A model generated the notes under the pieces. The model ran no database searches, was not told the DNA's origin, and saw nothing but the letters and a program-made list of their open reading frames with translations. A stretch of DNA of 64,000 nt from the NCBI GenBank assembly GCA_963682175.1, contig OY821781.1:37275254-37339253 (forward strand), given 5' to 3'. The stretch is from Triglochin maritima. Lineage: Eukaryota > Streptophyta > Magnoliopsida > Alismatales > Juncaginaceae. Positions 1 to 64,000 of this stretch are shown here, one piece after another (the first letter of the stretch is position 1; each line of letters opens with the position of its first letter). A program made the translations under genes and the position numbers.

Positions 1-243
1 GGATGGTTTGTTGTACCCGTGTATTACAATGCTACATTGGGAGAGTCCATCTACCATGACGAAGTCATGCAGAAAGTTGATTATTGCTCATTTAGGGAGT
101 TATAAACATTACATTCGTTTAGAATTAACTTAGGGATTTCCATTACCTCCTATAACGACCTAGTGGTTTCAAATGCAAGACGAGCTGGATGGGAGGTGGA
201 GTACGAAAGTAGGAGAGCATGTTGGGACCCGTTACGTAGTAGA
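1..243 (+). other. Unassigned coding-like fragment
   Basis: The first bases read in frame 1 as GWFVVPVYYNATLGESIYHD and continue to a TAA at about 103-105. A second frame then reads FRINLGISITSYNDLV... NARRAGWEVEY and stops near 250. The two pieces look like one frameshifted coding remnant entering from outside the window. I do not recognise the family. It lies convergent to the PMD pseudogene. It could be chance open frame. Confidence 0.25.
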
Positions 244-484
244 TTTTGATTGTAATTTGTAATGTATTGGTTAAATCACTATTCTTTTAATGTGTAATTT
301 GTTCATGTTGTTTTCTTATCGTGTTATTTTTTTATTAGATTTCAAATTTGAAATGCATCAAATATAACAAATAGGGAGAAGATATGTTCGTCAGAAAGAA
401 ATAATAAGAGTACAACAAGTATGCAAATAGAAATACAAATAATAAGAGTTCAACAGATAATAAAGTAAATAACGTACAAGCCGA

Positions 485-2480
485 CTACAACTCATCATCC
501 GAATCGTGGTCGGAAATGCCCAACTGATTGTTCCACACCTGTATGAAGTCATCCCAACCTTCACATGTAGATCTCGTCTCCTCATTCGGCATCTGGTCCC
601 TATAATCCAGAAATGGTTGCGCAAGCCGTACGCCCTACTCATGCACTTGGTCTAACATCAAAATTATTGTACATTAACAAGAAAAACAAAATATACAATA
701 CAAATAAATAAATAAAAAATAATTTACAAAAACTTAGTGCAACGCCACATGTCCTATCTAGTGGTCTCTCAGGTCTCGGAGCGGTACTGCGCACGAGAAC
801 TGGATGTGAGCACGTACCGAACCAATCCAAATAATCTGCATGACAAGTGGAGGGGTCGGCTACGTGTGAGATCTCCAAGGTGAAGTCGGCCTCCTTTGGG
901 AAATGTCCTCCAAATCAATTCCACGCTTGAGGCATTGTACCTGATATCGTACGTCGTCGCAATCGCAGACTGCACTGCATGCTCTTGTATCGGGATGTCA
1001 ACCGGGATAACCTGAACGTACCCTAACTGACGCAAGACGCGATCAGGCAAATAAGGATCCATGATATCCCGATAACGAATAACATCTATCAATAAAGTCC
1101 TCGACACAGCCGCAACAGGCTCAGGACCATAGGGCAACCACTTTATCTAAACGTTTATACGTTAATAATAATAAAAATAAAATTTAAATAAACGTGAATG
1201 ATATAGAGTTTTATACATGCGATGTAGTAATCTGATCTAGCCGTCTACGAATGGAATGGAATCGCCCTTCGCTCTTATCCTCGCTCCGGACAACCCACAT
1301 ACGCGAACGAGGATAACCTGACTCAATGATTTGCCACTCTCGATGCCGACAGAAAGGAGGAAAATACTCATATATCCAAGACAGCAACAACGTAAGACAA
1401 CCCGCCATACCAGATTAATCAGCACGACTAGCTATCCCCAACTGACGATACAGGTATGCCAACGTCGTTGACCCCCATGAGTATTGACCAATCATATACC
1501 GGTCCCTAGCCTCCAATAGGTTGTGTGGTCTGACTCTGCAACTACTCTTATTGAGAAACAAGACGCATCCGAGCAGTAAGAACAGGTAGGCAGTAACCTA
1601 CGAATCCGCGGTGGACGTCCGCGTCTGCAAAAGTCGTTAACATTGTCGATGCTAACACCACCACCACTCCAAAAAGGGCTATCCCTCTCTAGATCATCGA
1701 CGCTTACCCTGAGCAACTATAATACATAACTTTTCAGCTCAGGCATCGATGCCTGAGCACTGACCATACGACCCTCAACAAGAAGCTGCAGAATCTGGAA
1801 TAAGTCGTGCAACATGATCGTCATCTCTCCGAAAGGCAAGTGGAAAGAGTTGGTGTCAGGCTGCCACCGATCCACAAATGTGGAAATCAACGGCATGTCA
1901 AGGCAGGGGAACATGTTGTTAGGCAAGAGACCCAATCCACTATGAGTAATGCCCCCCGTGATACTATCACTCAAAACTGAGCGCCAACCCTGCAATGTAG
2001 TATATGCCCTGGGCCGATACACTTCAGAACGTTCCGATCCTTGCTCTCCCAAACACTCAGAATGACGTTGTCATCTAAAGGACCACCGGGCATCACACCA
2101 GTCACAATCCAAGAATCGTCCTCAACCTTCTTCTTCTTCTGAGCTCGGGCATCTGCAGTGCACAAACTTGAATCACCGGTCACAAACCTACCACCTCCAC
2201 CCTTCCGAATTACTCACTCAGCGGAAGAAGAACTACTATGTCGCCCCCATCCTCTACTATACTGATGCCTCTCCTCCTCCTGCCGCTCCAACTCCAACCC
2301 ATACCGACCCCCATCGTCACTCTCATCGTCACTCTCCACCTCATCCAAATCCTCGTCGTCGTCGAAAGAATCCTCACGTGTCTGACGACGACGTAAACTA
2401 TCCCTCTCCATCCTAACCGAAACAGATATCCCCCGTCTACGTGGATGACGAGGTGTTGGATCCTCTTCGTAAGCACATAC
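485..2480 (-). pseudogene. Plant mobile domain (PMD / MAIN-like) gene, decayed
   Basis: Reading the minus strand from right to left gives the PMD landmarks in order. First is an acidic N-terminal stretch (about 2411-2214, rich in D/E/S). Next is a PGGPLDD motif (about 2090), then a block with FVDRWQPDTNSFHLPFGEMT (about 1890-1800), then YSWGSTTLAYLYRQLGIAS (about 1485-1430). After that come SWIYEYFPPF (about 1380-1350), YLPDRVLRQLGYVQVIP (about 1060-1005), HADYLDWFGTCSHP (about 845-805), and an acidic C-terminus ending at a stop at 485-487. Pieces lie in different frames. There is a frameshift near 2050, one near 880-900, and an in-frame TAA near 1420. Probable AT-rich introns lie at about 1149-1220 and 645-735. 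PMD proteins are plant-specific and derive from or travel with transposons. The gene is non-functional as read. Confidence 0.7.
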
Positions 2481-2621
2481 AACGCGTAAGGGTTATGAAT
2501 TTTACTCTTCCTCCACGGTAACCCGGTAACTATTAATTAAATTTTAGAAATAAAATGTTGTTAAATGGATTTAAGCATTTAAATCAACAAATTTATTAAT
2601 TATTTTTAACTAATTATTACT

Positions 2622-2655
<34 letters not shown>
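2622..2655. repeat. (AAT)n microsatellite
   Basis: About 34 bp of uninterrupted ATA/AAT trinucleotide repeat directly beside a GC-rich hairpin. Confidence 0.9.
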
Positions 2656-2662
2656 TGGGAGG

Positions 2663-2681
2663 GGCGTCTGCGGGAGACGCC
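2663..2681. repeat. Perfect 7-bp stem hairpin, GC-rich
   Basis: GGCGTCT (2663-2669) and AGACGCC (2675-2681) form a perfect inverted repeat around a 5-nt loop in otherwise AT-rich DNA, 8 bp upstream of the long G tract. Confidence 0.7.
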
Positions 2682-2689
2682 TTCCCAAT

Positions 2690-2713
2690 GGGGGGGGGGG
2701 GGGGGGGGGGGGG
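2690..2713. repeat. 24-nt uninterrupted G tract
   Basis: G fills every position from 2690 to 2713. Such a run is rare in plant DNA. It could form a quadruplex and is also a likely place for sequencing or assembly length error. Confidence 0.9.
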
Positions 2714-3060
2714 CTGCTCCCGCGGACGCGCACCCCAATTTTTTTTTAAAATTAAATAAATGGTACATTTTACCAGATTCGAGTGCACTGGGCGTTCACT
2801 AGCTCCTTTCCTGGCATCCGAGACATTCTTTTTGATGAGTATGAGAGGAAGATGAAGAGAGAGTGGTGGTAGGAGAGTGAAATGAAGAGATATATAAATA
2901 GAAATGAGAGAATGACAAAATAATAATTGAGACGAACGATTTAAGTAATCTTGGGACGGCATTTAACATTTCGGTAAAATAAAGTGACAAATTAATAGTT
3001 GTCATACCTCAATAGGATACCTCAGTTGAGGGATATAACGAAGATTAATCTTCGATGATG
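2714..3060. other. Non-coding, no gene seen
   Basis: GC-rich flank of the G tract, then AT-rich sequence with a purine-rich block at about 2850-2900. The open frames here are low-complexity (poly-Leu, poly-Pro) and are not credible genes. Confidence 0.5.
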
Positions 3061-3079
3061 TGTGTATATAAAATCTTAT

Positions 3080-3491
3080 AATTATTTTTATAACTAATTA
3101 GTAAGACTATTCTATCAATAGACTAGTCCAATTTCATAGCCGAAACAATTGAAAGTGGCCAAGTCATATGAAAACGACATCTTAACAAACATGTTTGGTT
3201 TTTTAAACAAAAACTTCTAAATTGAAAAAAATCTGAAGAAGATTGATTTGAACAGAGAATGGTAGCAAGTCAACAGATTGGAACATTATCTAACGATTGG
3301 AAGATTAATTATGTTACACATGCTAAACTTAGTTGTTGGAATGAAATCATTCGTTTTATATTATAGTTTGTCCCTCTTCCACTCCAGAAAGATGAAAATC
3401 ATCATCAATAATATTAGTTGAGATTTACAAATGTCCATTTTATGTTCTCAATTCGCTTAGAAAATTCTCTTTAAAACTTAACATGATGAAA
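3080..3491. repeat. Duplicated 3' flank of the GT47 tandem pair (copy 1)
   Basis: This stretch aligns by eye to 34600-34990 (shared landmarks GACTAGTCYAA, CAAAGTATTGGAAC/AGATTGGAACATTATC, TTGGAATGAAATCATTC). The second copy lies downstream of E2. Here it is separated from E1 by the B1 retrotransposon. The two copies mark a segmental duplication that predates B1 insertion. Confidence 0.65.
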
Positions 3492-3507
3492 GCAAGAGTA
3501 AGACGAT

Positions 3508-3826
3508 TGTTAGAAATTGGTTCAATTTTGTTATGGTGGAAACATGATAAAACAGTCGACCTGTGGAGAAGTCCGGTCGATCGAAATTATCAGCATCGCT
3601 CAGAGGTGAAGAACGATCGATCGAAAATAACAAACACTTTTCAGATGTGAATGTCGGCCAACCAATGGTGACTCCGGTCGACCGGAAAGTGGTTCAGAAC
3701 TGAAGATAACCTTGGAGTGGTCGACCGTTGCCTACGCTTTCTGCATGAGTTGTCTATTTAAGAGCTTTTGAGCGCTTGTATACAACACATTATTCTTATT
3801 TCCTTCATTGAGTATTGAGAGATTAG
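3508..3826 (+). repeat. B1 5' LTR, left part (U3)
   Basis: Aligns to the first half of the 3' LTR at 12329. Ends in the ATTAG target site (3822-3826) of solo LTR S1. Contains a palindrome array and a TATTTAAG box at 3755-3762. Confidence 0.85.
3553..3727. promoter_or_regulatory. Paired-palindrome array in B1 5' LTR
   Basis: CGGTNNACCG-type sites start at 3553, 3574, 3614, 3655, 3675 and 3718 (some with one or two mismatches). Pair spacings are 21 and 20 bp, and the first to third site is 61 bp. The array lies about 30 bp upstream of the TATTTAAG box at 3755. Function is inferred only from order and position. Confidence 0.7.
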
Positions 3827-4102
3827 TGTTGGCTTTTTGGCATTTTAATCTTAATTTTGATGATTAACAAACTAATATTATGCACATCTTCAATTAGAAC
3901 ACTACACACATCATATTGTCAAATTGCATAGATATTGTGTATTCCTAACAATGTAGGTGATCAAACCAATGGACTAATCAACTTCAAGATCAACGCTCAA
4001 GACTTGTAATCAAAACTCAAGGACTTCATATGTAATTTTCTATTTATTTTAGTTATAGGATCAAATGTACACTTGATGCACAAAGGATAAACCCGTCTCT
4101 AT

Positions 4103-4894
4103 TGGTCGACCGTTGGCCTCTCTGTCTACCAAACTTGTTCCCAACGGATGACTGAGTGACTCTCGGTGAACCGTGTTCTTAGAGTCAGTAACGACTTGAT
4201 CTTCCTGGAATCCTTTTTTCGGTGTACCGAACCATACCCGGCCAACCGTCGCCTTAGAGTCGGTAACCACTTGATCTTCCTGGAAACCTTGTGTCGGTTT
4301 ACCGACCTCTACCCGGTCAATTGTTTCCTTATCCCCAATAGCTTCAAAATTTTCTCTGGATATCTCTATTCGGTGTACCGAAGGAGTAACGGTCATCCAA
4401 ACGTCACTTATGTATTTTGGCCTAAACCACTTCATCTTATTGGCCACGTGGCACAAACTAACTCCAACAAACTTATCTTTTGTCGTTTAGCAGCAACCTT
4501 TGAAACGTCCATTTCGGTCTACCAATTACCCTTCGGTTTACCGAAGACTTGTTGTCAATCAAAACATAACGGCTATTTTTCCACGTAATATTTCGACTGT
4601 TATCGATAAACCAATTTCCCAGGCAATGTCAGCAGAAAACCCGTACATGTATCGGTCAACCGACATTGCCACGGTCTACCGAACAAGAACACCAACTCAC
4701 AACAATTTTTTACTGTCCAATTGGAACGGTGAACCGATGTGTGCTTGGTCAACCGAATTTAATTACTCGATATTAAGAAAAAGTTACTGGAAGTTGGTGA
4801 ACTGTTATCCGACCCATAGTCGGTCAACTGAGTTCTTCAATCTGACCAATCAACCCACATTTTGTCGGACGACCGTTGGTGTCCTGGTCGACTG
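4103..4894. promoter_or_regulatory. Paired-palindrome array in S1, exact 19-bp pairs
   Basis: Pairs of CGGTNNACCG-like sites start at 4103/4122, 4220/4239, 4295/4314, 4371/4390, 4515/4534, 4653/4672, 4727/4746, 4802/4821 and 4866/4885. Every pair is spaced 19 bp. Pair-to-pair distances cluster at 64-76 bp or about double that. The two central bases vary (CG, GT, TT, GA, CT, CA) while the arms CGGT and ACCG are mostly kept. The TATA box follows 98 bp after the last site. Confidence 0.8.
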
Positions 4895-4991
4895 AATTCG
4901 TCCTGAATTCTGCCCGAGCTTTAGTCACATGTTGTTTGTTATTGGTACAAACATCACCAACTTACCATAACGGTTCTATTTGTTTTGAAGG

Positions 4992-5000
4992 CTATATAAG
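4992..5000 (+). promoter_or_regulatory. TATA box of S1 LTR
   Basis: CTATATAAG, 98 bp after the end of the palindrome array; matches the LTR core-promoter position in S2. Confidence 0.65.
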
Positions 5001-5511
5001 ATTCACTTAAGAGACACATTCACTCTTCTTATTGCCAAAAATAAATCATACTCTTGTGCTCTCAATCTTCAAGCCTTCAAAGATCCACCAACTCTCAAAC
5101 TTCCATTAAATTCACTCCAAGCTTAATTCCAATCCTTGAGTGCATTCAAGTTAGAGTTCAACAACCACATTCAATTTCCATTGTGTTGTAAAGCTTCGAG
5201 GAAGAACCCTCTCGGGTTGTGAGAGGAGATCCGAGCAAGGCGAGGGTGTTCGCAAGACTCCGATTGTAAGAGGGTTTATCTTTGACCCGGAACGAAGATA
5301 ATAGTGAATTCTCAAGTAGGGATCAAAGGAGCGATCAGAACTTGAGGAGAGGACTAAATCACGGTGGTGTGATCGAACCTCTATAATCTCCAGAGTCATC
5401 TTGTAGTTTGCAATCTTTCTCTTATTATTTTAATTGTGCAATTGTTTAAGAAAATTATGAGATAATCTATTCACCTCCCTCTACATTAGTGATCGATCGA
5501 CTTACAATTAG

Positions 5512-5855
5512 GGCTAGAGAGAGATCTAGAGTGCTTTGAAGGACATATTGCCTCCATAAACTTGTAATCTTGGTTACTTCTCTTGTTGGAGAATGGAAGA
5601 AGGAAATGAAACCCGCAGGAGACCCCCAAGGACGTAGGTACGTTGCTGAACCTTGTAAAATGTTTGTGTCGTGGTTGTTTCAGGTGTGCGTTCATTTATT
5701 GCTTGTTTCTTTATTTTTGTGTTTGTGTTTTGTTGCGTATCAAGTTTAGGAGAGAAACAAAAGTTATTTTAAATTCCGCAATTAATATTCTTGTAATCCT
5801 CTTGTGCATCTAATCTCATCGTTGCATAGTAGTATCGTTAGATCATCTCCCAACA
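5512..5855 (+). repeat. B1 5' LTR, right part
   Basis: Continues the LTR after the S1 target duplication and aligns to 12690-13031. Ends CTCCCAACA. Confidence 0.85.
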
Positions 5856-5857
5856 GT

Positions 5858-5869
5858 TGGTATCAGAGC
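5858..5869 (+). other. Primer binding site of B1 (initiator Met-tRNA)
   Basis: TGGTATCAGAGC two bases after the 5' LTR, complementary to the 3' end of plant initiator methionine tRNA, the usual copia primer. Confidence 0.9.
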
Positions 5870-5886
5870 TTTGATTGCTTCTATTG

Positions 5887-6749
5887 ATGGCGGAGGATGT
5901 AAGAAACTTCCGTGTGGAGAAATTCACCAAAATGACACTTTTGCACTTGGCAAATGAGGGTTCATGCGTTGTTGTCGCTGACGGACGGATTGCTCAACAC
6001 GTACTTTGGGTGGTTAAGAAAAGAGATCGACGAAGATGACCGATAAGAACTGAGAGATGTTGAATCTCTGGGGGATATGGATAATCAAATTATGTCTTTA
6101 TGGTGTTATTCTCTTCGAGGAATCGACGACGACAATGGCCGAATATTGGAAACTGATGGAGGAAAGATTTATGAAGAAAAGCCTCAACAACAAGTTGAAT
6201 TTGAAGTGTCATCTATACACGCTTCGGATAAGGGAGAACACACTATTTGTTGATCATCTATCAATGTTCAACAAGCTTGTCTTAGATTTGACGCAGTTGG
6301 GTGTCATATTGGAAGATGATGATAAAACAATACTTTTGTTAACGTCACTCCCGGACTCGTTTGAGAATTTGGTGAATACGATCATATATGAGAAGGATTT
6401 GTTGGTGTTAGAAGAAGTCAAGGGCATGCTGATCTCTTTTGACTTGAGGAAGAATTTGGGTAGTAGCCATTCTGATAAGGGTGAAGGATTGATCGTTTCA
6501 CCGAGTGGTGGGGGCAGGATGGGTAAGAAAGGAAGTGGAAACAACAGGGGTCGATCAAAGTCAAAAGGGAGAACCTTTGAATGCTTTTTCTGCAAGAAGA
6601 CAAGTCATATGAAACGTGACTGTAGATCCTTCAAAGAGGCACAACAGAAGGGTAAAGCCCGGTTTGATTCCGCCAGTGTGGTGGAGGAACGAGATGCGGT
6701 AAACGTCCTAACAGTTTGCACTGTAGGTATCGACAAATCATTGACGTGA
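5887..6749 (+). pseudogene. B1 gag, broken
   Basis: ATG at 5887 opens a copia Gag that begins MAEDVRNFRVEKF but is frameshifted and stopped within the first 170 bp. From 6057 a 230-residue open frame holds the UBN2-type Gag region (LYTLRIRENTLFVDHLSMFN) and a CCHC zinc knuckle CFFCKKTSHMKRDC near 6580-6620, followed by KEAQQKGKA. Gag packages the element RNA in cytoplasmic particles. The frame ends at TGA 6747-6749, where related copies read W in WISDTG-like protease sequence. Non-functional. Confidence 0.85.
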
Positions 6750-8211
6750 TGGATTTCAGATACAGGAGTATCATATCACATGTGTCCAGTTAGAGGGTGG
6801 TTTATATCCTATGAACCACTCAAAGGAGGAATCGTTGTTATGAGCAACGACGCACCATGCACAACCGTTGGAATCGGTTCCATACAACTTAAGATGTTCG
6901 ATGGATGCATTCGAACGTTGACGGGAGTTTGTCTTGTTCCGGAGTTGAATAAGAACCTGATATCTCTAGGAGAGTTGGGTACTCTCGGGTGGAGATGGTC
7001 CGGCGAGGTCGGAAAGGTCAATGTCACTCATGGATCGATGACATTGATAAAAGGAACCAAGGTGGGCAATTTGTATTGGATTTAGGGAAATGTAGTAGTA
7101 GGAAAGGGTGCAACAAGTGTGTGCAAGACGACGAAGATAACATCGTCATTTGGCATATGAGGCTTGGTCATATGTCAGAAAAATGGTTTGTGCGAGTTAC
7201 ACGAACAAGGTTTGTTGAAGGGTGTTTGGAGTTGCAAATAGAATTTTCGCAAATATTGTGTTTTCGGAAAACAACACAAGATTCGATTCAAGACAATTAC
7301 CCACAAAACGAAAATCATATTGGAGTATGTGCACTCTGACTTCTGGAGATCGGCACAGGTTCGGTCAAATGGTGGAGCCGAATATTTCGTCACAATCATC
7401 GACGACTTCTCAAGGATGGAATAAGTTTATTTTTTGAAGAATGAATTTGATGTATTTGAAAAGTTAAAAGAATGGAAGGCTCAGGTGGAGAAAAGTATGG
7501 GAAAGTTTGTTAAGTACTTAATGATAGATAATGGAGGTGAATACTCCTCAAAGGAGTTCACACGTTTCTGTGAAGAAGAAGGCATCACAAGGCATTTCAC
7601 TACACCACGAAGTCCGGAACAGAACGACGTAGCTGAAAGGATGAAGATGACATTGTGTGAACGGGAAAGAAACATGAGGCTACATGTGGACCTGTTGAAG
7701 GATTTCTGGGTTGAGGAAGTCGATCTTGCGTGTTATCTGGTAAATGTCTCACTGTCATCGGCACTTGATTTAAAGACGTCTCAGGAAGTATGGATGGGTG
7801 AGCCATATGATTATTCAAGGGTGAGAATATTTGGATGCAAAGTTTATGTGTTGGTTAATGAAACACAACAGTCGAAATTGGATTCGAAATCCAGGAAATG
7901 CATTTTCGTTGGTTACGATAGGGCAGTGAAAGGATATAAGTTTTGAGATCCAATAGACAAGAAGGTGCTCATAAAGAGTAATGTAGTATTTGATGAGACA
8001 AGTTTACTTAAAAGCCTTGAGGAGAAAGAGCAGCAAGATGGTTCCATGCGGGGAGACGAAATTGAAGGGTCAAAACTTTAGAGGGTGAATCGAGTAGGGA
8101 AGTTCAATAGGAAACAATCGACTCACGAGTAGAGGAAGAGCCTGAGCAGGAGAGCATTGCTCAGGGGGAGAAAGGAGGATCACTAGGGCACCACAGAGTT
8201 ATGGTTACGAT
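6750..8211 (+). pseudogene. B1 protease and integrase region, broken
   Basis: Several frames are needed. The protease C-terminal part is at 6780-7085 (VPELNKNLISLGELG). The integrase zinc finger is at about 7150-7300 (GHMSEK, CELHEQG, KYCVFGKQH in shifted frames). The catalytic core follows: IIDDFSR, then DNGGEYSSKEF (about 7528-7560) and SPEQNDVAERMK (about 7610-7645), which carry the second Asp and the Glu of the DDE set. After it come FGCKVYVLVNE and FVGYDRAVKGYKF, ending in TGA at about 7944. Sequence then decays to the GACCC target site of the A5/S2 composite. Confidence 0.85.
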
Positions 8212-8216
8212 GACCC

Positions 8217-9495
8217 TGAAAGGAATGCGTTCTAAAAATATTCTTTTATATTTCTTTTATTCTGAATTGAATGTATAAACATTTTGTTCCATGATTAATG
8301 TATTCGTCTTTTAGAAATATTAAGGAAGATGCTCTTGGTAATTAACCGTAGTGCTTTAAAAGATAATAGTTTGCATAAATCAAAAGAAATTCACAGTCAT
8401 GGTAATTAACATTGAACATTAATTACCGAGATAAGATTGTCATGTTGGTTAAATGATATTGTAGATCTACAAATATTTTAACAACGTGAGTATATGAAAT
8501 GGAAAATATTTTCTTTCATATATTGAATAAACCTAATAAATGAAACATTATGAAATTGTGTTTGTGTCATTAATATTTTCATTGTGTCTTTGGATCCTAA
8601 GATATGAGACTTATATCTTTTCACATGAGAAGTGTGTAATTTGATTATTATCAAAAGCTATCATTACACATAGTGACAAAGATATTAGTTGATTATACAT
8701 AACTTGTGCTTAAAAAAATGTTATGTCAAAAGATTATCATTGTTCCTCTTCATTTGAGTGCACATATTATAGCATCCCTTGATAAAGTAAAATTATAATG
8801 TGGACGATGTAACTTATGTATAGTTACATATTTATAATTAGCAATTATGAGATCAAGAAAAATGTATATAATACAAAGATGACACATTCATACTTTGTAT
8901 AATATTCGTAATATCATGTGGCAATGATAGACACAAGTTATATATTACAAATCACTAAATGGATCGTGTTCTGTTCGAGTGAATAAAATATTTTTTGTTA
9001 TTTGAGTAATTATAATGTGTAGTTAGATAACGATTATAGTTTATGATATTAAATGTTTAATATCATTGCCAACATAACTTATATCCTCCTATAGGTCACA
9101 CCACAAAATTGGAAAACAAGAAATGTGATTTTATATGATGTATTAAGTTTCATGTTTTATGAAATAATATACATGTGGTAAAATAATAAAATTAATATGT
9201 CATAATAAAGACATGGTTAGAATAACAAATAAATTATTATGAGAAGTATATATTATGGGGTATAATATTTTGACATTATATATGATAATATATTACATAA
9301 TATAATGTGATCTGCAATATTATAATATATGAATTTGCTAAAACCCCAAAACTTAAATTTTGTTGGATATTAATCAAAAATTTGGTCAAGTAAAAAACAG
9401 TGAAAAATGGTACAACCGTTTGCCCACGTTTTTGCATATATTAATAAGAGATTTTCGTTGATTAATGACTGGATTTAATCCACCTTGGTCAAAGG
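8217..9495 (+). mobile_element. A5: A-family LTR fragment lacking the palindrome array
   Basis: TGAAAGGAATGCGTTCTAAAA matches the start of A-family LTRs (42546, 50298, 55583, 18801), and similarity runs for about 1.28 kb to GGTCAAAGG at 9495, where S2 begins. Near 9390-9440, where A3 carries about 400 bp of paired palindromes, A5 has only a short stretch (GTACAACCGTTTGCCC). The last 0.6-0.7 kb of the LTR, including the expected TATA region, is absent. GACCC precedes it (8212-8216) and also follows S2 (11001-11005). Confidence 0.75.
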
Positions 9496-9871
9496 TGTTG
9501 ACTTTTTGGCCTTAATCTATGTTTTGACGATTTAATCAACCTAATCTTAATTGTGATCGTGTAGAATAACACACATGTTACATTGCATATATATTACTTT
9601 GTGCTAACCTCTACAGGTGATGAAAACTCAAGGAAGAAAGGAAATCAAGTCAAGACATGTAATCAAGTTTATTTGAAGACATGTATTTTGTATTTCTTTG
9701 AGTCTTAGGAACTTTGTGTAATTGAGCATACTTGAACTAAAAACTACTCAAATACTCACTAGGTTCCCTATAGAAGTCACACACGAAATTTCACATAATC
9801 GGGACTTCAATAGATCACCCAAATTTAGACCAGAAAACACTAAACCTGAACCCAAACTGTTTGCCCACATT

Positions 9872-10364
9872 CGGTCGACCGAAACAGACTGTTCGGTCGA
9901 CCGAGTGATCAATTAATCTGTTAGTGTATAACTGCCTAAGTTCGGTCGACCGTTCAGACCTTTTCGGTCGACCGAGTCCCAAGTATTTTCCGACCGTTTG
10001 TTTTGTCATATATATACCCAACGGTCGTATTCGTATTAACCAAAAATACCCCAAATACATTTCATGTATCGGTCGACCGAGGACCTTGTTCGGTCGACCG
10101 AATATCTGTCTCTTGACAAACTCGAATCTCCTGCTGGAATTCGGTCGCCCGTTAGACCTTGGTTCGGTCGACCGAATAGAACATTGTTTGTCAACCCCAA
10201 AGTGTCTGGTGTGATTCGGTCGACCGAACCTTATTCAGTGTTCGACCGATCACTTAAGTGTACCTAAGTCTTAGCGTTGGGCGGTCGACCGTTCCTTAAT
10301 CGGTCAACCGAACTGAGTTCAAAACTGCATAACGGTCGACCGTTCAGCCCGATCCGGTCGACCG
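9872..10364. promoter_or_regulatory. Paired-palindrome array in S2, about 22-bp pairs
   Basis: Pairs start at 9872/9894, 9943/9965, 10070/10091, 10142/10165, 10217/10239, 10282/10301 and 10333/10355: seven pairs, spacings 22, 22, 21, 23, 22, 19 and 22. Eleven of the fourteen sites are the perfect CGGTCGACCG. Pair-to-pair distances are 71, 127, 72, 75, 65 and 51 bp. Confidence 0.85.
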
Positions 10365-10460
10365 AACTCATCCAGAATTGGGTCCTGCGAGTTTCTATTT
10401 TGTGTATCTTACACCAACTTATACGCAATCAACCCCAACGGCTATATTCTCTCTAATGCT

Positions 10461-10470
10461 TATAAATAGA
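10461..10470 (+). promoter_or_regulatory. TATA box of S2 LTR
   Basis: TATAAATAGA, 97 bp after the array, the same distance as in S1. Confidence 0.7.
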
Positions 10471-11020
10471 GTTGTAAAACACATTTTAATACAACTCCTC
10501 CACACATATTTGCCTCCTACATTAGAGAGAAGATTCAAACACTCCAAGCCTCAAACCTTCCACACTTTAGTCATAAATCCAATCCTACTCAAGTGTGCTC
10601 AAGTTTAGAGAGTGTTGTTCCATTGTGAAAGAAGCAAGGGTCTTGGTGAAAACCCAAGACAAAGAGTATAGACTGCGGTGAGAGCCTGAAGTATCCCTCT
10701 CGGATTGTGAGAGGAGGAGCCAAGCTCGGCGAGGGTTGTTCGCGAGCTTGAAGATTGTAAAGATGTTCTCTCCCGGCCCCGAACGGGGAGTTGATAGTGA
10801 AGACGCGAGCGGAGCTCGAAGTGTCGAGCGGAGCTTGCAAGAGAGGACGTAGGCGGTGGCCGAACCTCTGTAAAAACCCCAGTGTTCCTTGTGGTTTGCA
10901 TTTTCTATTGCTTTACTTACTTGTCTATTTTAAATTCCGTTGTGCATAACTTGATTGCTTAAACAAGTAGGTAATTAGCCTAAAAGTGATTAGAATTAGA
11001 GACCCTCGCGATACGACAGA

Positions 11021-12330
11021 CACATAGATGAGGAGATCTATATGAAGCAGCATGATGAGTTCATTACACAAGGTAAAGATGGTCAAGTACGCAAGCTGAA
11101 GAAGTCCCTCTATGGGCTTAAGCAGTCGTCGAGGCAGTGGTACAAAAGGTTCAATGCATTTATGTTAAAGAATGATTTTGTACGTTGCGACTATGATATC
11201 TATGTTTACTTGCAGAGTCTCAAAGACGATTCATACGTGCTCTTGCTCTTGTATGTTGATGATATGTTGATCCCGGCAAAGGAGATGAAACATATAAATG
11301 ATCTCAAACAGAAATTTCGTGGTGAGTTTGAGACAAAAGATCTTGGGAGTGCAAATAAAATTCTCGGTATAGAGATCTCCAAGGATACCGAAAGAGGTGA
11401 AATTCTTCTCACTCAAAAAAGTTATATCCGGAAAATTCTCGAAATGTATAATGTTGAGAATGCTAAGCATGTTGCCACACCTATAAGTGCTCTATTCAAG
11501 CTCTCGATGAAGTGCAACCTCTCTACTGAAAAGGAAAGAAGAGATATGGATAGAGTTTCATATGCTAGTGCAGTCGGGTCCGTTATGTATGCTATGATCT
11601 GCTCTAGGCCAGACATTTCACACGCAGTTAGTCACGTGAGTCGTTATATAGCTAACCCAGGAAATGAGCAATGGGAAGCGTTGTAGTGATTGTTGAGGTA
11701 CCTGAAGGAATCGATTGATGTTAGTTTGAAGTACACCAAAGATGGAGCACAAAGGCAAGTGGAGATGTACGTAGATTCAGATTATACTAGTGATCTGGAT
11801 AAATGGAGGTTCACAACAGGATACTTGTTCACTCTAGGTGGAGAACCAGTAAGTTGGAGATCTGTTGAACACAATACTACCACGTTGTCTACGATGGAAG
11901 CAGAGTATATGATAGCCATTGATGCCGGAAAGGAAGTTATATGGTTGAAGAGTTTGGTAAGCCCTCTTGCAATGGAACAAGAAGTGACTAAATTGCATTG
12001 TGACAGCCAAAGTGCAATTTATCTAGCCAAAGATTAGACGTTCCACTTAAGAACCAAACATATTAAAGTAAGGTACCATAAGATCAGTGAGTGGATCGAG
12101 GAAGGCATGTTATTCTCAAGAAGATCAATATGAGTGAGAATCCAGCGGATATGATGACCAAGGTAGTCAGTTGGAAGAAGTTCGAGTTGTGCTCGAAGCT
12201 TCTCAACGTCCTCAGAAACTGAGAAGGATGAGCGTTCCATGGGGGTAGCGTCAACGGTGCTTTATGGAAGCACAAAGGAAACGGGTTAGAAGACGACTCA
12301 GGTAACAAATTCCAACCAAGGTTAAGATTG
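11021..12330 (+). pseudogene. B1 reverse transcriptase (C-terminal part) and RNase H
   Basis: Resumes inside RT at HIDEEIYMKQ; the preceding RT segment, including the block with the first catalytic Asp seen in B2 at about 53935-53960, is missing. KSLYGLKQSSRQWYKRF and the catalytic YVDD (11252-11263) follow, with ILGIEI and SRPDISHAVS. A TAG at 11684-11686 stops the frame. RNase H continues at 11690 with YVDSDYTSD, TMEAEY and CDSQSAI, and stops at a TAG near 12035. The protein would copy element RNA to DNA. It is truncated and stopped, so inactive. Confidence 0.88.
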
Positions 12331-13031
12331 TTAGAAATTGGTTTAATTTTGTTAAGGCAGAAACATGATAAAGCGGTCGACTGATGGGGAAATCTGGTGG
12401 ACCTAAATTATCAGTAGTGCTCAGAGGTGAAGAGCGGTCGACCGAAAATCACAAACGCTTTTCGGATGTGAAGGTCGGTCGACCAATGGTGACTCTGGTC
12501 GACCGGAAAGTGGTTCGAAGCTGAAGATAACCGTGGAGCGGTCGACCGATCGGTTACACCGGTCAACTATTTCCCACGTTTTTTGCAACTTTTTGTACGG
12601 TTTTCAGTCATCTATTTAAGGGCTTTTGAGCCGTAACTTGTATGCAACGCATTATACTTATTTTCTTCATTGAGTATTGAGAGATTAGGACTAGAGAGAG
12701 ATATAGAGTGCTTTGGAGGACATATTGTCTCCATAAACTTGTAATCTCGATTGCTTCTTTTGTTGGAGAAGCGGAAAAATAAAATGAAACTCGCAGGAGA
12801 CCCCCTAAAAATGTTGGTACGTTGCCAAACCTTTTAAAACGCTTGTGTCGTGGTTATTTTATGTGTATGTTTATTTATTGTTTTTTTTTAAATCTTTATG
12901 TGTGTCTTGTTGCTTATTAAGTTTAGGAGAGAAACAAAAGTTATTTTAAATTCCGCAATCAATATTCTTGTATTTCACTTGTGCATCTAATCCCGTCGTT
13001 GTGTAGTATAGCATCGTTTCGTCTCCCAACA
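12329..13031 (+). repeat. B1 3' LTR
   Basis: 703 bp, TGTTAGAAATTGG to CTCCCAACA, uninterrupted, and the reference for locating the two insertions in the B-family 5' LTRs. TATTTAAG box at 12613-12620. Confidence 0.88.
12374..12569. promoter_or_regulatory. Paired-palindrome array in B1 3' LTR
   Basis: Sites start at 12374/12395, 12435, 12476/12496 and 12539/12560; pair spacing 20-21 bp, unit distances 61, 41 and 63 bp. It is equivalent to the array at 3553-3727. Confidence 0.75.
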
Positions 13032-13036
13032 GCAAG

Positions 13037-13427
13037 TTCGATTAATTTTAGATAACTTTGATTAAACTATGATGCTTCTATTTTATCACATTACAATTTC
13101 AACCGTATGAGTTTTTTTCACTATATAAATTGTTAATAGAAATTGATACTGACTAATATCAAGGTTACGACTTCAAGAAACACAAACATATTGAGTTGAT
13201 TCTCGAACCACATTAAATGAAAATCAAAAGTTCTTGTTAAATCAAATTGAATTTATGATTACGTTTCCAAAACATAGCTTCAACACTTGACCTCTTGCTT
13301 CTTCGAGAAGATTGAAAAAGGAAACCCACCTTTTATCACACATCGATTCAATATCACAAAAAAGATGTCGAAACATACGTGCATGAAAATAAGATAACAC
13401 CACATAAGTGATCTTGCCTAGCTAGTT
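13037..13427. other. 3' flank of E1, no gene seen
   Basis: AT-rich sequence between the B1 right end and the E1 stop codon; expected to hold the E1 3' UTR (minus strand). No other feature seen. Confidence 0.5.
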
Positions 13428-16400
13428 CTACTTTACATTGTAAATTCTGTTTATCCAAACATTGTAAAGAATCATATGAAACAAATCATACTTCTTTGCC
13501 CTTTTATTCCACAGAAAGTGTCTTCTTACTTGTGTTACTCCTCTCTCCAACTCAAAATACTTAGACTCGGGAATGCCCAGCAAGATATCTCTCAACCTTG
13601 CAATGTCCTTTTCCGGCAAAATCACCGAAAATCGCGACCATTCAAATACTTCAAACAATGGAGGAACGTAGTTATCTGACATAATAACTGGAACACATCC
13701 ATAAAATATCGCCTCGACCACTCTTGGACTATTCACCTCAGACCCTCTTGGGCAAATGCAATACTTACTATTCTTCATGTGGTTCATGTACGGATACGTA
13801 GTCACTGTCTTCGTGGTCATGATCTCGTACTTGTTCCTTCTTTTTCTTTTTCTTTGATTTCTCTTGCGATTGTCGTCCACCGAGGTGGTTATGTTTACTT
13901 TAGTTGTGAGGCGATGTGGTATAGGTCCCGAGATAAGCATGTTTGGGTCTTTATTTTGCCAATGTTGAAGCAGTATCGGGCGAAGGTAGCCATGCATTTG
14001 ACCGGCAAAGTAGGCGAGCAAGGTGCGAAGGTGGGCCGGTTCACCACCGATGTGTTCAAGCGGATCGTTGGCATTGGGGACGTTCGTTTCAGGTAGAGAC
14101 ACATCCTTGCCAATACGGAACCCAATGTGGACATCGGCAACGCATAATGCTCTTATCGAATTATTCATGCTTTTTGATGTCTCTTGAGTCGCCTGTGAAT
14201 TTAATTACAGGAATCATAGACACTCAGCACATGTACTATGTCTAAAATTTGAAAATAATTAAGACAAGTCGAGTTTGAGCCGAGTTTAGTTTAATTTGGG
14301 AATCTTTTATAACTCGAAAAGTGAAAAAAATATAGCTATATAGGGGAGAGAGATCCAGTAGCGAAGAAAATTATTGAATTGTGGAAAATTTGGTTGGTCT
14401 ATTACCTTAACAAAATCTAAATACTTAGGTGAAAGATAATTGTTCAAACTCTATTATAAAGTTTGTTACACATAACTTGTGTTTACCAAGACTATATGTT
14501 CACATATAAGGTCAAGGTGATTTGGATGTATACTTGGATCTCACATACATAAAGTAATTGGGAATTAGATAAAAGAGAAATGGTAGTTTTGACATTGAAT
14601 TTGGTCGGGATATTTTTTTTCATTTTCTCTCCAATTTTAAAAATAAAGTTAGAAGACCATAGCCATCTTCCTTTCTATTTCTCTTCCATTCTTTCCTGTA
14701 AAATCATTACACAAGCACTAGACATGCGCTACTTACTTTTCTTTTATTTTCTCTCCATTTCTACCGTTAAGACAGTTATCCAAACACACCATTAAATACA
14801 ATGGTGGATAAAAAGTGATATAAGGTAGAATAACATTTACCCAATCATGACAAGCCGCGAGAAAATGGTCTGCTCCTTCGGTTCTATTCCAAAAAGGATA
14901 TTTGGAGGCGACGGTGCTAACGTAACTCCTCAAATGAGCAATGATGTTCTTCTTACTATGCGAGTTCGGCACGTACAATTTTTGTCTAAGAATACGTGAG
15001 CTAAAGGGCAAGTAGAACAAATGGGCTTTCAAAGGATTGTCGGTAACGAATTGCCTGTTGTCCTCCATTTGTTTCATGAACCACCCCTCGGACGAGTAGA
15101 TTCCGGTGAAGAATGGTTTGTGGAAGATGGGTTGATCACCTTCTTTGTATATGTACACCTTCAACATTTTCTCCATCAACTCATAACTCCTACAACGACA
15201 AGAATTGGGATTTGATCTTATGTTAGATGTGTTGGTTTTTATATCAACCTCTTCTTATGTAAGATTTATTTGGTTTCTACATCAGTTTCCTTTCTTCAAG
15301 ACACATTTAATTTGATGTAATCTAGAACATGATTGTTGTTGTAGAGTACTATATTTTCCTTGACGTGATCTATTGAACTACTTAGTCACAAATAAGTATT
15401 GTTTAGGCCAACACTATCGAAATCGTTCTAGTTGGTAAAAACACTGATTAAGAAAAGAAAGAAAAAAAACTGCTTGAGACCAAACACTCACTTATTTAGA
15501 GTTATGAGTGTTGATAAATATAAAAAATTGATGAAACTCAACAATAAATTTTAACAATGATATAAAAACATGATGTTTCATCCAACTGAAAGAAGTTTCC
15601 CGTCACCATTAGAACATATAATAGAGTCATAGTTACAAATAATTACCACCTTATGAATGCAGAGAAGTTACGAAAAACCGACGGATACAAGCTTTGATGT
15701 TCAGTCACAAATGGAGCATTCTCGATATCTGATTTTGCATCTAACAATTGTCGATCCGCTTCAGATGACCACAAAGGCTTCTGCGACAATCAATAACCAA
15801 ATAGATCACTGAAAGATCAAAGTAGACAAATAGATGCTATTATTATTGTTTTATGCTTTTGATGATGGGTAAATATTTCTATGCCTTAATTACAGTTTAG
15901 GAAGGCAAACTGAAACTAAGACATAATTTAAAACCGCAAGTTCATATTAAACCGCTAACGATCATTGTACAATAACCATACCACTGAGTCTGGAGAAGCA
16001 CGATTCTTTTGCAATGCGCATTCCATTTCCAAATATGTCATTGGCTTATAAATTTTTCTCGATTTTGTTCTCTTACTTTCATTTCGCTTCTTTGCAATGG
16101 GGCTAGTTGTCGTTGGGGTGGAAATAGAGCCTTTCAATTTGTCCTTCGGTTTGAAAACTATAGAAGCCAAACTAGAGTTAGCAGTATTATTTGTCGTCGG
16201 AATACCGTCATTAACCATAGCGGTCTTATTCCCAACATTGGACATGAACTGCTCCCTTGTTTTCTCATGATAATTGTACATTTCTTTGGATTTTCGACTC
16301 TCGCCATCTTTTGATAATTCAGTTGTGTTTGCTAAATTGTCTGAAATGAAGAAACCTTTTGGTCTTTCAGTCGGAAAGATTTCTGAAGGTAGCACAAGTT

Positions 16401-16503
16401 TCTGAAACGCGACGACGACAAAGAACATCGCGATCATCAATAAGATGAGCTTCGCAGTTCGAGTTTTCCATAGTTTTTGTAACACAAGAATGTAATCATC
16501 CAT
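13428..16503 (-). CDS. E1: exostosin-family GT47 glycosyltransferase, four coding exons
   Basis: Coding exons are complement(13428..14192, 14841..15189, 15650..15780, 15982..16503), all with GT-AG borders and consistent phase, giving 588 residues. A cytosolic tail and one membrane helix (about residues 18-36) mark a type II Golgi protein. A Ser/Thr/Lys-rich stem follows, then the exostosin domain: SYELMEKMLKVYIYKEG, LFYLPFSSR, WNRTEGADHF, CHDW, GKDVSLPET, FFAG-like YFAGQMHGYLRP, KYCICPRG, VNSPRVVEAIFYGCVPV and HFLWNKRAKKYDLFHMI. GT47 enzymes of this class build cell-wall glycans; donor and acceptor cannot be told from sequence. Between GPIPHR and YMNHMK lies an unusual insert of about 35 residues rich in K/R. 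No stop or frameshift is seen, so it is probably functional. E2 is its tandem paralogue. Confidence 0.88.
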
Positions 16504-17570
16504 CGATAATACTTGTTTATGAACTTGATCGAGATTTGGCTACCAATTCAAAGCCTGAAAATTTATCAAAAGAAAAGTAACTTTCTGAAATTTTACCAGG
16601 AGTATATACAGAACTACAAATAGTTCCTAATTGTTCAGTGGAATGCTTTGGTCATGAATGTTCACTTCGTAGTGATTTCATTAGTATCTAAGTTCAAGAG
16701 ACAACACTAAAAGTTTTTTTTTTTTTGAAACTCTCAATTCGAAGAAGAAATCATACTTGACAAACAGAGAACTGTTTCTTATGTCAATTATTGCCTGTAA
16801 AAAAAAGTAAGTTGCTCATCTCAATCCTTGAAAAGTGAGTAAATTCAAAGGTTGGAAAAAAAATGTAAACACAAGCAAGAGATGTCTGATTCCGATATTA
16901 ATCTGCTGTCTTTCAGAAACTAGAAAAAAAAACATACATATAAAAAAAATGTAATAAGTTCTGACTTGGAACACACAACAGTGCAAGAATTGGGACATTT
17001 TTTTATATCTCTTGACAAATTTAAAATGCTAATATTCTGAAATAAAAAAGTGTCTCACTCATAATTATCATTAATTCCTCCACCACAACTGTGTCTGTGT
17101 AAACCCATTAAAATCAGGAATATACAATACTAATAAATATTCTTTAAAAATTCAGACCTTTTGGTACTTTGGGTCCTAGTGCTACTTCATATATTTCAAA
17201 AATATATTAAAAATCCAACCAAAGTTACCAAACAAACAAATCCCAAGTCAAAACGAAATTCCAACTGAAACCCACTTCCAAGAACTAAAAATTACAAAAA
17301 TTAAAATAATTAAAATAGCTTCTTCCTAACAAGAACTTTTTCTTTTCTTCTTATTTGCCTAACTTTATAGAGACGTATATATATATATATATATATACCA
17401 TAGTAACCACACATAAACTCAAGAAGAGACCTCACCTTATTTCCTGATTCCATAAGTTTGGTTGAAAGCTTAGGATTCTGGGGAATTGAGGTGATTTTAA
17501 TTGAAGGGTGTATGTTTCGTGATGAAGAAAGTTCTTGACTGTCCTCCCAACAAACAGTTTTAAGTACTTC
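16504..17570 (-). promoter_or_regulatory. E1 5' UTR, leader intron and probable promoter
   Basis: A TTTCAG acceptor at about 16555-16560 lies 51 bp upstream of the ATG. An AAG|GTGAG donor lies at 17435, suggesting an 880-bp leader intron; E2 has the same arrangement. TACTTAAAA (17558-17566, minus) sits in the aligned place of the clear TATTTAAA of E2 and may be the TATA box. The open frame at 17310-17576 spans this leader and is not a separate gene. Confidence 0.6.
17376..17397. repeat. (TA)11 microsatellite in the E1 leader intron
   Basis: Uninterrupted TA dinucleotide run of about 22 bp. Confidence 0.9.
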
Positions 17571-17998
17571 CCGCATATTACAATTACTGTTCGGGTAAGT
17601 TGCTTAAGATGACCTGTCTAATTTCCAAATTACAGTGCTATGTTAGAGAGTATGCGCCTATATCTACATCCGAGGAATTTCGGCATATCCATATTAATCT
17701 AGCTAGATGTTAACGTCTACGGTTGCAATATGGATTAATGTGTCGTTTTTGTGTTGAATCCATTTACAACCTGATTCGATCTATACAAATTCAAACCCGA
17801 CCAATCTATCATACAAGTTGGAAAAAAACCTAAATTCGACTCATCTAATATCGTGTCAATCCGGCTCAACCCGTCTACCTTCTTCAATATTTTATAAATG
17901 CATCGTGTTTTTGAGGGGGAACGTCATTTTTTGTCAAAAAAATGTACATTTCATGGCAACGTAATAAATTCTATTTGATAAGGAGAAGAATAATAAAT
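17571..17998. other. E1 upstream region, no further gene seen
   Basis: AT-rich non-coding DNA; ends in the left target duplication of the foldback element (17990-17998). Confidence 0.5.
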
Positions 17999-18621
17999 GG
18001 GTAAATTGAAGTTTGCCCAGTGTCCTTTAATCCAGTTGCATTTTGCGTCCGCTTTCTTTGGAAATGGGCACTTAATACTTCTGATCATTGTTATTTTGGC
18101 AGTTTACACCCCCCACACACACACAATTTTTCTTCCAAAATTGTTCATAATTTTATAGCGTAAATGGCAATTAGTTTTTAAGGTCTTTTTTCATCGTTTT
18201 ATTTTTTTCTTTTTCTTTTTCTTTTACTTTTTATTATAAAAAATAATAACAAATTTAAGAAAGATGTTTGAGAAAGAAAGAAAACGAAAACAAAAATAAT
18301 AATGAAATATTATCTTGCAATATTAAGAACATTTTTATTTATTTTCCTTTCTTTTGTTTCTTGAACATCCTTCTTTAATTTGTTATTATTCTTTTGAGAA
18401 GGAGAAGAAAATGAAAAAAAACTTTGAAGTGATAAAAAAAACTTATAAAATCGGTTACTATTCATTGCTTTATAAAATTAAGGACAAGTTGGAAAGAAAT
18501 TTTAGATAGTGGTGCAAATGGACACAATAACAAAGATCAGAATGCTAAATGCCTATTTTCAAAGAACATGGGTGCAAACTACAACCGGATCAAATGTCAA
18601 GGGGCAAAATGCAATTTTCTC
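17999..18621. mobile_element. MULE-like foldback MITE, about 620 bp
   Basis: The left arm (from GGGTAAATTG) and the reverse complement of the right end (GAGAAAATTGCATTTTGCCC) align over more than 100 bp. The inner parts (about 18230-18300 against 18330-18400) also pair, so almost the whole element can fold into one long imperfect hairpin. Flanks ATAATAAAT (17990-17998) and ATAATAAAA (18622-18630) match at 8 of 9 bases; a 9-bp target duplication is typical of Mutator-like elements. No coding capacity. It sits just upstream of the E1 promoter. Confidence 0.7.
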
Positions 18622-18630
18622 ATAATAAAA

Positions 18631-18795
18631 TTACCAAAAATAATTATTAGCTGATGGTACTCAGAGGTCGTTTGGATATTAATTCCTGACTTAATTCTGC
18701 GATTGTTACTGGGGTGAGAATAAAACTTTTGATGAATCCTCACCTAAAGTTACTTCGTCCACTGGTAAATCACATGTTGTTCTCCTACGAATGAT
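18631..18795. other. Short intergenic spacer
   Basis: No recognisable feature between the foldback element and solo LTR A3. Confidence 0.4.
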
Positions 18796-19964
18796 CATAC
18801 TGAAGGGAATGTATTTTAAAAGTTTACTTTTATAAGTCAATTATTATGAATTGGATGTGTAAACATTTTGTTCCTTAATTAATGTATTCGTCTTTTAGAA
18901 GCGTTAAAGAAAAGACTATTGGTCTTTAACTGTAAAACTCTAAAAGATAATGGTTTACATAAATCAAAAGTTATTCAAAATCTTGGTAATTGAAATGGAA
19001 CATTAATTACCGAGATAAGATTGTCGTGTTGTTTAAAGAGTATTGTAGCTCTACCAATATTTAACGACACGGCTATAAAAGAGGAAAATTGTTATTTTTG
19101 TATATGGAACAAACCTAAGAAATGAAATATTATGGAATTGTGTTTAAGTGTCATTAATGTTTCATTGTGTCTTGAATCTTAAGATATGAGACTTATATCT
19201 TTTCACATAAGAAGTGTTTAATTTGATTAGTGTCAAAATCTATCATTGAGTATAGTTATAAAGTCAATAGTTGGTTGAACGTGACTTATGCTGGAAAAGA
19301 TAGTTAGTCAAAAGATAATCATTGTTCATCTTAGCTTGAGTGATGATATTAATGGGTCCCTTGATAAATCAAAATTATAATGTGCACAATGTGACTTGTG
19401 TTAAGTTATATTTTTATAATTAGCTTAAGATGTCAAGAAATGAGTATATAATACAAATGTGACACATTTCTACTTTGTATAATACTCTTAATATCATGAG
19501 GCAATGGATAGACACAGGTGATGTTCTTACATCACTAAATGACTCGTGTTTAGTTCGAGTGAACAAAACAACTATGCTAATTGGGTAACTATAATGTGTA
19601 GCTAGATACCGCTTATAGTTTGTGATGTTAAATGTTTAATATCATTGTCAATATAGCTTATATCATCTTATAGGTTACACCACAAAATTGGAAAACAAGA
19701 AGCTTGATTTTGTGTTCATATGATGTATCGGGTTTCATGTGAAATGTGATACATGTGGTGAATCAATAAAATCAACATGTCATGAAAATTGACATAATTA
19801 AAATTATGAATTAATTTATATGAGATGTATGTATTATGGGTGCAATGATATGACATTATATAGGATAATATATTGCATGATATGTGAATTTGCTAAAAAT
19901 CCCAAATATCAAATTTTATTGGAGATAAATCAAAAAATTGATAAAAGCAAAAATTCGGACAAAA

Positions 19965-20368
19965 CGATCGAACGTTTTCAGAAACCGGTCGACCGAAAAT
20001 TCACAGTAGCTGTTGCATGTGAAAACGGTCGACCGGATGGACGTGTCGGTCAACCGAAATATTCCAGGAACTTTTCCTGGGATGGATCGGTCGACCGGTG
20101 GAAGTCGTGGTGCGACCGAAAACCACCGGGAACTTCCGCGAATTTTTCTTTATTGCAATCGGACGACTGACTTGAGATTCTGTCCGACCTAAAGCTTCCA
20201 GTAGTAGTTTCTCGTATAGAATCGGTCGACTGTTTGTGTGTTCTGTTTGACCGAAATATCACAGTAGCCTTGGGAGAGTGTGATGGGTCGACCGTTGGGT
20301 TTCATGGTCCAACCGAAACCTTGATTAATTGCCAATCGGTCGACCGGTTGGTTAATGTCGGTCGACCG
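19965..20368. promoter_or_regulatory. Paired-palindrome array in A3, 21-bp pairs, 62-bp period
   Basis: Pairs start at 19965/19986, 20026/20047, 20088/20109, 20160/20181, 20223/20244, 20285/20305 and 20337/20359. Six of seven spacings are 20-21 bp and one is 22. Pair-to-pair distances are 61, 62, 72, 63, 62 and 52 bp. Sequence between pairs is much less alike than the pairs themselves. Confidence 0.85.
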
Positions 20369-20547
20369 ATGGGCACAATTTTGCTTGATTTGTTAAGAGA
20401 TTAGTGTTGATCATGGGTTGGATTTATTCCAATTATGGTCAAACGGTTTTGATGATGATTATGTATCAATTTGTGATTGGTTTTAAGGAGAGAAAAGCAA
20501 GAGATCATGTGTTAGTGGTTAACTCACGATGTGAGTGTTGGGAGAGT

Positions 20548-20557
20548 CTATAAATAG
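20548..20557 (+). promoter_or_regulatory. TATA box of A3 LTR
   Basis: CTATAAATAG, 180 bp after the end of the array, the same distance as in A1 and A2. Confidence 0.7.
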
Positions 20558-21008
20558 GTCAACTCTTCCTACTTGTTTTTGTTAATGCAAAATTCTCTCT
20601 CCCTGACCTTTCCATTGATTCATCCGAATTTCTCTTAAGTTTTCGAGCTTTTGGTGATCAAAATCTTAGGGAGCTTTAGAAGGGTTATTAACTAGATTCT
20701 AAGTTTGATTTATAGATTTAATACGCTAGCTGCTTTCTCTCTAATCTTATTTAGAGTTTGGTGAATATTTGAAGGTGAATCAACTGACGATTCGTCATGC
20801 GACGTAATTCCGGATATTCATAAAGATTTTAGAGAACATTTGAGTATGATCATCTTACATTTGTTCTAATATATATGTGAATAATATGATATTACAACAA
20901 ATATAAAACAATATACATGAAATTATGAAAATATGAAAAACGATCTTGTATACATATATAATTTTTTAATATATATATACATAAGTACACGAATATTGAT
21001 GTGCATAC

Positions 21009-22308
21009 ATATTTTCGTATGCATACATGTGCTGACGTCATGTTAGCCTTCTTGACTTTCATAGAATATTGATGTTATTACTAATGATCCCACGAATATT
21101 CAAAGACCGCTAACGTAATACTATCAAAATCTTAATATATGTCATCTTCGGTTCTTAAAAATAACAAACATGTGCTCGCTAAAATGATGCTCAAGAACTT
21201 TGTTTTGGTCAAGAAATGACATTTGAATGGGACTTTTTTGTTTGTCTTTAAGTTGACAAAAATACTGATAATATTTAAAATGAAGTGCCAACTAAACCTC
21301 ATTTCTTTTTCTCGTTTCAACTTTCATGAGTTCATCTCCAAACTAATATAAGTCCACTTCAAATGATATATATTACTAGCACCACTTGTTTATCAATATA
21401 TTTGTATCAGTTTTTACTTTTGACATATAATGGTGATTTTGCAACTCAGTATTTAATACGATTTAGCATGAAAAAAGTTAATGCAATTAAGAGATTTAGT
21501 TATGAACATGTGAATACATGTTAATTAATTGATATTTGAAACGTTATTCAGTCGTAATTACAAATAATTGTTTTGCAAGTGTGTATTTTATTATCATCAT
21601 TGTCAGATTTCGTATGGGTTGGTTAGCTAACTTTGCAAAATTTACGAATATATAGATGATGAAAACATGATGTCGTCTCACCTCATAATGTGCTTTTTAA
21701 TATCTAAACAGATGCATGATTGTATTAGGAAAATTTCATGATGAAACACGTAAAAAATGCATGTCATCCGATGATAAAACCAAAGATTTATAGGTCAGCC
21801 ATCGACTATCATAAAACATGTAAATATCCTCCATTAATTATACTGCAAAATATTATCCATTATTTTGCACTTTTCTTTTTGCCACTTTGTGCACTATTCT
21901 TTTTGAACAATTAAAGTTATTTTGTGTAAATTTTAATTTGTGTGATTTTTTATGATTCGGAAACCAGAAGAAAAAAAGAAACAAATTATGCTAAATTATG
22001 AAACATTTCCAATTCATCAATTATATATCTTTTTTTTTTGTCAAAACCAGTACTGCTAATGTACGGGATTCACTTTGTCTTCCTATTGATATTGTTCTCT
22101 TTCTCTGGTTTGAAATTAATTACTTACTTTAAGTTCTTCACTTTATAAATGGAACATAACTTGCCACTCCACCTAAAACTACACAATTATTAATACGAAC
22201 ATTAGAAATCAAATTTGTTAACCAACCGGAGATAGTTTAGATAGTCAAGAGCAGAAGTCAAATCCCAGCGGTCTCATTCTCATATTCGAGTGTTTGAGAT
22301 TCAAATGG
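21009..22308. other. Intergenic, no gene seen
   Basis: 1.3 kb of AT-rich sequence. The only open frame (21132-21320 minus) lacks any recognisable motif. No repeat structure noticed. Confidence 0.5.
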
Positions 22309-22316
22309 GCTGGGAG

Positions 22317-22926
22317 TAGACCTAACAATCATGTCGTGTCGTATACTTTTGTGTTGTGTTTTTTTCCGTGTACTGAACAACTTCAGTAGACACGAACACG
22401 ACCCGAATCATTTCGTGTTTACAAGAACACAATGCAGGACCAAGACGAAAACCAACCAATTTTTTTTTAATTTAAAATTTTCAGTAATTACTCTAGATAG
22501 ATTTCAATAGAGTATACTAATCACACATGCCAACCTAATGGGTTGAGGTGTGAGTTGGGATGAGTTGTGGATGGTTGTGTTGGCTTTATAGAGTGGAATG
22601 AAGTGAAGGATGAGAAACAACAACCGGCGATGTGGGACTAAATTTTTAGAGTACCAGACACAAAAAATGATCTATTAATTAATGGAAACATGCAAGATAT
22701 ACAAAACGCTGAAGTTGGCTTGGTGGCTAGCTGTGGTTATTAAGACATTTTGGGACGCATGTTGAAGTTGGCTTAGTAGCTAACTGTGCTTATTAATTCG
22801 TGTCATCCGTGTATTTTTCGAGTACCCGAACAAGAAACACGAAAACGACACGAAATAATTTTGGGTATCTGAAATCCGACACGAAACCACGAAATCTTCG
22901 TGTTCTGTGTCAAATTGTCAGGCCTA
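22317..22926. mobile_element. hAT-like foldback MITE
   Basis: The left end TAGACCTAACAAT and the reverse complement of the right end TAGGCCTGACAAT form imperfect terminal inverted repeats. They continue inward as CACGAA-rich arms rich in GTGTCGTGT. Flanks GCTGGGAG (22309-22316) and GGTGAGAG (22927-22934) match at 6 of 8, fitting an aged 8-bp hAT target duplication. No transposase. Confidence 0.55.
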
Positions 22927-22934
22927 GGTGAGAG

Positions 22935-23634
22935 ATTAGAGTAGATAAATTAATAAAAAAAATCAAATTTTCTAAAGTTCAAACAATATTAATTTTTGTA
23001 ATCAATGATATCTGATAATTTTTAAGTAGTTATCTTTGATACTGTGATTAATTTTCTCATTAACTCGATCTTTGTTAAGAATAAGTTTTCTATGGGCTTC
23101 ATGTTTTAAATTTGTAAAGTAAAGAACACCATGGTGCAGTAGAATACTATTGATTTTCGAAGAAAAGATTTGGACCTCAAAAAGAAATGTTACCTGCTTC
23201 CAATATTTAACGCAATGATGAGTTGAATTCTTTGGTTCAATATATTAATTTGTGAATTTTAAAAAACAAAGTAAATTTTTATTGTGAATAAAAAAAGAGA
23301 AAAATTATATTTGGTTGCTATTTAAAATTTCATTCTATCATCAAATATATTAATTTGAGAAATCGATATTTGAATCAATCATTTCAGAAAATCTAATAGA
23401 CTAGAATCTAAAATTCTATTTAGATAAATTGATTTACAGCAAATAGGATAAGAATATACAATAAAAACTACAAAAGCACTATAATTGCTATGGAAATTTC
23501 AACCTAGTCTCACCTATGTCCACTTGAAGTAGAAATTTTAATTTGTAATATCTACTAATTTCATAAATTTTGAAATTGTTTCTCCACAAATAAGTAGCCA
23601 CGTCGAATCCACACATAAAATTTATTTCAAGCCA
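22935..23634. other. Intergenic, no gene seen
   Basis: AT-rich DNA between the hAT-like element and the truncated LTR of A4. Nothing recognisable. Confidence 0.45.
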
Positions 23635-24165
23635 AGGGCAACGATAATCGTTTGACTAACTATCTTTTCCAGCACAAGTCATGTTCAACTAACTATTGTT
23701 TTTATCACTATACTCATTGATAGCTTTTGCCAATAATCAAATTAAGCACTTCTTGAGTGAAAAGACACAAGTCTCATATCTTAGGATCCAAGACACAATA
23801 AAACATTAATGACACGATACACAATTCCATAATGCTTTACTTGTTAGGTCTATTCAATATATAAAAGTAATCTTTTCCTCTTTTATATACTCGTGTCGTC
23901 AATTATTTGTAGAGAGCTACAACAATCGATGACCAACACGAGAATCTTATCTCGGTGATTAATGTTCCATGTTAATTACCATGATTTTGAATAACTTTTG
24001 ATTTATGTAAACCATTATCTTTTAGACCTCTATGGTTAAGGATCAAACACCTCTTCCTTTACACTTCCAAAAGACGAATATCATAATCAAGACACAAGAT
24101 GTTAGCACATCTAATTCATAATAATTGACATATAAAAGTAAAACTTTTAGAACACATTCCTTTCG
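23635..24165 (-). repeat. A4 3' LTR, truncated
   Basis: Corresponds to the first about 530 bp of the A4 5' LTR (33351-32820); the first base is mutated (CGAAAGG for TGAAAGG). The polypurine tract AAGTGGGAGAT precedes it in element sense (about 24166-24177). Confidence 0.85.
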
Positions 24166-24246
24166 ATCTCCCACTTGTTATCAAAGTTTTCTTCCACATA
24201 CATTCTCAATGTATAAAACAATAATAACTAGGGTAACCCTCTCTAA

Positions 24247-27200
24247 TCACTCATCAAGCCAATCCACATGGTTCCTCAAACCCATGGACTTGAAATGCAT
24301 TTTGCCCTTGGCTTGGGATAAGGATTTGGTGAATGGATCAGCTGTGTTGTTGTTTGTGTCCACCCATAATAAATTTATTTTGCCTTCGTCGGTGATTGAG
24401 TCAGCCGTAATGATTTGACTCCAACTACGCTAGCTCATGGTTTCACCTTCCAGAATGATGACATATCATTATTGCGATCTCCTATCGTTGGGATCACTCA
24501 TGAAACTCGCATCCGAATAGCCCTTGGCTATTAACTCTCTTTGTCATCCATAAACAAGAAACTTATCTTTGGTCCGGTTAAGGTACCTCAGAATATTCTT
24601 GACCGCAGTCCAATGCTCAAGACCTACGTTGGATTGGTGACGACTTGTCACGCTTAGAGCATACGAGACATCGGGTCTTGTGCAAGTCATCACGTACATG
24701 ATCGATCCTATTGCCGAAGCATAAGGGATATCTTTCATGTACTCCAAGTCTTTACGTGATTCAGCACGTTGAGACTTCTTGAGTTGCACACCCATACTCA
24801 TTTGCACATTGCCCTTTTTGGAGTTGTTTATGCTGAACCTTTCCAAGACCTTGTCAATGTATGTACGTTGACTTAGGCCAATGAGTCTACGGGATCTATC
24901 TCTATATATCTTGATTCGCAAGATGTATTGAGCCTCACCCATATCTTTCATCGAAAATGCAGATTTTAATGAATTTCTCGTTTGCTCAAGTAAAAGTATA
25001 TGATTTCTCATGAGGAGTATGTCATCGACATATAAGATCAAGAACACTATGTGACTCCCACTAACCTTCTTGTATATACAAGACTCTTTCTTACTTTGGA
25101 CTAAGTGAATCTGTTTGACTTCTTCGTCAAAGCGTTTGTTCCAACTCCTTGATGCTTGCTTCAATCCATAAATGGATCTTTGAAGCTTGCATATTTTCTC
25201 GTTATTCTTTGGATCTTCAAAACCTTGAGGTTGTACCATGTACACATCCTCCTCCAAGTTTCCATTAGGGAACGCCGTTTTGACATCCATTTTCCATATC
25301 TCATAGTCATGAAATGCGGCAATAGTGAGCATAATCTGAATAGACTTGAACATGGCAATCTGTGAAAAAGTTTCATCATAGTCAATTCCTTGAACTTAAG
25401 TGAAACCTTTTGCTACAAGCCTCGCTTTGTAGGTTGTCAAGTTCCCATCCATGTCCATCTTCCTCTTGAAAACCCATTTATTTTGAATGACTTTTTCCCT
25501 TGATGAAGGTCAACCAAGTTCCACACTTAATTATCATACATGGATTCTATTTCGGATTCCATGACCTTAAGCCATAGTTTGGAGTCCTTTCTTTCCATTG
25601 CTTCTTGAAAGGTCGAGGGATCATCGGTATCTAGTACCATGATCTCATGAAGTCCCAAATACATATCGGGTTTCTTCCTTTCCCTCGTTGACCTTCTATG
25701 TTCTTTTTGTTCTACGTGTACTTCTCGAACTTCTTCCACAATTTCTTACGGAATTGGTTCGTGTTCGATTCTCGAACGTACACTAGGTGGGGAAGATTGA
25801 GTTTCTCTCACAATTTCTTGCGAGGGTCTCTCACTCACGCTCCCACTAACCAAAGGAACACCGGTTGGGCCTTCATGATCTTGAATGTCACCATTCATAT
25901 CATGATCTTTTAGAATATCTTGAGTCTCCTCAAACACAACTCTACTCCCACTACTTTTTATTCTTTCCAGAAATTTCTTTTCTAGAAATATGACATCCCT
26001 CTCTACAATCACTCGATTGGAGGTTATATGCCAAAAGTAGTATCCCATTGTCTCACGAGGATAACTTATAAAGAAACACTTATCCACTTTTGGTTGAAGT
26101 TTGGTCGACATCAATCTCTTGACGTAGGCCTCACAACCCCAAATCTTGAGAAAATTGAGCTTAGGTGGTTTACCACTCCATAGCTCATAAGGCGTTGTCT
26201 CTACGGATTTGGATGGAACATTATTAAGTGTGTAAGCCGCAGCTTCTAGTGCATAACTCCAAAAGTAAAACGGCAATTCAGCTTGACTCATCATTGATCG
26301 AACCATGTCGAGTAATGTCTTATTCCTCCTTTCGGATACCCCATTCCACTGAGGTGTACCGGGAGGGATGAGCTGTGGTACAATACCACACTCCTTTAGG
26401 AATGAGTCAAATTTGGTACTTAAGTATTCACCTCCACGATCCGTTCGTAGAGACTTGATTTTCTTGTTGAGTTGGTTCTCTACTTCATTCTTGAATTCCT
26501 TGAACTTGTCAAAGGATTCACTTTTGTTTCTCATTAGATAAATGTAGCCATAACGACTATAGTCATCCGTGAATGTAATGAAGTACCTAAAACCGTCTCT
26601 TGCACTAGTACTGATCGGACCACATACATCGGAATGTATCAAATCCAACAAGTCATTCACTCTCGGTCCTTTCTTCTTGAAAGGCCTCTTGGTCATTTTT
26701 CCCATTAGGCAAGGTTCGTACGTCTCCAATGATTTAAAATCAAGTTGACCAAGAAGGTTAACTTCTTGCAATTTCTTGATGCGTTTTCATTTATGTGACC
26801 AAGACGATAGTGCCACAAGAGTGTATCATTCACATGAGTAGTTTTAAGCTTTTTGTTATTGATGTTTAAGATTTGTTTATTATTCAATTCAAGCAAATAG
26901 AGATCATTCCTCACAAATGCATTTGCATAGAAAATACCATTCTTCGATATAGACAAGCAAGAATTTGAAATATTTATATTAAAATTATCCATATCCAAAC
27001 ATGATACAGAAATAATATTCTTGCTAATCGAAGACACATAATAAATGTTCTTTAAACATAAATTTAAACCACTAGATAATTAAAGCTCCACAGAACTTTG
27101 TGCAATCGCAGCAACGCTCGCACCATTTCCGACCTTCAAAATCATCTCGTTCTTCACGAGTTCCTTCCTATCCTTTACTAGCTGCACATTAGAAATTATG

Positions 27201-28147
27201 TGAGCACAATATCCGGTATCAATTACCCAATCATGGACAGAGGTGGCTAAATTTATCTCAATAACAAATATACATTTGGCCTTTTTGGGGCGCTTATGTT
27301 CAATCACTCCATTGTCAAGGTCTTCATTGTACTTGGGGCAATTTGGTCGGATGTGTCCCTTTTCACCGCAGGGAAAGCACTCCGTGTTGGGGGTCAGAGA
27401 TTTCGAAGAATACCCCCTCGAGACACTCACACGAGCACCTCCTACTCCCTTGCTCTTCATTGACGTATTTTTGGTGAATTTGCCTTTACCTTTGGTGATC
27501 TTCTTGCTCCTCTCATGGACGGCTAGGACGTACTTGTCCCGACCCTTGCCCATGTCAACTTCAGCCATTTTGAGAGCGTTGTGAAGTTCCTCAAGACTCA
27601 CCCCTTTCTCACGCACATGATAGTGCATAATGAAGTCCTTGTAGGACGGGGCTAGAGAGCCAAGAATCAAATATTCCGCAATGTCATCGGGCATCGGGGA
27701 AGAGAGCTTCGACAACTTCTCAAGTTATCCTTGCATCGTGAGAAAATGCATGGATACTGATGTTCCCTCCGCCATGTGGCACCATGTGAGTGCGATGGTG
27801 GTCTTATAGCGTTCTTTTCTAGCACTATCCATGAACATCTTTGTTAAAGCTTCTATGGTCTTCTTGGGTTTTGAATCCAAGTATTTCGCGTGAAGCGAGT
27901 CACCCATGCAGGCTAACATTAGACCGTGAACCTGGTTCTCTTGGTCTTCCCACCTGGCTTTTGCCTCTCTCTCGCTATCGGTTGCCTTCTCTTTTAATTT
28001 TGGGATTTCACCATCCAAAATATGAGATAGTTTCTCAAAATTCAACACGATATTGAGCTTGAATTGTCAGCTTATGAAGTTTGAGCCATCATTTGCCAAA
28101 GGATGTTTTTCAATCATAGATCGCACAATAGGTTGAATATTCGACAT
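24247..28147 (-). pseudogene. A4 gag-pol, heavily mutated
   Basis: ATG at 28147 starts the same Gag as A1/A2 (MSNIQPIVRSMIEKH). Stops replace W in SWQLKL (TGA, about 28067), Y in QGYLEK (TAA, about 27727) and a residue after SSVEL (about 27080). Zinc knuckle CFPCGEKGHIRPNC, protease-like DTGYCAHI, integrase HSDVCGP / RTDRGGEY / NGVSERRN and RT YVDD are still legible. There are frame changes near 26770 and stops near 25745, 25525 and 25385. RNase H has lost about 80 residues: the frame jumps from TADSIT to DEGKINLLWVDT at about 24390-24400. The product ends ...GLRNHVDWLDE. Inactive. Confidence 0.88.
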
Positions 28148-28586
28148 TTCTACAAAATAAATTATATGGGATTTAATGTCAATTTTATGTTTTAAAATCA
28201 ATACCGCAAATAAAAATTTGTCCATAAATGCAGCAATTCAAGATCCTATCAATTATAATATAAACTAGCTAAGGGCTATCAGATATATTATAAAATTAAG
28301 GTAAGAAAACATTTTTCTAATCATAACCATTTCGAAATATCGCAACATTTGCATTTTCAAACTCTTATGACTCTTTTCGTTTTAATTAAGAGGGAATTTG
28401 ACCAATCCTCGTAAGAAAAAAATTCTCTTTCTCAAAACCGAGCTAGGGCTTCGTGTCTTGTTAAGAAAACTTATTTCATTTGATACGAGATACGTTTATC
28501 CCTTGTATTCACAAACAAATATACTTGATGTCCACTAACGGTGAATCGCACCTCGTACATCTATTCATGGCACAACAATAGATAAC
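28148..28586 (-). other. A4 leader, gag-proximal part
   Basis: Untranslated leader between gag and G3; aligns to about 45640-46100 in A1. Confidence 0.6.
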
Positions 28587-30126
28587 TGATTGATCGTTTT
28601 ATATTTAACCGCAAGTGCACGACCGCGTTGGAGCGGTGGCAAATACGGGTCGTCCACTGGGAGGTGTGTCGACACTTGGTTTGTTCGAAGGCGAGAGGTA
28701 AAAGAAGGAGAGAAAGGATGTATTGATTACACTAAACTACACTAAGGTGCAAATGGAAATGGAAGAAAAGCAAGAAAACTAAACCCCAAAGGGGGTAGAG
28801 AAATAATGTGAACATAAAGAAGTGTGTGTGTGTTCATTAAGCTCCTCACAACATGTAGTGCATGAAATCATAAAACTACATCCAACTTTGCCTCCACATG
28901 AATTAAGATAAGACTACATCATTAAAACATACAAGACAATAATTGGAATGAAGCTACATGAACTCAAGTATAAAGACTATACCCTACTATGCCTCCACAT
29001 GAATTAAGATTTCACTACATCATTAAAACATACAAGACATTAGCTAAGGTAAAGGCAACAAGAGCACATACACTACAAATTGTGTTTCCAATATTAACTT
29101 CATCCATATCTCAACCTTATCATTCCCCATAAAATAGGTCCACTAATCAAAGCATAAGCTAAGTTTCATTCAAGAGCATTAGCATATCAAAGATAAGAGT
29201 GAAAACTCATTAGATGGTTATGGAAATCATATAAAGCTCAAGGGATAAAGATAACACACACTTAATACACTACATGATTATATCACATATTTCTCCACCC
29301 CCCAAATGGGGATGGAACTACTCACTACTCATTACACTAACTATATTAGCAAAAGAAAGCATAATACTGAAATGAAAGTTAACTAAGAAGGAAAGAAGCA
29401 TTAAAGAAACATAAAAGGAAAGGAAAGACTAAACAAACATGCACAAATTAAAAGACAAGATTAAAAGAAACTAGAAGAATTATTTTATTAACAAATGACT
29501 CACATTGAAGGTAGCATTCTTCTCCACCTTGAGTATTTCCTTCAAGGCTCACTCCTTAGTAGAGAGAATGCCACCAAGCAATGGGTGATTACAATGGAAG
29601 GTGAAGAGTTCTATTTATAAGCATGAAAAAAACTAATCGGGGACAATCCCCTGATGTGGGACTAAACCAATACCAAAAATAGCCTAAACACATAATAATA
29701 CAAGTCCAGGAGAAAACTTAGCGGATCTGGGGCTATATGGACCGCCAATTGGCGGTCTATAAACTTCAGATCGAGTTGCTTTTGGTTGTGGGCTTTGCTT
29801 GATGGATTTGTTGGTCTTGGATGCATCTACTTGGTTTGTTGGAGCTCCGACCCGAATCAAATTGCCAAAATACTCCCCATGATGGTGTGGAGTTTCCTGT
29901 TTTGCTCTTAGGTCCTTCGGTCTTACGATCAGGTCCTTCTCCATTGCATCTCAGTCCCTAGGTCTCACAATTAAGTCCTTTTTTCCTGCTTTTGGGTCCT
30001 TTCATGGCTCTTCTCTTCAAACCTATTTATTCCTGAAAACTAAACATAAAACTCGTAACATAGTATTGTTTAGGTGAAAGATAATGGATATAAGATACAA
30101 ATATAAACATGAAATGATGTCAATCA
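28587..30126 (-). mobile_element. Solo LTR G3 (Ty3/gypsy-like) in the A4 leader
   Basis: Plus-strand ends TGATTGATCG and ...GTCAATCA give a perfect 6-bp terminal inverted repeat; length 1540 bp. Perfect target duplication ATAAC (28582-28586 and 30127-30131). The interrupted A-family leader (CACAACAATAG... then CTTATATCTC) resumes directly. Orientation is inferred from GTGCACTTGCGG near the 3' end and from repeated 'ggacctaa...gcaaa' phrases shared with G1 and G2. No coding region. Confidence 0.82.
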
Positions 30127-30131
30127 ATAAC

Positions 30132-31146
30132 CTTATATCTCTCACTATTCCCAAAGATGGAGGAACCTATCTCCCGCTAAGGGCGAGCAGAATATCCCTC
30201 GATCGATGACTGCTAGTGGATGAAATAAAAAAGAAAAATACTCTTAATTTTTGGTTGGACAATTTAAACATTTACATGTGATTTTAGAATTTAGGTTATC
30301 ATGGATATTTATCATCTATACACATCCTAACATTCATCCATACAATCACATATATGTCAAGCACACAAACATAAATAAATCCATTCACACGCATTGTGTG
30401 AGTTTATATGTTCCCGCGTCCTTGATCCTCACGCTTCTTCAACGTCTTCCTCTTGCACCATGTATGTTGATATTGCAAAAATATAAACATGCATCTCTCA
30501 ATTTTGAAAATTGTCTAATGCAAGTCCTATGTAAAAATCCTCTCATATGAATGCATATACATAGAAATAGAAATTTGGCTTTCACATATATATAAGCCCC
30601 TGTGATTGAATAATAATAACATACACATTCATTCATTCACACATGGTTTCATTGGAACATACAAACTCACATATCCCTCCATTAAAGAACTCGAACAACG
30701 CATGTACATATACTATAAATTACTCGATTTAGTTTATCATGCATCTCTAAATCAAACAATTCTAAAATCATTTGAAATCCCTTAAAAATGATTTTATCCA
30801 TCCATAGTTCAAATTACAAAACATTTGAACCGCAGTTTATCTAATTTCCAAAAATAATTTTTTTATAGAAAGATAAACATATGTCTTTTTCGTTTTGTCG
30901 ATTCTTTATAAAATAATCATTTAATTAAAAACGAAAATTCTATAAATTAGACATAAGTCTAAATTTCAATTCTAACATTCGCATGATGTGTTTCAAAACA
31001 TTTAAAACTATCAAAAGAATCAATTAGAATTAAATCAACAAAACTATCGAAAAACTCGAAAAAGACATAGAACATGAATTGTTTCGATTGTAGATGGTAA
31101 ACCAAAATTAATTATATAGTCTAATCATTGAAAATATGAACTAAAA
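30132..31146 (-). other. A4 leader, LTR-proximal part
   Basis: Untranslated leader from the primer site to G3. Holds the conserved block with CTGCTCGCCCTTAGCGGGAG also found in A1 (about 45573) and A2 (about 58542). Confidence 0.6.
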
Positions 31147-31158
31147 GCTCTGATACCA
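31147..31158 (-). other. Primer binding site of A4 (initiator Met-tRNA)
   Basis: Minus-strand TGGTATCAGAGC one base after the 5' LTR. Confidence 0.9.
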
Positions 31159-31569
31159 CTGTAGGATTTCGTGTCCCTATGTATGTATATATTTTAAATT
31201 TTTTAATACAACATACAAGATAGATTTCATACTTTCAACAATTTTATGTACATTACTTTGTGTTTATTCTAATATCATGCAATCTTACATATATTAAAAT
31301 AAGTCACAAAGAGAGAATCATACCCAAAGGTTCTCTAAAAACCTTTCGAAGATCTGGAGTCACGTTGCCTGTTGAATCGCCCGCCGATTCGCCTCCAAAT
31401 GTTTACTAAACTCTAAACAAGTTTAGAGAGAAATAAGCTAGTCAATCAATCTCTAATTAGGCTTAGAATCTAGCTGCTAATAACCCCTCTTCAAGCTCCT
31501 GAGATTTTCTATCTCCAAAACTTAAAATTACTAAGAGACTTTCGTGGTGATTAAGGGAGAGATTAATGA

Positions 31570-31676
31570 GAGAATGAGGGGTCCTTTTATAGGCTCCCAA
31601 AACAAGGAGATTAAGAATTTTTTTGCATTAACATAAACAAGGAGAATGAGGGGTCCTTTTATAGGCTCCCAAAACA
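31570..31676 (-). promoter_or_regulatory. Duplicated TATA core promoter in the A4 LTR
   Basis: Two identical 35-bp copies at 31570-31604 and 31642-31676, offset 72 bp, each with minus-strand TATAAAAG (31584-31591 and about 31656-31663). Other A LTRs have a single TATA region. The duplication includes flanks on both sides of the box. Confidence 0.8.
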
Positions 31677-31818
31677 TCCTCATCAAGAACTATTCTTTAG
31701 TCATGATCTCTTGTTTATTCTCTCCTAAAATTAATCTCTAATTGCTTATCAAATCTGGAATTAATCCAACCTATGATCTAATTAATCTCTTAATAATTCA
31801 GGCAGAAATCGCACTGTT

Positions 31819-32170
31819 CGGTCGATTGAGAAATTTTCTCGGTTAATCGAACCATTCAGTTATGACACATGTTCGGTGCACCGTGTGATAGACGGTCGAC
31901 CGAATTCGCATGAGAAAAATTCTCTGGAAAAATTCGAACGAACCACGTCTTCTCTTCGGTCTACCGTTGACTCACCAAAATTTCTCCTAGAGCGTAGTCA
32001 TCAGATGACTGTGTCACCTTCGGTCTACCGAAAATACTTTTTCTTGGTTGATCGTTCACGCTCGGTTAACCGAACCCAATTGTCGAGACACTCCAGACAA
32101 TTTTGGTCAACCAATTGTGTTTACCCGTTCCCCATTCGGTTAACCGATCCGAAGATACCCCGGTCGACCG
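31819..32170. promoter_or_regulatory. Diverged palindrome array in A4 LTR
   Basis: Sites include 31819/31840, 31874/31893, 31935/31957, 32002/32021, 32045/32063 and 32137/32161. Several changed sites are still palindromic: CGGTGCACCG (31874), CGGTTAACCG (32063 and 32137). Arms CGGT and ACCG are kept more often than the centre. Confidence 0.65.
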
Positions 32171-33351
32171 AACCCTGAACGATTTACCGTGTTTCACCCC
32201 GATTTTGCCTTTGTCAAAATTTGGATTTATTTCCAACAAAATTTGATCTTTTGGGGTTTTTAGCAATTCACATCCTATATATATCATCATATGTAATATT
32301 AAATTATTACACCCCATAATATATACCTCATATGAATTTATAATGATTCTAATTATGTCAATTCTCATGACATATTGATTTTAATTAATTCACCACATGT
32401 GTCCCATTTTCTCATGAAACTCGACACATAATATGAACTTAAAATCAACCTCTTGTTTCCCAGTTTTGTGGTGTGACCTATAGGAGGATCTAAGCCAAAT
32501 TGGCAGCGATATTAAACACTTAATATCTCAGACTATAAGCGGTATCTAGCTACACATTATAGTCACCCAATTAACATAGATGTCTTTGTTCAACCCGAAC
32601 CAAAACATGATCCATTTAGTGATGTAAGTGCACCACTTGTGTCCGTCTCTTGCCTCATGATATTAAGAATATATACAAAGTAGAAATGTGTCACCTTTGT
32701 ATTATATTCATTTCTTGATCTCTTTAAGCTAATTATAACTATGTAACTTAACTCAAGTTACATTGTGCACATTATAATTTTGCTTTATCAATGGGTCCAC
32801 TAATATCATCACTCAATTAAGAGGGGCAACGATAATCGTTTGACTAGCTATCTTTTCCAGCACAAGTCATGTTCAACCAACTATTGCCTTTATCACTATA
32901 CTCATTGATATCTTTTGACAATAATCAAATTAAGCACTTCTTGAGTGAAAAGACATAAGTCTCATATCTTAGGATCCAAGACACAGTAAAATATTAATGA
33001 CACGAAACACAATTCCATAATGTTTTACTTGTTAGGTCTATTCAATATATAAAAGTAATATTTTTCTCTTTTATATACTCGTGTCGTCAATTATTTGTAA
33101 AACTACAACAATCGATGACCAACACGAGAATCTTATCTCGGTGATTAATGTTCCATGTTAATTACCATGATTGTGAATAATTTTTGATTTATGTAAACCA
33201 TTATCTTTTAGAGCTCTACGGTGAAGGACCAAACGCCTCTTCCTTAACACTTCCAAACAACGAATATCATAATCAAGGAACAAGATGTTTGCACATCCAA
33301 TTCATAATAATTGACATATAAAAGTAAAACTTTTAGAACACATTCCTTTCA

Positions 33352-33862
33352 TATTAGTCCTAGACTCTGGATCTATCTGAGATATGTAACGACAAAGCCA
33401 TTTCACCTTTGTAAAGTATTTGGTTAATGGACATACTTTCTTGCTTGACAGACATCAACTCATTCTCCAGAAGCTAAAGTCGGGCATCATGCTTTTGCGT
33501 GAAGAGCGACTTAAGTGTCAAGTAAATCATTTTTAATGGTTGTCTTGAGCACATACATGGTCTTCCCTGCCTTGATCTTTCATTTCCTATTTGCATCAAC
33601 ATTCTTTACAGGAGGTGGTGTAGTTTCATTCCTAGTAACAACCTCCCATAGATTATGCTCTTCCAAATATGATTCTAGGTAAAGATTCCAATACCTGTAG
33701 TTATCTCCATTAAGCTTCTAAAGTCACTGCATGGGACGTTTGACAAATCCGTCATCACCTTTTAGTTTCGAATTGATCGAACCAACTCCTTCAGCCTGAT
33801 CTTAAACTCTTATGCAACGCTTCGATTATGTGGTTTCTAATGGACGGTCACCACGAACACGA
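33352..33862 (-). pseudogene. Copia C gag remnant (UBN2 type)
   Basis: Minus-strand reading gives LNGDNYRYWNLYLESYLEEH, LWEVVTRNETTPPP and GKTMYVLKTTIKNDLL, the hallmark UBN2 Gag region of another copia lineage, with many stops and frame changes. It is the site into which A4 inserted; the rest of C left of A4 is not in the window. Confidence 0.7.
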
Positions 33863-34401
33863 CTCTGATACAACTTGTTGAGTTGTGATGAAATGTAAGA
33901 TTATATTTATAACAACTAATATTTCAATACTACAACTTACACTTACACACTATCTACCTTGTGAGACACACTCACAACTACATTTTCTACTACTATACTC
34001 ACTCTATTATAATACACACTCTCTAGCTAATACAACTATAAGACTCTATCTTTGTAGTAGTGGAGACTAACTCTTGCTCGGGATGCATGAGATGGTGATG
34101 TACATTCCTATTTATAGGAGTTGATGGAAGGTTGAAGAGAGCATAGAATCTTCTAGTCTTTGAACATTCTAGAGTTCTCCAAGTGATGAATAACAAAGAT
34201 AGTTCTAGTGAGAGTTTTCTAGAATAAAAAAATTCTACGATTAGCCCTCTTGGACCTGGCTTACTAATAATCTTAAATAATATTTCTTTTTTGGGCTTGG
34301 GCTTGGACTTGGAGTCAATTCGTGTTGAAATCTTAACCATATACGTAAAAATTGCATTAACCATCTCCGCCTCAGTTTTAATATTTTCTTTGAAGTTATG
34401 C
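33863..34401 (-). repeat. Copia C 5' LTR and primer site
   Basis: In element sense the LTR ends ...CATCACAACTCAACA (left end 33876) followed by TTGTATCAGAGTC, a mutated Met-tRNA primer site (33863-33875). CTATAAATAGGAATG lies at about 34095-34125 as TATA region. The outer end near 34401 is a guess (TGCATAACTTC); no target duplication could be set. No palindrome array. Confidence 0.6.
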
Positions 34402-35257
34402 ATGAATTAACTTGTGAAATCTCTCGAATATGATTCCCTTTATATGCTTGCCGTTTATAATATATCTAAACAACGGCCCGAAGATACATGGAAACTTGAG
34501 GTATCTCACTAACAAGATTATAGGATGTGATTATCTGCTACAATATCTTATATTTTATACCCAATAAGGGCAATCAAGATGGGGCAGTAAACTATATTCC
34601 TATAATGTATGAATAGACTAGTCTAACTTAGTTGGCGAAATGATTAAAACGTTCACAGAGACAGTCGTATGAGAATGACATTGGATCGTCGATAAAAGCG
34701 ATAGATTATGAAAATTATGACATGTTAACAAACTGGTTCTATTTCTTTTTCGGAAAATAAATTGAAATTGAAAGAATCGTATGAATTATTGGTGAACAAC
34801 GAATAATAACATCAAATAGTAGAAAGTCAAAGTATTGGAACACTATCGCTTTCGCAATATTGATTTGTAGCTAGCACATGCTTAGCTTAGCTGTTGCCTG
34901 TTGGAATGAAATCATTCATTTCATATTGTAGCATAACCTCTCCCAGTAACCAAAGATGTGCATTATCTTCAGCAACACCACTACTACAAAAATAACAAAG
35001 GTAATAAGCTAATTAAGTCTTGTCTAATACATCCTCATTGCGTGAATTCTTCAAAAGTTATGTAATAAACACTCAATTACGTCAGTTGTATAAATAACAG
35101 AAGTAACAAATTTATTATATATGCGTGTTGGTTTTCGTCCGACGTAATAAAATATTGCGTTAGTTTTAATTATAACTCATATAAAAAAAGTAATATCACT
35201 AAAAACATGATCGAACTTACATGAAAATAAAATGGAACACAACATATTTAATTGTGC
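34402..35257. other. 3' flank of E2
   Basis: Non-coding. 34600-34990 is the second copy of the duplicated flank seen at 3080-3491. The E2 3' UTR is expected near 35100-35257. Confidence 0.55.
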
Positions 35258-38200
35258 TTACATCTGCTTGACTTGGTAAATTCTATTTATCCAAACATTG
35301 TAAAGAATCATATGAAACAAATCATACTTCTTTGCCCTTTTATTCCACAGAAAGTGTCTTCTTACTTGTGTTACTCCTCTCTCCAACTCAAAATACTTAG
35401 ACTCGGGAATGCCCAGCAAGATATCTCTCAACCTTGCAATGTCCTTTTCGGGCAAAATCACCGAAAATCGCGACCATTCAAATACTTCAAACAATGGAGG
35501 CACGAAGTTGTCGGACATAATAACCGGTACACATCCGTAAAATATCGCCTCGACCACCCTTGGACTATTCACCTTAAACCCTCTTGGGCAAATGCAGTAC
35601 TTACTATTCTTCATATGGTTCATGTACGGATACGTAGTTACTGTCCTTGTGGTCATGAACCCGTACTTGTTCCTTCTTTTTCTTTGATTTTTCCTAAAAT
35701 TGGTTACGTTTACGTTAGTTGTGAGGCGATGTGGTATGGGTCCCGAGATAAGCATGTTTGGGTCTTTATTTTGCCAATGTTGAAGAAGTATCGGACGAAG
35801 GTAGCCATGCATTTGACCAGCAAAGAAGGCAAGCAAGGTGCGGAGGTGGGCCGGTTTGCCACCGATGTGTTCAAGCGGGTTGTTCGCATTGGGAACGTTG
35901 GTTTCCGGTAGAGACACATCCTTGCCAATAGAGTACCCAAGGTGGACATCTGCAATGCACAAGGCTCTTATCGAATTATTCATGCTTTTTGATGTCTCTT
36001 TAGTCGCCTGTGAAATTAACATCAATGAGAGATATTCACTATAACATGTTTAAATTTTGTATATAATAACTAAGATTAGTCCAGTTTTAGTCGAATTATA
36101 TTAGATCAATGACAATCTAAGTGTTTGGATTTAGGAGTTTGAGCACTCAAAATTTGACAACTCCGTCCACTACTCGAGCCTCTTATACACACATAGGAAG
36201 CATGCGCAACATATCAAATACAGAAACCACAATGGGAAGAGAAATTACCACCATTGTTTGGCAATACAAGTAAAATTGAGACATAATCTCAACATTTATC
36301 ACATTAAAACTTTTACCCAATATATATAACTTGCATTGCTCAACATGTACTATTTAGGAATTGGGTGTACTAAATTCGGCTAGTCAAGTTTGTAAGGCCG
36401 TATTTTTGGAATAGTCAAAATCATAGATCAAACCCTAACAGTAAGGATCACATCCTTGGTTTAGGTAGGAAAGAAGAGACAAATCGTTGTAAAAACAACC
36501 TCTTTATTAATCGGAGACCGATAACCCTAACATTCATGTTGAGTTCTTGACCACTCCACTTTGTCTACTCTCATGGCATGTCTTCTCTATGATCTCATGT
36601 TCTTAAGTTACTATAATTTGTGTTATAAGTGATCATCAAAAACTTGCCACAAGTAGTTATCTAATGATCGACCTAAGGTTAGTTTTTCTGAATGGTGCAG
36701 TGTCAATATGTAGTTTCTATTTTGCTTCTCCCCTAATCTACATCCTATAAACGTTTCACATCAAAGAAAAACTAGTTTTGAGACATTATCCCAACAGAAC
36801 GTAGAGATAGACTAAAATGGCACATATAAAGTGATGTGAGGTAGAATAACATTTACCCAATCGTGGCAAGCCGCGAGAAAATGGTCTGCTCCGTCAGTCC
36901 GATTCCAAAATGAATATTTGGACGCAATGGTGCTAACGTAATTCCTCAAATGAGCAATGATGTTCTTCTTACTATGCGATATTGGCTCATACAATACCTC
37001 TTGTAGATTGCGAGAGCTAAAGGGTAAGTAGAACAAATGGGCTTTCGATTTATCGTCGGTTACGAATTGCTTGTTGTCCTCCATGTGTTTCATGAACCAA
37101 CCTTCGGACGAGTATATTCCGGTGAAGAATGGTTTGTGGAAGATGGGTTGATCACCTTCTTTGTAGATGTACACCTTCAACATTTCCTCCATCAACTCAT
37201 AACTCCTACAATAACAAAAATCAATGATTAATTGTTTAATTTTATGTTTGGTTGGTTTCTATGTGAAATTGGTTGGTTTCCATATTGATCTTTACGCTTA
37301 GGACATATTATGTTTGATGTAATTTAGAAAACGATCAAAAGACATTTGTTGATCTCGAGTACAATATTTATGAAGTGAACTTAAATTTTGATTTCAATAA
37401 CCAAACAAAATTTTCATTATCCAAAAACTTGAAGTTTCCAAGTATAACAAGAGCAAAGCGGGCCACAAATGAAGATTTCTCACCTTACGAATGCGGAGAA
37501 ATTACGGAAAATCGAGGGATACAAGCCTTCATGTTCAGTCACAAAGGGAGCATTTTCGATATCTGCTTTTGCATCCAATAATTGTCGATCAACTTCAGAC
37601 GACCACAAAGGTTTCTATTAGAATCAACATAAAAAACACTGAAAAATCAAACTGGGGATTCAAGTTAGATTATTAAAGTTTTGAGCTTTTTATGAGGAAC
37701 GTATTTTTCTATGTAATAGGTAGTGATTGCTCTAGTTAAGGACAAGAAAAATAAATTAAGTATATGTGTACCGAAAATAAATATAGAAGCAATTGTATCT
37801 TACTTTAAAGTTAGGTGTATTCTCCGGGGGGGAAAACAAAAAATGAAGACATGATGGTGAATTTGTTGAAAAATAACATATTATTAACATAAAGGGGGTG
37901 GTAAAATGTTAAAATTTGTAAGTGTTACCTTTTAAATTTAAAGATGATAAACTGAAATCGAGTCATGATTCACAGAGCAAACTGTAATTTATTCTAGTTT
38001 AAAACTACAATTTCATATTACAACCGCGAAACAAAGCACATTTAATTACCATACCACTGAGTCAGTCGACGCACGATTTTTATGCAATGTGCTCTCCATC
38101 TCCAAAAATGTCATTGGCTTGTAAATTGGTCTCTTCTTCTTTATCTTCATTTCGTTATGTTTCGCCTTTTCGTTTGTCATGGATTTGTCGCTGCCGCCAT

Positions 38201-38399
38201 ATTCAGCTTGGGATTCAGTGGTATTCACTGAATTGTTTGAAATGAACAAAGTTTTTGGTCGTTCAATCGGAATGATTTTTGAAGGGAGCACAAGTTTCTG
38301 TAACACGACAATGACAAAAAACATCGATATCATCAACACGATGAGCTTCGTGGTTCGACTTTTCCATAGTTTTTGTAATACAAGGATGTAGCCGCCCAT
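35258..38399 (-). CDS. E2: exostosin-family GT47 glycosyltransferase, tandem paralogue of E1
   Basis: Coding exons complement(35258..36007, 36857..37205, 37484..37614, 38055..38399) give 524 residues. Exons 2 and 3 have exactly the lengths of those in E1 (131 and 349 bp) and all phases match. Membrane helix at about residues 18-36, then a stem about 59 residues shorter than in E1. The GT47 domain is complete: SYELMEEMLKVYIYKEG, LFYLPFSSR, WNRTDGADHF, CHDW, GKDVSLPET, FFAGQMHGYLRP, KYCICPRG, VNSPRVVEAIFYGCVPV and HFLWNKRAKKYD. The K/R-rich insert is present but shorter. Start 38399 is chosen because MGGYILVLQKLW matches E1's MDDYILVLQKLW; an in-frame ATG at 38429 would add ten residues. Intact, probably functional. 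Confidence 0.88.
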
Positions 38400-39420
38400 C
38401 AAGATATATATGCTCAAGAACTTGATCAAGATTTGGCTACGATTTCAAATCCTGAAATGTTATCCATGAAAAGAAGTAAGTTATTGTAACTTTTTCATGA
38501 GTATATACAGTATTAAAGAGATTTTCTAATTCTCAATGAAACGTTTTAAGTTGCTCAAGAGTGTTCAGAGCATAATGATTTTATTACAATAAAAATTCCA
38601 GAGAGAAACACTTGGGGAAAAATAACAAATTCTGAATGAAAAAAAAATCATATTTGACAACAGAGATAATTATTCATTGATCAGTGACTGTTTTACAGAA
38701 GAATATCTGTAAGCTATCCTTCTCTACCATTGAAGAGGGAAAAGGTAAGGAAATTTAAATGTTGGAAAAAACAATATAAACACAACCAAGAGATATCTGA
38801 TCCCTATACTAATTCACTGTCTTTCAGGTATTTTTGGGTCAACACAAAAGCCCAACTCTTGGATAATTTTGATATCTTGACAAATATAAAATGTTTTCTA
38901 TCAGAAAAAGTGCCTTAAAAACATTAGCCCTCCTTTAGTGATTCCCCTATCCCAGCAAATTAACCATTAGAATCATGAATTTATTACACCAACCTATGAG
39001 CAAATTTTTACAATATTCCACTTTTGGTACTTTGATTTCAAGTGCTACTCTACATATTTCACAAACATATCAAAAATCTAAACAAAGAAACAAAATCCAA
39101 TTCCAAGAACAAAATATTATAACAATTCAAATAATCATTCCAGTTTCGTCCGAACAAGATTTCTTTTTTTCTTTTCTTTCTAACGTACTATAATTAATGA
39201 CCATATAAACCCAAGAAGAGACCTCACCTTATTGCCTTGCTTCCATAATTTCTGCAAAAGAGAGATGTGGTGGATTCAGCTCCTGATTTCTTCCACACAT
39301 ATAAAAATTATTTTGGCCAGAGTTAGATTTATGGGGATTTGAGTAGACTTTTTTGAAGGGTGTTGAATTGTTGCTGAAGGAAGTTGTTTCTAACTCTGCT
39401 CCCAACGAGCAATTTAAATA
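38400..39420 (-). promoter_or_regulatory. E2 5' UTR, leader intron and TATA box
   Basis: A TTTCAG acceptor lies at about 38452-38457 and an AAG|GTGAG donor at 39227, giving a leader intron of about 780 bp, parallel to E1. Minus-strand TATTTAAATT at 39411-39420 is the likely TATA box, with GGAAGTA next to it conserved in E1. Confidence 0.62.
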
Positions 39421-39447
39421 CTTCCGGCATCTTAGAGTTATAGTTTG

Positions 39448-39575
39448 AGATCATGTTGCTTAAGATCGTGTTTTTCTTAACCAATGGAGACCAAGGGTGT
39501 CTTTGACTGTTGCTTAACCAATGTTGACTAAGGGTGTGTTTTTCTTAACCAATGTTGCTTAAGATCGTGTTTCTC
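39448..39575. repeat. Imperfect repeats just upstream of E2 promoter
   Basis: TGTTGCTTAAGATCGTGTTT occurs twice and CTTAACCAATG three times within about 130 bp; the first copy also matches E1's GTTGCTTAAGAT (about 17600). This is a local duplication of a promoter-proximal segment. Confidence 0.7.
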
Positions 39576-39728
39576 TTAACACACGTCTTGGATCAAAATA
39601 AAAATAGACTGAGACCTGTGAGGGACCCTTGGAATCAATTACCAGAAATTTGAGTTGCATGCTTGGGATAAAACCCAAAAAAATAGTAGAAATTGGTTTA
39701 ATTTTGTTAAGACAGAAACATGACAAAA

Positions 39729-39928
39729 TGGTCGACCGATGGAGGACACCGGTCGACCGAAAATAATAGGAGCTCTGTTTTGGAGTCAAGAACGGCCAAC
39801 TGATGGTGATTCCGATCGACCGAAAAACAGTTTGAGAGTTGGTTGCAACCGCTGAGCGGTCGACCAGGCTATGGAGCCGGTCGACCAAAATTACCGAAAG
39901 TATTCATGGTAATTGCTTCGGCCGACCG
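39729..39928. promoter_or_regulatory. Paired-palindrome array in B2 LTR
   Basis: Sites start at 39729/39750, 39793/39813, 39857/39878 and 39919: pair spacing 20-21 bp, unit period 62-64 bp. Variants CGGCCGACCG and CGGCCAACTG are present. Confidence 0.78.
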
Positions 39929-39964
39929 TTGCCCATGTTTCTGTACGATTTTTAAGTCGTTTAT

Positions 39965-41106
39965 TGATGCATTGCATACATTGCATCATATGTCTTTCAT
40001 TTAAATTAATTTTATATCAATAAATGCTACTAAGGTATGTGTTTAGTCTTATTTACAGAATACAGGGACCTGAATGCAAATTACCCATATCCCGAGCATA
40101 AACACGTGCAAGAGACTCATTTCTATCATAAAGACCAAGTCAAGATTATCGGGATTCAAATGGAAGTCCATCCAAGCATAAAAGCATTCAAAGTCCTGAT
40201 TACAAAAAAACCAAGGACTTAAGCACAAAAGTAGCCAGAGACTTAATTGCAAAAAACCGAGGACCCGACTGCAAATTAAAGTACAAAATATTATTTTGGA
40301 GAAGTTCTAAAGAAAAATCAATTTGGATCTCCAAATATATGAATAAATAAATTCGGAGCTCAAAAGAAAGGAAAGAAATCAATCCAGAGCACAACTTGCA
40401 GCGAAATCGCCGCACCTTACATACAAAAGGTGGCGGAAACGCCGCACCCCTTGCGATCTGTGGTCCCGGATTTTGTCAAGTCGTGTATTGACGCGTGTGC
40501 TTTCTTATTTTATACTTACGTCCCTTGTAGCGGCTATAAATAGCCCCGAAACGATGTTGTGAAGGGTCTTGTTTTTTTTAAGTTCTCTTTAGCAATAAAA
40601 TTCTGTTCTTTTATTTTGTGTTTTTTTTAGTTTTCTTTTGTAGTTTCTCTAGGACCCCTTCTCCTTCCCTCCATCCATGAGTTTCTAACTCTCTCCAAAG
40701 GTGGGGGTGATGGATTTAGGGTGATGAGAAGAAGAATGACGTTATTATTTTAATTTCGTGTTAGTATATTTTGATTACTTGAGTTTATGTTGAATCATTT
40801 ATCATGTAATGCTTTATAACTACTGTGATTTATTATAAGTTTCAGATTTCTCTTAACAAAACCCAACATCTAAACCTCCACCCGCTGGACTCTCATCCAT
40901 AATTGCTTTATTTTCTTTTTAGTTTTTGTTGTTCTTGCTTTAGATAATGAAAAACCAAAAATTTGAAACCAAGATTATTTCTCTCTCTTTCTTTCCTAAA
41001 TCGAAAATCACAAAAATAACAATATCTCTCCCTCCTTGTGTTCGACCCGTACTTGTCACGTCTTCATTGACGCCGTGCACTTGTGGTATAAATAAAATTC
41101 TCATCA
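39965..41106 (+). mobile_element. Solo LTR G1 (Ty3/gypsy) in the B2 5' LTR
   Basis: TGATGCATTGCATACATTGC to ...ATTCTCATCA, 1142 bp, near-identical to the G2 LTR. Flanks TTTAT (39960-39964) and TCTAT (41107-41111) form a one-mismatch target duplication. TATA box CTATAAATAG at about 40533-40542. No palindrome array. Confidence 0.85.
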
Positions 41107-41473
41107 TCTATTTAAGGGTTCTTTTGCCCTAATTTGTTTAGAACGTACAATTATTATTTTCTTTATTCAGTATTGAGAGATTAGGACTAAAGAGAGATGT
41201 AGAGTGCTTTTGAGGACATATTGTCTCCATAAACTTGTAATCTTGATTGGTTGCTTCTCTTGTTGTCGAACCTTGTAAAATCTGCGTGTCGTGGTTGTTT
41301 GCTGGTGTGCGTTTTCGTTCATTGCTTGTTTCCTTAGTCTTGTGTGTGTTGTATTAAAGTTTAGGAGATAGTCATAAGTTAATTTTTTCCGCATATCACT
41401 ATTCGTTTTCGATTCCGCTGTGCATCTTAACCCGTCGTCGTGTAGTAGCATCATTGCATCTTCTCCTAATAGC

Positions 41474-41485
41474 TGGTATAAGAGC
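41474..41485 (+). other. Mutated primer binding site of B2
   Basis: TGGTATAAGAGC; one change from the Met-tRNA complement. Confidence 0.8.
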
Positions 41486-41502
41486 TTTGGTTGCTTCTAT
41501 CG

Positions 41503-42545
41503 ATGACGAAAGATGCGAGAAACTTCTGAGTGGAGAAATTCACCAGAAAACGGAACTTTCCACCTGATAACGGAGGGTTCATGCGTTATTATCACAAACA
41601 GACAGACTGTTGAATACTTTGGGCGGTGAAGAAAAGAGGTCGTTGAAGATGACCGACGAGATGGGAGATGTTGAATCTTCGGGCGATAGGGATCATCGAA
41701 TTGTGTCTTTCCATTGATATTCTCTTCGAGGAATCGGCGACGCAACGACTGAATATTGGAAGCTTCTGTTGTACAAGCTTATGATGAGGGAGAACACACC
41801 GATAGTTGATCACCTATCAGTGTTCAACAAGCTTGTCGCAGATTTGACGCAGCTGGGTGTCAAGTTGGAAGATGAGGACAAATCAACGTTGTTGCTAATG
41901 TCTTTGCCAGACCTGTTTGAGAATTTAGTAAACACGATCATATATGGGAAGGATTTGTTGGTGTTAGAGGAGGTCAATGGCACGTTGATATCTTTTGATG
42001 TAAGGAAGAATCCGGGCAGTAGTTCTTCTAAATAGGATGAAAGATTGGTCGTCTCACAGAATGGAAAGGGCAGGATGAGTAGCAAAGGAAGTGGAAGCAA
42101 CAAAGGCAGGTTGAAATCAAAGGGGAAATCATTTGAATGCTTCTTCTTCAAGAAAATGGGTCACATAGAGCCTGATTGTAGAGCCTTCAAGGAGGCACAA
42201 CAGAAGGGTAAAGCCTCCAGGTACGATTCCGCCAATGTGGTGGAATCGTACCGGACGAGGTAGACGTCCTGACAGTTTGCACTGCAGGTATTGACAAATC
42301 ATCGACATGATGGATTTTGGATATAGGAGAATCATATCACATGTGCCTAGTTAGATAGTGGTTTACATCCTATGAACCACTAAAAGGAGGAATCGTTGTT
42401 ATGGGCAACGATGCACCATGCACTACTGTCGGCATCAGTTCCATATAGTTTAAGATGTTCGATGAATGCATTCGAACGTTGACGGGAGTGCGTCATGTTC
42501 CGGAGTTGAAGAGGAACCTCATATCTCTAGGAGAGTTGGATACTC
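41503..42545 (+). pseudogene. B2 gag and start of protease
   Basis: ATG at 41503, then stops and frameshifts within 30 codons. An 88-residue stretch (41769-42035) keeps the UBN2 Gag core. The zinc knuckle reads CFFFKKMGHIEPDC, so the second Cys is lost to Phe. Protease-like sequence runs up to the TACTC site where A1 inserted. Confidence 0.82.
42541..42545. other. Left target duplication of A1
   Basis: TACTC, repeated exactly at 52349-52353. Confidence 0.92.
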
Positions 42546-43716
42546 TGAAGGGAATGTGTTCTAAAAGTTTTACTTTTAAATGTCAATTATTATGAATTGA
42601 ATGAGAAATCATTTTGTTCCTTGTTTATGTTATTCGTCTTTTAGAAGTGTTAAGGAAGAGGCTCTTGGTCCTTAACCATAGAGCTCTAAAAGATATTGGT
42701 TTACATAAAACAAAAGATATTCGCAATCATGGTAACTAACATGGAACATTAATTACCGAGTTAAGATTGTCGTGTTGGTCATAGATCATTGTAGCTCTAC
42801 AAGTGAGTGACAACACGGGTATGCAAAAGAGGAAAATATTACTTTTGTATACTGAATAGACCTAATAAGTAAAATATTATAGAAATATGTTTCTGTGTCA
42901 TTAATATTTTACTGTGTCTTTGGTCCTTTGATATGAGACTTATATCTAATCACTTAAGGAATACTTAATTAGATCAGTGTCTTGAACTATCGATCAGTGT
43001 AGTGTAAAGGCATTGGTTGGTTAAGTACTACTTTTGTTGGAGAAGGTAGTTAGTCAAAAGACTATCATTGCCCCTCTTAATTGAGTGATGATATTAGTGG
43101 GCCCCTTGATAAAGCAAAGTTATAATGTGCACAATGTGATTTGAGTTAAGTCACATATTTATAACTAGCTTAAAGAGATCAAGAAATGAATACTAAGACA
43201 AAGATGACACAATACTACTTTGTGTGTATTCTTAATATCATGAGGCAAGGGACGGACACAAGTGGTGCACGCCATCACTAAATGGATCGGGTTTTGGTTC
43301 GAGTGGAATTAAGACATCTAACTAATTGGGAGCTATAATGTGTAGCTAGATACCGCTTATAGCTTGTGATATTAAGCCTTTAATATCACTACCAACTTAG
43401 TTGAGATCCTCCCATAGGTCACACCGCAAAACTGGGAAACAAGAAATGAGGATTTTGAGTTCATAAGATGTGCCGGGTTTCATGTAGAAAATATGACACA
43501 TGGGGTGAACAAGCAAAATCAAAATTATGTTGTGATTAATAACATAATTAGAATATAAATTAAATTCATATGTGATGTAAATATTATGGGGTGTAATGAT
43601 TGATCATTACATAGGATAATATGTTACATAAGTTGTGGATTTACTACTAATCCCGAAATGTCAAATTTTGTAGGGGTTAAACCAAAATTTGACAAGTCTG
43701 CAAAACAGTGCTCAAA

Positions 43717-43946
43717 CGGTCGACCGGTTAGCAGTAAACGGTCGATCGGTAGGGCACGGTCGACCGGACATGTCTCGACCGATAACAGGGAATTTTCATC
43801 TGTTCGAACGGTCGACCGAAAGTGATCGGTCGGTCGACCGAACATTGCGATGGAATAGTTCCTGTTACGAACGGTCGACCGAGCTATTGAACGGTCGACC
43901 GAAACTGGTTCGAGCGGTCGACCGAACCTCCAAAAACGGTCGACCG
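43717..43946. promoter_or_regulatory. Palindrome array in A1 5' LTR
   Basis: Eight perfect CGGTCGACCG copies start at 43717, 43757, 43809, 43831, 43872, 43892, 43915 and 43937, with variant sites at 43739 and 43772. Neighbour distances are mostly 18-23 bp or about double. The array ends about 180 bp before the TATA box. Confidence 0.88.
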
Positions 43947-44124
43947 GTCCAGATGGTTTATGCAGAATTAATTTAAGAATTAATTAGATCATGCATGGAA
44001 TTGGTCCATGATTGATTTAATTCGTGGCTAATATTATTTATTAATAAATAATGGATGGTTAGATGGAATTTTGCATGAAATCATGGGCAAGAGGTTGCAC
44101 ATGAATAGGTAATTTGGAGAGAAC

Positions 44125-44134
44125 CTATAAATAG
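44125..44134 (+). promoter_or_regulatory. TATA box of A1 5' LTR
   Basis: CTATAAATAG; the 3' LTR copy is at 51877-51886. Confidence 0.75.
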
Positions 44135-44597
44135 AGGTTATCTCATTGCCTTCCTACATCTTAATTAATATTGCTTTTCATGCAAAATCTCTCTCCTTAA
44201 TTCTCCACGAAAATTCCACAAATTCTTAAGTTTAGTTTAGTTCTTAAGAGATCATCTTCTCAAGGGAATTAAAGAGGGGTTAGTAATTGGATTCTAAACC
44301 CTATCGGAGATTGAGAGACTAGCTTCCCTCTCTCCGATCTTGTTTAGAGTTTTGTGAATACTCGGAGGCATCCGACGCAGCGAGGAGCATCCCCAACGTC
44401 TCCGAATCTTCAAGAAGTTTTAGAGAACTTCTAGGTATGAATTTCGGAGTCCTTGTTTGTTTTAATAGAGTTTTGAAACTAGATGTTAAAACAAACCGAT
44501 GCATGCATGAAATAAATCAAAGAAAATTGTAATTGATCCTTATTATACATAAAAATTTCGAAAATATATATGTATAATTAAACATGAAATTCTACAG

Positions 44598-44609
44598 TGG
44601 TATCAGAGC
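44598..44609 (+). other. Primer binding site of A1 (initiator Met-tRNA)
   Basis: TGGTATCAGAGC one base after the LTR. Confidence 0.92.
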
Positions 44610-46100
44610 ATAGGGTTCAATTTTCTTATGATTTATGGTTGTAAACAAATTTAGTTTACCATCTAGGATTTAAACAATTCGTTTTACCGGTTTTTTCGGT
44701 CTTTAAATGTTTGTTGAAATAATTCTTTGTAATAATTCGTTTTAAATGTTTTGAATGTTTAAAACATGTCATGAAATTACTAGAATTATGATTTGGACAT
44801 TAGTCCAACATACAATAATTTCGTTTTATTTAAAAACAATTATTTTGTAAGAGAATCAATAAAACCGAAAAACTGCAGTTCATCTTTCCATTGGAAATTG
44901 GATGGACAGCGGTTCAAAAATAGTTTTGAACTATGGATGAATGAAAAATGTTTTTAATGGATTTCAAAATATTTTTCAAAGAATTGTTGAGAATTCTGGA
45001 TGATTGATAAATTAGATTCTGTAGTTTATAGCAATTGCGTGCATGGATGCTTGAGTTGCTTTGCAGGGTTGTGAGTTTATATGTTCCAAATCAGACACTA
45101 CAAATGTATGTAATTATTATTATACAGGGGCTTATGTATGTAAAAGCCAAAATTCTCTCTATTTCCGTCTTTTAGATAGTTGCATTAGTATATGAGAGGT
45201 TTTTACATAGGACTTGCACTAGTCGGTTTTATCGAATGTGAGGAACATGTTTATTTTCTGTAAAATCTACATCTCCGGTGCAAGAGGAAGTCGCCGCTGT
45301 AGCGCATCGATCGAGGATCGAAGATCAGGGATCGAGGATCGAGGATCGAAGGGAACATATAAACTCACACGATGTGGATTGTGTGAATGTTTACTTTCTG
45401 TTTTTAATTTCTGCTATGCATGTGATGAATGTGGTGAATGTTAGGATGTGTACGAATATTAATATGCATGATAACCTAAAATTCTAAATCACATGTTAAA
45501 ATTGTCCAACAAAAATTAAGAATAGTTTTCCTTCTTATTTCATCCACTAGCAGCCATTGATCGAGGGATACTCTGCTCGCCCTTAGCGGGAGATAGCTCC
45601 CTCTATCTTTAGGAATACTGGGAGATATAAAGGTTGTCTGTTGTTGTGCCACAATTAAATATATGAGGTGTGTCTCACCCTAGTGAACCCCAAGTATGTT
45701 TAGTTGTGAATACAATAGATAAACGTATCTCGTATCAAATGAAAATAAGTTTTCTTAACATTACCTAGAGCCCTCGCTCGATTTTGGGAAAAAGTTTTTC
45801 TTACGAGGATAGGTCGTATTCCCTCATAATTAAAACGACAAGAGTCACAAGAGTTTGAAGATGCTAAATGTTGCTAAAATTCAAAAAGGTTGTGATTAGA
45901 AAATGTTTTTTACCTTGATATTGTAATGTATTCGATAGCCCTTAGCTAGTCTATATTACAATTGATGGGATCTTGGATTGTTGCATTTATGAGCAAAATT
46001 TTTATTTGCAACATTTACATTTATATATTCGATATATGTATGCATGTGTATTAAAACATAAAATTGGCATTAAAACCTGAATGATTTATTTTGTAGAAAA
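44610..46100 (+). other. A1 long untranslated leader
   Basis: About 1.5 kb before gag with no credible gene. Contains a short GGATCGA minisatellite (about 45305-45352) and the conserved CTGCTCGCCCTTAGCGGGAG block (about 45573). Probably carries packaging signals; that is inference. Confidence 0.65.
45305..45352. repeat. GGATCGA minisatellite in A1 leader
   Basis: Six or so 7-8-bp units of GATCGAG/GATCGAA type in tandem. A2 has its own version at 58278-58322 with different variants; A4 has only a remnant. Confidence 0.75.
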
Positions 46101-49100
46101 ATGTCGAACATCCAACCTATCATACGATCCATGATAGAAAAACACCCTTTAGCAAATGATGGCTCAAACTTCATTAGTTGGCAACTCAAACTCAACATCG
46201 TGTTAAAGTTTGAGAAACTATCTCACATTTTGGAAGGTCCAATCCCAAAGTGGAATGAGAGATTAACCGATGAAGAGAAAGAGGCTAAAGCCAAGTGGGA
46301 AGACCAAGAGAACCAAGTTCACAGTCTTACGCTAGCATCCATGGGTGACTCGCTTCAAGCAAAATACTTGGATTCAAAACCCAAGAAGACCATGGAGGCT
46401 TTATCAAAGATGTTCATGGATAGTGCCCGAAAGGAGCGCTATAAGACCACCATCGCACTCACAAGGTGCCATATGGCGGAGGGAACATCGGTATCTATGC
46501 ATTTTCTCACGATGCAAGGATACCTTGAGAAGTTGGCAAAGCTCTCTTCACCAATGCCCGAGGACATTGCTGAAGATATGATTCTTGGCTCTCTAGCCCC
46601 GTCCTTTAAGGACTTTGTGATGCACTATCACGTGCGTGAAAAAGGGGTGAGTCTTGAGGAGCTTCACAACGCTCTCAAAACTGCTGAAGTTGACATGGGC
46701 AAGGGTAGGGACAAGCAAGTCCTTGCCGTCCATGGGAGGGGCCATAAGATTGGTAAAGGAAAGGGCAAATCTACCAAAAGTGGTTCAATTAAGAGCAAGG
46801 GAGTAGGAGGTGCTCGTGCGAGTACCTCGAGGGGGAAATCTCAGAAATCTCCAACTCCCAATACGGAGTGCTTTCACTGCGGTGAAAAGGGACACATCCG
46901 GCCAAATTGCCCCAAGTACAAGGAAGACATTGACAACGGAGTGATTGAACGAAAGTGCCCCAAAAAGGTCAAAGGTATATTTGTTATTGAAATAAATTTA
47001 GCCACCTCTGTCCAGGATTGGGTAATTGATACCGGATTTTGTGCTCAGATAGTTTATAATGTGCAGCTACTCATGGATAGGAAGGAACTCGTAAGGAACG
47101 AGGTAGAATTGAAGGTCGGAAATGGTGCGAACGTGTCTGCGGTTGCACAAGGTTCTGTGGTGCTTCAATTGTGTAGTGGTTTAAATTTATGTCTAAAGAA
47201 TGTTTATTATGTACCTTCGATTAGCAAGAATATTATTTCTGTATCATGTCTGGATATGGATAATTTTAATATAAATATTTCAAATTCTTGTTTGTCTATA
47301 TCGAAGAATGGTGTGTTCTATGCAAATGCGTTCATAAGGAATGGTCTCTATTTGCTTGAATTGGATAATAAATAAATCTTTAATATCAATAACAAAAGAC
47401 TTAAGACCACTCACGAGAATGATACTCTCTTGTGGCACTATCGTCTTGGTCACATAAATGAAAAGCACATCAAGAAATTGCAAGAAGCTAACCTTCTTGG
47501 TCTACTTGATTTTAAATTATTGGAGACGTGCCAACCATGTCTAATGGGAAAAATGACCAAAAAGCCTTTCAAGAAGAAAGGCCGAAGGGCGAGTGGCTTG
47601 TTGGATTTGATACATTCCGATGTATGTGGTCCAATGAGTACTAGTGCACGAGATGGTTTCAGGTACTTCATTACGTTCACGGATGATTATAGTCGTTATG
47701 GCTATGTTTATCTAATGAGAAACAAAAGTGAATCCTTTGACAAGTTCAAAGAATTCAAGAATGAAGTAGGGAACCAACTCGACAAGAAAATCAAGTCTCT
47801 ACGAACGGATCGTGGAGGTGAGTACTTAAGTGCCGAATTTGACTCATACCTAAAGGAGTTTGGTATTGTACCTCAACTCACCCCTCCCGGTACACCTCAG
47901 TGGAATGGGGTATCCGAAAGGAGGAATATGACATTGCTCGATATGGTTCGGTCAATGATGAGTCATGCGAAATTACCTCTTTACTTTTGGAGTTATGCAC
48001 TGCAAACTGCGGCTTACACACTAAATAATGTTCCATCCAAATCCGTGGAGAAAACTCCTTATGAGCTATGGAGTGGTAAAACACCTAAGCTCAGTTTTCT
48101 CAAGATTTGGGGTTGTGAGGCTTACGTCAAGAGATTGATGTCGACCAAACTTCAACCAAAAGCGGATAAGTGCTTCTTTATTGGTTATCCTCGTGAGACA
48201 AGAGGATACTACTTTTGGCATATCACCTCCAATCGAGTGATTATAGAGAGGGATGCCACATTTCTGGAAAAGGAATTTCTAGAAAGAGTAAAAAGTAGTG
48301 GGAGTAGGGTTGTGCTTGAGGAAACTCAAGATACTCTACAAGATCATGACATGAATAATGACATTCAAGATCATGAAGGCCCAACCGAGATTCCTTTGGT
48401 TAGTGGGAGCGTGAGCGAGAGACCATCACAAGAAATTGTGAGAGAATCTCAATCATCCCCACCAAGTGTACGTTCAAGAGTTGAACGTGAACCCACTCCT
48501 CAAGAGATTGTGGAAGAAGTTCGAGAGACACGAGAAGAACCAAAAGAACTTAGAAGGTCAACAAGGGAAAGGAAGAAACCCGATTTGTATCTGGGACTTC
48601 ATGAAATCATGGTACTAGATACCAATGATCCCTTAACCTTCCAATAGGCAATGGAAAGGGAAGACTCCAAACTATGGCTTAAGGCCATGGAATCCGAAAT
48701 AGAATCCATGTATGATAATCAAGTATGAGACTTGGTTGACCTTCCTCAAGGGAAAAAGGTCATTCATAATAAATGGGTTTTTAAGAGGAAGATCGACATG
48801 GATGGGAACTTGACAACCTACAAAGCGAGGCTTGTAGCAAAGGGTTTCACTCAAGTTCAAGGAATTGACTATGATGAAACTTTTTCACCGGTTGCCATGT
48901 TCAAGTCTATTCGGATCATGCTCGCTATTGCCGCATTTCACGATTATGAAATATGGCAAATGGATGTCAAAACGGCGTTCCTGAATGGGAACTTGGAGGA
49001 GGATGTGTACATGATACAACCTCAAGGTTTTGAAGATCCAAACAATAGCGAGAAGGTATGCAAGCTTCAAAGATCCATCTATGGATTGAAGCAAGCATCA

Positions 49101-50213
49101 AGGAGTTGGAACAAACGCTTTGACGAGGAAGTGAAGAAGCTTCACTTCATTCAAAGTAAGGAAGAACCTTGTGTATACAAGAAGGTTAGTGGGAGCCATG
49201 TAGTATTCCTAATCCTATATGTCGATGACATATTGCTTATGGGCAATCATATTCCTTTGCTTGAGCAAACGAGAAGTTCATTGAAATCTGCATTTTCGAT
49301 GAAAGACATGGGTGATGCTCAATACATCTTGGGAATCAAGATATATCGAGATAGACCCCGTAGACTCATTGGCCTCAGTCAACGTGCATACATTGACAAG
49401 GTCTTGGAAAGGTTCAAGATGAACAACTCCAAAAAGGGCAGTGTGCCAATGAGTATGGGTGTGCAACTCAAGAAGTCTCAACGTGCGCAATCACGTAAGG
49501 ACTTAGAGTACATGAAGGATGTCCCTTATGCTTCGGCAATTGGGTCGATCATGTACGCGATGACTTGCACAAGACCAGATGTCTCGTATGCTCTAAGCGT
49601 GACAAGTCGTCACCAATCCAACGCAGGTCCTGAGCATTGGACTGCGGTCAAGAATATCCTGAAGTACCTTAACCGGACTAAGGATAAGATTCTTGTTTAT
49701 GGAGGACAAAGGGAATTGATAGCTGAAGGTTACTCAGATGCGAGTTTCATGAGTGATCCAGACGATAGAAGGTCGCAATCAGGATACGTCTTTCTTCTGA
49801 ATGGTGGAGCTGTGAGTTGGCGTAGTTGGAAGCAAAGCACTACAGCCGACTCAACCACTGCTTCCGAAGTAATGGCTGTCGCTGAAGCGAGCAAGGAAGG
49901 AGTGTGGATTAAGAATTTCCTTGAAGAGCTTGGAGTAGTTCCCTCGAGCGAGGGACCAATAGAGCTATTTTGCGACAATAGTGCATCTATCTCGCAAATC
50001 AAGGAACCCAAATCACACCACAAAGTGAAGTACATGGATCGTAAGTACTTTGTGATGCGTGACCTCATCGACGAAGGCAAAATAAATCTGTTATGGGTGG
50101 ACACCAACAGCAACACAGCTGATCCATTCACAAAACCCTTATCCCAAGCCAAGGGCGAAATGCATTTCGAGTCCATGGGATTGAGGAACCATGTATATTG
50201 GCTTGATGATTGA
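46101..50213 (+). pseudogene. A1 Gag-Pol polyprotein, three nonsense mutations
   Basis: A single reading frame encodes Gag, protease, integrase, RT and RNase H of a Ty1/copia element. Gag holds the zinc knuckle CFHCGEKGHIRPNC. Protease has DTG, followed by F where A2 has S. The integrase finger HYRLGHIN...CQPC and core HSDVCGP (Asp codon 47619-47621), RTDRGGEY and NGVSERRN are complete. RT has QMDVKTAFLNG and YVDD. RNase H has YSDASF, ASEVMA and CDNSA. The frame is stopped by TAA 47373-47375, TAG 48645-48647 and TGA 48727-48729, each a single-base change relative to A2. RT-RNase H alone remains open from 48732 to 50213. Enzymes cannot be made as one polyprotein, so mobility would need help from another copy. 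Confidence 0.92.
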
Positions 50214-50286
50214 TATGTAATGGGGTTTACCCTAGTTATTATTGTTTTATGCATTGAGTATGTATGAGAAAGAAAACTTTAATAAC

Positions 50287-50297
50287 AAGTGGGAGAT
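50287..50297 (+). other. Polypurine tract of A1
   Basis: AAGTGGGAGAT immediately before the 3' LTR; the same tract precedes the A2 and A4 3' LTRs. Confidence 0.85.
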
Positions 50298-52348
50298 TGA
50301 AGGGAATGTGTTCTAAAAGTTTTACTTTTAAATGTCAATTATTATGAATTGAATGAGAAATCATTTTGTTCCTTGTTTATGTTATTCGTCTTTTAGAAGT
50401 GTTAAGGAAGAGGCTCTTGGTCCTTAACCGTAGAGCTCTAAAAGATATTGGTTTACATAAAACAAAAGATATTCGCAATCATGGTAACTAACATGGAACA
50501 TTAATTACCGAGTTAAGATTGTCGTGTTGGTCATAGATCATTGTAGCTCTACAAGTGAGTGACAACACGGGTATGCAAAAGAGGAAAATATTACTTTTGT
50601 ATACTGAATAGACCTAATAAGTAAAATATTATAGAAATATGTTTCTGTGTCATTAATATTTTACTGTGTCTTTGGTTCTTTGATATGAGACTTATATCTA
50701 ATCACTTAAGGAATACTTAATTAGATCAGTGTCTTGAACTATCGATCAGTGTAGTGTAAAGGCATTGGTTGGTTAAGTACTACTTTTGTTGGAGAAGGTA
50801 GTTAGTCAAAAGACTATCATTGCCCCTCTTAATTGAGTGATGATATTAGTGGGCCCCTTGATAAAGCAAAGTTATAATGTGCACAATGTGATTTGAGTTA
50901 AGTCACATATTTATAACTAGCTTAAAGAGATCAAGAAATGAATACTAAGACAAAGATGACACAATACTACTTTGTGTGTATTCTTAATATCATGAGGCAA
51001 GGGACGGACACAAGTGGTGCACGCCATCACTAAATGGATCGGGTTTTGGTTCGAGTGGAATTAAGACATCTAACTAATTGGGAGCTATAATGTGTAGCTA
51101 GATACCGCTTATAGCTTGTGATATTAAGCCTTTAATATCACTGCCAACTTAGTTTAGATCCTCCCATAGGTCACACCGCAAAACTGGGAAACAAGAAATG
51201 GGGATTTTGAGTTCATAAGATGTGTCGGGTTTCATGTAGAAAATATGACACATGGGGTGAACAAGCAAAATCAAAATTATGTTGTGATTAATAACATAAT
51301 TAGAATCTAAATTAAATTCATATGTGATGTAAATATTATGCGGTGTAATGATTGATCAATACATAGGATAATATGTTACATAAGTTGTGGATTTACTACT
51401 AATCCCGAAATGTCAAATTTTGTAGGGGTTAAACCGAAATTTGACAAGTCTGCAAAACAGTGCTCAAACGGTCGACCGGTTAGCACTAAACGGTCAATCG
51501 GTAGGGCACGGTCGACCGGACATGTCTCGACCGATAACAGGGAATTTTCATCTGTTCGAACGGTCGACCGAAAGTGATCGGTCGGTCGACCGAACATTGC
51601 GATGGAATAGTTCCTGTTACGAACGGTCGACCGAGCTATTGAACGGTCGACCGAAACTGGTTCGAGCGGTCGACCGAACCTCCAAAAACGGTCGACCGGT
51701 CCAGACGGTTTATGCAGAATTAATTTAAGAATTAATTAGATCATGCATGGAATTGGTCCATGATTGATTTAATTCGTGGCTAATATTATTTATTAATAAA
51801 TAATGGATGGTTAGATGGAATTTTGCATGAAATCATGGGCAAGAGGTTGCACATGAATAGGTAATTTGGAGAGAACCTATAAATAGAGGTTATCTCATTG
51901 CCTTCCTACATCTTAATTAATATTGCTTTTCATGCAAAATCTCTCTCCTTAATTCTCCACGAAAATTCCACAAATTCTTAAGTTTAGTTTAGTTCTTAAG
52001 AGATCATCTTCTCAAGGGAATTAAAGAGGGGTTAGTAATTTGATTCTAAATCCTATCGGAGATTGAGAGACTAGCTTCCCTCTCTCCGATCTTGTTTAGA
52101 GTTTGGTGAATACTCGGAGGCATCCGGCGCAGCGAGGAGCATCCCCAACGTCTCCGAATCTTCAAGAAGTTTTAGAGAACTTCTAGGTATGAATTTCGGA
52201 GCCCTTGTTTGTTTTAATAGAGTTTTGAAACTAGATGTTAAAACAAACCGATGCATGCATGAAATAAATCAATGAAAATTGTAATTGATCCTTATTATAC
52301 ATAAAAATTTCGAAAATATATATGTATAATTAAACATGAAATTCTACA
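50298..52348 (+). repeat. A1 3' LTR
   Basis: Same length as the 5' LTR, about 99% identical by eye. Array at 51469-51698, TATA at 51877-51886. Confidence 0.95.
51469..51698. promoter_or_regulatory. Palindrome array in A1 3' LTR
   Basis: Mirror of 43717-43946. One of the few LTR differences turns the variant site CGGTCGATCG into CGGTCAATCG; all eight perfect sites are unchanged. Confidence 0.88.
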
Positions 52349-54212
52349 TACTCTAGGGTGGAGATGGTCCAGTGCGGACAGAAAGGTCAAGGTCACTCAT
52401 GGACCAATGATAGTGTTAAAAGGAACCAAGGTGGGGAATTTGTATTGGATAGGGAAATGCAGTAGCAGGAAATGAAGCAGCAAGTGCTACACAAGATGAC
52501 GAAAGCAATACCGTCTTTGGCATATGAGACTTGGTCATATGTCGGCAAATGGTTTGTGTGAGCTACACAAACAAGGGTCGTTGAAGGGTGTAAAAAGTTG
52601 CAAATTGGATTTTTGTAAATATTGTGTCTTCGAGAAACAACATAGATTTCGATTGAAGACGGCGATCCACAAGACGAAAAACATACTAGAGTATGTGCAT
52701 TCCGACGTCTGAGGACCAACGCATGTTCGATCAAAGGGTGGAGCCGTATATTTTATCATGTTCATCGACGACTTCTCAAGGAAGGTATGAGTTTATTTTC
52801 TGAATAATAAATCTGGTGTATTTGAGAAGTTTAAAGCATGAAATGGTCAGGTAGAGAAAAGTACGGGAAAGCTTGTTAAGTACTGGAGGACATATAATGG
52901 AGGTGAATACATCTTAAAGGAGTTCACGAGTTTCTATGAAGGACAAGGCATCACGAGACATTTCACTCACCGCGAAGTCCGGAACAGAACGAGGGTAGCT
53001 ACAAGGATGAACATGACACTGTGTGAACGTGCAAGAAGAATGAGGCTTCATGCGGATCTGTCGAATGATTTCTGGGCTAAGGCAGTTGATCTTACGTGAT
53101 ATCTAGTAAATGTCTCGCCGTCATCTCACTTGAATTTAAGACGTCTCAGGAAGTGTGGACGAGTGAGTCATATGATTATTCAAGGCTCATAATATTTGGA
53201 TGCAAAGCTTATGTGTTGGTTGATGAAACACAACTATCAAAACTGGATTCAAAATGGAAGGAATGCATTTTCATTGGTTACGATAGGGCAGTGAAAGGAT
53301 ATAAGTTTTGGGATCCAACAGACAAGAAGGTGCTCTTGAGGAGAAATGTAGTCTTTGATCGATGAGACAAGTTTACTCAAAGGCCTTGAGGAGAAAAAGC
53401 AACAAGATGGTTCCATGCGGGGAGACAAAACTGAAGTAAGGGTCACAACTTTAGGGGGTGAATCGAGTAGGGAAGTTCAGCAGGAAACAACTGACTCACA
53501 AGTACCGGAAAAGACTGAGCAAGAGAGTATTACTCGGGGGAGACAAAGGAGGATCACTAGACGTAAGTATTGTGTTTGCACTTGTAGCTGAATGTGAGGA
53601 CCCTTCGACATTCAAAGAACCCGTTGAGCAGGAGGACAAGAACCAGTGGATAGTAGCCATACCGGAAAAGATGGAGTCTTTTCATAGAATCAGACTAGGG
53701 AGTTAACGGAACTTCCAAGGGGAAAGTGCACGATTGGGTGGTGCAAGTGGATCTTCAGGAAGAATGAATAGTCAACACCGGAGGAGGAGTTAAAATACAA
53801 GGTGAGGATGGTCGCAAAGGGATATGCTCAAAAGAAAGGGGTGGATTACAACAAAATCTTCTCACCCGTTGTAAAGCATACCTCTATTAGAATATTATTA
53901 TCCGTGGTGCCAATGGATGGCATGGAGTTAAAGTAAATGGATGTGAAGACAACGTTTCTTCATGGGCACATAGAAGAGGAAATCTATATGAAGCAACCAG
54001 ATGAGTTCATTACACAAGGTAAAGAAGGTCAAGTATGCAACCTGAATAAGTCACTCTGTGGGCATTAGCAGACGCCAACGTAGTGGTACAAAAGGTTCGA
54101 TACATTTATGTTAGAGAATGGTTCTGTGCGTTGCGACTATGTTAGATGTGTTTACTTGAGGAGTCCCAAAGATGGGTCATACGTGTTCTTGCTCTTATAT
54201 GTTGATGATATG
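52349..54212 (+). pseudogene. B2 protease end, integrase and RT start
   Basis: Resumes after the second TACTC. Legible pieces: HMRLGHMSANGLCELHKQGS and KYCVFEKQH (integrase finger), FIDDFSR, NGGEY (preceded by TY, so the usual DNGGEY Asp is lost), FGCKAYVLVDE, then RT VAKGYAQKKGVDYN, MDVKTTFLHGHIEEEIYMKQ and YVDDM. Many stops and frameshifts. Ends at ATATG (54208-54212), the expected left target site of G2. Confidence 0.83.
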
Positions 54213-55582
54213 TGATGCATTGCATACATTGCATCATATGTCTTTCATTTAGATTAATTTTATATCAATAAATGCTACTAAGGTATGTGTTTAGTCTTAT
54301 TTACAGAATACAGAGACCTGAATGCAAATTACCCATATCCCGAGCATAAACACGTGCAAGAGACTCATTTCTATCATAAAGACCAAGTTCAAGATTATCG
54401 GGGTTCAAATTGAAGTCCATCCAAGCATAAAAGCATTCAAAGACCTAATTACAAAAAGGCCAGAGACTTAAGCACAAAAGTAGTCAGGAACTTAATTGCA
54501 AAAAGCCGAGGACCCGACTGCAAATTACGAGTACCAAAATATTATTTTGGAGAAGTTTTAAAGAAAAAATCAAATTTGGATCTCCAAATATATGAAGAAA
54601 TTAATTCGGAGCTCAAAAGAAAGGAAAGAAATCGATCCGGACGCGCAAAGGACAACTAAAACATACCATAAACACACAGGAAAAATCTGGATCGATTCTG
54701 AGCCAGAAAGGTGGCGATTTCGCCGCACCTCATGTACAAAATGCGGCGGATTAGCCGCACAAAAGTTGATCCGTGTGCTCAAATTTTTACCAATGTTGTT
54801 TTGACGCGTGTACTTTCCTTTTATGTATTGGGATCCCCGGTTGAGGCTATAAATAAGGTTGAATCATGTATTGAAACATGCTTCTCCCTTCCCCTTCCCT
54901 TTAGCAATAAAATTCTGTTCGTTTATTTCATGTTTTTAGTTTTCTTTCGTAGTTTCCATGAGTTTCTAACCCTCTCCATAGGGTGAGGGTGATGGATTTA
55001 AGGTGATGAGAAGAAGAATTATGTTATTATTTTAATTTCATGTTAGTATATTTTGATTACTTGAGTTTATGTTGAGTCATTTATCATGTAATGCTTTATA
55101 ACTAATGTGAATTATTATAAGTTTCAGATTTCTCTAAACAAAACCCGATATCTAAACCCCCACCCGATGGACTCTCATCCATATTTGCTTTCTTCTTAGT
55201 TTTTTTTGTTCTTGCTTTAGAAAATTGAAAATCCAAAATTCTCAAACCAACCTTATTTCTCTCTTTCTTTCCTTAATCGAAAATCACAAAAATATAAATA
55301 TCTCTCTTTCCTTGTGTTCGACTGGTACTTGTCGCGTCTTCATCGACGCCGTGCACTTGCGTCATAAATAAAATTCTCATCAAGTTTTTGGCGCCGTTGC
55401 CGGGGAGGAGACGAAGATTTTGTTTATTTTTGTTGATTTCGATTCTATTCTGTTTATCGTGTGCGCGATCTAACTATTTGGGTTTACGTTTCAGGAGAAA
55501 ACGGAGTGCGCGGCGAAATCCAGCCACAGTTGGAGCAAGAAGATCGGCGAAATTGCCGCACCCAAAGAACAACCTACGGCGG
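54213..55582 (+). mobile_element. Ty3/gypsy element G2: 5' LTR, primer site, start of internal region
   Basis: LTR 54213-55382 (TGATGCATTGCAT... to ...TTCTCATCA, 1170 bp) is followed by a primer site and 175 bp of leader, then A2 interrupts at 55583. TATA box CTATAAATAA at 54847-54856. The internal genes, if any, lie beyond A2 outside the window. Unlike G1 it is not a solo LTR. Confidence 0.85.
55389..55407 (+). other. Primer binding site of G2 (Asp-tRNA type)
   Basis: TGGCGCCGTTGCCGGGGAG, the primer site typical of many plant gypsy elements of the Athila/Tat group. Confidence 0.85.
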
Positions 55583-57609
55583 TGAAGGGAATGTGTTCTG
55601 AAAGTTTTACTTTTAAATGTCAATTATTATGAATTGAATGAGATATCATTTTGTTCCATGTTTATGTTATTCGTCTTTTGGAAGTGTTAAGGAAGAGGCT
55701 CTTGGTCCTTAACCGTAGAGCTCTAAAAGATATTGGTTTACATAAAACATAAGATATTCGCAATCATGGTAATTAACATGGGACCATTAATTACCAAGTT
55801 AAGATTGTCGTGTTTGGTCATAGATCATTGTAGCTCTACAAGTGAGTGACGACACGGGTATGCAAAAGAGGAAAATATTACTTTTGTGTACTGAATAGAC
55901 CTAATAAGTAAAATATTATAGAAATGTATTTCTGTGTCATTTATATTTTAATGTGTCCTTGGTCCTTTGATATGAGACTTATATCTGATCGCTTAAGGAG
56001 TTCTTAATTAGACTAGTGTCTTAAGCTATCAATGAGTGTAGTGTAAAGGCATTAGTTGGTTAAGTATAACTTTCGTTGGAGAAGATAGTTGGTCAAAAGA
56101 TTATCATTGCCCCTCTTAATTGAGTGATGATATTAGTGGGCCCCTTGATAAAGCAAAGTTATAATGTGCACAATGTGAGTTGAGTTAAGTCACATATTTA
56201 TAACTAGCTTAAAGAGATCAAGAAATGAATACTAAGACAAAGATGACACAATACTACTTTGTGTGTATTCTTAATATCATGAGGCAAGGGACGGACACAA
56301 GTGGTGCACTCCATCACTAATTGGATCGGGTTTTGGTTCGAGTGGAATTAAGACATCTGACTAATTGGGAGCTATAATGTGTAGCTAAATACCGCTTATA
56401 GCTTGTGATATTAAGCTCTTAATATCACTACCAACTTAGTTTAGATCCTCCCATAGGTCACGCCACAAAACTGGGAAACGAGTAATGGGGATTTTGAGTT
56501 CATAAGATGTGTCGGGTTTCATGTTGAAAATATGACACATGGGGTGAACAAGCAAAATCAAAATTATGTTGTGATTAATAACATAATTAGAATCTAAATT
56601 AAATTCATATGTGATGTAAATATTATGGGGTGTAATGATTGATCATTACATAGGATAATATGTTACATAAGTTGTGAATTTACTACTAATCCCGAAATGT
56701 CAAATTTTGTAGGGGTTAAACCGAAATTTGACAAGTCTGCAAGACTGTGCAAATGGTCGACCGGTTAATGGATAACGGTCGACCGAAGGTGCACGGTCGA
56801 CCGGACGTGTCTCGACCGATAACAGGGAATTTTCGTCTGTTCGGAACGGTCGACCGAACATTGCGATGAAATATTCTACGTTAAGAACGGTCGACCGAAT
56901 CTCGCACGGTCGACCGAAATTGGGTTCGAGCGGTCGACCGGACCTTCGTAACGGTCGACCGGTCCAGACGGTTTTATCAGAATTAATTTAAGAATTAATT
57001 AGATCATGCATGAAATTGGTCCATAATTGATTTAATTCGTGGCTAATATTATTTATTAATAAATAATGGATGGTTAGATGGAATTTTGCATGAGATCATG
57101 GGCAAGGCGTTGCACATGAATAGGTAATTTGGAGAGAACTTATAAATACAAGTTTATCTCATTACCTAATTAATTCATTCATTATTTTCTTGAGCAAAAT
57201 TCTCTCTCCATAATTCTCCACGAAAATCCCTTAATTCTTAAGTTTAGTTTTAGTTCTTAAGAGATCATCTTCTCAAGGGAATTAAAGAGAGGTTAGTAAT
57301 TAGATTCTAAACCCTATCGGAGATCGAGAGACTAGCTTCCCTCTCTCCGATCTTGTTTAGAGTTTGGTGAATACTCGGAGGCATCCGGCGCGGCGAGAAG
57401 CATCCCCAACGTCACCGAATCTTCAAAAAGTTTTTGAGAACTTCTAGGTATGAATTTCGGAGTCCTTGTTTGTTTTAATAGAGTTTTGAAACTAGATGTT
57501 AAAACAAACTGATGCATGCATGAAATAAATCAAAGAAAATTGTAATTGATCCTTATTATATATATAAATTTCGAAAATATATATGTATAATTAAACATGA
57601 AATCCTACA
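55583..57609 (+). repeat. A2 5' LTR
   Basis: 2027 bp, TGAAGGGAATGTG... to ...AAATCCTACA. TATAAATA at 57141-57148. Confidence 0.93.
56754..56961. promoter_or_regulatory. Palindrome array in A2 5' LTR
   Basis: Sites start at 56754, 56776, 56794, 56809 (half), 56847, 56888, 56907, 56931 and 56952. Order and the first distances (22, 18, 15) match A1. One A1 unit (the doubled site at 43809/43831) is present only once here. Confidence 0.86.
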
Positions 57610-57610
57610 G

Positions 57611-57622
57611 TGGTATCAGAGC
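57611..57622 (+). other. Primer binding site of A2 (initiator Met-tRNA)
   Basis: TGGTATCAGAGC one base after the LTR. Confidence 0.92.
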
Positions 57623-59074
57623 TTAGGGTTCAATTTTCTTATGATTTATGGTTGTAAACAAATTTAGTTTACCATCTAGGATTTAAACAATTCGTTTTAC
57701 CGGTTTTTCGGTCTTTAAATGTTTGTTGAAATAATTCTTTATAATAATTCGTTTTAAATGTTTTGAATGTTTAAAACATGACATGTAATTATTAGAATTA
57801 TGATTTAGACATAAGTCTAACTTGCAATAATTTCGTTTTAAGTATAAACGATTATTTTGTAAGAGAATCAACAAAACCGAAAAACTGCGATTCATCTTTC
57901 CATTGGAAATTGGATGGACAGCGGTTCATAATTAATTTGTGAACTATGGATGCATGAAAAATGTTTTTAATGGATTTCAAAACGTTTTTTCAAAGCATTG
58001 TTTGACATTCTAGATGCTTGATAAACTAGGATGGATAGTTTATAGCAATATTGCGTGCATGGATGCTCGAGTTGTTTTGCAGGAATTGTTATAATACAGG
58101 GGCTTATGTATGTAAAAGCCAAATTCTCTATTTCCATCTTTTAGATAAATTGCATATGTATATGAGAGGTTTTTACATAGGACTTGCACTAGTCGGTTTT
58201 TAACGAATGTGAGGAGCATGTTTATTTTCTGTAAAATCTACATATCCGGTGCAAGAGGAAGTCGCCGCTGTAGTGCATCGATCGAGGATCGAGGATCGGG
58301 GATCGAGGATCAAGGATCGAAGGGAACATATAAACTCACACGATGTGGATTGTGTGAATGTTTAATTTCTGTTTTTAATTTCTGCAATGCATGTGATGAA
58401 TGTGGTGAATGTTAGGATGTGTATGAATATTAATATGCATGATAACCTAAAGTTCTAAATCACATGTTAAAATTGTCCAACAAAAATTAAGAATAGTTTT
58501 CCTTCTTATTTCATCCACTAGCAGCCATTTATCGAGGGATACTCTGCTCGCCCTTAGCGGGGGATAGCTCCCTCTATCTTTGGGAATAGTGGGAGATATA
58601 AAGGTTGTCTGTTGTTGTGCCACAATTAAATATATGAGGTGTGTTTCACCCTAGTGAACCCCAAGTATGTTTAGTTGTGAACACAATAGATAAACGTATC
58701 TCGTATCAAATGAAAATAAGTTTTCTTAACATTACCTAGAGCCCTCGCTCGGTTTTGGGAAAAAGTTTTTCTTACGAGGATAGGTCGTATTCCCTCATAA
58801 TTAAAACGACAAGAGTCACAAGAGTTTGAAGATGCTAGATGTTGCTAAAATTCAAAAAAGGTTGTGATTAGAAAAATGTTTTCTTACCTTGATATTGTAA
58901 TGTATTCGATAGCCCTTAGCTAGTCTATATTACAATTGATGGGATCTTGGATTGTTGCATTTATGGGTAAAATTTTTATTTGCAACATTTACATTTATAT
59001 ATTCGATATATGTATGCATGTGTATTAAAACATAAAATTGGCATTAAAACCTGTATGATTTATTTTGTAGAAAA
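57623..59074 (+). other. A2 untranslated leader
   Basis: Parallel to 44610-46100 of A1, including a GGATCGA minisatellite (about 58278-58322) and the conserved block at about 58542. No gene. Confidence 0.65.
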
Positions 59075-62000
59075 ATGTCGAACATCCAACCAATCGTACG
59101 ATCCATGATAGAAAAACACCCTTTAGCAAATGATGGCTCAAACTTCATTAGTTGGCAACTCAAACTCAACATCGTGTTAAAGTTTGAGAAACTATCTCAC
59201 ATTTTGGAAGGTCCAATCCCAAAATGGAATGAGAGATTAACCGATGAAGAGAAAGAGGCTAAAGCCAAGTGGGAAGACCAAAAGAACCAGGTTCACGGTC
59301 TTATGCTAGCATCCATGGGTGACTCGCTTCAAGCGAAATACTTGGATTCAAAACCCAAGAAGACCATGGAGGCTTTATTAAAGATGTTCATGGATAGTGC
59401 CCGAAAGGAGCGCTATAAGACCACCATCGCACTCACAAGGTGCCATATGGCGGAGGGAACATCGGTATCTATGCATTTTCTCACGATGTAAGGATACCTT
59501 GAGAAGTTGGCAAAGCTCTCTTCACCAATGCCCGAGGACATTGCTGAAGATATGATTCTTGGCTCTCTAGCCCCGTCCTTTAAGGACTTTGTGATGCACT
59601 ATCACGTGCGTGAAAAAGGGGTGAGTCTTGAGGAGCTTCACAACGCTCTCAAAACTGCTGAAGTTGACATGGGCAAGGGTAGGGACAAGCAAGTCTTTGC
59701 CGTCCATGGGAGGGGCCATAAGATTGGTAAAGGAAAGGGCAAATCTACCAAAAGTGGTTCAATCAAGAGCAAGGGAGTAGGAGGTGCTCATAAAAGTGTC
59801 TCGAGGGGGAAATCTCAGAAATCTCCAACTCCCAATACGGAGTGCTTTCACTGCGGTGAAAAAGGACACATCCGGCCAAATTGCTCCAAGTACAAGGAAG
59901 ACCTTGACAAGAGAGTGATTGAACGTCGGCGCCCCAAAAAGGCTAAAGGTATATTTGTTATTGAAATAAATTTAGCCACCTCTGTCCAGGATTGGGTAAT
60001 TGATACCGGATCTTGTGCTCACATAGTTTCTAATGTGCAGCTACTCATGGATAGGAAGGAACTCGTAAGGAACGAGATAGAATTGAAGGTCGGAAATGGT
60101 GCGAACGTGTCTGCGGTTGCACAAGGTTCTGTGGTTCTTCAATTGTGTAGTGGTTTAAATTTATGTCTAAAGAATGTTTATTATGTACCTTCGATTAGCA
60201 AGAATATTATTTCTGTATCATGTCTGGATATGGATAATTTTAATATAAATATTTCAAATTCTTGTTTGTCTATATCGAAGAATGGTGTGTTCTATGCAAA
60301 TGCGTTCATTAGGAATGATCTCTATTTGCTTGAATTGGATAATAAACAAATCTTTAATATCAATAACAAAAGACTTAAGACCACTCACGAGAATGATACT
60401 CTCTTGTGGCACTATCGTCTTGGTCACATAAATGAAAAGCGCATCAAGAAATTGCAAGAAGCTAACCTTCTTGGTCTACTTGATTTTAAATCATTGGAGA
60501 CGTGCCAACCATGTCTAATGGGAAAAATGACCAAAAAGCCTTTCAAGAAGAAAGGCCCAAGGGCGAGTGGCTTGTTGGATTTGATACATTCCAATGTATG
60601 TGGTCCAATGAGTACTAGTGCACGAGATGGTTTCAGGTACCTCATTACGTTCACGGATGATTATAGTCGTTATGACTATGTTTATCTAATGAGAAACAAA
60701 AGTGAATCTTTTGGTAAGTTCAAAGAATTCAAGAATGAAGTAGAGAACCAACTCGACAAGAAAATCAAGTCTCTACGAACGGATCGTGGAGGTGAGTACT
60801 TAAGTGCCGAATTTGACTCATACCTAAAGGAGTTTGGTATTGTACCTCAACTCACCCCTCCTGGTACACCTCAGTGGAATGGGGTATCCGAAAGGAGGAA
60901 TAGGACATTGCTCGACATGGTTCGGTCAATGATGAGTCATGCAGGATTACCTCTTTACTTTTGGAGTTATGCACTACAGACTGCGGCTTACACACTAAAT
61001 AATGTTCCATCCAAATCCGTGGAGAAAACTCCTTATGAGCTATGGAGTGGTAAAACACCTAAGCTCAGTTTTCTCAAGATTTGGGGTTGTGAGGCTTACG
61101 TCAAGAGATTGATGTCGACCAAACTTCAACCAAAAGCGGATAAGTGCTTCTTTATTGGTTATCCTCGTGAGACAAGAGGATACTACTTTTGGCATATCAC
61201 CTCCAATCGAGTGATTGTAGAGAGGGATGCCACATTTCTGGAAAAGGAATTTCTAGAAAGAGTAAAAAGTAGGGGGAGTAGGGTTGTGCTTGAGGAAACT
61301 CAAGATACTCTACAAGATCATGACATGAATGATGACATTCAAGATCATGAAGGCCCAACCGAGATTCCTTTGGTTAGTGGGAGCGTGAGTGAGAGACCCT
61401 CGCAAGAAATTGTAAGAGAATCTCAATCATCCCCACCAAGTTCACGTTCAAGAGTTGAACGTGAACCCACTCCTCAAGAAATTGTGGAAGAAGTTCGAGA
61501 GACACGAGAAGAACCAAAACAACTTAGAAGGTCAACAAGGGAAAGGAAGAAACCCGATTTGTATCTGGGACATCATGAAATCATGGTACTAGATACCAAT
61601 GATCCCTTAACCTTCCAAGAGGCAATGGAAAGGGAAGACTCCAAACTATGGCTTAAGGCCATGGAATCTGAAATAGAATCCATGTATGATAATCAAGTAT
61701 GGGACTTGGTTGACCTTCCTCAAGGGAAAAAGACCATTCATAATAAATGGGTTTTTAAGAGGAAGACGGACATGGATGGGAACTTGACAACCTACAAAGC
61801 GAGGCTTGTAGCGAAGGGTTTCACTCAAGTTCAAGGAATTGACTATGATGAAACTTTTTCACCGGTTGCCATGTTCAAGTCTATTCGGATCATGCTCGCT
61901 ATTGCTGCATTACATGATTATGAAATATGGCAAATGGATGTGTACATGGTACAACCTCAAGGTTTTGAAGATCCAAAGAATAGCGAGAAGGTATGCAAGC

Positions 62001-63148
62001 TTCAAAGATCCATTTATGGATTGAAGCAAGCATCAAGGAGTTGGAACAAACGCTTTGACGAGGAAGTGAAGAAACTTCACTTCATTCAAAGTAAGGAAGA
62101 ACCTTGTGTATACAAGAAGGTTAGTGGGAGCCATGTAGTATTCCTAATCTTATATGTCGATGACATATTGCTTATGGGCAATCATATTCCTTTGCTTGAG
62201 CAAACGAGAAGTTCATTGAAATCTGCATTTTCGATGAAAGATATGGGTGAGGCTCAATACATCTTGGGAATCAAGATATACCGAGATAGATCCCGTAGAC
62301 TCATTGGCCTTAGTCAACGTGCGTACATTGACAATGTCTTAGAAAGGTTCAAGATGAACAACTCCAAAAAGGGCAGTGTGCCAATGAGTATGGGTGTGCA
62401 ACTCAAGAAGTCTCAACGTGCGCAATCACGTAAGGACTTAGAGTACATGAAGGATGTCCCTTATGCTTCGGCAATTGGGTCGATCATGTACGCGATGACT
62501 TGCACAAGACCAGATGTCTCGTATGCTCTAAGCGTGACAAGTCGTCACCAATCCAACGCAAGTCCTGAGCATTGGACTGCGGTCAAGAATATCCTGAAGT
62601 ACCTTAACCGGACTAAGGATAAGATTCTTGTTTATGGAGGACAAAGGGAATTGATAGCTGAAGGTTACTCGGATGCGAGTTTCATGAGTGATCCAGACGA
62701 TAGAAGGTCGCAATCAGGATACGTCTTCCTTCTGAATGGTGGAGCTGTGAGTTGGCGTAGCTGGAAGCAAACCACTACAGCCGATTCAACCACTGCTTCA
62801 GAAGTAATGGCAGTCGCTGAAGCGAGCAAGGAAGGAGTGTGGATCAAGAAGTTCCTTGAAGAGCTTGGAGTAGTTCCCACGAGTGAGGGACCCATTGAGC
62901 TATTTTGCGATAATAGTGCACCTATCTCACAAATCAAGGATCCTAGATCACACCACAAAGTGAAGTACATGGATCGTAAGTACTTCGTGACGCGTGACCT
63001 CATCGACGAAGGCAAAATAAATCTGTTATGGGTGGACACCAACAGCAACACAGCTGATCCATTCACAAAACCCTTATCCCAAGCCAAGGGCGAAATGCAT
63101 TTCGAGTCCATGGGATTGAGGAACCATATAGATTGGCTTGATGATTGA
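59075..63148 (+). pseudogene. A2 Gag-Pol polyprotein, three inactivating lesions
   Basis: Gag opens at 59075 (MSNIQPIVRSM). CAA to TAA at 59489-59491 stops it after 138 residues; the frame then continues open to 63148. Zinc knuckle CFHCGEKGHIRPNC at 59843-59884, protease DTGS at 60002-60013 (intact), integrase finger HYRLGHIN...CQPC. In the integrase core HSDVCGP of A1 and A4 reads HSNVCGP here (AAT 60593-60595), so the first catalytic Asp of the DDE set is lost. RT keeps QMDV and YVDD (62153-62164), but 39 bp (13 residues, TAFLNG region) are deleted at 61936. RNase H is complete, ending ...GLRNHIDWLDD. The long open frame looks functional but the element is inactive on its own. Confidence 0.93.
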
Positions 63149-63221
63149 TAGGTAATGGGGTTTACCCTAGTTATTATTGTTTTATGCATTGAGTATGTAT
63201 GAGAAAGAAAACTTTAATAAC

Positions 63222-63232
63222 AAGTGGGAGAT
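63222..63232 (+). other. Polypurine tract of A2
   Basis: AAGTGGGAGAT directly before the 3' LTR. Confidence 0.85.
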
Positions 63233-64000
63233 TGAAGAGAATGTGTTCTGAAAGTTTTACTTTTAAATGCCAATTATTATGAATTGAATGAGATATCATT
63301 TTATTCCATGTTTATGTTATTCGTCTTTTGGAAGTGTTAAGGAAGAGGCTCTTGGTCCTTAACCGTAGAGCTCTAAAAGATATTGGTTTACATAAAACAA
63401 AATATATTCGCAATCATGGTAATTAACATGGGACCATTAATTACCGAGTTAAGATTGTCGTGTTTGGTCATAGATCATTGTAACTCTACAAGTGAGTGAC
63501 GACACGGGTATGCAAAAGAGGAAAATATTACTTTTGTGTACTGAATAGACCTAATAAGTAAAATATTATAGAAATGTGTTTCTGTGTCTTTAATATTTTA
63601 ATGTGTCCTTGGTCCTTTGATATGAGACTTATATCTGATCGCTTAAGGAGTTCTTAATTAGACTAGTGTCTTAAGCTATCAATGAATGTAGTGTAAAGAC
63701 ATTAGTTGGTTAAGTATAACTTTCGTTGGAGAAGATAGTTGGTCAAAAGATTATCATTGCCCCTCTTAATTGAGTGATGATATTAGTGGGCCCCTTGATA
63801 AAGCAAAGTTATAATGTGCACAATGTGATTTGAGTTAAGTCACATATTTATAACTAGCTTAAAGAGATCAAGAAATGAATACTAAGACAAAGATGACACA
63901 ATACTACTTTGTGTGTATTCTTAATATCATGAGGCAAGGGACGGACACAAGTGGTGCACTCCATCACTAATTGGATCGGGTTTTGGTTCGAGTGGAATTA
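63233..64000 (+). repeat. A2 3' LTR, cut by window end
   Basis: TGAAGAGAATGTGTTCTG...; first 768 bp only, ending before the palindrome array would begin. Confidence 0.93.

Follow-up and report, generated by a model that had tools for sequence, protein, structure and literature searches.

The LTRs of several Copia types in the Triglochin maritima genome carry arrays of a 10-bp palindrome, CGGTNNACCG, whose sites tend to be spaced by whole turns of the DNA helix (10.5 bp). The motif is enriched, lies upstream of a TATA-like sequence, and is kept, largely in phase, while the spacers between sites turn over. We consider it probable that the arrays are U3 multi-site operators. Their binder, a dimer and most likely a transcription factor of the host, would line up along one DNA face and drive retrotransposon transcription.

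Palindrome arrays in LTRs of several Copia types

The window, a stretch of 64,000 nucleotides, contains 60 CGGTNNACCG sites compared with 0.18 expected, which bears out the original prediction that palindrome arrays occur in its LTRs. 45/60 sites are CGGTCGACCG. The sites are clustered at approximately 3.6-4.9, 9.9-10.4, 12.4-12.5, 20.0-20.4, 31.8-32.2, 39.7-39.9, 43.7-43.9, 51.5-51.7 and 56.8-57.0 kb. Genome-wide there are 359,535 copies of CGGTCGACCG in 1.06 Gb. The reversed motif was found at 90 sites. Since the reversed motif has no CpG, a palindrome with the same composition and CpG number as CGGTCGACCG is the fairer control; it has 4,679 genome copies, part of which could overlap arrays. 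Viral contigs contained no arrays, and nine stretches with a 19-23-bp pair were found in them (2-4 sites each, in DNA of 53-69% GC).

Table 1. Array-bearing LTRs and associated features, by position in the window. Copy labels S1, S2, B1 and B2 denote type-1 copies in this analysis, and S1 is used here in another sense than in the original prediction.
Feature	Position	Strand	Details
Tork-like Copia LTR, first part	3508..3826	+	sites 3574, 3675, 3718; TATTTAAG 3755; interrupted by the solo LTR
Solo LTR, second type	3827..5506	+	ATTAG flanks; array ~4103-4875, 8 exact sites, varied centres, 19-bp pairs; TATATAAG at 4993
LTR resembling the solo LTR in kind	9496..10990 (end approximate)	+	array 9872-10364, 12 exact CGGTNNACCG sites and one 1-mismatch site; TATA 10461
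Tork-like Copia LTR copy	12329..13032 (end approximate)	+	sites 12374-12548, gaps 61, 41, 20, 43; TATTTAAG 12613
Type-1 LTR, copy B1	18801..20990 (end approximate)	+	array 19986-20368, spacers unlike S1; TATA 20549
Type-1 LTR, copy B2	31161..33351 (inner end approximate)	-	array 31840-32189, site centres vary (CG, CT, TA, GC); TATAAAAGG at 31663
Third Tork-like LTR copy	39680..39960 (start approximate)	+	array 39729-39928, then interrupted; 5/6 sites with 1 mismatch; TATTTAAG at 41109 past the interruption
Type-1 Copia 5' LTR, copy S1	42546..44596	+	2,051 bp; TACTC target-site duplication flanks; TATA at 44126
Array of type-1 S1 5' LTR	43717..43946	+	8 exact sites and one 1-mismatch site; gaps 22, 18, 52, 22, 41, 20, 23, 22
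PBS	directly after type-1 S1 5' LTR		TGGTATCAGAGC
Type-1 gag-pol ORFs	46074..50213	+	Retrotran_gag_2, Pol_BBD, rve, RVT_2; zf-CCHC just under cut-off
Type-1 S1 3' LTR	50298..52348	+	array 51469-51698; TATA 51878
Type-1 5' LTR, copy S2	55583..57609	+	array 56754-56961; TATAAAT at 57141; 92% identity to S1 LTR

In the LTRs that start at 3508, 3827, 9496, 12329, 18801, 33351 (minus strand), 42546, 50298 and 55583, the array is followed by a TATA-like sequence. Five of these LTRs (18801, 33351 on the minus strand, 42546, 50298 and 55583) are 78-99% identical over at least their first 1.1 kb, and are one LTR type, type 1, despite arrays that do not align: those of the 18801 and 33351 copies align neither to each other nor to the other type-1 arrays. 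Families A and B had been described as unrelated. No coordinates came with these labels, and the loci that we matched to A and B both belong to type 1. The two LTRs of the complete S1 element are 99.07% identical. The solo LTR is likely of a Sirevirus-like type, and the name Tork-like is likewise presumptive. The three Tork-like LTR copies contain three, five and six sites with at most one mismatch. Pfam searches of 14 window ORFs returned Copia-type retrotransposon domains, exostosin and a plant mobile domain; RXYLT1_C and DUF6524 appeared only below the cut-offs. Three of the ORFs matched no Pfam family. Among at least 120 relatives found for an RT, the best six are 79-84% identical and named plants reach 65%; an exostosin ORF has relatives in many angiosperms.

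The motif itself is already known from Sireviruses. The available sections of Bousios et al. 2010 (PMC2829016) describe repeated-motif (RM) boxes in Sirevirus LTRs, with at least eight copies per element, upstream of the TATA box. The RM of a Vitis Sirevirus is CGGTCGACCG, and the RM was called Sirevirus-specific and absent from 30 classic elements. The arrays described here share with these boxes the CGG-CCG-core palindrome, the richness in CpG and the LTR position upstream of the TATA box, and at least eight copies were found in the S1 5' LTR (8), the 9496 LTR (12) and the 3827 LTR (8). The difference is that here the motif also occurs in a Copia element whose PPT is classic and whose linker is short. 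According to the same sections of PMC2829016, the linker between pol and the 3' LTR averages 1.5 kb in Sireviruses and 0.078 kb in classic elements. In the type-1 element (42546-52348) the stop codon lies 84 bp from the 3' LTR, not the long Sirevirus distance. A single AGTGGGAG-AT serves as PPT ahead of the 3' LTR, and AGGGGGAG, the Sirevirus PPT, is absent from the linker, so the multi-copy PPT signature is lacking too. The type-1 RT is 34% identical to the RT of the Copia element in L010 and 36-38% identical to the Tork-like RT, in a comparison that held no lineage-labelled reference RTs. L010 carries an array with exact sites at 4652-5164, directly after its Copia pol, and is interrupted by a type-1 element. 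The named relatives of its RT (Citrus, Vitis, Hibiscus and Cajanus, 68-70% identity) include none labelled Sirevirus. In L010 no Sirevirus PPT was seen, a lone AGGGGGAG at 3583 being inside pol, and no env ORF. The arrays go beyond the 2010 report in occurring in a Copia element that lacks two tested Sirevirus signatures, and in a Tork-like one.

Spacing of the sites and the DNA helix

A second step beyond the 2010 report is that site spacing follows the helix. The abstract, most of the Results and the RM discussion of PMC2829016 make no mention of helical spacing of RMs, and in a literature search that covered papers outside subscription none of the titles listed refers to phased LTR palindromes. 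Exact pairs were counted genome-wide on the forward strand. The 19-23-bp bin, at two turns, was the largest counted (86,109 pairs), compared with 1,870 pairs at 14-18 bp, 7,505 at 24-28 bp, 3,384 at 29-33 bp and 394 at 34-38 bp. The sites are thus mainly in close pairs, as predicted. A spacing of 20-21 bp had also been given for three of the LTRs, and here the prediction did not stand, as close pairs in the window range from 18 to 24 bp outside the 4103-4875 array. That array was taken as the S1 of the original prediction, for which nine 19-bp pairs had been claimed. When up to one mismatch was allowed in each site, all four of its close pairs were spaced by 19 bp, and the number nine was not recovered.

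The register extends beyond pairs. In 13 array classes, the distances between sites are best described by a period of 10.50 bp at phase zero (family bootstrap 10.44-10.60). These classes do not amount to 13 independent LTR types: type 1 accounts for three of them, and LTR sequence is common to solo1 and L024. The register reaches distances of about 15 turns and recurs in classes with almost no common spacer sequence, which upholds the earlier proposal that paired sites occupy the same DNA face. Six of the arrays were picked from the list of 19-23-bp pairs and are biased toward the two-turn pair. Because gap-jitter controls leave some common descent within an array, family-level and unique-distance tests were added. 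Of six control 10-mers, the two with sufficient pairs (n=80 and 57) showed no register (mean resultant 0.13 and 0.14); the other four had 1-6 pairs each. In a scripted count of all 138 spacing changes between relatives, most amounted either to 1-2 bp or to roughly one or two helical turns.

Several observations do not follow the phasing. The 44-48-bp bin, at 4.5 turns, runs against a simple oscillation: genome-wide it has 14,834 pairs, compared with 12,819 in the four-turn bin of 39-43 bp. Many of the 44-48-bp places listed are triads of 22+25 bp, which indicates that copy-rich families depart from phase. Adjacent gaps above 28 bp gave a weaker signal (n=66, Rayleigh 7.5, best period 10.35). 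6/35 arrays were individually non-significant (solo1 0.073; L010b, a type-1 copy, 0.25; L030 0.069; L021b 0.095; L028 0.084; L029 0.051), and 2/13 class representatives, L024 and L038 with four sites each, had no phasing.

The palindromes are conserved relative to the DNA between them. The mismatch rate is 10.6% at core positions versus 39.4% in spacers, and the CpG-rich core positions are about four times less diverged than spacers. When the palindromes were masked, comparison between classes gave 13 hits, of which eight join type-1 arrays, four represent a single weak match of 25 bp (E 0.002), and the last is 17 bp long. Comparison with reversed arrays gave none. The arrays thus do not form one recently copied satellite block, which would have refuted the original prediction.

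A proposed operator model and alternative explanations

The dyad symmetry of the palindromes points to a dimeric binder. Molecules of such a protein would assemble side by side on one DNA face upstream of the TATA box. If arrays grow as stretches spanning roughly two, six or seven turns are duplicated, new sites would stay in register, and copies that fell out of it would be lost. We infer four things here: that a protein binds, that one protein serves all element types, that it is of host origin, and that its effect is activating. A factor platform in several retrotransposons had been predicted; the motif is present in several Copia types and had already been described in Sireviruses, and binding to it is a proposal. 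LBD proteins are, we assume, candidate binders. A literature search for LOB-domain CGG palindromes gave nothing usable.

The binder might instead be encoded by an element. A VANC-like anti-silencing protein would bind the arrays and remove silent marks; one element type would provide it in trans, and its sites would be shared by further Copia types. We find this unlikely. The likeness to the VANDAL/VANC system of Arabidopsis, as far as the available text of PMC5735166 goes, lies in dense arrays of short motifs in non-coding transposon DNA, in growth by tandem duplication, and in motifs common to several element types, VANC6 motifs being present also in the unrelated AT9TSD1. The L010 array also lies directly after pol, where env-bearing Sireviruses are described with additional RMs (PMC2829016, available sections). 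The VANDAL elements, however, are DNA transposons with a known element-encoded binder. The VANC21 motif, YAGTATTAY, is not palindromic and forms arrays in a single orientation, and the available text of PMC5735166 is silent on helical spacing or periodicity. The Pfam-scanned type-1 ORFs of at least 150 aa are gag-pol; beside them there is one 182-aa ORF antisense to the end of pol, and shorter or spliced genes could be present.

Plant LTR palindromes have so far been interpreted as RNA hairpins or unspecified regulatory boxes, as far as the available parts of PMC2829016, PMC5311732 and PMC10760457 show. In maize Sirevirus LTRs, clustered palindromes (CACCGGACNNNGTCCGGTG) mark a cis-regulatory region and small-RNA hotspot (PMC5311732, PMC10760457), and in Helitrons CACCGGACNNNGTCCGGTG is likewise the most frequent motif of the structured regions (PMC10760457). 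These palindromes are clustered in LTRs as here, and in the same parts of those papers they are interpreted as RNA secondary structure with no mention of helical phasing. By analogy, hairpins clustered in LTR transcripts could feed small-RNA production and host silencing, the phase being incidental. RNA of the arrays folds far better than shuffled sequence (z -8.05 for 43700-43960, z -10.54 for 9860-10380), as hairpins predict and as counts against an operator. A fixed core sequence is not needed for hairpins, yet the core is conserved. A register of 10.5 bp from one palindrome to another belongs to the double helix of DNA, has no obvious role for RNA hairpins, and suggests that the palindromes act as double-stranded DNA. 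We therefore rate action through RNA as improbable, below an element-encoded binder.

Nucleosome positioning, in which GC-rich palindromes in helical register would set the rotational position of DNA on histones, is very improbable. It would account for the helical period and for the A/T-rich bases that adjoin each site (81-82% A or T at positions -2 and +2). The usual nucleosomal period is 10.2 bp. For distances up to 400 bp the Rayleigh value was 12.7 at this period, clearly worse than 75.5 at the best period of 10.50 bp, and nucleosome signals need no exact 10-mer. Lastly, a functionless satellite-like unit of about two turns, copied around with its register kept by descent, fits the clear tandem units of some arrays (from C1:242611 on, similar spacers recur at alternating intervals of 73 and 64 bp) and is hardly credible given the masked arrays, which have no common block between classes, and the slow divergence of the core.

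Implications for Copia retrotransposons

The operator model makes a direct prediction from the register, namely that a half-turn insertion breaks an array and a full-turn insertion is harmless. A wider and more doubtful reading is that several Copia lineages have one promoter code, in which about 360,000 perfect palindromes, arrayed at whole turns, would gather one protein into a filament along a single side of the DNA. Elements that otherwise have little in common would then depend on the same factor, the code would extend outside the Sireviruses, and selection would act on helical phase itself. The perfect sites offer bait for the factor that several types of retrotransposon would need, and through which much of the genome's repeat load might be controlled at a single point.

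Abundance and spacing of the palindrome

The window contains nested Copia retrotransposons adjoining exostosin-like ORFs. The general form of the 10-bp palindrome, CGGTNNACCG, occurs there at 60 sites versus 0.18 expected, and 45/60 sites have the commonest exact form, CGGTCGACCG. The 1.063-Gb genome has 359,535 copies of CGGTCGACCG. Two controls were counted genome-wide. Reversed CGGTCGACCG occurs at 90 sites, and CGACCGGTCG, a palindrome matched to CGGTCGACCG in base composition and CpG number, occurs at 4,679 sites.

Exact pairs were binned by start-to-start distance using genome-wide forward counts. The two-turn pair is predominant, with 86,109 pairs at 19–23 bp. The neighboring bins hold 1,870 pairs (14–18 bp) and 7,505 pairs (24–28 bp). 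There are 3,384 pairs at 29–33 bp and 394 at 34–38 bp, and the 3.5-turn distance is almost empty. The count is 12,819 at 39–43 bp. The 44–48 bp bin, with 14,834 pairs, is at odds with a simple oscillation; many places in this bin, among the matches listed, are 22+25 bp triads. Because raw pair counts are weighted by copy-rich families, spacing was analysed by array class. One array on another contig, built from a 47-bp tandem unit, departs from the 10.5-bp register.

Elements that carry the arrays

The features of the window and of the sampled genome regions are listed in the table. The LTR copies at 55583, 18801 and 33351 share 78–92% identity over at least 1.1 kb with the LTR of the element at 42546, and were therefore assigned with it to a single LTR type, type 1. 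In the LTRs of the 42546 element, the array is found at LTR position ~1,170–1,400, with TATAAATAG downstream of it. Within this one LTR type the arrays of copies S1 (42546 and 50298), B1 (18801) and B2 (33351) do not align with one another. Between the solo LTR and the LTR that begins at 9496, similarity is limited to the start and to one weakly matching stretch (214 bp, 69%).

Coordinates of features in the window (bare positions) and in other regions of the genome
Feature	Position	Detail
Window	G000:C13:37275254-37339253	genome 1.063 Gb, 167 contigs
Plant mobile domain (PMD) gene pieces	772-2070	minus strand; one ORF over the Pfam cut-off, one under
Solo LTR	3827-5506	flanked by ATTAG
Tork-like Copia LTR copies	3508, 12329, ~39680	3, 5 and 6 palindrome sites, respectively
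Truncated type-1 copy	8217	76-80% identity; without array
Two related exostosin GT47-like gene copies	13350-16611, 35192-38510	minus-strand ORFs; 78-89% identical in pieces; exostosin match shown only for ORF 35258-36046
Type-1 LTR copy	18801	78% identity to type-1 LTR
Type-1 LTR copy	33351	minus strand; 84% identity to type-1 LTR
Type-1 Copia element	42546-52348	LTRs 2,051 bp; target-site duplication TACTC
Type-1 LTR copy	55583	92% identity to type-1 LTR
Arrays with CGTTCGACCG / CGGTCGAACG	L015:1980-2780, L018:6650-7700, L021:5050-5900	sampled regions
Array with 47-bp tandem unit	G000:C1:1329263-1329412	25+22-bp gaps
Sampled region L011	G000:C1:25000001-25010000	N at 7,500/10,000 bases; remainder contains a near-identical tandem repeat, unit ~493 bp

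L010, one among 17 regions sampled at round coordinates, has an array directly after a third kind of Copia pol. Its RT is 34% identical to the type-1 RT and 30% identical to the Tork-like RT. Thus three RT types, those of type 1, the Tork-like elements and L010, are associated with arrays. Copia pieces in three other sampled regions (L009, L014 and L019) had no CGGTNNACCG within their 10 kb, so the motif is not carried by all Copia.

The L010 element likely belongs to the Sireviruses, and type 1 lacks two Sirevirus signatures, the PPT octamer and the long linker. The motif corresponds to the repeated LTR motif (RM) known from Sireviruses (Bousios et al. 2010, PMC2829016), and here it also occurs in Copia elements without Sirevirus signatures. 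This occurrence adds to that work, as do the copy number and the register of the sites with the helix. A literature search revealed no earlier report of the helical register among the titles it listed.

Conservation of sites and intervals

Divergence of core and spacer positions was compared in 8 families, with columns chosen by a third copy and overlapping comparisons pooled. Differences were found at core positions in 10.6% of comparisons and at spacer positions in 39.4%. With CpG positions only, the values are 12.4% and 37.5%, respectively; the small B2 family, with 15 spacer columns at CpG positions, shows the reverse. Transversions account for 48 of the 109 one-mismatch variants, CpG transitions for another 48 and transitions elsewhere for 13.

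Intervals between sites common to relatives were unchanged in 144/282 overlapping comparisons. The remaining 138, which also overlap, changed by 1–2 bp (105), 3–8 bp (11), 9–12 bp (5), 13–17 bp (0) or 18–24 bp (17). In seven type-1 copies, the LTR sequence flanking the array had indels that gave 40 distinct gaps of 1–7 bp. When masked arrays of different classes were compared, the only matches were those among type 1, a weak one of 25 bp and another of 17 bp.

Two features of the sites themselves were observed in the sampled arrays. A one-mismatch form, CGTTCGACCG / CGGTCGAACG, recurs through G3>T (14/109 one-mismatch sites) and C8>A (13/109). The two substitutions mirror each other across the dyad and have no explanation in CpG decay; the form may be a second site type. 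Of 229 exact sites, 81–82% have A or T at position -2 and likewise at +2, and the sequence actually recognized may therefore span ~14 bp.

A putative operator

The arrays fit a multi-site operator for a putative dimeric protein: they have dyad symmetry and whole-turn register, a TATA-like sequence lies downstream of them, and motif and phase are both conserved. The protein would assemble on one face of the DNA. Since array RNA folds strongly, small-RNA effects may exist alongside the operator, but they leave the 10.5-bp register unexplained. For a nucleosome signal, the expected period would lie closer to 10.2 bp. Returning to the operator, we infer that its putative binder is a host factor. 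This is preferred because the sites are common to element types with different pol genes, and because type 1 has no further sense ORF of at least 150 aa.
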